Assembly: GCA_947179485.1 (NCBI GenBank)
Contig: OX359248.1
Location: 3,613,501 to 3,677,500, forward strand
Direction of reading: 5' to 3'
From: Allacma fusca
Taxonomy: Eukaryota; Arthropoda; Collembola; Symphypleona; Sminthuridae
Length of the DNA stretch: 64,000 nt
Below the pieces are notes generated by a model, which was not told the origin of the DNA, searched no databases, and saw only the letters and a program-made list of their open reading frames with translations. The position numbers and the translations under genes are program-made. Below, in pieces: positions 1 through 64,000 of the stretch; within the stretch, counting starts at the first letter, position 1; every line of letters begins with the position of its first letter.

Positions 1-833
1 AAGGAGCAAGTTGGCTTGAGATAGTTGTAAGATTTGCAAGGATTGAAGAAAAAGCTGATTTACAGTCAAAGTTTTTCCCCTCTCTTGAACTCGTCTTCAT
101 CTAACAATGCGGTTTATGTATCCTCATGAACTTTCCTACAAAAGCATCACTCCTCCAGGGTTGGCTCAATTTACTCTAAAAACCAAGTCCTTATTGTCAA
201 CCTGTCTTTACAATCTCTAAGATTTTCATACGTTTTTTTAAATAAGTTTTTATTACGCATAAAATTCTTTCTTAAAACCCATCAAAACGTGTGTACTAAA
301 AATAATTGTTCTTACAAAATACTTCACAATGTTAATGAAGCCTGGTAGCTTGAGCTGTTCCTTCTGGTTAGCCTTGAGTGAACCCCTAAAATGTTTTTGT
401 GTTCATGGACGTATTTAGTGAAACCATTTCTATAAATCTGTTCGCAGGTGGAAGAATTAGTAATTATTACAAAATTTTCAATAGACCTCCAACACTGGAG
501 TAACGACTGTACAGCAGTTTAGGGTAATGCCTATAAACTTCAGTGTCAGGGATTGAAATATTTACATTTAATTATACATGCATTAGAAGGGAGCGAGAAT
601 TGTGGAGAAAGTAAGGACAGAGTGGGTGAAAGTCCATTGGAAAATTGTGCGAAATTTAAAAAAGTTACGACAACGTAGAAAAATAAAATAGGATCTTTGG
701 GGATTGCTAGCTTTCCCCAACCCTTCTGCCCTGAAATGGTTCGATAAAAGGGACTTTACTAGGACCGGTTATATATCTATTTCTCCGGAGCGTTTACACT
801 AACTGTGTTCTTTGTTTTGGATTGTATTTTCAG
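1..833. other. 5' intronic sequence of the Dpr gene, no exon seen
   Basis: AT-rich sequence without a recognisable exon. The Dpr exon starting at 834 opens with the last two bases of a codon, so a preceding coding exon (normally carrying the signal peptide) must exist and is not seen here; it most likely lies left of the window. The end of the segment is a good splice acceptor: a T-rich tract ending in TTTTCAG at 827-833. Confidence 0.6.
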
Positions 834-1135
834 GTTCGGTTGGGAACTCTTCATTTTCCTCGACGACTGTGTCGGAAGAAGGAGTTACGACGAGGAAAAC
901 AACTTCTCCGCCGACGGGCTCTTACTTGGTCCAAGGGAAGAGCTATGAGAGCTTCAAAGGATCCAAAGATCGGTCAACGTCAACGGCTGAGAATTCATCT
1001 ATTTCCTCATCATTAAATCTCATGGATTCACCCACCAGTCCCTTCCTCACAGAGAACTCCACGGAACTCACGGCACAAATCCGGAGCAATGCTCTTATTC
1101 CATGTGTGGTTCGCAATTCCGGGGATGGAGTCACG
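834..1135 (+). CDS. dpr: Dpr-family protein, exon A: N-terminal linker and start of Ig domain 1 (partial gene, 5' end outside window)
   Basis: First visible coding exon of a defective proboscis extension response (Dpr) family gene. Dpr proteins are neuronal surface proteins with two Ig domains that bind DIP-family partners to specify synaptic pairing in arthropods. The exon opens after a TTTTCAG acceptor with two bases of a split codon (phase 1), then reads 100 codons and ends at a GTAAAT donor in phase 0. Residues 1-70 are a Ser/Thr-rich, low-conservation linker. From about residue 70 the Ig1 fold starts: a conserved-type N-glycosylation site (Asn74-Ser-Thr), then the B-strand cysteine Cys90 in ALIPCVVRN. 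Further Asn-X-Ser sites are at residues 4 and 53. The next exon continues exactly in frame at the family's VSWIR motif. No signal peptide is encoded here; the open frame running upstream of 834 is intron read-through. The Ig1 part is certain by alignment with the later exons; the linker is less constrained, so the acceptor is the least certain boundary. Confidence 0.85.
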
Positions 1136-2683
1136 GTAAATTCACTTTCCACAATATTTACCTTTCACTCCCTCTCCCCTCTCCTACCAACTATAAATAT
1201 ACTTTAACATGCACTTTGCACACTTTCAACTCACAATCCTTCCCTTCCCTGCGGCTACCAAATTCTAATGGATAAGGCTATCTATGTACAAGCCAGCCGG
1301 GTCCACATCAAAAATTAACTTCCAACTTTTTCCCTCCTACTAGGTCTCCACTCAACTCTCTCCCAAACTATGAACCCTTTCATTTACCAACATATGTACG
1401 TATTTCATAACTACAAAGATTAAAGAACTTAAGCGGTTCCTCCAGGAATCAATCTGTTCCTCTTATTTTTTGACCTAGAAGAAAGTAAGTTGGGAAGCGT
1501 TTTCAAACAAGGGGAAGTTCACGTCAGGTTCATATTTGAATGCCCTAATTTCTCAGAGCTTCGTGCAATAATGTCAAACTTGGGTTGTGGTAGGGCTAAT
1601 TTGTTTGATCACTCGAATTATCTGAGCTGACACCAACTGCATTGGAGGATTAGAATTGTAGGTTAGGTTAGTTCCGGGTAATTATTTCAAATTTTAATCC
1701 CTTATAATTAGAACCACACATTTCCAAGAAACGTTTCAACTTTCAATAATTTCTTGATTCGAAATCCAAAAGGTTGGAAGGCTGCTAAAGTAGGATTTGA
1801 GATATAAATTGTAAATATGATTTGCTCCTTTCCCTTTAGTGCTCAAAATTGCATTAGGTCATAATAAAATAGTAATTATGCGAAAAGCCTTGGAATCCAA
1901 AATGATGAGATAAAGGTTTATTCTTTTGTGTTGGGATTGATGAGAAAATACTAAGAATCTGAAAGTTTTTACAAAGGGTCGACGTGGAAAAAATCGTCTT
2001 TACTACAATTTGATTACATATGGAGCTTACATGAGTTTCAGTGGGAAAGAGAAAGTCGTCAGGAGCAACGTATTTATTTAAAGGCTTGTCTACAGCCCTA
2101 CACCTATTGAGACCAGGCAGGTATAAATAGAGAGGCGTATAGGGATAAATAAGCAAGAAATGAATTTTTGTATGGGATCTGGAGCAAAAGGACGGAGGAT
2201 GCAAATGCGAAGTGGTGCGATAAGCCTGGTGTTGTTAATAGAAACGCAAAAGAGTTTTCCGAATTTCGCTACCGGAGATGAAATGTTGAAATCAGAGGAA
2301 TTCCTTTCGGTTAGCAGTCATCCATTCCTGTCTTTGGAAATAATTCAATATATAAGTTTCTACTTTTATATGTGCTCAGGTCGGTTCCTATGGCCTTTTT
2401 TCCCTCCTTGGTTTAAATAGTAGGCAGGGAAAGAGGATCGAATTGAAGGCTACTTACACACATTTCCAGGGATAGAACGTACAGAAGGGTAAAAATGGCA
2501 TGGAGAAAGTATACACTAGAGCTAGAAGCTATTCCCTTGAAATCCACCAGGTGTAAAAACTCACGAGGCGGGAGATGAGAATCAAATGGGAACTTGCGAA
2601 TTCCTTCAATTTCTTCAACTATTTTCCACCGTGTCGACTTTGGAGTGTGAGTGGGAGAAAGGTGTGGGGAAACCGAAGAGCGA

Positions 2684-2716
2684 GAGAGTGTGTGTGTGTG
2701 TGTGGAGAGAGAGAGA
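2684..2716. repeat. compound GA/GT/GA microsatellite
   Basis: A GAGAGAG run, then an uninterrupted GT run of about 8 repeats, then a second GA run, seen directly in intron 1 of the Dpr gene. No function is implied. Confidence 0.9.
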
Positions 2717-4737
2717 AAAATCAAATCACCTCGTAACTTTGATTTACAATGCATGGACAACATGCAGAATAAAATATTATTTCTGCCAGCAATACATACC
2801 CCATGTCCCGTTCCATTCATTACCTGCACTGCAGTGTGAGAACCAACTTGAATATCATCATCGAGTATCTTCTCCGTCCTCACATTTTCTCTCGCTCCGT
2901 CTCTCCCCCTTAACTTTCTCCATGCATTTTTCCCTGTCTCTCTGTTTTTTTCTCTTTCTTTACACTATCCTATCTCCCACATTCTCTTCTCTTCCTGACT
3001 TCCTCCTTATTTTCAATAACCATACATGTGTGTATCCTCTCAGACATTTTGATACAAATAGAATAGTTTCTCCTGGAAATTTCTACATTGCCAAATCCAA
3101 TTTGAATAAGTTATGCAACCCATGGCTAAAATAATATTGTCATGGAATAACATTTTCACACATATACACCTCTCCGTTTCCCATCTCTCTCCATACTTAA
3201 CTTCAAATTGGATTTTCCTTGGAATTTTCTCCTTCCCGCAATACCCCCCTTCCAATTTTGGGCATGAGTTCATGGGAAATATTGGTAGCGGAAATTGTGC
3301 ACTGACCTAGAAGTATATGCGGGAACATTTTTGAAAATATTGCGCGGGAAATGTAAACCACAGCGCTCTTACACAGACAAAGTGTGTCCTCCGTTTTTAT
3401 ACAATCACCTAAATTACCCGAACGTAATCCTTTCCCGGTGGAGGAAAGAAAACGCTAATTCTTTTCAATTTCATTTTACAACACCAATAAATAAGACATC
3501 GAGAATATCTTTTTAGCATTCCCCAAAAACTATACACTTGTAAGTTGTTCATATATCTATACAAAGACTGCCATTAATTTTGTTAATTTTCGGTGCACCT
3601 TTTAAATTCAAAAACTACGTTTGTGTTGACCAACGGTGTATAATTTACTTACTATTTGCTTACAATTTTGTTACAATTGCAACGTGTATTTTAAAACACT
3701 TTCAAACTTATGTCGATATTTCATTAGCTTTGAGAAAAAAATGAGTTGGGACAAATTTATGGGGATTTTTGTAGCTAAAACAGCAGGCATACATATATGT
3801 AAAAAATCAAATGGGATATTTACATAAACATTTTGGGGGAGAAATGTTTTAAAATTCAATTCACATTTTGAATGAAAATATGTATAAAAGTGACGAAATT
3901 GGTAGCCAATTTTTCCAGCTTCAGATAAGCCCCACATGTTTGGAGATTTTCAATTCAGCTTAGGTAACGTAATGATGGGGGATTGAGTGGAGGGTGGAAT
4001 TCAAAATTTTCAAAAATGAAATAATGGGTAATGACATGAGGTGGCCGGGAGTCTCTCGTGAGGCTTGGAAGAGCAAAGGGACACTTGGAAAGTGGAGATT
4101 GGTGAGAGACGGGTGAGTTTCGTGGTGGCTGATTTCCCCCGTAGTTTATCATCCGCCTCCTGTGGTTTTATTCCTTATGTGAATTTTGTGACGTGTATCT
4201 ATCTGAAAATGACAAACAGGAGTCAATATCCGGAGGGACCCTTCCTCCAATTTCCTTTCTCCAAGACTCTAAAAATTCCAAGGAAGAGCGAAAGAGAGAA
4301 AAAAGGGAGCGAGCGAGAGATAGAAGCTACAAAATAAAAAAAATAAAAAAAAGGAGTAAACGGACTCAGTCAAGCAACCCCGAGTAAATGTACATAGTCC
4401 TATGTAGGAGCAGTGTAGGGATATCTGTGATGCAGAGAGCGATGAGAGATTCTGGACAAAAATGAGGAGCAGCTGATTTTTTCCTCGATATTGCAATATT
4501 ATTTGGTATAACCACCGTCCATGGTTTTGTTCCGTATACAAAACTCTACATTTTCTCCTTCCTTTATACTTTCCCTCATTCCTCTGCAGAGACCTATTTG
4601 TATTGGATTCCATCCCAACTCCATTCCAATCGCTCTCCTTTACTTTCTCTTCCTTGCTCTCCAATTTTTCCCCTTTCTTCATCTTTCCCTGTCTGTCGCC
4701 TTTAAGACCCGCATCCTTTTCCCTCTCACTTTCACTT

Positions 4738-4760
4738 TCTCTCTCTCTCTCTCTCTCTCT
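4738..4760. repeat. (CT)n microsatellite
   Basis: A perfect CT dinucleotide run of about 11-12 repeats inside a long pyrimidine-rich stretch (about 4550-4800), within intron 1. Confidence 0.9.
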
Positions 4761-5645
4761 ATCTCTTTATACTCTGACCACTTTTTCAGCCCTTTCTTTA
4801 AACAAGTCTTGCCTTTCTTTTATGTGTGATCGGCATTGCTTTCTCTGGGAAAAACAAGCTCGGGATAAAATACAAATATGAAAGTTGGAGGAGCGTAAGA
4901 GCAGAAGGAGAGTTGTGTAAGTCAAGACGTGTCCTTTTTGTTTGTTGGATGTCAGGACGGGATTGTGGGCATGGCTGCTCCTAACAAGTACATATTTAAG
5001 CTCCAGCTCAAGCCTGATCTGCAAAGGATATTATTAGTCTTGTAGTTCCGTTAGGAGTTCCAATTTGCTTAAGAACACCAATTTCCTCTCATGTTCAAGT
5101 ACAAGTTGCAGCTAAAAATTTTTAAGTGGGACTTCAAACATCCTTACGACTCTAGGCCTCACGATATATTTTTTTAAAGGTCAAATAGGTGCTTAAGATA
5201 GAGTTCGATATTCCAAGTAGGATCTCAAGCAGCAGTCTCACTGTAAGTTCAAGATCCACTTGAAGGGGCAGGTTTATCAGAAGTTCAAGTGAAAGTTGAG
5301 GAGAAAGTTTCATAAGAAGTTCCAATATTGGAGATACAATTGTCACACACGCATATTGGCCTGAATCTAAATATTATTTGAAATAAAATTAAAATCACAG
5401 TTCGGCACCTCTCCGAAATCAGAGTAACGGCGTGAGTCCTCACTTCCTTAGAGAAAGTTACTTTCCATCCGCAAGTCCGAATAGGATTTTAAGGAAGCTA
5501 GGAATACGGAAGACTGACCTGACCGGAGCTACACATTAGGCATGCAAGGAAAGAAACAAGATCGTAGACACTTGAGGATAGGAAATATGCTGGGATATAG
5601 TGTACAAGAGGAAGATGCTGGAAATTGGACTTATTCAGACCAAGA

Positions 5646-5649
<4 letters not shown>

Positions 5650-5676
<27 letters not shown>

Positions 5677-5682
5677 CGAGAA
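5650..5682. repeat. (GA)n microsatellite, interrupted
   Basis: A GA-rich run with one AC and one GC interruption, near the end of intron 1. Confidence 0.85.
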
Positions 5683-6600
5683 AGATGTGTAAAGAAAGGG
5701 AGAGAAAAAAAAATTGGGAAACTCATAAATTCGCAGGTTGTCGGGGAAAAAATCCAATAGAGACGGGCGAGACGGCAATGCTGAACACATGTCACCAGCG
5801 TATGTATTCTCTGTGGGATGACTCGGCGGCTGTCACAGTATATTTCAACACTAGAGCTTCGACAATTTCCCTATATTTGATTTCGACAATCTCTGACTAG
5901 ATTGATATTCCATCGTACTTTTATTTTTATTGTCAGGGAATCATTCCTTTCTTCCTTTCCCCATCTGTCCACATTTCATCAAAACAGTCCCGCGCTTTCA
6001 TTCCAACAACCCTCCGTCTGCGTAAGCACATTAACTTTATTACTCTGAGCCTCTGCAGGGTGTCACAAAGCCCTTTTTTCCTTGTCTGGTCACTACAAGC
6101 GGATATGGAAATAGAGACGACGGTCTTATTTTGTTCAAAATTTTAAAGACTGTCCCTCAAATCTTTGCTGCTTACAGTGTGGCTAAAATTCTCAATGCAA
6201 GGATTGGAATAATGTTAGCATTCAATAATAATTACCCAAGGAAAAATAACTCGAAGGATAATCTGAAGGAAAATTAATATTTTACAAGTTAGCCCGTTGT
6301 ATAGATAACAGAGACCAGAGACCTTCTGAATCACCCTGGATGTCCCAACCTCTTTTCCTTACATATGTACATATAAGAAAACACACATTCATAACTAAAC
6401 ATATGAATTTATTCTAAAGTAAATTCCTTCCCTTTATGCAATTATTTGTTCAAGTACTTTCTAAATCCAAAAATATTACTTTATAAAATACCTGTGCTAT
6501 AGTCCATTGCAATCTGGTTGGTGCTAACGGATCCCATACAAAATGTATAAAGTAATATATGTGTGATTAATATAATTATGTGTACTGTTTGAATATCCAG

Positions 6601-6702
6601 GTCTCTTGGATACGCCGGAAGGACTACCATCTACTAACCGTGGGTCTGCAAACCTACAGTAGTGATGATCGATTTCAAGCTATCCATGCACAGAGTCCAG
6701 AG
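6601..6702 (+). CDS. dpr: Dpr-family protein, exon B: middle of Ig domain 1
   Basis: A 102-base exon (34 codons, phase 0 at both ends) between AATATCCAG and the strong donor GAG/GTGAGT. It encodes residues 101-134, starting VSWIRRKDYHLLTVG, with the core Ig tryptophan Trp103 and the family's 'T-Y-S-S-D-x-R-F-x-A' strand. This is the most diagnostic Dpr segment: 'VSWIR-x-x-D-x-H-x-LTVG' followed by a Thr-Tyr and an Arg-Phe is shared by nearly all Dpr proteins. In known Dpr proteins Ig1 is the domain that contacts DIP partners. The RRKDYHLLTVG wording resembles dpr12 from memory. Both boundaries keep the frame with the neighbouring exons. Confidence 0.97.
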
Positions 6703-9700
6703 GTGAGTGAAAGTTTCCGAACTTATACTTTCCCTTAAAATTTTTATTCGGGTATGGGATGGCGCCAAAGACGAGTCTTTTGAAAATAGAGGATCATTTC
6801 CCCAGCAAAACATTAGGCTCTAATCCCAAACCTAAGCACCCGGCCAAATTTGTGTACAAAGAAAGCCCGACTGCTAAATTATAGTTTCCTTATTCCCAAA
6901 CTAGGAGGTTAATTGGAAAATTGTATTAACTTTGGTAAAATGTACGGATCCAATAGTAAATAAATAATAATTACAAAACGTATTAAAATATATTTCAAAT
7001 TTTATACGGCAATTGTGAGGACTCAATGATTTCTCTGTCGAAATACGCATGTAACTTTAAAATAATGACAATTGTTTTTTGTCTCTGCGCATATGTTAAT
7101 TACTGGACTTGGCCACAAATTTAAAACCTCCAAATGCAGGAACAATGTAATTACTCAAATAGGATTATCCAGCATGGGAGTAAATAATGTCCCAAGTTAT
7201 GCATTCAGAGGGAAGGGTACATTGGGGAATGGTATGAATAAATAAACACTAAAATATCAGAAACGTGAAAGGACGACACATGAAGTGACAAAACATAAAA
7301 ACAACACATTGTGCTCCCGCCTACGCCTGTAATAAAATTGATCGCTTGAGTGAATGTTATAATTCCTGCAGATTCCTAAAAATAGACCCATGCTAATGAA
7401 TTGTCTACGGAGGAATTTCCCTTGAAGTTTGTGTTTTTAATTTAGTAAACCTTCCTAGGAAATAAGGGGCTTCGTGACTTTAGACCTTGGAAGGGGCTTC
7501 CATGTATAGTGAAAGTGCGTTTTAAGGTTGGGGTGGTTGAAAGAATGGAAGGAGGCTCTTTTTCTCCTGAGATTCCCTCTGTGAATCTGTGTTGATGTTA
7601 TACAAGTTCTAAAAGACTAATATTTATTCCTTTATTTGCAAAAGGTTTTAACGCTCCTGTTGAGCATAGACAAAGGGCCAGGGAGGAGGGAGCGTGAGGG
7701 GAAATTAATGGAAAATTAAAATTCGAGACCCCCGTGGTGAAAGTAAATTGGCAAGTATCCACAACAACCTTGAATGTATTCCCAGGAGTGTTTGTGTGAG
7801 GGCTTGTCAATATTTTTGTTTTGAAATAATTACAACCTGTGACTCCGCAATCACTCAAGCAGGAGCGGATTGCTTGTAGGAACCAGTGGGATAGAAATTA
7901 GGAAGGACGGGAAAGAGTCGGTTTGCTCAGGCTCCGGGTATAATTGTATCCTGTGGGTGCAAATTTAAATGAGGGAGTAATTATTGTAAGAGGGTTATTG
8001 TGGGTCCGTCCCTCTCTCTCACGATAAAAGAGACAGTTAAGAAACATAAAACAATCCACTTCATTCCCATGTTAACAAGTTTGTAGAGAGACTGGGAATT
8101 TAATTATGGGTTGGGAGGGAGGGCGGAGTGGAGGCAGAGAGAACCTTGGGCTGTGCATATCTCACTGAGAAAGGAGTAATTATGTCGCATAGTTCTCAGA
8201 GGCTGAGGTTGGTTTGACGAGAGGAGGATTGAGAATACAAGAGTGTGTATATATTTTCTCCGAATGTTTAATTGGTCAGGGTCCGGGACCAAACGGAGAC
8301 AGGAGAGAGTCACTGGAGGGAAATATTATAACTGTCTCCCACTTCCCCCATATTGTCACTGTTTGTCTCTCCTTCTGTAAATACTTATCGGGCTGGGCTC
8401 GGAATATCAAGGAGAGAGTATACACAAACTTTCTCCCTGGCTCTTTCCCTCTCCCTCTCAAGATTTCCTCTTCCCGAGATTTCCTTATATAAATTTAGAA
8501 CGTGGGGTGTGAGGCCCGAGCCCGTATAATGTATGGCCCCCTTGGAACGTAAATAGAATTGAGTTGGAAATTTATTTTCCTCATTTTTTAGGCTATTTTG
8601 TTAGGCAGTTTTTGATAATTTCATCACTTGTAGATCCTAAATAATTTTTTAAAATTGCATTCACAGTTTTGGAGTAAGTATCAAAGGCAGCAAAATTTTG
8701 TTAAATTTTTTATTTATATTGTTGAAAATTTGGCTGATTATGTTTCATATGGTGTCGTGAATGTTTGAAAAATACTTGTTTTTTCAATTTTAAAAGGGCT
8801 TTTTGCGTCATTAGCCATTTAGATCCACTTTCAGAATAATAAGTAGAAATTTGACAGGTAATTCAGATTTACAAAGTACTGTTAGAAAAATACAAATTAC
8901 GTGGAAGGATTTTTTTAGTCCAGGTGCTTGTTTTCAGAACACGGGGAAGGGATATTTGATGGGGCCTAGTATATACATATGTACATATACTAGGTTGCAC
9001 TTTGGTTCCAGCATGTATCCAATGTTCTCTATCTCGTTTGTCTCAAAATGTTCCTTGAGGGAAGAAAGTGTGTAAATTAAGTGTGACAGACAGGGGAATT
9101 AGCATAGTGAATTCTGACAAGGACTGTAGCTTGTTCTTGCCCCCATGTTTTATGCACGTAAGTGGAAAGACCTGCACTTTCCCAGGCTGAGGTATAACAC
9201 AGACCGGGGCATGTCTCAGTTGGAGAGTCAACAGGGCAAAAAGTTAAGTTGTGCCGAAAATTTGGTTGGTCTCCTTGTGTAACCCTAAAAGAACCTCACG
9301 TCGACTTCCATGTGCTCCGTCTCGAATTCCTAATTAGGCTTTTACTTTCTTGATGAATCTTATGCTTGGCTGAGGCTCCGTTCTCCGTACTAAATATACA
9401 TGGGTTCGCTCTCCCCAATATATCTCCTTCCCTTGATCTGGAAAGCATACGCTAGATTTGAAAGAGACACCTTAATAAATATATGGTGGCCGCCGGAGAG
9501 AAAATAATACAGGGACAGCCCATCCTCCATGCACACTATATCCTTCATACGTATTATGGGCAACCTCAAGGGAAAGGTTTTAGCGTTTCACTTATGTTGA
9601 GAGCCTATGAGGTAACAGGGATAAACGTTAGTCTATGCATGCGACGGAAAGCGTAGCGTGAAAGTACAAAAAGAAGGACGTTAGAAAATTAATTATCAAT

Positions 9701-9901
9701 TCTAGATTAAATATGTACGGTCAGGTTGAAGAAATGTATTTACTCAAGTATGCAAACATAGGTTTCATGTTTAGAAAAAACATGGCTGGAATAAATGGAG
9801 AAATTACCACACAATGTGCGGACATCATTGTGGAACAACAATATAGACAAAAATAGTAACGAAACAAGTACAAGGCATGAAAGTTTTGCTGAAATTAAAG
9901 A

Positions 9902-9995
9902 TGAAAGTACAAGTAAAAGTAGAGGTGAAAGTACAAGTGAAAGTACAGGTGAAAGTACAAGTGAAAGTACAAGTGAAAGTACAAGTGAAAGTACC
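9902..9995 (+). repeat. 12 bp minisatellite, unit TGAAAGTACAAG
   Basis: Almost eight consecutive 12-base units, starting at 9902, 9914, 9926, 9938, 9950, 9962, 9974 and 9986. Most are identical to TGAAAGTACAAG. Unit 2 (TAAAAGTAGAGG) is the most diverged and the last unit ends in TACC. Because 12 is a multiple of 3, the array reads as a Ser-Glu-Ser-Thr repeat in one frame, which explains the apparent 105-codon open frame (9795-10112); I do not regard it as a gene. The reverse complement of this unit forms the larger array at 35300-35632. Confidence 0.95.
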
Positions 9996-10134
9996 ACATT
10001 ACGAGAATATTTATTAAAAAAGTATAACGAAATTATAATTATTACTTGGCAGTTTACATTGCAACACCCCGATTTATTTTTTAAGGAATTTAAATGTGAC
10101 GTACGGCTGTAATCTACTATTATTTAATCGAGTC

Positions 10135-10440
10135 CGCAATTAAAGAACTGAACAGCAGGCGTAGTCCAGCACTGAATGTACTCAACTACCATCGTTGAGG
10201 AACGGCTTCAAAGCCCAACGCCCCTGCTGCCGCGGAGGTGAGAGTATTGAGAGAGATAGAAGTTGGGTTCTGGTGGATGTGCGGCTGGAAACCGAGCGCA
10301 CTAACGCTCATTCAGCCAAGTGAGTGGAGTTACGGTTGCCTCGGTTCTACTGGATCTGTGCTTATCTGACAACACAAAGATATACTTCGTCGGTTCGTCG
10401 TAGGGTATAATCTCCTGTTACCTTGCTCTCTCACCTCCAT
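10135..10440. other. GC-richer island with nested inverted repeats, possible mobile-element or structured-RNA remnant
   Basis: This stretch is visibly richer in G+C (CCCCTGCTGCCGCGGAGG, GTGCGGCTGG) than the surrounding AT-rich intron and contains no array words. It has a hairpin GAGCG-CACTAA-CGCTC near 10294-10309, nested inside an AACCGAG...CTCGGTT pairing that closes near 10345, and a TTCGTCGGTTCGTCG direct repeat near 10390. No long open frame and no clear pol III box pair were found. It could be a SINE or LTR fragment, or a non-coding RNA; I cannot tell which. Confidence 0.4.
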
Positions 10441-10849
10441 AGATTAAGTAAAATTAAGCTAATTGGTTGTTAAACAAATATATCTGGCATTGTTTGCCGC
10501 CTCCCTGGTTGGCTCACCCTGAAAATAATCATGTATAAAGAACTTTAATTTTAAAAAGAGTTTTAAATTACAAGAAATTATAACTGTAGAGTAAATTTGT
10601 ATTTACAGACCTCACAGAGACTTCAAGATGGGAAGTCCGAGATAAAAAGGAGCCGAGACTTTATTTTAAATAAATTAACGGACGCTCATTTGAATTGAAT
10701 TATAGCAAATCATGAAAACAGACAGTTTTGCCTTACTTCCCCTGCCTTGTAAAACCCTTCACAGTTGTCCGCACAGAAAATTCAGGTCATGGTTCCATTC
10801 CTTAGAACCCAACCTATCCCCCTGGAATATACAAAACGCAGCACACACA

Positions 10850-11660
10850 CAACAGTACCGGAGAAAGTTTATACTGAAACATTTAATAAATCTAGTGTAG
10901 AAACCTCAGTACATGAACGAAAAATTTCGGAACTCCCAATAGAAACGCCAGGTGAAAGTATAGCACAGGCATAGTAGAGCAAAAAGCACACATATCGTAA
11001 AAGATGAAGACCACCTGCGAAAGTAGGAGAAAGCAAAGGGAAATTTAGCTCTTGCAGCAAAAAGGAAACCACAGGTGCTAGCAGCATATAGAGCTATATA
11101 ACTAGAAAATGCCAACCGAATAGCAGTATCTATATATCCAAAATGCAGGAAAATTTCGAGCCATTTACGTTGCAACAATAATATATCATTTTACGACAGA
11201 AAATTACATTTTTTATTTTCCCAGAAAAAAAACATACGTTCGTATGTAGGAGACTTAATTTGTGCTTATAAGAATCCCCTGCATTTAATTTTATACTTTT
11301 GAATAAATAGATACTAAGAGTACAACGTTAGAGTAAACTGGTTTATACATTATGTAGAGACGCCCACACATAGATCATATCATAATAGAAAACACGAGAG
11401 AGTAAAACACTATAAATGAAAGTCAAAGAGGGAACGTAGAGACGTGTATCCAGGATAGGAACAGAGTATGCAGAGGAGAAAAAGTAGAATTACGTAAGAT
11501 GCAATTTAAAAGAGGCATAGGAGAAAGCATGTAAGAAAGATCAGATGAAAGAGCAGAAGAGAAAGTGCATTAGAAGCAGGACAGGAAAAATTCCATGATG
11601 TATAGGAGAAAGTATGGAGAACCCAAAAAGAACAGCATAGGTGAAAGTATATCAAAAGTG
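10850..11660 (+). repeat. degenerate 10-12 bp repeat patch related to G(A/T)GAAAGT
   Basis: Many loosely spaced copies of GGAGAAAG(T/C) and GGTGAAAGT occur, for example at 10860, 11026, 11520 and 11605 plus GGTGAAAGTAT near 10950 and 11640. They are separated by roughly 12-base multiples of diverged sequence. This looks like an old, decayed version of the array at 9902-9995. Short open frames through it are by-products of the repeat. Confidence 0.5.
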
Positions 11661-14600
11661 AGAAGCTATGGTTTACAGTGGCATTACACACAGGACGGTG
11701 TAGGAGAGCGTCTGGGCTATAAGAGCAAGGAGGAGAAAGATGTAGCACTAACTAAGCATTTAAGAGTTGCCCGGAGAAAAGTCTTGCCACACACCAAGTT
11801 AATTCCTCGCAATGAAAGGGCATTAGTGATCTTGACGCTATTTCCCAAGCTTTCCCCCATGGTCCGTGTTCCCAAGCGGGGACTGTAGCTCCTGCGGTCG
11901 GACTTGGGCCTTCAGCCCGGCTCCTGGAGAAAATGAGAAGATCCGGGAGAAATAATCCTCAGCCTCCACACCATTATCTATAATAACGAGGAAAGACTTA
12001 CTTATCCCCGTTACTTATGTGTCCCTCCTTCCAGTCCTCCTAGCCAGACTCACTGTCACTGGAAACAATCTGCTCCTTTAAATACTTGTCTTCCTCCTCT
12101 CTCACTTTCTCCGTCCCTCTCTGTCATCCTTCCCTAAGCTCACAAATAATATCCTCACGCTTCCATACACTCTCCGCTTGTCACTCCGCCTCCTCCACTT
12201 TCACTTAGCTTCCACATACGCTCCGTCCTATCGCCAGCGTTATAATGACCAAGTAGACCCGTCCAGAGCCTTGGAGAAAGTCCCTGGGCTCTCTTATCCG
12301 TCTCTCTCTCTCTCTCACTCTATCTCTTATCACGCGTTTTACTTTCCACTACTTTTTGTCTCAACATCCCTCGCCTATTTGTGCTCTGTCACTTTTATAA
12401 ACCTTCCGTCCCAACAAATCATCCACTTTTTCTCCTTTCTCCAGTTTGTCCTGCCATTTCGTTCTCTTCCTTGACTTTTGTCAAGTTATAAACATCATCA
12501 AAGCAGATGGAAGCAGGGATCCTTTCAGGTGTGAAAATTAAAAGGAACAAATTGAACTTTCCCTCGTTATAGTATCACTGGCTTTTATTGGATCATTCAA
12601 ATTGTTTAGTATATTAAATGTGGGCTTATGTAAAAGATAATTAAATTTACGCCAGACTTGCTGCTTAATTTGTACTCGACTTGAACTGTTACACTTATGA
12701 AAGACATATGTAATTGCTTGTACTAAAATTTTTGTCTGAAGTTTGTATAGTTTTGATCAGACCGTTTGCAACAGTTAGTTTGAACAAACGAGGAATTTAA
12801 GGCAAGTTGAGTGTTAATTTAATTGGAGATTACAAAACATGAAAACATACTCTGACACCTACAACTACTGGGCATTTTTCAAAACTGTGGCCTGAATTTC
12901 TTTCAAGTTGTAGCTGAATTTTCCAAATATCTGCAGCTGAGTTAAGCTGAGAATAATTCAGGTTTTTCCCCCTTAGAATTAAGTTGAATTTGTTACAAAT
13001 TGTGTTGAATATGTGACCTCTGCGAAGCTAAATATTAACGTTGGTCAAAGCAACACATTTTAGAAAATCAGATCAAAATTTGCTACAAAAAGGGAACTCA
13101 AAAATTATGGATCACTCCCTTATGAGGACCAGAGTGATATCAACTGATATGAGTACGCTCTGAATAAAGTTCTCAAAATTAGTCAATCTCGATCTTCCTT
13201 GAAGCCTCAATCTTCAATATCATTCAAACTCATTTCTGCTGAAGTCGATGCAAAAAGTTCAAAAATTAAGATTTAAATTACAATTAGCGTGATAACAATT
13301 TCATTCAAAAATATTTCTAATTATATATAGATAGGTATATATAAAAGCCCTAAATCCAACTCCATTTGCTTAAAGAAAAAAGTAAGTATTAAGTAATACC
13401 GTGCATTATTATTTCTAAACCCACAAACCTTCCCTTCTAATTCGGGTATGAACAGAACTTGTTCACGATCACAAGAAATTGGAATTGGGAAAGGGGAAAA
13501 AATATTGAAGCATTGGAGGTAAAGAATCACATTTCCAGCTGAATTATTTTTACCTCCTTGAATGCTCCATGCTTTGAGAGGAAAAGAATTGCATATTGAT
13601 ATTCCATTCAGCTCATTCCTTCCCTGTGAGGTTTTCTTCGCCCATGTATAAGTAATTCGTGAGTGGGTTTTACCTCACATGGGGGGAAATGTTTGGTGAG
13701 GGAAAATTTTCTCCTTTTCTTGTGAGTTGAATAAAAAGTAAAACTTAACTAATCCTGGAAGTTGGGTGCAAAACACGATACTTTCACCAAGTAGTTATTT
13801 AAGGTTGTGGCCCCTACTTTCTCCCATCCTCCAAGGTCTGGAATATGAGACCAGTTCTTATATGCTGTATGAATACGAACATCATTGCAAATATTGGCAA
13901 TATGTCACTTGCTGGAGGGAAACATGGGAAATATTAAAAAGACCTAAAATAATAGGATTCGGGAATATCATGGAGAAAGCAGACATGTGGAAAAAAACCT
14001 TTGCAGAATTCTATGCAGGCATTTGAATGAGAGGAGGTAAGAAAAAGTAGAACATCATCATCATCACGTTCATGAATTTCTAAGCCTTTTTCTCCTTCAG
14101 TAGTAATAGTCGGGGAAGGGTGGAGGGAAGCAAAGAGAAAGCACTGGGAAAAATTCGGCTCACGTGAACAAAGTTTCGAAACTCCCTTAGGGTTTTAGCA
14201 TTAGCATAAAATGATCATCTGCTTCCTTCACATCGTCATCCCGTGGTCAAGATCAACATCCCGATAAAAATCCCGTACTTTGTTAACCACACACACACAC
14301 ACACTATCACTAACAATCTCCTTTCTCCTTCCTATATTGCCCTACGATAGCTGTACAAACTAGGCTCTTACTGGAATTATGAGTAGGGAAATGATATTTT
14401 TGAAATCCCTGGATGAAATATGCTCTTGTTATGAGATTCCAATCTTCCTTTCACCAACTTTCCCTTTCCTATCTGACGTTGCTGGAGTTTTTTCTGGCAT
14501 TTCTCCCTATTTTAATGTGCCCATTTAAATTTAGATTTTTCCTTGTTTTTTTTTTAAATTTGTAATGTGTTTTATCTCCCAATCACTATAGTATTATGTG

Positions 14601-15664
14601 TAGAAAATATTTACACGTACTTTCTAATAGAAAAGAAATAAAGTTTCACTTTCCCTAATTTTTACTTTTGATTTCCGAGGTTTCTATGAGCTCTTTTTTT
14701 GTTTCTCTATCCTTTCGTATGCTTTCTCCAACTTTCACTCCCACTTTCAATTTATTCAATCTTGGACTTTCACTACCGTTTTTTTCCTATAAAATTACCA
14801 GCGGCCTGATTTGCGAGTGATATTAATTTCTCATAGTTTTTCCCCTAGCTTTCTCCCATGGGAACAAACCCTGAGAATTGTTTCCACTGTTTTCTTTTAT
14901 TACAGACAAATAATATTTGTAAGGTAGTCTGGGAGTGATAGTAGATCGGATGGGTCGTGCTGCATCCCAAAAACAGAGTAGGAGTAAAAGGAGGAGAGAA
15001 AGGGCAAAGTGTACGTTTGGAAAAAAAACTTGTGGGAAGTCATGTCCGTGTAGGGTATGGCGAGGAAAGTTTTTGAATTTTTCCTGGGAATATTTTTAGG
15101 TATGTGTTTCACTTGAGGAGCACGGGCAAACTTACGGGAATATATTTTGTTGGGAAGGGAGGAGGAGCATTGGGAGAGAAAGAAAAAAGAGAGAAAGATG
15201 TGAGCCAAAAAGTTTATGCATGGAAGAGAAAGTGAAGATTGTACTCATTCAAAATACTGTTGACAACTTATTATAGCCACTTAAAATTACATAGTCCTAA
15301 GTTACTCGACTCTCTCTCCATCGCTTCACTTATCTCTGGAGCTCAATGGCGGCGTTCTCATAAAAACTCTCAATTTCCCCCTCAATTGTTCTCCCTTGAA
15401 AGCAACTTTTATCATCTTTTACAGACCCCACACTTTTTTTACACTCTTCATTTTCCCCTCTTTCACGCAGAAACTTTTCGAGTATAAAACGCGTGTAAAA
15501 TCTTGCCCTATGTACTCACTTCTCAAAAACAACTCTCACTCGTTCTAAAGCCTTGTCAAATCTCTAAAGATGCAAGCTAAAGAAAAGAGATTCAAACCGA
15601 TGATAGTTATGCTTTCTCTCCTCCCTTAATATTTATACCAACAGTTTCAATGCTCAACGCGAGC

Positions 15665-16420
15665 CCCGGTTATACTTGAAGTTCAAGTTGGAGTGGAGGG
15701 TGAAAGTACTAGTGTAAGGATTAGATATACAATAGTTTAAAAACTAGAGCGTAAGTTAAAGTGTAGAGACAAGTTCAAGTGTAGAGACAAGTTCAAGTGT
15801 AGAGACACGTTCAAGTGTAGAGACAAGTTCAAGTGTAGAGACAAGTTCAAGCTGGAGGGTACACTCAAGTATAAGTTGGAATATACTTAAGTTTCAAGTT
15901 GTACTCAAGTCAGAGATCGCTCAAGTGCTGATTGGAGTCTGTAAAATTTAGAGTGTATTTTAAAGCTGTATTTGAAAATTAAACTAAGGTTAACGTTAGG
16001 TTTGGAGTTCATTTATAGGTTCATAGAGCTTATATTTTCAAGTTTAAGTCCAAGTTTCAAGTTGGAGTTTATATTTGTTTTAAAGTTGAAATTTGCACTC
16101 GGGTCCATGTTCGAGTTTAATGTCAGTTATAGTTAGAGTTCATAATAGATAAGTTTTAGCTACAGATTTTAGTCAAGTTAAAGCTTAAGTTCAAGTTCAA
16201 GTTCAAGTTCACTCATGACGCGGTTGAATTTAAATTTCAAGTTACACGCTACCTGCGTATTTAAAGTTGAAGGGTATATTCTAAAAGGGATCGAGGTCAA
16301 TGTTCAAGTTCAAGCTGAGTTACTTTCACAAATTAAATTTGAAGTGTATATTCAAGTGCACAATCAAGTGTATGTAATATTTCAAGTTTAAGATCTCACT
16401 CAAGTTAAAGTATTTACACA
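15665..16420 (+). repeat. degenerate TCAAGTT-rich tandem region
   Basis: The + strand is dense in TCAAGTT and CAAGTTCAAG words. It includes the well-preserved 18 bp array at 15761-15850 and a short 6 bp array (CAAGTT)n near 16190-16212. The rest is too diverged for a clean unit. No gene is visible. Confidence 0.6.
15761..15850 (+). repeat. 18 bp tandem array, five units
   Basis: Five units of GTGTAGAGACAAGTTCAA start at 15761, 15779, 15797, 15815 and 15833. Only the third differs (CACG for CAAG). The near-identity, against a badly decayed surrounding, indicates recent expansion. Confidence 0.95.
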
Positions 16421-19401
16421 TATTTAGCCCAACTCGACTTCGCGTTCTGGATTAATTTCAACTGCTGTAAATTGAAATGTGACTTAAGTACGATTATAAG
16501 TTCAACTTGTAACTTGATGTATGTAGCTATTAAATATGAGTACAATTTGAAGTTCAAGATCCATTTCGCACTCAAATGTTAAGCTGAGTTTAAATTTTGC
16601 TTCACTGGAAAATTCTAGTATTGAATCTGGCCTCACCTCAAAATTGAGTTTTAACTTCATATTTTACTTGACCTCCGATTTTAATTGAAAAGCTGCACTC
16701 GAATATTGATTTGAGTGCAATAAATTGGAGTTTCATTTTTGGGGTGTCAGTCGATTTTCCAAAAATAATCTAAAGATTAAATCATATTTAAGTATTATGG
16801 TTTGAGCAGAAGTACGGTGGTCGGAATTTGAAGTTGGAGTTTGGCTTGGTGAATGACTTGGCCTGGGCGGAACTTGGAGAGTGCATAAAGATAGAAGTAT
16901 GTTGAGATACAGAGAGCCGGACTTTGGTTGGGTAACTCTTGTATTTTATGGGACTATTTGACCAAGGCATTTTCTTTTTTATGAGTCTCTGAAATCACCC
17001 CCTTCATTTCATTTCTTATTTTATTTAATACTCCGCACGTTCTCACCCCTTTCCCACCATATGTAAGCATACATATTGTAGCTCCGGGCTCCTAATAAAA
17101 ACTCCTTCCCAGTGCGTTTTTACGCTTCCGACAATGTAATTTGAAGATGCTGTAGTCTCCATCATCCCACGTATAGATACATAACCATATAAATTCTCAA
17201 GTCAAAATCTTTCCTCGACTTTCATTTAAAATTCATCCCACTCCGATGAGAAAAATACTAAAAGTGAATATTCACTCAATTGCTGAGACAATAAAGGCTC
17301 TTTACTGCAATCAATTCCTTATTTATATTTTATTATATCTACATACATAGCTACACTCAACCCAGAACCTTATGCTTTCTCAACTGTTCCAAAGGCGGAG
17401 TTAAATAAAAGTCCCAAACCATGAACCATTGAACAAATAAAGCGGGAAAAAATTATTAAGCAGATAATAACTGATAAGAGCTGATATACAGGTGTAATAC
17501 AGAAACGTTATTATATACTATAGAGAATGCCTTGAGGGGAACATTCAGAGATAAACTCTTTTAGCTCTTGAAAAAATACAAATAAAATCCTCTAAAAATC
17601 CCAAGAGGGACGAGATAAAGCCAAACTGATAAAAAACGGATAATCTTGCAAAAAAGCGTTAATGGATATAATTTTAAAGCAAAGCTCGGACCAATGTGAT
17701 AATGGCGATAATAACAAGATATACAATTAAAAGTAAAGGGAGATAAAGGAGATAACTGAGATAAAGATATACGAGATATGGGAGATAAGAGATGCAGAAT
17801 AAAATTTGAGAGTGACAGGGTGAGATTTTAAATCCTGAGGATTGGGAAGTGTTGGTTGAAAGAGAGAAAGTTAAAAAAAGGAAATTAAATGGAGATGGCT
17901 TCATGACTCAGGTTGAAGGAGAGAGAGAGAGGAAAAGATAGGAGTGGGATTTTTTTCCCTGCCCTCTTTTCCTCCATAGGATTGGGAGTCTTGTGGGAGG
18001 GGAGAGTCTCTGACAATGAGTCGGATTTCTTGTGCATATAATGGAGAATGGGAAGTTGGGGAGAGATGGTAACCAGATCTGAGATTTATTCAAGTCTCTC
18101 GCGGCCAGGAGAGCCTCTAGAAAAAATGAACATTTGCATATGAACAGAGAATGGGGATATTGCGATGGATATGGATTTATCGATAAAGTGATTATAAACT
18201 TGATAGCAACTTTCTCCTCGCTTTTTTTCTCCATGGGAAAAAAAGTACGCCCTCATAGACGGCGTCCGTCTTATTAAATGGAAACGCACTACACAGCATC
18301 TGAAAGTATAAGCAAATGTCGGGTACAGGGTCGGAGGGAATATTTCCCCCTCCCATCATGTACTCACAAATTTTGAGATAAGGGGGAACTCCAGAGTTTA
18401 TCATGCTGAAATTTTTTATCGGATCTTCCAATCTGGCGTCGAAATTTTGTCAAAATTGTCTATAATTATTTACAAAATAAGAAAGTAAATAAATGTGCCC
18501 TGCGCTTCTTATCAGACTGAATAAAATTCCCTTCAAATTATTTTTAAAATTAATTTATTCCAAAGTTCTCATCGTATAGTGGCCAAAATGCTTCCTGAAT
18601 TACGATACTTTATTGATGGTTTTATTTTTTGACAATTTTATTTTTTTGAGTTGAAATTCAAAGTTAAAAATTGAACTGAAAAGTTTATAAAGGTGTTACT
18701 TCTGGATGAGTGTATACAGATTGGTCTCCCCTGGTAATAACAATTGCGTGCTGTTGAAAAAAAATTTTGTTTTTGGGGGGATAGAAAAGCAAGAATAATT
18801 TAGTGGGACTCCGTATGGATTTGTAGAGGAAGCTGGAGAAAGTTAGGGTGGGGAGCGTGGAGAAAGTTTTGGCGTCTGGATGATATGGGAGTGTGTAGAG
18901 TGGATGGAGCTATGTATGTATGTATATTTGGGCATTTGGTAATTTTTGGGTGCTCGTTATTCATTGTAAAATGTTAGGAAGTGAATTGCAATAGGATGCT
19001 TTTAGTCATTCATGGGAATATACGCACTTGATTCGAAGGCATGTTGCAATCAAGTCGTGTTTAGGGCTTGGCTAAACCCCATTCTAATTTGATATTGAAG
19101 TGTATTAGTCACCCGTAAGTAGTTATCCGTAATTGGCCATCCCCTCTCTCCCAAGTCATCTTCCAAGTAAATCAAGTCCCGCAAACTCTCATCAACGAGC
19201 TCCAACCACTAATCCATACACGAGGGATGGATCCTATTCAGTTCGGCCAGGGACAAATCCACACTTCAACTTACACTTCAAACCTTCCAAATTATTTTCT
19301 ATCACGGCTATAAACACAATCATTTAAATTTAAATTTACTCAAATATCCTCTCAAAACTCAAACTCGAATTTTCACTCACAATTTCAACTCGAATTTACT
19401 T

Positions 19402-19990
19402 TTGAACTTGAATATCGAGTTTGCACTTGAACTTGAATATCGAGTTTGCCCTTGAACTTGAACATCGAGTTTGCACTTGAATATCGAGTTTGCACTAGCA
19501 CTTGAAGATCGAGTTTGCACTTGCACTTGAAGAGCGATTTTGCACTTGAACTTGAAGATCGAGTTTGCACTTGCACTTGAAGATCGAGTTTGCACTTGCA
19601 CTTGAAGATCGATTTTGCACTTGAGCTTGAATATCAAGTTTGCGCTTGAACCTGAATATCGAGTTTGCACTTGAACTTGAATATCGAGTTTGCGCTTGAA
19701 CTTGAATATCGAGTTTGCGCTTGAACCTGAATAACGAGCTTGCACTTGTGTATCGAGCTTGCACTTGAGTATCGAGCTTAAACTTGAACTTGAGGGTCGA
19801 GCTTAAACTTGAACTTGAGTATCGAGCTTAAACTTGAACTTGAGTATCGAGCTTGCACTTGAACTTGATGTCAAGTTTGCACTTGAATATGACGCTTAAA
19901 CTTGAACTTGAGTATCGAGCTTGTACTTGAGCTTGAATATGGAGCTTGCAATTGAACTTGAATATTGAGCTTACACTTGAACTTAGTTTG
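19402..19990 (-). repeat. 25 bp minisatellite (CTTGAA-type)
   Basis: A long array with the basic unit TTGCACTTGAACTTGAATAT plus CGAGT (25 bases). Several units are shortened or lengthened by one 6-base (ACTTGA) step. Toward the right end the unit changes to a GAGCTTAAACTTGAACTTGAGTATC form. Unit length 25 is not a multiple of 3, so three units give a 25-residue periodic reading and all minus-strand frames stay open; the overlapping ORFs here are repeat artefacts. Confidence 0.93.
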
Positions 19991-22900
19991 CATTGCAAGT
20001 TCAAAAATTCAGTTAGCACTCGCCTAAGCCCTCCATAGTAAAGTTCAGCTTTGAATTCTCAGTACCACTCGAATCGGTATTCGAGCTTACAACCTCGAAT
20101 TCCAAGTTGCACTTAAACTTGAACTCCACCCTAAAAATTTTAAACATTTTCGCACTTGACACGTTGGATAAATCCTGACAAATTGACGCCTGCTCACTTG
20201 TGGAAATGTGGAAATGAAGTGTGCATTGGTTGGGAGCCAGCGAGTACGCTTATACTGTATTATGTATAGATATATGGGGACAATATGCACGTGAAATAAG
20301 TTAATGGCGGAATGGTTGTTGCTGAGTGAAAGTTCCTTAGCATTTAGTGCGTATTTGGTGGAATGATTTAAATTGAAATGTGAAGATGCGAGTGCTTGCG
20401 TCCAGATTGGAATTTGGTTTTTCCCCCAAAAGTTCGTCCTAGGGAATGGAAGTTCATGTAAATACGATGGTTACTTGGGGAAAAAGATTCGATTGAGTTT
20501 AAACTTGTTTCGCGCCACTGAAACCACTTCCCCAAATTTTATTACATTATTATGCCTCCCGTGAGTACATCTAGCTCCAGGCTCTCCCTTTCTCACAAAA
20601 CTTCAATCCACTTTCCTTTTACTCTCCAAAAAAACCAAACATTTCCCTATCAACTTTCACATACCCATCGTACTGTCCCCATCAAATATGCATTACTCCC
20701 TGCAAACTCATCCAACAACAAATACAGTCAGACCAGCCAGTGATGACCACGTCTGGAGCATCACTTGTCATTTCTTCACTCTCCAAGCAACAAGAGCTAG
20801 AGATACTAAATTTGTAAACCTTACGAATCGCATACAAAGTAATTTGGCAAAATTCATTTTAAGCTAAAAAAAGTAAAGGCGGTAAATCTAAAATTAATAA
20901 CACTTATAATAAAAGGCTGAAACTAAAAACACGGTCAAGGTTAGACCAAAAATGTAAAAACATGTTAAAATCATAAAAACAATGCAAAATAATACAAATG
21001 TTGAAAACCAATGACATGATAAAAATGATAAAGCCTGAAAAAAACTTAAAAGGGTAAAATGTAAAAAACAGTAAAAATTGCAAAAAAAATGTTACACATT
21101 TGAATGGATAGAATACATACCCTTGAAAATAGGGAAGCATCATGCCAAAAAAAGTAAAATGGTAAATGTCAAGGTTAGCAACTTACAAGTGGTAAAATAA
21201 AAAAATGGGTAAATACGGTCCAATGCCTCGGTTTTGTAAAATCAATGGAATTTTGGAGAAGTGAGAGCGGTGCAATAATGTGAGAGTAGGGTTAAAATGG
21301 AAAGAGAAAGGAAACTGGTAAGGAAGGGTAAAAAAAATAGTAAAAGCCCTAAAAGTGGTGGAATTGGATTTGAGGAAATTTGGGTGGAAAAGGGATAGAA
21401 AATAGAACCGTGGTAGAACAAACTTATGGGATGTTGAGCGTTATCAACTTACTATTCTCTTTCGTATTTCCCTCCAAGGAGAAAATCCTGGAGTGTGTAC
21501 ATATGGACAATAACCAAGAGTTACTTTGAGTACTCAAAGTAAGGAATCAAGTGAAATGGACCAATTTCCAATTTGCATGACCAGCCCATAGTATTATCTC
21601 CATTTTTGGGAATCTCCATAATACGAGATGGTTTTGGTGTAGCAATTCTCAAGTCCCGAGCTTCTGCATACACCAACTTTATGGCACGAGAATTTTTGAC
21701 AAGGGTGAAAATTTCTGGCTTTCACTCACTTCCCTTCCTTCTATTACTCACACTGCCAATTTTTACGTAAGTGAAAGTGGAATGGGACGCTTATGCACCA
21801 AGTGGCAAATGAACGCTCACAAAATACTGCAGCAAGGACTATGCAAACCAAATAGAGTCGGGCAAGGTTCCTTCAAATATTTTTATCACGGTGTCCTCAA
21901 TTCATCCTTAGATCATACAAAAATCCAGGGAAAACTTATTTCACTCTCAAATTTAAAATCCCATTAAAAATTATTCTTCATTTGAGACAAATTTCGCCCA
22001 CATATTTTTGAAAATAACATAACTTCCCAAATTTTAAATTCTTCTTAGGCTTTACCAAAATCTCACAAATTGGGAACAATTTCCACTGCACTTGGAATAG
22101 CTACGGTTCAAGCTATCAAAAAATTTGAAATGATTCTTCTAAATCTAATTTTTTTAGGGTGTTAAAATATTTTCGAAAACTATCAAAGTAGCTCTAAATT
22201 TGGGAGAAAAATATTTTTTAGAGTATTTGTTTTTTTTTTGCGGCACATCCGGTAAAATATTTGAAGGGCCCCCCGTGAGAAGGAGAGAAAGCATTAGAGT
22301 AAATGGGGATGGGAGAAGGTTGGGGAGTGAGAATGTGTGATATTGCATATCCAGAACATTATGGATATGAAGGGAAAGTACGGGAAATAAACGAGCGATG
22401 CAGAGAATGCACATCTCAATGTATGTTCCGATGCAGAGGAAACGAGAGGGAAGGAGAAAGCTGAGGGAAAATGATGCAAATAGAATGAATAACTTTCCCC
22501 ATGGAAGAATTGAGCCCTCTCTCTCACCACCAAATCCATTCCTTTCCCCGTCATTTCCCCAAAAACTTTCTTTAGTCGCTTTCAAAATGCATATGTACAA
22601 ACGGGGAAATGAGATGTCCAGGAAATTTGTATAAAAAAAATTGCCGGAACACTCCCTGGACCAAAGCCGCCTTTTCGCTAAATCCCAAGTCTTGAAAACA
22701 TTTAATCATTTGTTGAACTTAACTCAAATTCTATGACAGTCATATGCTCATCTCGAATTTCCCCAAGTTCAAGGTCTCCATATTATGTCCAATGTAATGG
22801 ATTTATTACAAATTTCCAATCGCTGGATAAAACCCTCTTGAAATTTTACTTGGTCCAATGCTGGTCCCAGATTAGGGGGAAAGCTTAAATAAATCAATCA

Positions 22901-23290
22901 CATTTGGTTCAATTTACCAACTTTGAGGGCAAAATTTGGTAGAACCAAATTTGATAAAATTTTTAAATAATAAATTCGAATTTTAAAAAAATTTATAGTA
23001 TTCGGTAAATATTTCAATAATTTTATATGAATATTTAATAAAATTTTAAATTCTCACTCAATTTCCTTTAATTACTTAAACCTTTAAACTTTCCCAAAAT
23101 TTAAAGGAGGTTATGAAAAAGCACCGAAAAAACTGTAGCTTGTGAGCGCATATATTGGGATAAAAACGCAATTTAGGTAGTGCGGGCTGGAAATGAAACT
23201 TGGGATTTTTAGGATGAAGTGATGAATGTTGTTTTTATTGGGAAAAGAAGAAATGTAATTTTTTATGGTCTGTTTTTGAAATCCCTCCAG

Positions 23291-23399
23291 GATTGGACTT
23301 TGAAAATCAAATACGTCCAGCCCAGAGATGCAGGCGTCTACGAGTGTCAAGTGTCCACTCATCCTCCCTCGAGTATTTTTGTCAAACTCAATGTCGTGG
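23291..23399 (+). CDS. dpr: Dpr-family protein, exon C: C-terminal half of Ig domain 1
   Basis: A 109-base exon between CCCTCCAG and the donor GTAAGT, entering in phase 0 and leaving in phase 1. It encodes residues 135-170, beginning DWTLKIKY. It contains the classic Ig F-strand motif D-A-G-V-Y-E-C (Cys153, the partner of Cys90), followed by QVSTHPPSSIF and the G strand ending LNVV. 'DWTL-x-I-K-x...RDAG-x-YECQVST-x-PP' is a near-invariant Dpr signature. The frame is open well before and after the exon (23219-23713), but splice signals and homology fix the ends. The Glu171 codon is split across the next intron. Confidence 0.97.
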
Positions 23400-23590
23400 G
23401 TAAGTCTCAGCTTCTCATTTTACCCCAAAAAACCTTGCCTTTCCAACTGAAAAATAAAATAAAATCCTCCCGAATTTCCTACTCCGGACTTGTCAATGCT
23501 TTTAAAAACTCATTTTTACAAGGAACGATTTTTTTCCTTTTTGATTTCCATTTCTCTCCTGAACTGTACGAAAACCCCGTGGGAGAGCAG
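23400..23590 (+). other. Dpr intron 3 (191 bases)
   Basis: Short phase 1 intron with a GTAAGT donor, a pyrimidine-rich stretch near 23525-23565 and a GAGAGCAG acceptor. The acceptor was chosen because it restores the family reading V-V-E-A-R-A-E-I between Ig1 and Ig2. Confidence 0.85.
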
Positions 23591-23709
23591 AAGCAAGGGC
23601 AGAGATTGCGGGAGGACCTGACAAATATATCAAAACAGGCTCAAGCCTTCGACTCATCTGTGAGCTCAAACAAAGTACTGAAGAACCTGACTATGTCTTC
23701 TGGTATCAG
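23591..23709 (+). CDS. dpr: Dpr-family protein, exon D: first half of Ig domain 2
   Basis: A 119-base exon. The first two bases complete Glu171, then 39 codons (residues 172-210) run to a phase 0 donor GTAAAT. The reading starts ARAEIAGGPDKY and continues through SLRLICELK to FWYQ, giving the Ig2 B-strand Cys194 and core Trp208. The inter-domain 'VVEARAEI' and 'F-W-Y' motifs match Dpr proteins; the exact VVEARAEI wording is what I recall for dpr12. The correct frame differs from the longest open frame that overlaps this exon, which is intron read-through from exon C. Confidence 0.95.
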
Positions 23710-23869
23710 GTAAATTGTCCCCTTGTTTTTTCCCAAACAGAATTATTTTGTCAATATTGAAAGGAATATTTTTTATAATATTTATTATTAAACGCAGGAG
23801 TTTATGCAAATAAAATTTGAAGGGGAAACTTTTATAAAATAATTATAATAATGTTTTTTAAATTTCCAG
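23710..23869 (+). other. Dpr intron 4 (160 bases)
   Basis: Short AT-rich phase 0 intron, GTAAAT donor and AATTTCCAG acceptor, within Ig2. Confidence 0.9.
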
Positions 23870-24035
23870 GGTTTGCAAATGATAAACTACGACCCAATCC
23901 GTCAGATAGAAGTGACTCACGATAGATATACTAGCACACTAGTTCTTCATAATGTGCAAAAGAGTGATTCCGGCAATTACAGTTGCGTTCCGTCAAAATC
24001 CATTCCCGCCAGTATTTTTGTCCACATAATTAACG
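23870..24035 (+). CDS. dpr: Dpr-family protein, exon E: second half of Ig domain 2
   Basis: A 166-base exon with 55 codons (residues 211-265) plus one base, entering in phase 0 and leaving in phase 1 at GTAAGG. It begins GLQMINYD, the family's 'M-I-N-Y-D' motif after the Ig2 tryptophan. It continues through STLVLHNVQ to the F-strand motif D-S-G-N-Y-S-C (Cys249, partner of Cys194) and a G strand ending IFVHIIN. An N-glycosylation site overlaps it at Asn246-Tyr-Ser. It lacks the glycine-rich 'RRGG' turn after M-I-N-Y-D that several Drosophila paralogues have, a small divergence. The final base pairs with either exon F (giving Gly-Glu-Asn) or the candidate cassette exon at 24658. Confidence 0.95.
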
Positions 24036-24657
24036 GTAAGGGTGATTTTTAAATATTTAAATTGTCAATTCTACAAAAACCCAAATTGTCCAAAAATTTC
24101 CAGAGACAACAAAAATTTGACAAGTAGATAATTATCTGAATTAAAATTTTAAAATTGCCTCAAATAAATATTTGCTCAAAAAGTGAATCCCAATTTCATA
24201 AATTGTCAACACAAGGAAGTGCATCAGTTTCAGAAATAATTTACAAAGGCGGCAAAAATTAAAACTCCAAACTAAGTTATAAATAGGTCCTCGGATGAAA
24301 GAGAAATCTCCTGCATTTGTAACTTCGTCACGTAATTCCAATACTCGGGAATTTCTGAAGATATTTCTTGAGAAAATTGCACATTTAGACTGTGTGGCTA
24401 ATTTCTAGGATTGTATCTTGCATAAAAAAAACTGGAGCATTGGTTTTATTTTGGAGAGTTGGGAAAAGGTGAACTCGTAGCTTATTTGAGACAAATGGTT
24501 AACGACTGCTCTAGATAGGACAGTTGGCTCTTATCCCGCGATCCTCCTAGTTTCATCTCTTCTTCACAATAAAGCTGTCCATTTGGAATGTTCCTGGCAA
24601 AGCCAACTTTCTCCGATTAACCCAAAACGCTCATTTCCTCAACTCAATGTTTTTCAG

Positions 24658-24756
24658 GGAAAGTAGTGAAAGTAGATCCAGACGTTCACACTTTTTTACA
24701 TGACTTGAGTAGTTCCTACGGAAATAAGGAAATGGGTCAAATGAAAACTTTCCCAG
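24658..24756 (+). CDS. candidate alternative (cassette) exon of the Dpr gene between Ig2 and the C-terminal exon
   Basis: This 99-base segment is preceded by a long pyrimidine-rich tract ending in GTTTTTCAG and followed by the donor CAG/GTATTT. It is open in the single frame that matches exon E: its first two bases complete a Gly codon with exon E's last base, and its last base again leaves phase 1 for exon F. Insertion would add 33 residues, beginning GKVVKVDPDVH, without disturbing the C-terminal reading. Known Dpr proteins vary most in this juxtamembrane stretch. I do not recognise the peptide itself. Chance remains a real alternative: a 33-codon open stretch is not rare, though correct phase at both ends plus good splice sites is less so. 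Transcript data would settle it. Confidence 0.35.
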
Positions 24757-25494
24757 GTATTTATTCGTCTTTGTATACAAAACTGAGGACAAGAGAAAAC
24801 TGGAAACTTTAGCTAAATTTATGCAGCTGCTTCTAGGATCAACGGACTATTGTCCTGGTTCAAGTTAGGCTCCGTATGTTTCAAGCCAACTTCGGGTAAG
24901 ATTTCCATCCGCACTGGTTCCATATGTATTATTGCATGGGAAATTTAATTTCCTAGTAGGTCGAGTTAGTCGGAAATGACGGTTGGGTCAAGTGCTGGTC
25001 AAGGAGTCAAAAATAGATTAATAAGAGCTACTTGAGTATCCCACCTATGGGCATGCGCTTTTCAACTGGTCAACATTTGTTAGAGTAGTCTAAAGGGGTC
25101 GTCTGTTGCTTGCAGTTTTGGACTAGTCTTAAATTAGGAGTTTGGAGGAGTTCAAACTTAGGTCAAGTTGAGGTCATGGTAAATCAGAGGTCAAGTTTAA
25201 GTTTCTCGGTACAGCTGACCGATAAGTAGTTAAAGTAAAAATAAAGTCAAGGGTACTCAAGTGTTCAAGCAGCTTTGGTCAAATCATCAAATTCGAGTTA
25301 GCTGATCAAAATTAGGCCCATGCAGGGCCAAGTGCTTCTTGAGATCTGGTACTTGAGTGAAATTTTTGTCAAACCATTGAATTTAACTGGAGAGTGAGTT
25401 AGTGTTAAGTGTATGTGTAGATTCATTTTACATAATTTGAAGTTTAAATAGCTCCTGACCAATTTTTATTTAATTTAGGGTTAATCTCGGGTCA

Positions 25495-25670
25495 GGTCAA
25501 ATGAAAGTCAAGTGAAGGTCAAGTGAAAGTTTAGTGTAGTTCAAGTCAAAGATTAGTGAAGTTCAAGTCAAGGATTAGTGAAGTTCAAGTAAAAGATTAG
25601 TGAAGTTCAAGTTAAGGTTAAATGTAAGCTTAGCGAAGGTCAGGTTAAGGTCAAGTGAAGGTCAATTTAC
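25495..25670 (+). repeat. 22 bp tandem array (GTTCAAGTCAAGGATTAGTG-type) within a GTCAAG-rich stretch
   Basis: Units of 22 bases start at 25539, 25561, 25583 and about 25605 with few differences. They are flanked by shorter AGGTCAAGTGA steps on both sides. A more diffuse GTCAAG-rich halo spans about 25100-25900. Confidence 0.85.
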
Positions 25671-26609
25671 AGTAATTACAGGGTCAAAAGAATACATTAG
25701 GTCATCAGTTGATTAAATTTTTCAGGATTGTTTGGAATAAAATCACGATTTCTGCCCGTGTTTTTTTTCAATACGAATTTTATAGTCAGGTTCGGGTCAA
25801 AATTAGTTTTCTCTACTCGTATATTTTGCTACGAACATTCCGTGCACATCCAATTCTCCTACCTTTATTCATACTAAAATTCAAGTGTCGGTCAAGTTTA
25901 AGACCAACCTAATAAGTAGTGTTGCTCACCCGGAGCTCTAACTCCAAAGTCGAATTTCGAATTCAAAATCCGAAAACTCTAAGCAATGTTTTAAGAGAGT
26001 GGAGCAAATCGGAGTACACAGGAATAATGGAGTGTTTGGAAAATTGGAGTGGATGCTTCTCTGACGCTTTGTCTTGAAGGAAATTAGGTCTTTTTGAAAG
26101 AAAAAGAGAATCTGATGATAATTACGAACTGTTCCTCGTGCTTGATGGATTCTCTTTGAAGAGAAAGGGAAAGTGTGCTGAAGAATATCAAGTCAAAATG
26201 TTTTCCTTTCAGTTCCACAATTTGTTGACTTTAACAACATAACTCATCATCATCAAGAAGATGATGATGAGGCACTTTTTCTTCTCCCAACGTCTCGAGG
26301 TTGAGGCGTGGTAAGGAAAAAATAGGTGGGATCCTTTCAAAGTTTTCTCTCACTATCCCTCATTTTCAGTCCCTTTAAATCCTTTAAGTATTGGTTTTAT
26401 TCGTTAAATAGCCCTCATTTTCTGCACAGTGTGGCTCATACCATTTCCCCCTAGTCAAGCTGTTGTAAATACTACCTATCATGTATATTGTAGACCCAGC
26501 TTGTTAAATATTTCCAATTTAAATTTTTTTAAACGGCATCGGCATAGGTCAAATTTGCGAAGTATAATGCGGAGTTTTGGAAGAATTCCTAAATAGAATG
26601 CCAACATAC

Positions 26610-26790
26610 ATCTTACTTTCTCCAACTTGCTCCAACTTTCTCCAACTTTCACTTACTTGCTCAAACACCTACCTACTTTCTCCAACTTTCCCCTACTTTC
26701 TTCAACAGCTACGTATGTGCTTTCCCTAGTCTTTCTCCTACTTTCAACAACAGCTACTAGCTTTCTCCAACTTAATTCCTAAAACTTTCA
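26610..26790 (-). repeat. degenerate 10-12 bp array, CTTTCTCCAA-type
   Basis: Closely packed ACTTTCTCCA and ACTTTCACTTA words with irregular spacing, in a clearly decayed array. On the minus strand the core is GGAGAAAGT/GTGAAAGT, as in the arrays at 9.9, 35.3, 45.0 and 53.1 kb. Confidence 0.75.
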
Positions 26791-29522
26791 CTCAATTTTC
26801 TTATGTAATTTCTTACGCATTTCCTTGTATTTTCTAAAACTTACTTCACTGTTCAACATAAGACATTAATGAGTATGCAATATAATCAGTTATAAGAAAA
26901 ATATATACGATAAGTTCAAATGTAATGGGCCATTCAAGCTGTTTTTATAAAAAACAAAGTTTCAAGTGCTTGTATGAAATTAAATTAGGAGTGCTTTTAA
27001 ATAAGCTACCTAAAAATTAGCTGCCAGGAATTGAGGGATTAATTTGAAGTAATTACTTGCAGATATTACAAAATCCTACCAAATTAAGATAACTCGTCCT
27101 GTTGGAAATTTTCACAAGGTTAAGTAAAATGAACTTGTAAAATGTGCACACGAGAATTTACTATTAAATGGAGGAATCCGACATTTAAAAGCAATAGGTT
27201 TGGAAATGAAAAATTCGTTTTGGCACCCTGTGAGATTTACTATGTTGGAAGGTATTCCTTTTTAAAACATTTAATTTACTATTTCCGCTGTTTTCCAAGT
27301 GCTAATTTGGAAGTATCTTAAAGATACTGGAGTATTATAGATTTTGTGAAAGCGTGGTTCTCTCCTTGACCCATTTCTTTGGAAGGGAAAGTTGAGAGGA
27401 AAGTAATAAAAAATTATCAGGATTTGAATGATTGCAGTCGTTAAAGGAGGAGAAAGTCAATGACGCTCTCATTCCCTATGATTTATTCCGTAATAAATTT
27501 CCGGCTACAAATTTCCCCCTTATACATATATGGTTATACAAGCGTTTGTGTGCCAATACCGCACTTTCTACTCTTGTCATGAAGGGAGCAGAAATTTCCC
27601 CACATTTTACATTCTGTGCGGATCCAGCTCTTTCATGCACGTTCATACCCCCAAAATATATGCAGACTTTGTAATACATGCACAGTAGATGATGTACCGA
27701 GTCTCGCAATCTCCTTTCTTCCCCCTCCAATAATCCACTAAATTCGTAGTCCAAAAAATAAATCTACTATTTTCGTTTTTTGTACTAAAGTGTCATAATT
27801 TCATACAATTGCCTTCTTTCACCTCAATATTTTCTGTTACCTGGGTAAAAACTTAAACCATTTTAACGATTTAAAAAATTTCAACAGCTTTTTATTCCTT
27901 CCCTTTTCCCATATATTTTTTCACAGGATATACAAAAGCAGATTTTACCATTTATTCCACACCATCGGCAATAAATTTTAAGCCTGGAACCGGAAATAGT
28001 TTTACAAAATTCCCCAAATATTGTATCCAAATAGTGGTTAATTTTTTAAAAAATATTGTGATTTTAAAAATCTTTAATGTTTCTTTCTCTGCTTTACGGG
28101 TTTGACCCCTGTGATCTAAAATATTGACCGAGGCCTGGCCAGCTGCTAATTAAATTCAAAAGAAAGTCTCCTGGAAATTTTCTCGTTAAACTTACGGAAC
28201 TGAAAATTTTGACTTACGTAACCTCGGAGGCGGGGGGAATCATTAATGGGACCCAATGGGTCCATATGTATATCCCACCATAAAAGAATACACAAACACC
28301 ATGAATTTTGCAATGGTTTTATACAAACACACACTTGTCAAACTGCTCGGTCATTGCTTGCATTGTCCTCGACCATTATTTGGGTTTTAATATAAAACTG
28401 ATATCACGTTGTGGTCGTTCACATTTTAAATTGACTCGTTAATAAATCACAGTGACAAATTGGCTCCCCTTCCCAGGCATCAGCATGACCCTGCATAATT
28501 TTCCCAGGCCGCGGCGGAGCATTGTCAAGCGTGAAAAATCTTATCAAAATTTTGAGGGAAATTCAAATTGAGCCCAGAAGAACGTGATTAATTAATGACG
28601 ATGAGGGTTTGCTTTTCTGGGGATATCTTCCCCGTCCAATAGGTCAGAAATTATTGCTGGGCTTCTGGGCCCTATACATATCAAAGGTATAAATCCTATC
28701 GAATGAATAGCTCAGGTCGTCATACAGTCAACGATCCCTGTACTGGACCCCTTGATCTCATTTTTGTTCCAGAGGGAAAATCTCTCCCCCATTTGTATCC
28801 ATGTCCAGTTCCAGGCTTCTTCCCATAAGAAACACACCCTTGCTATAAAAAGTTACCCATGATTTTTTATTTGGTGCGAGAGTTCCAAATCAACAACGGT
28901 ACTTTTATGAGAGCGTTTAATACAAACTGTAGATACTTATGACGGAGCTCTTGTAAGATCCTTTTCAGTTCCAGGGGGAAAACAAGCCCTGTAGATTTCC
29001 TAGCTTACTAAAGCAAGTTGATGTGTATGGATAAAATTTTGAATTTTTGCTGAACGACGGATTGAATAAAGAGAGTGGACTGTAGGAATAAATAAGGTGG
29101 TGGAAGTTTTATCAAGCAGAAGCAGTCTCACCTTAGGGCATGTATTTCCAGAGCTGATGTGCTGTTGCCTTTCCAGCATGTGGAGGGGGACTTTCTCATG
29201 CGGAAACTTTCTGTTTTTTATGACGTGCACACAAGCACACAGTCGCAGGCAGAGTGAGTCACTGCCAGAGGTAGCCTGTATTGAGATGGGCTGGAGAAAG
29301 GTAAATTGTCTCCTTTTTAAGCATTCCTGGAGCGAAGGAGATTTCCTTTGAAGATCCACAACCAAAGGACAAATGATATTTGGCATTAGACTTCACAAGG
29401 GATGGATACAACGGTATGGGATCATTTTCACAACATATTCCTCCACCCAATAACGAGCTTACAATCCCAAGCTGTTCCCAACTTTCACTTCCCTTTCATT
29501 ATCATATCCCATGAACCCTCCT

Positions 29523-29526
29523 CACA

Positions 29527-29558
<32 letters not shown>
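29523..29558. repeat. (CA)n microsatellite
   Basis: An AC dinucleotide run with one T interruption near its start, followed by ATATGTAC; seen directly. Confidence 0.95.
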
Positions 29559-30280
29559 TATGTACGGCCTTGTGTCCTTCCGGGTGAAAGCTCCTGGATC
29601 AATCACACGTACACTTATCAACTCCTTTATCAAGAGAGGTGTCAAGGAGCAAAATGAATTTTACTAAAAAACTTTCTCCCTGGAAAATGGGCTGGAGTCT
29701 GTTGAATTTTGATTATTTGTAAGGTTAATATGTGCCCAACGCCCGTTGTGCAAATTATTTACTGTAATTGTGCTCTTTAACCGTTTTCGTTCTGTGTACT
29801 GTCTGGGAGAAACTATTTCAGGAGATGCTCTCAAGGACCCTTAAAAATTTTTTAAATGCCTTGCCTCAGTATCTATAAAAATTGTATTTCCGTCTGAGAT
29901 GGGACTAGGAAAATTTCTAATTATGAGATTGTACTCATATGTAGGAGAAAGTCTTATTAGAGGAAGCTGGGGCTAGACGTACTTACACTGTAATGTGGAG
30001 CCGGGATGGGTTCAGGGGCTAGGGCATGTATATATTACAGAGAGTCGGATGTGAAAGTCAGGAGAAAGTCGTTGGTTAATGCGGATGCTGGTGAGGGAAG
30101 ATAGTTGAGTTGGTTTGAGCGGTGAAAAATTTGCTCTCCTTCACTTCCGCTCAACATTTCTGCTTCATTTGATTCGCCATATCCTTGGTTTTCTCTCATC
30201 ATATTCCTCCCTTCTCAGTTCTAAGCCCTGGATTATTATTCCTCCGCCGTCGTGCACACACCCCAAGGGCAAGGGAGGTA

Positions 30281-30302
30281 GAGAGAGAGAGAGAGAGAGA
30301 GA
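30281..30302. repeat. (GA)n microsatellite
   Basis: A perfect GA run of about 11 repeats in intron 5. Confidence 0.95.
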
Positions 30303-32311
30303 AGGAACAGTGGGAGCTGGTAGCCTCAAATATGAAGAAAAATGAAGGGAAAAAACACATGCCTCTTTTACTCACGTCACTTCAATCAATTGGCAGAGCG
30401 AGGAAATCATCTCCTTTCTTCCCCCTTTGCAAATCATCTCTCCACAGTCAATGGCCGTCATCACAATGACATACGGCCCCAGAATTTCTCTCCCTTTTCG
30501 ATCACCAAACGCTTCCCCATTCCTCTTGTCATCTCTTCCTCTCTAATGTCCTCCTGCGAGTGGGACCAGCTCTAGATCTACAGGGCCCTATGAAAGGCCC
30601 GCCTTGGGAAGCTTCCTATTTCTAGACAAAATTGTAAAAATATATTTTCGCTAGTAAATTCTGTAGAGGATTTTTTTTAAATTCCTCAAATCTCCTTACA
30701 AAATCTCCAATAAAGTTGCTTTCTCTCTGCCGAAAAAAAATCTCAGGTATGCTCAGGTGTTTTTGAAGTAGACAAAATAATATTTGTTAAATCCATTCAA
30801 GATTATCTGTATTCTTGCATTTTTTGATGTGAGCTTTACTGTTGATAGCATGTGATTGGTATTTTGGTAATGGTACAGATTTTGAGAGGATAATTCTGTG
30901 GGTAGTTAAGGATCAAGAGAAATATTTTGGGACACCCTGCAAAAATTGGAATCCATGTGTTTCGGCGTAAAAATATATATTTTTGGGCGTTGGATGTATT
31001 TATAGGGAATATATATTGGAGTTGAAGGAAGGCGACGTTCCCAACTCGAGCCCAACACACCAATTTCCTTTCTAATGGCTCGTCTCTTCTCCCGACAACA
31101 AAACTTCCTTCCTTTCCAAGCATTTATTTTGCATTTGTTTTCTCGATTGGGGCTCCCCCAATTTTTATGCTTCCTTCCATCCAATTTAAACCCAGGAGTT
31201 AGTTCCAACGCGCTAGTTTTAAAGTGCAAGCGGACCGAAAAAAGCGCTCCATATCCCCATTAAAGGGGGAAGTATACATAAAAAAGGAAGGGCATCAGGA
31301 GAAAGCAAAAAGAAAGTAAATAGGAAATTGGGAAACTTCTGGGCATTACGCTAAATTTCAGTGGATACTGATACAGTTAAAGGACGTCAGCGTCAGTGGG
31401 AAGCAAGGGTGAAAATTCACATAAACATTCAGCATTCAATTGAAAAAGCTCTTGGAGAAAGTAACCCTTGCAAAAGTATACATATATTTCTGGGGAAAAA
31501 ACCTCCATATGCAGTTCATATAGTTAGACAATGCCTGGAGTTAGAAAGTTGAGAAAGCAAAAAAGGGGTAATCTCAGGGAAAAATAAACTACCTGCAATT
31601 TAAACCGTCAAAATATCCCAAGACGAAAGCACTGCAAAAATCCTGAATGACTTTCACAGAAAAAGATGGAAGTTTATTTGGGGAATGTGTGTGTGAGTAA
31701 AATTTAATCCTTTGAAATTAAACTTAATCTTCATGGGGAAACTGTACCTTCAAAAGTTTTTAGCTGTAAAATACTATACTAATTAATATCGTGGTTACAA
31801 TTGAAAAACATCTCCAAAGTTATGAGCAAAAATCAGAGAAAAAAAACTGAAATAAAATTTACCAGTGGGAAGTGCGCTTGGCGGGAAAAATTTGAATAGA
31901 TTCATATTCCCTGTTCTCAATTGAACGCTATCTAATTTAATATGGAGCATGTAAATATTATAGCCATGCTGAGTAGACACAATGCTAACATTGAAACTAT
32001 TCATAAAATTCGAGTTCTCTACGATGCAAAAAATTAGCTTCATTTGAAACTCAAAGATATGAATTAAATTTGTTTTATAGCGTTTGAAATTGAATTTGAT
32101 TAACTGCTATTGAGTAGCTCTGTTTCCAAATATCACATATTTGTTTTACAATAAATACTAAAGTAGAAAAAACATTTTCCCTCAGGAATGCTTTCACGTT
32201 TACAAGATTCCAATAAATTAAGCATAATTTACTTTGGAGGTGTTTTGTATGGAGAAAGCATGATTGTTCGGGATTTTGAAGATATGAAATGATTTAATTA
32301 AATATTTGCAG

Positions 32312-32538
32312 GTGAGAATCAAGCGGCAATGCAACACGGGAGTCACAGCACCTCTTGTGTGCCCTGCCCACCCTTGTGGTTCCTCTCCTTCCTCCTCTCA
32401 ATCACTCTCCAAACAGTGTACTTCCAGTTTCTGACTCATAGTAGTGTCATGTCCCCGAAGAGAAGACCAGTCCCGTGGAAGAAGTGGTCAACCCCAACCA
32501 CCCAACTTCAGTCACATCTCCCAGCCCTAACAAGGTGA
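32312..32538 (+). CDS. dpr: Dpr-family protein, exon F: juxtamembrane motif, hydrophobic C terminus and stop
   Basis: Last coding exon. After ATTTGCAG the first two bases complete Gly266, and 74 codons follow to a TGA at 32536-32538. It opens ENQAAMQHG, the family hallmark that directly follows Ig2 (compare the G-E/D-N/H-P-A-A-M-x-H-G form in Drosophila). A hydrophobic stretch spans about residues 287-306 (LWFLSFLLS...YFQFL), followed by a basic, Pro-rich tail of about 34 residues (SPKRRPVPWKKW). A hydrophobic segment with a charged tail fits a single-pass membrane anchor; a GPI signal would normally end at the hydrophobic stretch. An AG/GTGAAAG donor-like site overlaps the stop (exon end 32534, phase 2), so splicing onward to another terminal exon is possible. 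Start and motif are firm; the true 3' end is less so. Confidence 0.88.
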
Positions 32539-35299
32539 AAGTTGGGAAAAGGAGTGTTGTGAAAAAAAGCAGAAGAGGAGGAAGAAGAAGAAGAAGAAGA
32601 AGAAAGAAATTGAAACAAAATCCCCCTCCCTCATAATAGTTTTTACCACACAAGAGTGCACACACAAAACTTGTCAAAGTGGTTGACAATGACTGGTAAC
32701 TCTGTATACGTTTCCTCCTCCAACCTCTGCTACAGTATACCTCTACATAACCGATTGTGTTTGACGAGCGAGAATGGAGTCAAAGAAAAGTGATAAGATG
32801 TCATGAGCAGGGGAAGGAAGTAAATAGGGAGAAAACATTTCGTACCATTCTCTCCCTTTATTCCCTGCGTATTCAACCAAGGGCAAAGAGAAAGCACAAC
32901 TTTCCCTCACCAATCCCTTTCCCCAAACATTGTCAAGTGGACTTGAGTGAAAGTAAATGCGTTCTCCCAACCTAGCTCCATTTCAGGCTCGTTCAAGTCA
33001 GCCCTGGAGAAAGTTACTGAGGAACAGAGTACTCATTTTATTTTATTTCATTCTCAAAGCGACAGAGCCCAACGCCAATCCTGAATTAGTGCTCGGCTGG
33101 GGTGAGGAAACCCTGAACTGAATTTCTCACACCTCAGTTCTTTAACAAAAATTAGACACTACAACTACCCTGAAGTCCATATCCCCTTTTCTAGAAACTT
33201 TTGCCATAATTCAATGCCTATGTCAAATTAAAATACAATGATAGTGTTTATCATTGGGATTGATTTTACCCTAGATACAAAAAAAACTAACAGTTTGTGT
33301 TTGGACCATCAAAAATTAATTATGTCTGTTCCAAATATTTAGTATTGAAATTACAAATGACTTTCACTGCATCAAAATTGTTTTAATTCTATTTTCATTC
33401 CTCATCAAACCATCAATGGGGTTTGAGTTGGAGAGTTCAAGGACGAGTGTTTCAAGAACTTAAACTTTTCGCCATTTTTAAAATACTAAAGGATTAAAAT
33501 ATAGATACTGGAGAAAATAGTAGCTACAAAGTACCGCTTAGCTGCTGGAAATTTGTTATAAATTGTGGGTCAAATATCTCGTAACTGTTACACCTTGTAT
33601 TGGGGGAACCGATTGAAATGGAGGGGATTAAACATATTTAGTACACTGTAGACGTAAGTATCAGCTAATGATTTAGGGTAAGCAGGGTGGGTAGCAACTT
33701 TTTCCTAAGCATAGTCAGTCCTGGTGAAAGCAAACTTTCTCTTCCGGTTAGTGTGTCGGTGAAAGTCAAGAAAATACAATAAAACGAATTTTTTACGTGT
33801 TGAGAAACTTAAGGGGGAAGCGTGGATTATACGATAGGTCATAGGGAAAATTGTATATGAACGGAACAAAGAAAGTATTTATTGTTGTACAAAAATTTAA
33901 CTACCATTACTGATAATTAAAATATTATTGCTAACTTCATTGAGGCCATTCTCTTTTTTAAAAAAACACGCCGGAGAATCCTCACCCCTAATTCCTTGTT
34001 ACATGTCTCTGTATATGTACATTAAAAATAAATAAATAGGAGCTATACACACGCAGTGAAAACACTTACCATTATAACATATATGTCAATTGTATATCTA
34101 ACGTATGTAATTATTGTAATTAATTGTATTAAGTCTATGTCAAAAAATCTTTTGTTAAAGAGTGGAATCAGCGTCGGTTTAAAAACACGTGCATAAATCC
34201 GTATATACTTACACATATAAAGAATATTATGGCTGTACTATTATTCCATGTGATTTTTTTCCGTTGTTGCAGAGCAGAAATAAAAGGTGCGTATAAATTT
34301 ATGTAAAATATTCCATTTCGTAGTATTTATTATGTTCATGCAAAACTCCGGCATCGTAGTTTAAAGCTGACCGAGTTTTAAAAGTGAAAGCAACTTTCTC
34401 CAATAAATGCACATAATGACACACAGGGTGGCCCTCATGATTTACATACAACTGGGAATACGCGTGGAACATGTGAAAGAGGATAATTTGAGAAAAGTAA
34501 TGATGATAGGTTGCTTTCTTATATGGGCTGGAGGGAGAAAGCAGTAAGGACCACACTGTAGGACAATTTTGGCAAAGGATGAAAGTTTGATCCATTTAGT
34601 TGAAAAGATCGGAAAGGAATAAAAGATAGGAAAGTGCGGAGAAAGCGACAAGTGAAAGTCAATTTTGCGGGAAATGGGAGCTGAGGTTTAAGAATTGGAA
34701 TGGAAGTATGACTTGATGAAAATCTTAGACTCATCAAAGTTGTAATCTCTCTTCGTTTTTCAGCTTTCACCTCCTTCGACGGATGAAAGTACAGGAAATG
34801 CAGAGCGATTTCCTAGGACGAGATGAATTGTCCTTTTTAAGCCACGTTAAAGGTTCAGGCATGATATTAACTTGAACAGCACGTTGTCTTCCAAAGTAGA
34901 CGATTGCTATAACTTTCCCATTCCCTTTTTTAACATTCCTCTGCATTTATAGGACTCTCACTGGAAATCCAGACAGACTCAAGGTTTTTAGGAGTACGAG
35001 GTCCTAACATCCTTTAACGTATGCTCATGAGTTCATTCATATTCAATAAACTTGAACATAGACTTCTCATGCGCTTATGCATTTATGGAATTTTACACGT
35101 CTCCTCATCATACCTAGTTTTGTCTCCAGTAAATTATGTAAAACTGCATGTTTAAATTTTAATCTTATATTCCACGCATAAAATTACTTTAGCGTTGTCG
35201 TTTCCCTATAAAGCACACTGGCTTCAGGAGCCCCCTCTTCACAATAGTTATCTCCACCGACAGGAATATTTTGAAATATTTCCATTTGATTCAACATAA
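32539..35299. other. 3' untranslated and intergenic sequence, no gene seen
   Basis: This follows the Dpr stop codon. A GAA/GAG trinucleotide run lies at about 32569-32604. Several AATAAA-like words exist (for example near 34027) but no poly(A) site can be chosen from sequence alone. Open frames are short and low in complexity. Confidence 0.6.
32569..32604 (+). repeat. (GAA)n-rich microsatellite in the 3' region of the Dpr gene
   Basis: A GAAGAGGAGGAAGAAG run grading into pure GAA repeats, about 30 bases after the stop codon and so probably transcribed in the 3' UTR. Confidence 0.9.
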
Positions 35300-35632
35300 A
35301 CTTTCACTTGTACTTTCACTTGAACTTTCACTTGTACTTTCACTTGAACTTTCACTTGTACTTTCACTTGTACCTTCACTTGTACCTTCACTTGTACTTT
35401 CACTTGAATCTTCATTTGTACTTTCACTTGAATCTTCATTTGTACTTTCATTTGAATCTTCATTTGTACTTTCACCGGTTCTTTCACTTGTACTTTCACT
35501 TGAACTTTCACTTGAACTTTCACTTGTACTTTCACTTGAACTTTAACCTATACTTTCACTTGTACTTTCACTTGAACCTTCACTTGTACTTTCACTTGAG
35601 TCTTCACTTGAACCTTCACTTGCACGTTAACT
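35300..35632 (-). repeat. large 12 bp minisatellite, unit CACTTGTACTTT (reverse complement of the 9.9 kb array)
   Basis: About 27 units of 12 bases. The commonest forms are CACTTGTACTTT and CACTTGAACTTT, with CATTTGTACTTT and CACTTGAATCTT variants alternating as 24-base pairs in the centre. The unit is the reverse complement of the AAAGTACAAGTG unit at 9902-9995. All frames stay open through it, which produces repetitive open frames on both strands (Lys-Val-Gln-Val on minus; His-Leu-Tyr-Phe and Leu-Val-Leu-Ser types on plus). None is a gene. Confidence 0.96.
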
Positions 35633-35879
35633 TGAACATTTACTTGAACTCTAATTTTTGTTTGACAACATAAATTGTTGAAATGATTTATTTCTCTCAT
35701 GGTATTTATTTGCATTCTTACTCCACTTTAAAAATTAATATTGACTTTCACCGTGCTGTCCTTGTAATAGTTTTTGCATATTTCTAAAATCTGATATTCA
35801 CATTCACACATGCTGTGACTCAAGGATTTTTCCTGTCCTAGCATTGGTTCTATAAATTTTCTTTTTTGTCATATATTTT

Positions 35880-36345
35880 TTAATCAGTACGGCATTCAGG
35901 TATTATACAATAAAAATTAATCGTGTAGGTACTTCTAGTCGGATCTGAAGAAACGACTTGGAAATTATAGGAAATATTTTGGACCCAATTTTCAAATCCA
36001 TAAAACTTGGGTGGAATGAAATACAAATTTTCAAGGAAACAACTTTGCCCCACTAATGGTAATAAAATTTTGATGTAAATTCTACCGTGGGATTTTTTAA
36101 CTGGGAGTTGCGGTTGCTGGATAAAATGTGGCATGTAAAATTCATTTGCCGGAATCCCCATTCCCAAAAATATCTCTAATAGATTTGAAACGTCCGGCAG
36201 TGACGTGCTCCCCAATCCCGTCACATCATCAGAATCAGTTTCCATTGAGGAGATCACCAGGACGGGATAACTGGGTTCAACCGAAACCAATTCCAGATTA
36301 CTTTGATGGGATTTTGAAAGGGAGGAAAGCCGATTGATTTCAGTG
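35880..36345 (-). CDS. unassigned open reading frame, minus strand (low confidence)
   Basis: An open stretch of about 150 codons on the minus strand, ending at a TAA at 35880-35882. The first in-frame ATG begins METDSDDVTGLG and would give about 121 residues. The composition is not repetitive (ending in IIPECRTD). No signal peptide, membrane segment or known domain is recognised. A weak acceptor (CATCAAAG after a pyrimidine run) lies upstream in the same frame. In 64 kb of sequence this AT-rich, an open stretch of this length is expected about once or less by chance, so it is only marginally notable. It may be an exon of an unknown gene or a chance opening. Confidence 0.2.
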
Positions 36346-39300
36346 CTCTTCCCCGCTCATTGCTCTGCAGGGACTCTGTCCTCCTGTTCCTTTTAACGTC
36401 CCCTAAAAGCTCTGAGGCTTGTTCCCCGTCTATGTTTAAAAACTGAAATGGTAATGGGCCCTTTAAGAGCCTATGTATGTTTGGTCGTTGGAAATTTTGA
36501 ACGAGCACGGAATTAAAATCCTTAGTTTTTTTTTGCTAATATTAGTCACTCCCGGAGATCTCTCTTTCTACTTCGGTGAACTTTCAATGACATTTCAATG
36601 TCTCTGAATCATCATCGATTTCCATGAAATTCCCTCTTTTTGATTAAATCCTGGTTTTCGATCCTTAATTTAGAATGCCTCATTTTTATAATTACGCTCC
36701 AATCATTCCGTGATGGTGGTGGCAATCTGCCTAAATTACCTACACATCGTTCAAAATTAGATCTACGTGCCGTACTCGTGGTCATATTGAATGGGACTAT
36801 TGTCAATCGACGGGACGCTTTCTATATCTTTGGCATACAAAGTTCAAGATTTAGGAAAATTTAACACAGAATTTGTTTTTATTTACAAAGTAATTAATTA
36901 TATTCTTCTCCTTTTATGTCAAACCCCATCAGTTTTCATGTAAAACAAGATGTACTTGAGTAGTTTCAGAGATAAACTTTCTCCTAAAATTCTTGAGCCA
37001 CACTACAAATGGGGTAATTTCGAATATTTTGAAAAAATTAAATGGAGCCTTCCCTGTAGAAAGAGAAAGTTGAAGAAAGCAGAGGGTATAAAAGGAATGT
37101 CAATTCTTTCTTAGATAGGGACAGAAAGAATGCGATTAGAGAAATGTGCTGAGGGGAGAGAAAGCTTGAAAGAAGGGCTCAAAGTAAAAGCAACATTGTT
37201 AGACTTTCTCCATGCAAATGAAACCTTTGTACTTTGAATGTATCAATGGACTGGCTGGGAGTAATCGTCCTATGTAAATTCAAATGGAGAAAAGATAAAG
37301 CACATTCCACGTGTCAGGAACGTCAATAAACGCTTCTCCTAAGCCACCCCGTCGAATATCAGGCTGTCACCCGTTTCTTTTGATTAGCAGGACGTGAGTG
37401 GAGCGTATAACGAGGAGCCCTCACAATGCGGAGTACATCCTCAGACTCTCTCCTTCACAACTTAACAAATCACACTGGAGTATACAAATTGTTTAGACCA
37501 AGTGATCATTATTATAAATGTTGTCCTATCTCTGAGACAGTAATGAGAAGATAATGGATAGGAGCATCTGCTTTGACTTTCTTTTCTTCTTCCCCCAAAT
37601 CCCCCCGCTTTGTCCGCATCTGTAAAGGGAAGGAGAGGGATTTTTATACACAAGATTGTTTTCTATGGAGAAAGTTTTCTGGAGAAAGGATAAAAAAGAA
37701 TACAATAAATCAAAGAGTTGTTCTGCCCGAGTTTCAAGTGACAATCAACAAGGAAAAGGCGGACGCATTTTTCCAGTTCCTGGCACTTGATTATGCTTGG
37801 CCTGCTATGAGGAGAAAGCGAAGACTGGATAGACATATCAATAACACTACAGCACATGAGATCCTCTCTGAGCAGTAAAATGATATCTGGGCTCCGTCAA
37901 CACTCTCGACACAAAGGTACTTTCTCCTTTCTCTCTTACTTTCCCTACTTGAGAAACGCCAGGACAAACATATTTGAGCACTTCAAGTCCGAGGCGTAAA
38001 CTGAGAATCCACAAAAGGAAACAATAAAAAACAAATACAAGACTATGTCATGTTGTCGTAGATCATGATAAGCTCCGCAATTTTTTGAACTCCACTTGTC
38101 AACTTTTTATTTCAGAAATTTGTAATAATTCTAACAATGAGTAACATCCGCTAGAATTTGTTCCTCACTTTCATATCATCTCAGAATATTTCCCAGTAGC
38201 TTGTTACATCCTTCAATTCTACTTTTTGTTTATATTTGGAATCTGGAGAAAGCAGCCTATTTTCAGATTCGCATTCCGCCTTTGGAACTAAAAACCAATA
38301 ACTGAATTTTATGAATAAGAATTTGGAAACAGTCTTGGAAATAATTTAAATGTTCAGTGAATCCTTTTGAATTTTAACGTTACCGAATTAAGAGTACGAT
38401 TTCTATGAGAAGTAGACATTGACATAGCATGAGCTTTCACCAATGTTAAAACGTAATTATACGAGCTGGGAATAGAAAACCTTCTCTCACGGTTCATAAG
38501 GCAGATGATTCCAAATGGAAGTACTATTTTATTCAGAAAAAAATATGTACAAATAATAAAGTCTTTTGACTACTACGCGCTTTTGATGGGGAAAGAAAGT
38601 GCATGTAAATAAATGGGGGGTCGTAGGTCCTGTATTAGAAATTGTGTATCCAAAATAAATCTACGAGTTTGAGGGTAAAAAAAAGTGTGAGGATTTTCTT
38701 AAAAATGATATCCGGACTGTAAAATAAAATGAAGTGGGGGATAAAAAGGAATGGGAGAAAACGTATGAGATCTTTCTTGTCTTGCTGTGCCCATTTGTTG
38801 CACTGGTTAAATCCCCTCCTGTATTCATCCTGACCCTCTTCCCTCCTCTCCTCTCACCCATTATCCTTGCGGAAGATGAGTGTTGTAAGTCAAGTGAAAG
38901 GAGTTGGATAATGCTCCGGGAGAAGACTGAATGACCAGCCTGGGGAGAAAACTTGTCTTTATTTTAGCCTACCCTCCATTTACATTCTATTTTCTCCAGA
39001 TAAAACAAAATATCCGGTTCATTCAGCCCAAATACACTCCGGAGTTATCAGGCTCAACACTCGTCCCCAGCCAGGTTGGATTTATATGTGCATATGAGGA
39101 GAGCATAGCATGAGACAATATGTAGGCTAATGCCACGAGACGCTCCTTGTCCTCGAAAACCTAACAGCACATATTTGCATGAGTAAAATCGAGGGGAAAG
39201 TCCTCAGCCCCTGTGTATCATTGGACGCATGATAATAACCACGCATACTTTCTCCGGGACCCTCCGGCTATTAAATAATAACGGATATAGCCATGTCCTG

Positions 39301-39812
39301 GTTTTGTATCAAAACCCTTCAACGTCGTCTTGGCAGGCAACTTCCTAAGAAACAGGGCTGGGGAAAGTTCCAAATTACAAATAAATCATCCTTTATAAAA
39401 AAACTTCTCTAGAAAGTTTATTATTCCCAGAAATGTCCAGGAATTGTCACCCAAGTTCTAAATTATTTCCTTTTCAAAACAATTGTTACGTTTCCAAAAA
39501 TTTCTCAATAACTCCAACAGACATTTCAAAATTTTCGAAGGCACTCTTTTAACATTTTAAACTTTCTTCTCAATTTACTTCAATATTTTTTTTAAATTCT
39601 CAATAAATGCCAAATTTCCCAGAACTTTTCTCTCTAAATTTCTCTCTGAAATTGATTTTCTGTAAAAACTATGTACTCCTGGAAATATTTTCGTAGCCAG
39701 ATTTTTAAATATCGAGAATAAAATACTTGAATTTTGTAAAAATTCCATATTTGTAAGGGTTACTTATTTTTTGAGGGATTTAAAACTTGTCGGTTTTCCT
39801 AAATTTCCCCAG

Positions 39813-39984
39813 TCCCGATTATAAAGAAGGTTTCGGTGGAAGTTTCCTTCAGATTTTTCCCTCCTCTGTCAGCCAAATTTTTGGCAAGCTCGGATCAAAT
39901 CATCCTGGAAGAAAACAAATGTTTTATTATTGGGACGGACTTGAGTGCCCTGGAAGGAAATGTAGTAGCATTTATTAGAAAGTC
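39813..39984 (+). other. possible exon, unassigned
   Basis: A segment bounded by a pyrimidine-rich acceptor (TTTCCTAAATTTCCCCAG) and a perfect GTAAGT donor. Two frames are informative. One runs open from acceptor to donor with a stop immediately inside the presumed intron (reading VPIIKKVSVEVSF...). The other starts PDYKEGFGG and stops with TAG at 39976-39978; its entry phase would match a phase 2 donor overlapping the Dpr stop codon at 32534. Neither peptide is recognised. It could be a chance combination. Confidence 0.18.
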
Positions 39985-41494
39985 GTAAGTAGATTTGTGA
40001 CATTTCCAGCAATAAATCAGAGGGCTGATCTCAAATCAAGCTTTGTACTACATTTACAGAACCATAGGCATGAACCGGGCTTTTGTTTCATGTCATTGAT
40101 CATAATCAAATTGCATGGAGAGAGAGAGAGAGAAGGAAGCAAATAGCTTTCTCCGCGTCCCCTCCCCCCGCTCCCTCCATTCTTATGACCAAAACCGTAG
40201 TCTTATTTTTGTTACGGGAGATATGCGGATGAAGAAATCCTGGGGAGTACTCATTTTAGACGGTATTTCCAAGAGTTGAAAGAAAGCATTATGTACATGA
40301 AAGGGAAATTAAATGGAGAAAGTAGCAAAGGACTCGTATGAATTTTATGCGGACATTTTTCCTCGGAGCTTGGAGTAAGTTAGGATTTTTATACGCAATA
40401 AAGCCCAATATATAAGGGACAAGAGTGCTTTCCCATATAATAATTTATAGGAGTTGTATGTTTGTATTTAAGACTTTATTGGTTGAGCGTCATAAAGGAG
40501 AGATAAAGATTAAAGATATGGATGGAGTGGAGATGTGCAGGCCAAAAATGGCAAATTGATCGACGAGCCCTTCTCATTCCCCCTCCACAACACCACATCC
40601 AGGGTCTCACAAAATTTTACATCCCTGTTAAAATCCTCGTAAATAAAAAAAATCTTACTGGGAAATGTGTCATAGTTTGTAGCCGGGAATAATTGAGAAT
40701 GCTTTTAGCTCAAATTTCATTGTGCATTTTCAGTAGTTAGTACAATCAAGCCCTAATTACTCTTCCCACATGTTCTCAATTCAGTTTAATTACAAATAAT
40801 TATTCCTGTATTGACGTTCCAAAGACATTTTGTGGGACACTGTATACACAGCAGATACGTCCATAGTAGGTGCATATATACGTATGTAGTATACTGTATA
40901 TGTACATATATATTTGGACAGTGCATTTATATGTACTTTCAGAATGACAAAAACTGAGTGTATAAATAAATATACGGAGTTAAAAATCCTGCACGGACCT
41001 CTGGCTGAAGTGAGGGAGAAAGTCAGGAGAAAGTAGATAGGAGAAAGTTTACGTATAGCTCCTACTGATATGTTCCAGGGGTCTTATACAAAGAATTTTC
41101 TTCACAGGAGGAGAAAAGTATAGCCACTGCTCCATCCATCTATTTCCACTACCATCACTCAGCCCCGCTCCTTTTTATCTTTACACTCCAACTTGTCCAC
41201 TTTAAGTGCTTTCACTAAATACATGTCTGGAACGAAGCCCCTGTCCCCTCAAACTACCCTCCATTAAATCATTCAATATCAGTGGGTCCCATTCCCTCAT
41301 TTTTCTTTAAACTTTAAAACAGTCAATTTCATTTCCCCTCTGTGTTGTTTGCACACTCCTATCTCCTACAGTCCAAGCCTCTCGTACTGGCGCCCTCTAA
41401 AAGGAATCGGGCTGGACTAAACTCTCAAGGAAAAGCTATGAATATTTTTTGAGAATGATAGCAATTTCCCTATGATTTTTTCAAAGCTTTTCGG

Positions 41495-41624
41495 CAGTTT
41501 ATTTTGAAATTTGGGAAAAATCTTTGAGGAGGGCGATCCTTGTGGGGTGATCATTTTGACAGTTTATTTTGAAATTTTTGAAAAATATTTTAGGAGGGCG
41601 ATCCTTGTAGCGTGACATAGTTTA
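41495..41624 (+). repeat. two-copy 65 bp tandem duplication
   Basis: CAGTTTATTTTGAAATTT begins at 41495 and again at 41560, and AGGAGGGCGATCCTTGT recurs at the same offset. The copies differ at roughly ten positions, so the duplication is not very recent. Confidence 0.85.
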
Positions 41625-44600
41625 TTAAGGGTGCAGGGAGTCATTGTGGGGAGAGTGGACTAAACTAATTAGACTGGGAATATGCTGTAAGACAGGAGGA
41701 TGTTATCTAGTTGGAAGGGGATAGGAGGTGAAATCGGCGAAAGGGAATTTTGATATTAAATGAGAATTTTGTAGGGAAGGGAAGGATTTTGACGGAAGAA
41801 AGTGGGGAAAGTGAAGCGTTGTCTGCACAACTGTGGATTTGAAGGTAGGTGTACCGACACTAATTAGAACCAGTGTTCTACACTTGCTCTGAGCTTGTCG
41901 TTGTGGAACAAGCCAAACTACCCGAGGATCAATTACAATCCAGTCAAACTTGACATGCTGGTTTGTCAACTTTCACTTCCTCCCCAACATGCACACATTT
42001 TGGCAGGAGGGACAAGACCGCGGAGGAACAATTCTACAACAACTGTAGATATGCAAATCACTTGCAAATCTCCAATTCCAATTTGACTTTCATCCTTGTA
42101 ACATTCCGACACACACACACAAGTTTTCCATGGGAAGCTCAGAGTGCTTTCCCCGTCCTGTTTCTGATTAGTGCAAACCTTCCGTGTGGATGAAATCTGC
42201 ATTCAAATTTTCTCCATATGAGGTATTCTGAATAAATGGATTGTTCTCTGGAAATTTACTGTGCTCTCAGGCCACTCTCCCTGAGTCATATTCCCTTACA
42301 GCTCTTGACATTGGACATATTCCCTATAATAGGAGTTGATGGCTCGGAACCGACATTCTTACTGCAGTTCCTCTCTTTCCTCTCCGGGTTTCAACTTTGT
42401 CCAATGTTCGGTATTTTTTGAACCTCCCGAGCGTACTGGCTTCTAGTGTTCAAAATTGATTTTGCTTAAATTTCAATTTTTTGTACTTGCCATTGTTGAA
42501 AATTCTTTTCTCTGAAATATTTTTACGTGAAATATATTGTTTTAATAAATTTTTCTTTCCATTTTTTCCAACTCATTTACAACTTTTTAAGGCTGAGATT
42601 ACTCCCCTTTCTCCAGAAATTGTTTCCGTGTGTTTGAATTTTCAAAACAGATTTTGAGAGAGCTGAGAGCTCAAGAGCTAGAGAGGGAGGTGACAAGGAC
42701 ATTTAAAGATTTTTGCTTTCTCCAACCTTTTCAATAATTTGAAATAATTCTAAAAACAATTTCTACAATTCGTTGAACTCTTGAATATTCTTAATTTCCC
42801 CCTGATTCCAGAACGTTTTCCACTTGTCCTGTATTTTTTATTTAATTGGACACTTTTTTATCTCTTTTTTATACTGAAGTTCATATGTACGTTTAAGTAC
42901 GAGGACATTTTTTGGGAGTAATTCTAAGATGCCGTTGTGTATTTTTTTTTCATGAATTTATTTTGGCTGATAAGCTTCTGTCGAATTTCTACTTTAAAAA
43001 GCTGAAATGTCAGGCAATTTTCTAAAATCTACATCTTGAAAGACACATTCTTATAATTATTCTTTCTTACATGAAAATTAATTGCTTAATTTAGTGGGTA
43101 TCTGTAATATCTATGGAGAGCTGATATGCCTAGGTGACACTAGGAAAGGACGGAGCGCTCCATTGTTAGATCCGGGAAACATATTTTGAGTAGTAGCAGA
43201 TGGGCGGTTGTGAAATTTGAAATGCCCACCATTTGTGAAGGAAGTGCTACTTGATTAGTTAACTTTCTCTGGAGAGAATTCGACATGAAGAGCTAGGATA
43301 ATATTCAAATCTAAAGTGTAACTTTCTCCAGCGGAGACAGTAGCATTTGACTAGTAGCGAATATGACTGTAAGTAATAAGAAGGACGGTATTCTGGGAGA
43401 GTGAGTCCAAAGCTGGGAGTAATCAGAGGTAATTAAAATCCTTCAGGTCTTACACAGACCGTCAAATCATACAGTCCGCTTTCTCCGCTTTCTCCATCAT
43501 AGATTCTCCCCTAATAATATTAACTAAATACTCAGAGCTTTAATTAACTTCGCATTTTATTTTCTATTCTCCTAAAATTCATTCAATGGATTTGAGGAGA
43601 ATTCCTGATCGATGTACTCATGGATCAGGAATGATTAGCTTCATAAAAACCCGATGCTTTGATCTGAAATAGGTTTTATTATTGTAATTTTTATATGAAC
43701 AGGGATTCAATGTAAATAATTAAAGTAATTAAATTCCAAACGTATATAATTACACTTCAAAGAGAGCAAATCAGTTCATCGGGATTGTTACTATGCGTCA
43801 GCATGGACAGATTCGACTGTATGGATGAGGAATCGCTAATGAGCTATAATGCTCAGGAGAAATAGGATTTGAAAAAACAAATCCTCTAAAGAAAGTGCGA
43901 ATTAGTGAAAGCATACTTTCTCCAGGAATTTCATTAAATAGCCTTGTGGAATGGATCCAGGAAAGACTGAAGGTTTGAATTCATATTCCTTTGCTTGGAA
44001 AAGGACGACTCAAGACGACAGGAGTGGGGAGTGTTTGAAGTGAGTGGGGTATAATTTCCAGAAAAAACGACAAATATTTGAGATAGGAAAAGTATACGGG
44101 AGCTTTTATGTCAGAGATTTGGTTTGACAGCCAATCAATAAATACACAGAAGGATAGGAATAAAACAATGCGGCGGCATGTTCCCAGGGAAAAGAGTGCA
44201 AGAGCGGGACGTCAGGGAGAGGGAGAGAGGCGGAAAGGAAGCTGGAGACGGATGTTGATGGTGCGAGAGAAAGTCAGGGACGATTTTTCTCAACTGCCAA
44301 GTGAATATGTTGACATGGCACATGGCAATTCTACACACTCCAGCCCGTCACTTCTCATTACGTGCGCACATAAAACACCCCACATATTCAATCTCATTAC
44401 TCTCCCAAATTCCCATTTGCTCATTCTTTAATTTCATTTTGTCAGATCAGAAGCTTGTGGGACTGTATGGGTGCTGGTGAGAGAGAGAGAGAGAGCGCGT
44501 TAATACTTGCACTTGAATTGAAATTTGGCCACTTTACTCCTCTCATTTTCCTCTGAACACTCTCTCAGACCCATTCACACTCCAAACACATATTGCTTCC

Positions 44601-44997
44601 TCTCATCACTTTCACTTTCAAAAAGTTACCTACTTTCTCTCTCCTTCCGCTCACTCTCTCGTCAAAGCGTTCTCTCTGAAATGGTTCCCATAACAAGTAT
44701 ACTCAGACAAACTTTCTCTCTATCTATCTGTTTGTAGCTAATTTGGAATTTAAAAACGAGTGGGGAAAGGCAGGGAAGTGTTTAGAGGAATTCAATCTAT
44801 TAGATTGATGGACTTGAAGCTCTTGACTAATTAAATTACTGGTCATTCAAGTTCATGAGAAAGGCACTCTTCTCACTTGCCCATCTCGTCAATCTGGTTT
44901 GGCTTGAACAGCTTGTTTGCTTTCCCCATCCTTCCACTCTTCTATACCTTTCTCTCAGTAGCAATGTTTCTCTCTAACTACACTAGTACTTTCTCTA

Positions 44998-45250
44998 GTT
45001 TACTTTCCCCTATACTTTCTCCTATACCTTATCATATACTTTCTCCTATACCTTATCTTATACTTTCTCCTATACCTTATCTTATATTTTCTCCTATACC
45101 TTCTCTTATACTTTCTCTTATACTTTCTCTTATACTTTCTCTTATACTTTCTCTTATACTTTCTCTTATACTTTCTCTTATATCTTCTCCTATACCTTCT
45201 CCTATGCCTTCTCTTATACTTTCTCTTATTCTTTCCCGTATACTTTGCCT
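44998..45250 (-). repeat. 12 bp minisatellite, unit TACTTTCTCTTA
   Basis: A dense array of 12-base units. About six perfect TACTTTCTCTTA copies lie at roughly 45109-45180. To the left, 24-base pairs TACTTTCTCC-TATACCTTATCT alternate. Flanks decay into similar words as far as about 45360. On the minus strand the core is GAGAAAGTATAA, one step from the GTGAAAGTACAA core at 9.9 and 35.3 kb. The Lys-Tyr-Lys-Arg-type open frame on the minus strand is an artefact. Confidence 0.95.
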
Positions 45251-45653
45251 TACATCCCATATGGTTTCTCCTGTGTTGATTGATACATTTGCTATGTACT
45301 CTCACTATATACAAATAAAAACTCTTTCCGCAGTTTCTTCCTTTTCGAACAGTTTCACACATGTTTGATCTCTTAATATGTAATAACTATATAAATATGT
45401 CAGTACTAATGCATCTCTGAAAGGAAAAAATCCTACCCGTATGAATAATGGCATGATTTTATTAGTCGAGAAAATTAAATGCTGTGTATACATGAATCAG
45501 TAGAAATATCTTTTCATTTACGTAAAAGGTGATTGTAAGGAAGTTTGCCCAGAATGTTTAATTTGATGCTTACAATAAGAACACACTAGTGTACAACAGA
45601 TATGTGTTGCTTTATTTGGTGTATCCGACTCATCACATGTTTGTATGAGAATA

Positions 45654-45839
45654 CAGTGTATTTCCTATATAGTGGCTTACTGTTAGACAGCGTTACCTTT
45701 ACATTGACATACTTAAATTTTCCCTACGATTACATTTACAATAATTATATGTATAGTATTAACATATAGTGGCAACACCATACATATATTGGCAGGTATT
45801 TTGTCATCCCTTGGAAACCACTATATACGAAATTCACTG
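45654..45839. mobile_element. MITE-like element with 27 bp terminal inverted repeats and TA target duplication
   Basis: The left end starts CAGTGTATTTCCTATATAG and the reverse complement of the right end starts CAGTGAATTTCGTATATAG. Over 27 bases, 23 match. The element is 186 bases long, has no coding capacity and is flanked by TA on both sides (45652-45653 and 45840-45841). TA duplication, short length and CAGTG ends fit a non-autonomous Tc1/mariner or pogo-type element. An internal ATATAGTGGC copy of the terminal sequence lies near 45764. Which autonomous family mobilised it cannot be told. Confidence 0.8.
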
Positions 45840-45841
45840 TA

Positions 45842-48800
45842 AAACAGGGTAAAGTAGTGCGAGCGTTCTAGAGTAGCAAAATTGTAAATCTTATTGCGTA
45901 AAATTTAGTTTAGTAAATTTTCGTAGATAATTCAACCGCTGTTTGAATGTTTTTATACGTTTATACGCATGTTTTGCATTTAGAAAGATAGTGACTCTAG
46001 AGAGAGAATCGTTGGGTTGAATTAGTTCCCGTCTATTTTATTTGTCCTTAAATTATTTTAGCTCTCATTACCCAACTACATACATCGTTGTCTACAAAAG
46101 GGAATAATATTACACGGAATTTTTCACTACTTGGAGATTCTCAGTTCTTCGATGAACTCCTGTATAAAAGTTAGAAAGACGTCTGACACTCACCTATAGA
46201 CATATTCCCCTCTCTAATAGTACTCACGAAGACGTGAACATAGTGAGTGAGATCGACTTTCACTCTCGGTGAAAGTAGCTACCGACACACGCCATTCAAG
46301 GGAGGAAAGCAATCTCTTGCCAATTGACTCTGTCTATTCCCTCGGAATATCTCCTTTCCTGCCACGTCCGCCACTTTTTCCTCAGGCCTCAAGAGCCTCT
46401 GTGTGTGTGTGTGAGAGAGAGAGAGGAGGAAAAAGAAAGAGGAAAAAGGAAATCGGTGTTAACACAATCGTCTAATATTGCAAATTCCTGAATTAATCAC
46501 ACAATTACTGAGGAAAGGGGCTAATAGGACGGTGCATTGTAAGTTGCCAAAGAGAAAGTACTAGAGGGAATTTGGCACACACGTCCGACCCAGCGCCTTC
46601 CCCCAAGCTGACATAAATGTTAACAAAGCCTGGGCAGACAGGAGGAGGGAGGTTGCTCAGAATAGAGAGAGAGAGAGAGAGGTTGTTTTGGAACGTGGAG
46701 CACGGAGAAAGCAAGAAGAGAAAGCAGAGAGTACTTAGCTAATGACACGTGAGTACAAGCCCTTGCTGTTTGGAACCTTTGCTGGGGACAAGAAAAAAAC
46801 AGGGAAGACAAGGGAGGAGAGAGAAAGTGAAGAGAAAGCAGAGAAAGTAGTTTTTCCCAAATAACTTTTTAGATTTAACCCCCTTTGATTTGCTCGTGTG
46901 TTTTGTTGGCCTTATTCCATGTTTCATTTGGTATGTAGGGACGTGTGCGTGTGTGTTGGGGCGTCCCGACTCCTATAAGTATATGCATGGGGGAGTGGAG
47001 GATTTGGCAGTGAGAAATAAACTTTAAGATGAAATCCTTTCTTTGGCAAAAATAAGATTAGATTAGACATTGAGGTGCTGAGGAGGAGAATAAGTTGTGA
47101 AATAGAAAGCTATTTCGTGGATGTAACAAGAGATTCTTTCACTACCAGCACTTACACCCATCTAATCCAACCTTCTCGCTTAGGTGAATCCCTTTAACGT
47201 GGACGGAATCCCTGATCCTCAGCCCACTCCTACATATGTACACGTCTCCAGCCACTCACTCCCAGACACTTCCATATATCTCAGTCCATCTCCCCTACCA
47301 GGAGTTGAGCATTACACAAATCCCAACCAGTCCTTCCAAACTCACTGTCTCTTTTTCTCCCGCAGAATAAACCAAACTTAATATTTACCTAGTGCATAGC
47401 TACAATGTTATTAAGAGTCCTCACGCAAATAGCTGTACAATGTTCATAAATACAAGAGTAACACACACACACACACACACACACACCTTCAAATCCTGAG
47501 TGCATCATAAGGACATGGAGATGGTCACTTTTATCTCAAAATAATTCCGTCCGTGGTACAGCTGAAAGCTTTAACTCCCTCCGTAATTGAGATACAAAAC
47601 TATAAGTGAACAGCGTACATCCGTACATATAAAGGATATGTACGAAATATAAAAAACCTTCAGATAAAATTATGTCCCTCGAACGAGAGCCGTTCAAAGT
47701 TTGACTCTCCCTCCAAATCACAACCAATCATTTGAGCTGGAACGTCTCACTAAATCTCCATCCTGGAAATAAAAGGGCCATGCATGTACATGCATATACG
47801 CTTATAAGTGTAACTATCCCTCCACACATGCAGGTATAAGGCTACAAGCTAACATATAGATATAAAGTCCCATATAAGATAACACATGCACAAGCCAGCT
47901 TTTAATCATTCAGTAAAAAGTTTGGCTTTCTCCTTCCCTAACTCAGTCTCACTCTTTTCCCAACTCACTTTCACTCGGTCCTTTACTAACTCCAGCTTTC
48001 TCCCTGGTACTTTCTCCTCTTTCTACTATCTCTCTCATTGAAGAGGGCCGCTGAGAGGAAGTGAGACACTCCCACTGTCAGTCCGACTTTCTCCCTTTGA
48101 TTTAAAAGTTAGAGGAAATTTAAAGCTGAAAATGAACTTGCACGCACTGATTTCCCCCACACTTTCTCCTTCACTTATAAATTCCAAGAGATCTCAGGAT
48201 GAGGAAAAGTTGTTCTCCAAACCACACAACTTTCTCAGGAGAGGGAGAGAGAGAGAGAAAAAAAAAATGAAGTAAGTTGAGACATTTGTTGACCCTCTCG
48301 AGTCGAGTGTGAGGAAAGGATGGTAGAGATAGAGAAAGTGGAGGGAGAAAACGAGGCGGAAACAGATAAGAAATGTGGGATGTTTTTTTCCAAGGTAAGG
48401 CAAAAATTACACCAGAACTTGCTCCCATCCAATATTTTACCGGTCCTTTATCATTTCCATAGGAACATTTCCGTGAGATTTTACTACAGTCCACTCTCGC
48501 CATGCAACAGCACTCCTAACGGGAGTCAAATGTTTTCCCTTTGATTCATTTTCTAGTGAGAAAAATCTGTATCCTTGCGTTTAACCAATTGCTATGTTTT
48601 TATAAGGCCTCTAAAATATCTTCAAACCTGGGGATAAAATTCGTTAACGATGAGGTCCTTTCTATTGAGTGAATGCTTTGTACTATTTGGTCCTAAGTGG
48701 GATCCGTCCCGATGGGATGAACTGAATACAGACACGTTTCAAGAAGCCTACAAATAACAGTGTGTTACTGAAACTTTGCAAATATTTTGTGCCCATTTGA

Positions 48801-51393
48801 AAAACAGTACTGTTATTTTAAAGGGAGCATTAGCTTTATGCACTACTGTAGTGTGATTATATGCCTAACAGCCTCCAGCCATATGGTGTACAGAATCCCG
48901 CAGGAGGACCAAGTGATAATAGAGCATCTGGGAAGTGGTCATATACCTTCAAACCACATGCATATCTATCAGAGTTTATTCGACTTTCTCCTCCTCACCA
49001 TCCCGCTAGCACAATGGAGTCACCTCTCGCTATAAAAAATCCCCTTGGGAATTATTTCCAACAGACGGGCCGAAGCCCTTGAAATCCCTATACCTTTGCC
49101 CCAATGCTAATTTTATGAGAGTCTTAAAATCTTGGGATTACAAACGGTCAATTTTGTAAATTTAGAGGGTGCCCTGATGAGGAGAGTGTACTGTGATTTT
49201 GGGAGATGGCCTGTAACACATGCACTAACTTTCATCTGCTCCCAGTCCTCACATATTAATTTAAGGGCTGGAATTAAATTAACCCAATTATGACTCTTGC
49301 GAGGAGTCCAACTCTTTCCCGAGGATCCCAACCACTCCCAGCAACTTTTTCCACCAACTTTCCCTTTTAATTCATGAATTCTTCCTTCCCTCTGTCCCCT
49401 TCCTTCCCGGACGGCTTTCTCTCTCTCTCTTCGTCCTTCTATCTCTTTCAGTTACTCGAGTTTCCCCCTTTTTTATACACTTTCCCGACCCCCTCCTTCG
49501 GCTCCTTGAAACATTTGGGATTTTTACATTCAAGAAATTATTTCCTACTTTCTCCCATGCGCGAGGGATCCATAGTTTACAGTAGTTTTAAATAGGCTCA
49601 AGAACTTGGAGGAAACGAATAGTAACTGACGAATAGTACTCTGGGCAAGTTATGTAACAAATAAATAGAGCATTGTCACAAACGGAGGGGATTTCAGGAT
49701 TGTTAAGGAGGACGTCATGAGAAGGTTTGACTGTCATGATTTAAAATGGTCCCTGGGATTATATGAAAGGGGAATGTTGGAGGGGCTTAATTAGGCAAAA
49801 AATTGGGGAATCTGTGGGATGCTCATTAAAAATCCGGCTTTGCCAATGAATTACAACCTCATGTGAGGGAATTTGGGTTAAGGAACGATGTTTTTTCTCT
49901 CTATCCGAAGTCATTTGAGTGCGGAGCTAAATGACTGAGACTGGTTGGGGAGACCGGGAATGAGCGGGAAAAATCATAAACAAGAGTGAAAAGTAATAAA
50001 ATTTGTCATAAATGTTCCACTGTATGCTGGTAATTTATAAATAGTCTGAGAAAAGTAATTTGAACTCGTGCATATAGCAATTCCTCCTCTCCAGCATTTT
50101 ACGACCTTTTTTTCCTCTCTCTCTCTCTCTCTTTCTCCCTCTTGTCTTCATTTTGTGCAAATGATTTGGAAATTAATTTCCTTTTTTTCTAAGAAATTCT
50201 TATTTGTACAAGAACCCCGACAAATATTCTCACCCGTAATTAACAAAATCCCAAGAGTTTAAAAGCGAAGAGAAAATTAGTGGAATCCCCCATTTTTTTA
50301 AATACGGTTTAGTAAATATTTTAAATTTATTTTATTTTCTTATTGTGCCGGTATTTACATTTTCCCTGAAAAATAAATTTGAGTCTGAGAATCAAATCCT
50401 CAAATTTTAATGTAATTACATTTTAAAATTAAATGGTATTATTTTAAACTTGTTATTTATGATTACTCCTTAATTGTGACTTATGTCAAATTTTGATTTA
50501 CAATTATTATACCGTAAAAAATAATTAATTCTTACTTCCTTTAGTAGAAATTTTGACAAATTCCGAAAGAAAACTTTTCTGGGGAAATTTTAAAGGGAGT
50601 TGGAGAAAATAATTGTGAGCGTTGTTTGTGGGAATAGGTTTAGGGGGAGGAGGATTTTGTGAAACCTTGGATGCCGAAATATGGGAAATGAGCGAGGAGG
50701 TAATTTGCAACGTTTCATCTACTTTTACAGCAAGCACACAAAGTTGGTAAACAAAGGGAAAAGTTGCAATATCCTGTTTTTGTGAAGGCTGCCAGAGGCA
50801 AGATCAAAGCTAATAAATAAAAACGGGAGCCAAATTATTGTTCTGCTTTCTCAAATTCTCATATCGTAATCTCTGGCAAGGCACTAAAATTGCATGGATT
50901 ACTCCAAAGATCCGATGATTACATTAGTACAGATTAGATCCCAGTTTTATTCTGATAACGACAAGATTAAAATTACATTCTACAAGGTTTGGCAACAGAC
51001 TTCAGAAAGAATGAACCCTGGAAATTATAGAAACCTTTGAAATTGAATCGGAAATTGAGTCAGCATCGCAACTCAATCCAATTACAAATGTATGAGTTAC
51101 TTTCCCAATCCAATGCGAGTGTAACATATCTTCGTGGGGGCTTTATCGAGACTTCCGTCCGTTTAGAGCTTCGTCTACGCTCCAGTAGTTCTTGCCAACT
51201 TTTTACACAAACGTAGCTACAATTCTCGTTTTAATTGTACCTTTCCTTGGGACATCAGGTCAGGTTACGGAGCTAATTTCCATCAACTACAATAGATTCC
51301 AGTTCCATCCGAGGCTTGTTGAGCATGGATTCAAGCTCCGGCGGAAGAGTTTGGGATTTAGCGACGGGGTTTAATGGCAGGAATTGTTTACCA
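45842..51393. other. intergenic sequence, no supported gene
   Basis: AT-rich background. Microsatellites: GA near 46410-46424 and 46664-46681, CA at 47461-47486, GA near 48241-48260, CT near 50115-50132. CTTTCTCC words cluster at 47926, 47996, 48010, 48087 and 48162. Open frames are short, pyrimidine- or purine-rich and unconvincing. Confidence 0.5.
47461..47486. repeat. (AC)13 microsatellite
   Basis: A perfect AC run of about 13 repeats. Confidence 0.96.
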
Positions 51394-51630
51394 TTCAGGT
51401 CAATGTCATGTCAACGTCAGGTCATGGTTCAGGTCCAGTATCCTCACAGTTCAAATCAATGTCAGGTCCAGTATCGTCACAGTTCAGGTCAATGTCATGT
51501 CAACGTCAGGTCCAGTATCTTCACAGTTCAGGTCAATGTCATGTTAATGTCAGGTCATGGTTCAGGCCAATGTCATGTCAATGTCAGGTCATGGTTCAGG
51601 TCCAGTATCTTCACAGTTCAGGTCAAATGT
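51394..51630 (+). repeat. modular minisatellite of GTCAGGTC / GTCCAGTATC modules
   Basis: Three short modules recur in varied order: TCAGGTCAATGTCATGTCAA, GTCAGGTCATGGTTCAGG and CAGGTCCAGTATCTTCACAG. The variable order points to repeated unequal exchange among modules rather than simple unit expansion. Overlapping open frames are repeat artefacts. Confidence 0.9.
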
Positions 51631-51639
51631 CGACAACGT

Positions 51640-52080
51640 TTAGGTCCAAATTCATATCAGATGTCATTTAAGTCCAGATTAAAGTTCAGATAAAATTTCG
51701 TCAAAGTTTGGATCCAATTTCGTCAAAGTTTGGATCCAATTTCGTCAAAACTCGGGTTAAATTTCGTTATTCGGATCGAAATTTAGGTCAAATGTCAAAG
51801 TACGGATCAAAGTTCAAGTCAAATGTCGTAAAAGTTCAGGTCAAATTTAAATAAAGTTCAGGTCAAAGCTGAATAAAGTTCGGTTCGAATTTAAATAAAG
51901 TTCGGGTCGAATTTAAATAAAGTTCAGGTCAAATTTGAATAAAGTTCGGGTCAAATTTGAATAAGGTTCAGGTCAAAGTTGAATAAAGTTCGGGTCAAGT
52001 GTCGTTAAAATGCCGGTTTTGCGTCCTTACATTACAAGTCAAATTGAAAGGAGATCAGGTCCAATGTCGTTTAAAAGTTA
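51640..52080 (+). repeat. 22 bp tandem array, AAAGTTCAGGTCAAATTTGA-type
   Basis: Units of about 22 bases (AAAGTTCAGGTCAAATTTGA plus AT) are regular at about 51835-52010 and more decayed to either side. They continue directly from the modular array on the left. Confidence 0.9.
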
Positions 52081-53130
52081 AGGTCAAGTATGACTAATGT
52101 TCTGGCCACGTTTGATTAAGTAGTCTGAATAATGTGTAGTTCAAACGTCATTCAATTCCTGGTCAATTAATAGAATCCTGAATTTAGAATTGACTGCAAT
52201 ATTTCGTCCTCAGCGTTAAAGTCTCAGTCTCAGTCGAAGTTCGGAATTAGACTTGGATTGACTCTCACAGAGCTCTGGTGTGAATTAAGGTCCGTACTCT
52301 ATAATTCACATGTTAGAATATTGGGATTGTAGGTGAATGTCTATAGCTATAATTATAAAGTGTGTGAATGTTGAACAAAGGGGGAAGTGCATTTGTGTCT
52401 GTTGAAGATACAAAAGGCGAGGAAATGAAACTATTGCAAAGTTCCTCTCCTCTTTTCCCTCGTCCGTGGTGAAACAGATGGAAAGCATGTGCTCAGGTTA
52501 TGCTCATTCAGAGTACGCCGCGTGTTCAATTAGCTCAACTTTCTCCTTTACGAATCTCTCTTTAACCGCATTATCATCACAGACCATGTACAACAAGTCT
52601 TCTCAAAAAGGCATATCATTTTTTCATGATCACTCTCGCAAAACTCTTTTTATCCTCAACTTTTCCAAGGACTCTTTCCCTTGGAATAACTCCTCTTATC
52701 AAATCGTACACATACAGTCGACTCCTCTCTTTGACAACTCTCCCAACAACATCTCCCGCTCACAAGCAAGGATTTTCTCATGTTCCCTCGAGATTTCAAA
52801 ATTTTAGTAGAAACTCATTTCCTTACACCTTACACAATGTCAATCCCTGCTCGCAGAAAATCTTCCATCAGGAAAACGCTTCAACGATTTTTCAAAATTG
52901 GCGCCAAATCTTCCTCATTTATTAAATCTAAACCAAAAGATATTAAACTCTTCTTTTTTATTTTAATCGTGGTTTCATTAATTTAAATTTTAAGGATTAA
53001 GCACACAGTAGACATAAACAGTTCATTGAAATATTTTGTATTAGTTAAAAATTTAGCTGGAAATTATCCTCCAGCTATAGAGGGATTTTTGTAAATAAAT
53101 TTTAGAAATAAATGTTAACTTTCCCCTTGA

Positions 53131-53193
53131 CTTTCACCGACTTTCACTAACTTTCACCAATTTCACCAACTTTCACCCACTTTCACCAACTTT
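53131..53193 (-). repeat. 10 bp array, unit CTTTCACCAA
   Basis: Six to seven units of CTTTCACCAA (one 9-base unit) start at 53131. The minus-strand core GGTGAAAG is the same as in the 12 bp arrays. Confidence 0.93.
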
Positions 53194-54120
53194 TCCCACA
53201 CGAGGTTCCTGAAGCTGACTCCCTTTTAGCATAATGGAAAAGAAAAACACATTTGACAGGGAACTATTGACAATGTTTTGACTGTTTGATGAACAATATG
53301 TAAATATCCGTCAATATAAGGGTTTGATGCTTGGAAAGTCAATGGAATTATTTTGTTTGAGTCTCTTGTGAATTGGAAATGGCGGTAATTTTGAATCGAT
53401 TCCCTTTATTCAAATCTCTCATGTATTTCTCATCCGTATGTATACTTGACATTGTTATAGGTAGAAATGTAAGGGAGAAGTGGAGGTAGAAAAAAATGGG
53501 TGAATTTTTTTTGTACCCTGTGGGAAAATACACTGTAGTGTCGTTATAACGTACACCCTTTTGAGAGCATTTCTTCTTTGGAAGCATTAATTGCAAGGAC
53601 CATTTACCATAGCGTATTTTTTTCGTTTGATAAGAGGAGCACGCCTTTCGGGAAGAGTGAGACTTTGGAGATGCTGTTGCAGAGAGGATGCAGTGTGTTT
53701 TGTTTTTTGTGTGTAGTGTCTGGCTGGAGACAAGACACTGGTGGTAAAATTGGATTACATGAGAGGAGGAGGTGTGGACGTCGTTATAGAAAACTGAATG
53801 TAAAATAATAATGTTGACGTTGGCGTGTAGACTTTTGGTTTTTGTGGAGCGTGGATAAAGTGAGTGTTCGTAAAAGAGGGAGAGGGGAGGAGGAGTTGCG
53901 AGAAGATGTAAAGAGGCTGGAGCGGAGGATAGAGGGAATTTTTTGGCATGAATTTAAGTTTGGAGTGGTTGCTACTCTGAATGCCTGGGCAGATGAAAGA
54001 AATGGTTGTGAGGGGAAGGATGAAATAGAGCAGAAGAAGCTACGTGTGTGGGGATGGGACGATGTAGTGGGGAAATAATGTGAGGATGAGAATGGAGGAT
54101 AAAGAATGATAGGAAAAGCA

Positions 54121-54140
54121 AGAGAGAGAGAGAGAGAGAG
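54121..54140. repeat. (AG)n microsatellite
   Basis: A perfect AG run of 10 repeats followed by GGAGAGGGAG. Confidence 0.95.
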
Positions 54141-54439
54141 GGAGAGGGAGACCAAAAAGAAAAGGAATCGAAAGTTTCCAGTGAGAAAAAAAGAGTGAGG
54201 TTGAGGTGGAGAAAATGTCATCTGTCTCCAGACTCATCTGTCACTTTTCTGAAGCAGCTTGTCAACTCAAACACTCTCTGTCTCTATCCCGCTCTTTCCA
54301 AAAGGCATCTGCACCGTCATCATTCCCAATCTTCCGCACTTCAACACAGCTCAACAACTTACAATACAATATCTGCAATTCCACTTGAGAGATTCGTCAA
54401 CGAACGAACATTTGAACGTGACCTAGTCTCAAAGGAGAT

Positions 54440-55280
54440 TCGCACTTGACCTTGACCTCAACTCAAAGATTTTCCAAGTTGAACTTGGCTCAGCTAAAAT
54501 ATCACCCCCCAGGAATCTACCTTAACTTGAACTTCCCTTGGACTTGACTTTAACTTGACATCTTAAAGTTTGACCTTAACTTGACCTCCGACTTCAAAGT
54601 TTACCTTTACCTTAAAAATGATCTTAACTTGACCTCCGACTTCAAAGTTTACCTTTACCTTAAAAATGATCTTAACTTGACCTCCGACTTCAAAGTTTAC
54701 CTTTACCTTAAAAATGATCTTAACTTAGCTTGACCTCCGACCCCAAAGTTCACCTTAACCTTAAAATTGACCTTAACTTGACCCCTGATCCCACAGTTCA
54801 CCTTAACATTGACCTCTGACGTCAGTGTTTGTCTCCGATCTCAAAATACACTTTAACTTAACCTCCGAACTCAAAGTTCAACTTGACCTTAACTTGACCT
54901 CTGACCCAAAAGTTCATCTTAACCTTAAAATTGACCTTAACTTGACCTCTGACCCCAAAGTTTATATTAACCTTAAAATTGACCTTAACTTCACCTCTGA
55001 CCCCAAAGTTCATCTTAACCTTAAAATTGACCTTAACTTCACCTCTGACCCCAAAGTTCACCTTAACCTTAAAATTAACGTTTAACATCAAAGTTCAACT
55101 CCGACTTCAAAGTTCAACTTAACTTGACCTCCGTTCCAAAGTTCAACTTGACCTTAAAATTTAAATTACCTTGACTTCTGACCTCAAATTTGAACATAAC
55201 TAGACTTCTGACCATAACTTGAACCATGCTCAAACTTAAACATACCTCGATATGAACTTATCTGCACTTGAACTTGATAT
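54440..55280 (-). repeat. 48 bp minisatellite rich in TTGACCT / TTAACTTGACC
   Basis: Two well-kept blocks of 48-base units. One holds three near-identical units from about 54578 to 54725 (TTGACCTCCGACTTCAAAGT plus TTACCTTTACC and TTAAAAATGATCTTAAC). The second, 54890-55080, holds TTGACCTCTGACCCCAAAGT units. Decayed CTTGACC-type sequence continues to about 55770. Unit length is divisible by 3, giving repetitive open frames on both strands that I do not annotate. Confidence 0.94.
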
Positions 55281-55799
55281 TAAATAAAACCAAATGAACA
55301 TCCTCTATTTGAAATTTATTTGAACCCCTATTCCAGTCTTACCCCGAATATAGAAAAATATGCACAATCAAACTTGACCCCAGAATGATCAAAGTTAACA
55401 TTTAAACTTGATTTAACCTGAAACGAGACCACTTGAACTTGAACGTTACGCACACAAAATTGAACCCCCCGAACTTGAACTGTAATGGAGCTTCATCAAA
55501 TCTTGAAATATTTGATTCTGAACTTAACCTAAAGTTTCGTTTCGTTAGCGTCATGTCAACTCCAACTTTCCTCAGGTGGAATTAGACTGGAAGAATTGAC
55601 CTCAACTTGACCCAAACGTCTCCTTCCCTTATCAATGTAATCCCTAGCTGGCCCAAGATTGACCTACTTTCGAAGAGTACTTATAATTGTACAGCTGTTC
55701 CCATTTAGTCCAACTATGGCCCAAACTTAAATTACAATTTGACTTCTCAAGGCCAACTTGACCCGAACTTGACCTTTTACAAAATGATCAAACACTCAA

Positions 55800-58480
55800 T
55801 TTGGATAGATACCTAAAATTGCTCAATATTCGAAACTAAAAAAACTTTCCTCCCGACAAAACTCAAAGGTGTATTTCTCATTGCCCCGAACTTTACATGG
55901 ACCCTATAGTTCCTAAGTGCACTTAGGGACACGTGACCCCTACTTGACCTTTGTAATCCAATACAAAATGAGAAACTCGAAAGACAAGTAAATATAAAAT
56001 AATTCAAAAATCGAAACTGTTTCTAAACTTGACTTACTACTTGACTCTAAATCCCTCAAGTATAACTTGAACTGGAGCGCAGCACTGGAGTCTTGGTCCA
56101 GGTCCACTGTCGTAGTAGAACTATAAATGCTTGTCTCTTCACTATCTTGCGGTTGACTGAGTCCCTTGGACTTGTGCAGAGACATTCCATGAGAGTGTAT
56201 TTTTGGTGGAGACCGTCTCGACAGAATATGAACTTTATTTTTTATCCCCGAATTTTTCACTGAGCTTAACTCCTTTTCAGGGAAGGCGCGTGAGGTAGAT
56301 AAGCGTAAGATTGCATAGCAAAGCAGAGCCACTACTGTCCTCAAGAGTTCACTTCCCTTCCAACAGCAGTGCTAGTGACAGGACCTTATCATCTCTTCAG
56401 GCCTCATATGCATATGTAAAGTGTGCCATCCCTATGGCAGCACCCTTCCGAGTCCCACTCTTTGACTTCCAATAATTTTACGAAACTATGCCCTCACCCA
56501 AGGAAAAATATCATTATCGTAAGAGTCACTGTACAAAAGGAATTTTAAGGGGAAAACATTCCCAGATTTGAGCCTCCTGAGTAAACCTCCTCAGGAATTT
56601 AACTTACAACTGTGGGAAATTTCCAAGTTGTTATGCCCCCTCATCCCATACAATTACTAGCAAATGAGTCATCAAGTAAATCTTTTCCAGTTCCACTACT
56701 AAATAAAACTACATTTGAACAATTTAGCGGCTGCGGTTGTGGGCACTAAAATTTCCGTAGCGTAATAAAAGTATTCGAATAAATTAAACAGAACCAATCT
56801 CCCAGCAACACTCTCTCTCTCTCTCTGCTTTAAGAATTGCTCCTTATTACTCAATTTTGGATTATACAGGGAAATGATGTGGGAACTTTCTCCGACTTTC
56901 CTTCTTAAACCAGGGTTTGGAATTTGGCGCCTTTTGATTCTAGTTTTCCCACTCAACCAGACTTTTCTACAACCATTGTTTGCTTTTTCGTCCCTCAACC
57001 TACATTTTTGAGCTGGGACCATTTTTCTCATCTGAACTGACGGAATGTATCTATTTTCCTATTTAGTGTAAATACACATGTATATTTTTATATATAAATA
57101 CTGGGAAGTTATTGGAGGGAAAATCCCTGGACCAGGGACCATGTGTGTGTGTAGAAAGTTATAAAATGTAGGGATGGCTGGACAGGAAGGAGTTGGTAAA
57201 AAATGGGAGTAAAAATTGATTCGGGACCGATTGGATTTTTTCCAGCGATTTCCTTTGACTTTCTTTGAACGTGTCATCCCTGTTGACTGGAGCCACACAT
57301 GGACAGAAAATAAAAAGAGCATTCCTTCAAAAAACTGGAGACAGGGAAGGAACTTGAACACCCACGTCAGCTTGTTTCTTGGATGAGTTCCCTTCTGATT
57401 GTTGTGAGCATTACATTATTGTTATTACTTGGAAGAGCCTCAATGGAATATTTCCTCCCAACTCTCCACTTCTTTGGAACAGGGTGTTGAGCACATATTA
57501 CATTTTCCCTGACGGCTTCATCTCATTTCCATGTATCTGTTGTTGGGAGAGAGGAAGGAGAACAAGCCATTTCTGTCAGGATGAGATCCTTCAAAACCAA
57601 TCTTCCACGTTCCTCTCTCACTTCCTTCTCAAAACACTGCAGAGTCAGTCAAGTCCCTTTTTCTCTCTCTCTCTCTCTCCATCCCTCAAAACTATATCTG
57701 CTTAGTCAACTTTACTCAAACACCAGGGCGAATTCCCGAACATTATCTTAACCCAAAGGAAAATCAGCATAGCGTATATATTTATGTGAAGGGGACAAAA
57801 CAAGTATTATTTTCCATTCATATTTAATTATTGATTTTTTAATTATTGGGGGAGCTGGGATGGCAGGTCAACGTTGGGGCATAGCAGTCCAGAAAAATGT
57901 CTGACCCAATTTGAGTGCATATGTTTAATTTGGAGAGCAAGGCACATTACAAGGATCTGATGATAGGAATGGGATTACATTTCGATGGAAGGAACATGGG
58001 AAGAAAGAGACTTTGAGATTTATTAAATGTGGACGGAAAAGCTACTCGAGTTTCCCCTTCGCAACTCCCTTCCTTGTGTCCTTTTCCTTTCAAGTAGGAG
58101 GTCCATCTGTTATTCCTTTATGGTAAGAGAATACACACGTTTGTAGGCCTTTTGCACGACTGGCGGAATATTCTCCTTGCAGAACAAGGACTTATTAGCA
58201 AAGCAGACATGTCATTTCGCACACCACAGCCGTTAAAAGGACACTTAGTTTCAGCGAACAATTCTTGGGAAAATTTAAAGTTAGTATGCTGAGCTTAGCG
58301 CGTTTCAGTTAGCTCGTTTGAAAATACCCAGTCAAATAGAAGTACAGGGAAGGAGTTGGGAATTATTCAAGTTTTGGATGGGTTTAAGTTCTGGGTTGTG
58401 GTATGTTTTTTAGGTGGTTTGTTTTGGACACGTGATGGGGTACTTTGATTGTTTTTTGGGGTACAATTGATTTTATATTT
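55800..58480. other. intergenic sequence, no supported gene
   Basis: No gene can be supported. A minus-strand open frame at 55940-56344 has a hydrophobic start but opens with TTG, not ATG. CT runs lie near 56812-56826 and 57661-57679. Confidence 0.5.
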
Positions 58481-58799
58481 TAGCTGAAGGTGAGGTTATG
58501 AAAGACACTTGGGTCAAGTTCGAGTAGAGTGATGGTCAAGTTAGGGACAAGGTGGGGTTCTATTATGGGTGGAGTTCAAGCATTTTCTCGGGATTCATTA
58601 GGGGCCAAATTTTAGTTAAGGTTCAAAACTTGGTGGAATTTTGGTCAAAGGGTTAATTGAGGATACGGTTTGGATCAATACATGGTCTAAAAGAACAATT
58701 TTGGGGGGAAAGGATCAAATTTTGGTCAAAATGGTCACATCGGGGCATAGGGAATCATAGAGACAAAAGTATCTACTGTTTTATAGCCAAAGGGTTCAA

Positions 58800-59290
58800 G
58801 TTATAGTCGAGAAAGTAAAAGAAGACTTGGTCAAAAAGAACAAGTTATGGTCAAAAAAATAAAACGAGATTTTTGGGTAAAAAGGACAAGTTATGGTCAA
58901 AAAAGTAAACCAAACTTTGGGTCAACAGGACAAGTTATGGTCAAAAAAGAAAAACAAAACTTTGGGTCAACAGGACAAGTTATGGTCAAAAAAGAAAAAC
59001 AAAACTTTGGGTCAACACGACATGTTATGGTCAAAAATTAAAACAAAACTTTGGACCAACAGGTCAAGTTGAGGTCAAAAAAGTAAAACAAAACTTTGGG
59101 TCAAAAGGTCAAGTTATGGTCAAAAAAGTAAAACAAGACGTTGGGTCAACAGGACAAGTGGAGGTCAAAAAAAGTAAAACAAAACTTCTGGTTGAAAAGG
59201 TCAAGTTGAGGTCAAAAAAAGTAAAACAAAACCTTTGGTTAAAAAGGTCAAGTTATGTTTAAAAAAGCAAAACAAGACTTTTGGTCAAAA
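58800..59290 (+). repeat. 45-48 bp minisatellite, GTCAAAAAAGTAAAACAAAA-type
   Basis: About ten units built from AAGTTATGGTCAAAAAAG, then AAAACAAAACTTTGGGTCAA and CAGGAC. The best-kept units are 45 bases long (58880-59010); later ones vary between 45 and 48. A decayed GGTCAAG-rich lead-in occupies about 58490-58800. Confidence 0.93.
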
Positions 59291-60469
59291 AGATGTAATC
59301 AGCAGTAGATCAAATAAATTCCAATTTGAGATCCGAAATGGGCCAATATCAAATTGAGACCAACTGTAACCGAAGACATTTTGAGCAGAATCATGTCTAC
59401 TAAGCGTAGTGTGTCAAGTTTTACATCCTTTTAAGTTTGAAATTTGTTGCTCAAAGATGACAATTCTCAATGCTCAAGTTCAAGTTTGGATCTGTGAATG
59501 TCAATTTCCGAACGTGTGCTGGCTTATTGTTAGAATATATTGCATGCAATATGTATTACGTAATGCGTAAAATAAAACATACACAGGCTTTCTCAAAACA
59601 TGGAAACCAAATTGTTTGGCGCAAAAAAAGTCGACTCCAATCTGTCTCCAATTTCAATACATTTTCCCCAACGACCTCAAATTTACAAGTTCACTATAGA
59701 CACTGATTTCCAATACTGTAGTCTCAGTAAGGGGCACGTCTACATATACCGCATTTACAGATATCTACATTCATAGATATGTGTTGATACTACGCTCAAG
59801 TTGATTTGTACCCACAGATACGCACTTTCATACTACGTCCATATTTTTCCCTGATAATACATATCTGTAAAAATTTTAGGGAAACATGCAAGTAATATGA
59901 ACCTATCTGGAGGAACAATGTTGTCAGAAAAAGAAAAAAACAAAATATGAAGCATCGGTAGTCCAATTCAATGTGAGCAGTGAACCTTAAAACGGGTCTC
60001 AAATTTCTAGAGGCCTTTCTAGGTGTATTTGAAGGAATGTTTTGAGCTTAAGCTCTTCTTCTAGTTGACTTGTGATGGTCATAAATGCCCTTTCATTAAA
60101 TTTTTTTAGATGAAATGCATTCTTTCTATAAGAGAACTTGCCATAAGAGAAAGGGGCAAATGGTTACATCTGTAATTAATTTCTTGCTCTTGAAACGACA
60201 AAAACTCACTTCACGAATGAATAAATGTATTAATGACGCAGAGAGGGAAATGAACTTCCAACTTTTTGACAGAAGAAAAAATAATTCTTGTAATTGTTGC
60301 AATTATAAAAATATTTTCCCTTGTTAATGATCCAATGACATACAACATGGGAGAGGGACAACATTTTAATGAAGTTTGAGACTATTAAATTTGATATAGT
60401 CTGGTATTTGTAAATAAATTTTAAATTTTAAAAATATTGAATATTTATTAACCTTACGCTGTAATTTAA

Positions 60470-61260
60470 GCCAGATTTTAATCAAAATTTAGCCAAAATT
60501 TATCCAAATTTTAACTAAATTTTAACCCAAAATGTAATGAATTTAAACTGCATTTTATTCAAATTTTAACCAAATTTCATCTAAAATTTAACCAAATTTC
60601 ATCTCAAATTTAACCAAATTTCATCTCAAATTTAACCAAATTTCATCTAAAATTTAACCTATTTTTATCCAAAATTTAACCTATTTTTTTCCAAAATTTA
60701 ACCTATTTTTTTCCAAAATTTAACCAACTTTTATCCAAAATTTAACCAACTTTTATCCAAATTATAGTCAAAATTTAAATAAAATTCAACCAATATTTAG
60801 CCAGAATTTAACCAATTTTTATCCAAAAATTTAACCTATTTTTATCTAAAATTTAACCAATTTTTATCCAAAAATTTAACCTATTTTTATCTAAAATTTA
60901 ACCAATTTTTATCCAAAATTTAACCAATTTTTATCCAAAATTTAACCTATTTTTATCTAAAATTTAACCTATTTTTATCCAAAATTTAACCTATTTTTAT
61001 CCAAAATTTAACCAAATTTCATCTAAAATTTAACCAAATTTCATCTAAAATTTAACCAATTTTTATCCAAAATTTAACCAACTTTTATCCAAAATTTAAC
61101 CAACTTTTATCCAAAATTTAACCAACTTTTATCCAAAATTTAACCAACTTTTATCCAAAATTTAACCAACTTTTATCCAAAATTTAACCAACTTTTATCC
61201 AAATTATAGTCAAAATTTAAATAAAATTCAACCAATATTTAGCCAGAATTTAACCAAATT
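60470..61260 (+). repeat. 22 bp satellite-like array AAAATTTAACCAACTTTTAT with a higher-order duplication
   Basis: About 35 units of roughly 22 bases (AAAATTTAACC(A/T)A(C/T)TTTTATCC) run without interruption. An irregular block beginning AAATTATAGTCAAAATTTAA occurs at 60759 and again, with its flanks, at 61201. This is an offset of 442 bases, close to 20 units. Very AT-rich, with stops in all frames. Confidence 0.95.
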
Positions 61261-61264
61261 GTTA

Positions 61265-62690
61265 CTTCGTGCTATTGTTTCAAATTTTGGATAACCTTAA
61301 ACTTGTGCTGAGTTTTAAAATTTCCGGCTTATTCCCGGTTTTTAAAAACCGGCCCTTAAATACTAATAGACTTTCCAGAGCTCCAATCAAACTTTGCTCT
61401 GGAAGCCTAGTGCTGGATGTAAGGATGAGATGAGGAGAAAAAATGATTTTTCCTGATCTGTCACCAGTAGGAATTACGTAGTGGAATAGTGATTGTCGAG
61501 GTTTTGAAGTAAAAATCTCAGTAAGAGAATGTCCGTTTTTTTTTTGCGGATGTTGGCCATCTCTTTCTCATGTGGAGTGTGTGAGTTGGAGTGAGTGGGT
61601 GTGCGAAAGAGAAGGGCAGGAGAAGGATTTGGCTGGGAAAGTACAAAAATTGGTCCACTTGTCTCTATCATGAAATGTCATCAAAAATAATACGCTCCTA
61701 TCAACTTTCTCTCGTGCCCGCGCCCGTGTGTGCGTGTATGTGTGTATGGGCAAGGAAGACAAGGGAAAGTTGGCTTTATTGGTCCGATTCAAAGTTATGC
61801 GTCATAAAACAGGAGATTCTTTTTATTTTCCCTGTTTTGTTCCTCCGTCTATCCTGCACACTGAGGACGAAGCCTAGTACTGTCAAAGGGGGAAAAGTGT
61901 ACAGAGAAATGTGTAGATTGAGGGAAGGGTATGTCCTAAGTCCCGAGTCCAGAACCCATGGCATTGTTAGTGGTCTTGTAATTTTATTCGGACTCCCATG
62001 TCCCACTGATTCTAAGTAAATTGTGAGCTCTGTCATGGGAGGACGATTCAGTTTCAAGTAATGATTCTTGTATTCTCCCTACTACGATCTCCTTCAAGCT
62101 CGGACAGCTCTCCTCCGAGAAATCTTTCCCAAACCCCTTAGCATCTTTTTTCCCTCCAATTTACTCATTTTAATAGCAGTACTACGGTTACAATTTTCAA
62201 GCTTTTGATGATCAGATGCAGTGTGCTCTCGTGGGATAGGCACTCGTCCAAGCAGCATAACACTACAATCACGACATGCTGTTGTAATGGTTTCCAAATA
62301 TGAATGCAATATTTCTTGTCAGAGGTATCTCATAATAGGAGTAGCTGTAGGTAATTTTTAATGCTGGCTTTATTATTACGAAACTTAATACGACAGGCTC
62401 ATTTCCCATGCTAATTCCTCATGTTTTAAGGGTTATTTCTAGGACAAGTCAAATCAATAATTTAAAAAAAAAGTTATTTGAAGACTCAATCAATTAAATT
62501 ACTGGGAAACCCTACGAGGCCAAATTATTTAGTACGGGCCTCTTTAATTCTCCTGGCCATTGAAACCTTTGGTAGAAACCATATTGGATCTGTGTATTAT
62601 TCCTTACGGACCTTTTGAATTTATTGGCAATTATTTCTTTTTAAAAACCATTTGAGGCTCAAGTATTATTTTAAGGGGTATTTTAATTAT
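61265..62690. other. intergenic sequence, no supported gene
   Basis: Ordinary AT-rich sequence with a GT/GC-rich dinucleotide patch near 61715-61747. A 142-codon plus-strand open frame (61591-62019) has no recognisable domain and reads through this low-complexity patch. Confidence 0.45.
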
Positions 62691-64000
62691 TCTTTAAAAT
62701 GTGTCTTTTAAATGTGCCTTTTAAATGTGTTTTTTAAATGTGCCTTTAAAATGTGTTTTTTAAATGTGCCTTTTAAATGTGTTTTTTAAATGTGCCTTTA
62801 AAATGTGTTTTTTAAATGTGCCTTTAAAATGTATTTTTTAAATGTGTCTTTAAAATGTGTTTTTAAATGTGCCTTTAAAATTGTGTTTAAAATGTGTCGT
62901 TGAAATTTATTTTTTGAGGCCTTTACAGTTCTTTGGCCTCTTGTACTCTTGTCTGGGTTATAGTAACATTACTCAAATTTCTGCAGACCAATCAGCCATT
63001 TAAAAACCCTCTGAGGCCCATGCAATTATTTTTTTCTGACCAGGAGCCCCTTTGAGTAATTATTTAGGTTAAAATATTTGTAGGGTTTCAAGTAATTCTG
63101 TAAGATCCGCTTTGTCACAAAGGCCTCATAATGATATTTATGTTATAATATAAAACCTGGGATGCACCCCGTAATATCTTTGGGAACTTCCTCAAGGGTT
63201 TATTTGCAAAATTAAAAGAGGGGATTGTGAAGCTTGGAAAGATGCACAAAGGGAATTGGATTTGGAAGCGCAAAAAGGTACAAAGGGCTATGAGGTCTCA
63301 TGCGTAGGAAAATTACATTGAATTGACATGTGTGCGTAATGTGTGCTCAATGCAGACGTGCCGTGCTGTAGCCTCAACTGTATGTTTCCCCCTTATAAGG
63401 GATCATTTACACATCTCCTCATCAGATCTCTAGAGTCTTGAGTTTATGAAAGAATCCCTTATAAAAGCACATCTATAAGAGCAAAAATATTTGAACACCT
63501 TCCCATTAAGTCCTAAACTGTTTTTTATCTTGGAAAATCTTGATTTTACAGAAGATCTTTGCTCCTTTTAGAACTACTCTAAAAAATATACACCGACTCA
63601 TGACCGGCACACTCCGTCCGTAAAACCATTTGAAGATCTTTGAGGCCCATGGGTTTCTATCAGGCTGCTTTATTTCAACAACAATGACTATATACGCCCA
63701 ATTTGAAAAACCACTTGAAATTTATTGAGGCCAATGTACTTTTTTTTATGGGCCTCTTCCTGTGTTTGCTAACGTATTTACAAAAAACACGGAATCTATT
63801 GAGGCCTATATACAATTACTTGTTACAAGGGCCTCTCCCAAAATTCTGAGACCAGAGAGAGAGGGGAGAAAAACCATGGGATTGTTTTGAGGCCTTGTAC
63901 TTCTTCCAGGCCCCTTCTAAAAATCCGAATCACCTGAATGGGAACCCATAATTAAAATTATATGTACAAGGCCCCCTTCCATATCAATTCCCTACATATG
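62500..64000. repeat. degenerate 75-90 bp repeat with GAGGCC core, continuing past the window end
   Basis: GAGGCC occurs at 62517, 62916, 63013, 63642, 63727, 63801 and 63889. It usually sits in a frame of AAAAACCA(T/C)TTGA before it and ATGTACTT...GGGCCTCT after it. The last four copies are 74-88 bases apart. The 13/26 bp array lies inside this stretch. Strongly decayed; no coding content. Confidence 0.5.
62695..62905 (+). repeat. 13/26 bp array, TTTAAATGTG(C/T)CTTT
   Basis: Alternating 13-base half-units AAATGTGCCTTTT and AAATGTGTTTTTT give a 26-base higher unit repeated about eight times, with slippage in the T runs. Confidence 0.94.

Follow-up and report, generated by a model that had tools for sequence, protein, structure and literature searches.

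Clusters of many copies of one transcription-factor site (homotypic clusters) are enhancer-sized, spanning from some hundreds of bases up to a few kb. Periodic A/T clusters (PATCs), found in C. elegans introns, form a dispersed non-coding signature that runs through genes of a class. The site of Blimp-1/PRDM1 consists of AG[T/C] preceding a GAAAG[T/C] core. GAAAG[T/C] is given as the core of both Blimp-1/PRDM1 and IRF-E sites, with GAAAGT/C or GAAACT/C as the IRF-E core (PMC4497732). On a larger scale, C. elegans chromosomes have pairing centres, where 12-base motifs bound by the ZIM/HIM-8 zinc-finger proteins are enriched at one end per chromosome (PMC9071541).

Chromosome 4 of Allacma fusca contains a domain that can be set beside each of these systems; it is gene-scale and bounded, lies around an immunoglobulin gene of the dpr type, a neuronal cell-surface gene, and similar clusters exist elsewhere in the genome. 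As in homotypic clusters, many copies of one site lie by one gene, but the domain, at ~168 kb, is larger. Like the PATCs, the motif is dispersed and non-coding; however, its sequence differs, distances between pairs of copies within the domain follow no clear period, and no tie to germline expression is known for it. The likeness to the pairing centres (ZIM-1/2/3, HIM-8) is that a short motif is concentrated over a large region. Those centres differ in occupying one chromosome end, in their 12-base motifs and in their meiotic role (PMC9071541), whereas the A. fusca motif forms many scattered gene-scale clusters, is one and the same on five chromosomes, and is found in excess at Ig loci. Zinc-finger readers, bound in meiotic prophase, are known in the pairing centres; for the A. 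fusca motif, one is proposed.

A bounded motif domain on chromosome 4

The window, the 64,000-nt stretch of chromosome 4 analysed here, holds 75 copies of GGAGAAAG/CTTTCTCC (33 plus, 42 minus), a word that the initial annotation had reported as dispersed across the whole window far above chance. The exact word is found at all 32 coordinates it listed (18 plus, 14 minus), and the excess stands. Markov models predict 3.5 copies (order 1), 8.0 (order 3), 19.5 (order 4), 38.5 (order 5) and 66 (order 6); the expectation climbs at high orders because such models absorb GGAGAAAG itself, and ~8 is a fair figure where 1-2 had been proposed. The word thus exceeds the order-3 model, by whose z-score it ranks second among all window 8-mers. 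With the TRF arrays masked (4,684 bases) 67 copies remain; the majority therefore lie outside tandem arrays, where the word ranks first among 8-mers under an order-2 model. Of the two outcomes that the annotation had said would refute it, neither occurred. The extent was overstated, as 75/75 copies fall within positions 1-57,000 and none in the last 7 kb: the word is regional, and is in fact one variant of a 9-bp motif with degenerate positions.

The density of GGAGAAAGT, the commonest form of that motif, is 703/Mb in the window vs 33/Mb in the genome (about twentyfold). Dense copies begin near 3.502 Mb of chromosome 4 (C12) and thin out at 50-57 kb of the window, giving a domain of ~168 kb (about C12:3,502,000-3,670,400); to its left, 11 pieces sampled at 3.33-3.493 Mb were all at background. 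Outside arrays the domain carries about 2.7 copies of the motif per kb, and its GC content is 0.381 vs 0.374 in the surroundings. Neither Rfam families (at gathering scores) nor tRNAs were found in the window. The earlier view of an interspersed word without a standard feature is partly upheld; the motif resembles a protein site, as suits the proposal to test for a zinc-finger or GAGA-like factor.

The gene inside the domain is an ordinary multi-exon gene, four exons of which were found in the window (Table 1). One of these, bearing the end of the first Ig domain and with boundaries read off the sequence, matched six solved chains, all dpr proteins (dpr2, 1, 10, 6, 4 and 11; E-values 1.5e-7 to 6.2e-6), and the other three were recognized by eye; by sequence, the gene is assigned to the dpr family. 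A signal acting in the RNA of this gene is unlikely, because the copies of GGAGAAAG occupy both strands (33 and 42).

Table 1. Coordinates of the motif copies, tandem arrays and exons, as positions in the window.
Feature	Position	Strand	Remarks
75 copies of GGAGAAAG/CTTTCTCC	604..56893	both	right-hand third of the motif domain (~C12:3,502,000-3,670,400)
Stretch past the right edge	57000..64000		no GGAGAAAG; two RGDGAAAGY (61704, 61762)
12-bp tandem array, GTGAAAGTACAA type	9890..9994	+	
Irregular array and cluster, GGAGAAAGT units	26612..26768	-	TRF periods 10, 20 and 40 over 26612-26712
12-bp array, unit with AGTGAAAGT	35300..35650	-	
12-bp array, units with AGAGAAAGT or GGAGAAAGT	44987..45246	-	
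10-bp array, unit with GGTGAAAGT	53130..53193	-	
dpr-type exon, first Ig domain, VSWIRRKDYHLLTVG...	6601..6702	+	AG before, GT after; family by eye
dpr-type exon, end of first Ig domain, DWTLKIKYVQPRDAGVYECQV...	23291..23399	+	solved dpr2, E 1.5e-7
Probable dpr-type exon, first half of second Ig domain	23605..23709	+	by eye; acceptor uncertain
Probable dpr-type exon, second Ig domain, ...SGNYSCVPSKSIPASIFVHIING	23870..24035	+	by eye

Specificity of the motif

Outside the arrays, the word of the domain takes the form [GA]G[A/T/G]GAAAG[T/C] (RGDGAAAGY). With TRF arrays excluded, RGDGAAAGY occurs 263 times in 98.4 kb of the domain vs 43 times in 199 kb of chromosome 4 (12-fold), and GGAGAAAGY 97 times vs 9 in the sampled chromosome 4 background (22-fold). 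The related G(T)GAAAGT form, already remarked upon as common, is borne out by GTGAAAGT, with 65 copies in the domain vs 8 in a background twice as long (15-fold). Most substitutions in the core drop towards background; variation is chiefly confined to positions 1, 3 and 9, but position 8 likewise shows a rise in A (15 vs 7). Eight permuted versions of the same composition are enriched just 0.9-2.4-fold, and composition is rejected as the cause of the enrichment.

The core GAAAG[T/C] is common to this motif and to the Blimp-1/PRDM1 site, and AGTGAAAGT is strongly enriched in the domain (34 vs 2), as are Blimp-1-type sequences, AG[TC]GAAAG[TC], as a whole (42 vs 6 in background, 13-fold). On the other hand, the commonest form in the domain is GGAGAAAGT, position 3 shows no enrichment of C, and AGCGAAAGT stands at 0 vs 0. 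A Blimp-1-like specificity of the putative protein is a lead only. IRF-E sites were rejected, as GAAAC[T/C] occurs 128 times in the domain vs 240 in the background (1.1-fold). The flanks of GGAGAAAG copies are purine-rich and other words are up in the domain (GAGAGAG 3-fold, GGTCAAG 4-fold and AAATTTA 2.4-fold); therefore, more than one word differs. GAGA words are raised separately, about 3-fold, in the domain.

A proposed platform of protein-binding sites, or possibly amplified words

The explanation that best accommodates these results is that a sequence-specific DNA-binding protein has its sites spread densely over gene-scale domains, which would serve as distributed platforms for cis-regulation or chromatin; we give it a probability of roughly 0.48, just short of even. 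The 9-bp motif reads like the site of one such protein, most plausibly of the C2H2 zinc-finger type, which would coat the domain via numerous sites, each weak and redundant, in its introns and flanks. This coating would place the entire locus in one regulatory or chromatin state, and individual sites could be gained or lost as long as their density stayed the same. Protein binding, upkeep of the sites by selection and an effect on gene regulation are all three what we infer here. The matter bears on how a long gene with huge introns comes to be marked as a single regulatory unit; if density alone draws the limits of the locus, the regulatory unit would be readable from sequence. Site density, turnover and the reader protein would then be directly testable in an animal whose reproductive cycle is very unusual and whose assembly is chromosome-scale. 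In the titles and abstract openings covered, on the word itself, springtail motifs, the A. fusca genome, springtail genomes, pairing centres and Blimp-1 (a scope outside which subscription papers lie), no such domains are reported; for regional motifs no paper was found.

Neutral amplification of the word, in which short GAAAG-type arrays often arise in certain long purine-rich introns and decay to single words, would need neither protein nor selection, and is a doubtful account that nevertheless has several observations on its side. The five arrays in Table 1 are true tandem arrays and several have motif-containing units; adjacent copies share a strand in 157 of 253 cases and lie closer than Poisson below 200 bp, just 36 of the 263 copies are >300 bp from another, and the purine richness of the flanks would suit such an origin. 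However, the same core is kept in arrays with differing units and spacers, and the flanking sequence of neighbouring copies is nearly random: among 60 same-strand pairs 33-100 bp apart (outside TRF arrays), flanks are 34.5% alike vs 27.5% for distant pairs, with 5% of the 60 reaching 62.5%. Most copies are therefore not recognizable tandem duplicates, and the shared flanks of a decayed tandem array (minisatellite) are not seen for the non-array copies. Among the 36 isolated copies, 9-mers spanning the site are shared no more often than at random (2 vs a random mean of 3.3). The slight enrichment of same-composition permutations and the confinement of variation chiefly to three positions, the raised A at position 8 notwithstanding, also argue against neutral amplification. 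Lining up the 75 copies of GGAGAAAG brought out no longer repeat around them, only purine richness. Phasing, for which a test had been proposed, is not evident, there being no clear period among motif pair distances and only same-strand clustering below ~200 bp.

Motif clusters elsewhere in the genome

The motif pair GTGAAAGTN{5,30}GGAGAAAGY has 302 matches in the genome vs 6 for the reversed pattern. Motif-pair places number 99, of which 34 are on X2 and 2 on chromosome 1; per Mb, this amounts to 0.71 on X2, 0.41 on autosome 4, 0.27 on X1 and 0.02 on chromosome 1. Further places are found on autosomes 2 and 3, and positions are scattered along the chromosomes.

For six gene sets, the loci observed near motif-pair places were compared with the mean of shifts (P values uncorrected; the dpr and I-set sets overlap). 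Excluding the window's domain, a place lies ≤100 kb from 8 of 16 dpr-like exons (mean 1.07, P 0.0004), and the same holds for 9 of 44 I-set loci (mean 2.20, P 0.0002); restricting the comparison to chromosome 4 gives 4 of 17 dpr-like exons ≤10 kb from a place (mean 0.13, P 5e-5). Voltage-gated channels are borderline, with 4 of 35 loci ≤50 kb away (mean 1.19, P 0.038; P 0.062 at 100 kb). No excess was found for ligand-gated channels (1 of 40 loci ≤100 kb, mean 1.91), for GPCRs (5 of 94 loci, mean 3.33; merged from 115 rows, with open frames <900 residues on six large contigs, longer frames and small contigs being left out) or for 82 homeobox loci. The latter even show a deficit at ≤100 kb when the window's domain is left out (0/82, mean 4.55, P 0.009), which weakens once that domain is counted (1/82, P 0.06) and is gone at 150 kb (4/82, mean 6.51). 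Homeobox, ligand-gated channel and GPCR genes are thus rejected as a shared class, and because they show no excess, 'neuronal genes' as a class are unsupported. The majority of the 99 places are not near any gene family tested.

Such clusters could instead be chromosome-organizing domains, e.g., sites where zinc-finger proteins bind for meiotic pairing or for attachment. The architecture is like that of the ZIM/HIM-8 motif regions (PMC9071541), and density varies by chromosome between the extremes of X2 and chromosome 1. This is nonetheless unlikely: the places are scattered rather than enriched at chromosome ends, chromosome 1 holds 2/99, one motif is common to five chromosomes, and the places lie near Ig loci beyond expectation. 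Because X2 is the densest chromosome, with 34/99 places, marks for X-chromosome or paternal-genome elimination may also be proposed; in males of A. fusca, copies of X1 and X2 are lost during early embryogenesis and one haplotype is transmitted (PMC10427803; PMC9630974). X1 (0.27/Mb), however, falls below autosome 4 (0.41/Mb), and places occur on autosomes 2 and 3 as well, making this highly improbable. That the word was brought in by a transposable element or a foreign insertion, of which the copies are relics, is scarcely credible, for although the region is bounded and some chromosome 1 copies belong to a repeated element, the 75 copies have no common sequence beyond ~10 bp (purine richness aside), flanks are near-random, GC is close to that of the surroundings, and the domain encloses an ordinary multi-exon dpr-type gene.

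The platform of protein-binding sites may be extended to a locus-wide regulatory system in springtails of this lineage, a possibility we lean against while thinking it worth stating: one protein would recognize whole gene domains, 100-300 kb long, from how densely a 9-bp word is packed in them, not by discrete enhancers, so that identity would lie in density, kept by weak-site turnover. There might be ~80 such domains (about 14 Mb, by arithmetic that assumes all excess copies to sit at the density of the window's domain), many of them at cell-surface recognition genes. A stretch of X2 (C9:24.70-25.01 Mb) is rich but patchy, with 15 of 18 RGDGAAAGY copies in 4 of 12 sampled pieces.

A Motif-Dense Domain on Chromosome 4

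The initial annotation listed 32 positions of a short word, GGAGAAAG, or of its other-strand form, CTTTCTCC, and all 32 carry one or the other. The window holds 75 copies (33 on the plus and 42 on the minus strand) against 8.0 expected from an order-3 Markov model of its own sequence; the proposed excess is therefore genuine, although the expectation of 1–2 copies was too low. The word does not span the whole window as claimed, since every copy lies in the first 57 kb, leaving the final 7 kb without any. TRF arrays cover 4,684 window bases, and 67 of the 75 copies fall outside them, against the reading that all lie in arrays. The word GGAGAAAGT occurs 45 times in the 64 kb (703/Mb; reversed word, 2), and genome-wide (392,743,791 bases, 91 contigs) 13,079 times (33/Mb; reversed word, 3,132).

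On chromosome 4, samples at 1.0–3.493 Mb show background motif levels; from 3.500 Mb to about window 57 kb the motif is dense, and samples from 3.678 to 40 Mb are low again, with a weak shoulder at 3.678–3.688 Mb (8 RGDGAAAGY per 10 kb) and a mildly raised level in the piece at 5.0 Mb. Because the first copies stand at about 3.502 Mb and thinning occurs between window 50 and 57 kb, the domain measures about 168 kb, the window, at C12:3,613,501–3,677,500, covering its right-hand third. Such a span far exceeds that of ordinary homotypic clusters. Just past the domain's right edge come large tandem arrays of 45-, 22-, and 13/26-bp units (window 58797–59290, 60553–61257, and 62691–62915), in whose TRF consensus units the motif core is absent.

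Sequence Preferences and the Origin of the Copies

A 105-kb domain sample (window 1–57,000 plus nine pieces; 98,398 bases after array masking) was compared with 206.8 kb of chromosome 4 background (28 pieces plus the window's last 4 kb; 199,072 bases after masking). Outside arrays, GGAGAAAGY occurs 97 vs. 9 times and the degenerate RGDGAAAGY 263 vs. 43 times, a 12.2-fold enrichment that is flattered by the sorting of pieces into domain and background after the density profile had been seen; eight rearranged versions of the motif reach 0.9–2.4-fold. By position, the excess reads G/A, G, A/T/G (no C), G, A, A, A, G, T/C/G (little A), and then weak A. Core substitutions are mostly near background level, except for A at position 8 (15 vs. 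7). Purine-rich sequence flanks the copies. Masking the motif leaves an enrichment of GAGAGAG (3-fold), AAATTTA (2.4-fold), and GGTCAAG (about 4-fold outside arrays) in the domain. Arrays of several unit lengths at window 19402–19984, 51394–51998, and 54571–55157 share GTTCAAGT-, GGTCAAGT-, or AGGTCA-like words, which together with GGTCAAG perhaps represent a second motif.

Decayed tandem arrays are a less likely source of the copies outside TRF arrays, as the flanks (2 x 12 bp) of near pairs are near-random: same-strand pairs 33–100 bp apart are 34.5% alike (n = 60; 5% of pairs reach 62.5%), compared with 30.5% at 100–300 bp (n = 96) and 27.5% beyond 1 kb (n = 5,158). The 36 of 263 copies that lie more than 300 bp from any other show no excess of 9-mers shared between their two flanks (2; random-place mean 3.3). 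Neighbouring copies share a strand in 157 of 253 pairs, and spacing below 200 bp is closer than Poisson; a degree of local copying or of cooperative arrangement is therefore present. Array units in the domain differ and have the core in common; inside arrays, columns of the spacer and of the motif vary to about the same extent, and arrays alone are thus uninformative on selection. Taken together, the position-specific preferences, the near-random flanks, and the bounded region suggest that the motif is a putative protein site under regional selection.

Clusters Elsewhere in the Genome

Paired motifs (GTGAAAGTN{5,30}GGAGAAAGY) give 302 genome matches vs. 6 for the reversed pattern. Among the first 100 listed, six are scattered on contig C1; X1 (C5), chromosome 2 (C8), and X2 (C9) carry clusters that extend over tens to a few hundred kb. 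Three complete match lists (27, 39, and 77), merged within 20 kb and with the window's domain left out, yielded 99 places, whose density per Mb falls from 0.71 (X2) through 0.41 (chromosome 4), 0.27 (X1), 0.23 (chromosome 3), and 0.12 (chromosome 2) to 0.02 (chromosome 1); contig C10 as chromosome 3 and C1 as chromosome 1 are assignments by elimination. Since these lists contain one pair match from the window's domain, a place on its own may mark a domain. The X2 stretch at 24.60–25.12 Mb is patchy: there are 18 RGDGAAAGY in the 18 kb sampled, and 4 of the 12 pieces account for 15. On C1, GGAGAAAGT occurs repeatedly in pairs spaced by exactly 1,159 bp (2378984/2380143, 3386994/3388153, 6596980/6598139, and 8206776/8207935), and some C1 copies are therefore part of a repeated element.

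Candidate Readers and Known Systems

On the favoured reading, a zinc-finger protein would coat the motif-rich loci and place each of them in one common state. GAAAGT/C cores are recognised by Blimp-1 and IRF1 (PMC4497732). The enriched forms include AGTGAAAGT, but GGAGAAAGT is preferred and position 3 shows no enrichment of C, which makes Blimp-1 a lead rather than an identification. An IRF is unlikely, with the GAAAC count flat between domain and background. The closest architecture is the C. elegans pairing centre, from which (PMC9071541) the present clusters differ in their position and in their near absence from chromosome 1. No account of such domains was found among titles and abstract openings, a coverage that excludes most subscription journals.

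Genes in the Domain and Near the Clusters

Four dpr-type exons located in the window, of which those at about 23,605-23,709 and 23,870-24,035 are probable, together appear, by reading of their translations, to make up two Ig domains; neither end of the gene was located. We infer that the extent of the domain is that of the gene. Beyond the domain's last copy, two homeobox matches (C12:3,713,630 and 3,761,902, chromosome 4) follow on the right at distances of 43 and 92 kb.

Exons of the dpr-type gene in the window
Feature	Position	Strand	Basis
dpr-type exon	23,291-23,399	+	Six solved chains matched, all dpr proteins (best E 1.5e-7)
Further dpr-type exon	6,601-6,702	Same as 23,291-23,399 exon	By-eye reading of translation
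Further dpr-type exon	about 23,605-23,709	Same as 23,291-23,399 exon	By-eye reading of translation
Further dpr-type exon	23,870-24,035	Same as 23,291-23,399 exon	By-eye reading of translation

Association with places was assessed by circular shifts within each chromosome, leaving out the window's domain unless stated; six gene sets were tested with uncorrected P values, and the dpr and I-set sets overlap. Of the 16 dpr-like exons with E below 1e-3, which remain once eight weaker matches are set aside, 8 lie within 100 kb of a place (shift mean 1.07, P 0.0004); the figure for I-set loci is 9/44 (mean 2.20, P 0.0002). For chromosome 4 only, with weak matches retained, the dpr-like figures are 4/17 within 10 kb (mean 0.13, P 5e-5) and 8/17 within 100 kb (P 0.00125). 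Voltage-gated channel loci give 4/35 within 50 kb (mean 1.19, P 0.038) and 5/35 within 100 kb (P 0.062). No excess was found for GPCR loci (5/94 within 100 kb, mean 3.33) or ligand-gated channel loci (1/40, mean 1.91). At 100 kb, none of the 82 homeobox loci is near a place (mean 4.55; P 0.009 for a count this low), or one with the window's domain counted (P 0.06); 4/82 lie within 150 kb (mean 6.51), and the locus at C5:9,788,985 (X1) sits between pair matches 78 and 124 kb off, among the matches listed. Places are in excess near Ig loci and near none of the other sets, and homeobox avoidance is not established. Most places have no gene of the tested sets nearby.

C1, taken as the largest chromosome, is poor in I-set (2/149) and homeobox (3/100) matches. 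Many 7tm_1 (GPCR) matches on several chromosomes lie, with similar scores, inside open frames of about 1,000–3,650 residues (for example C1:60637776, C8:30284273, C5:49203799, and C10:65802025), as if they belonged to a high-copy element or a very large protein family with a seven-helix domain.
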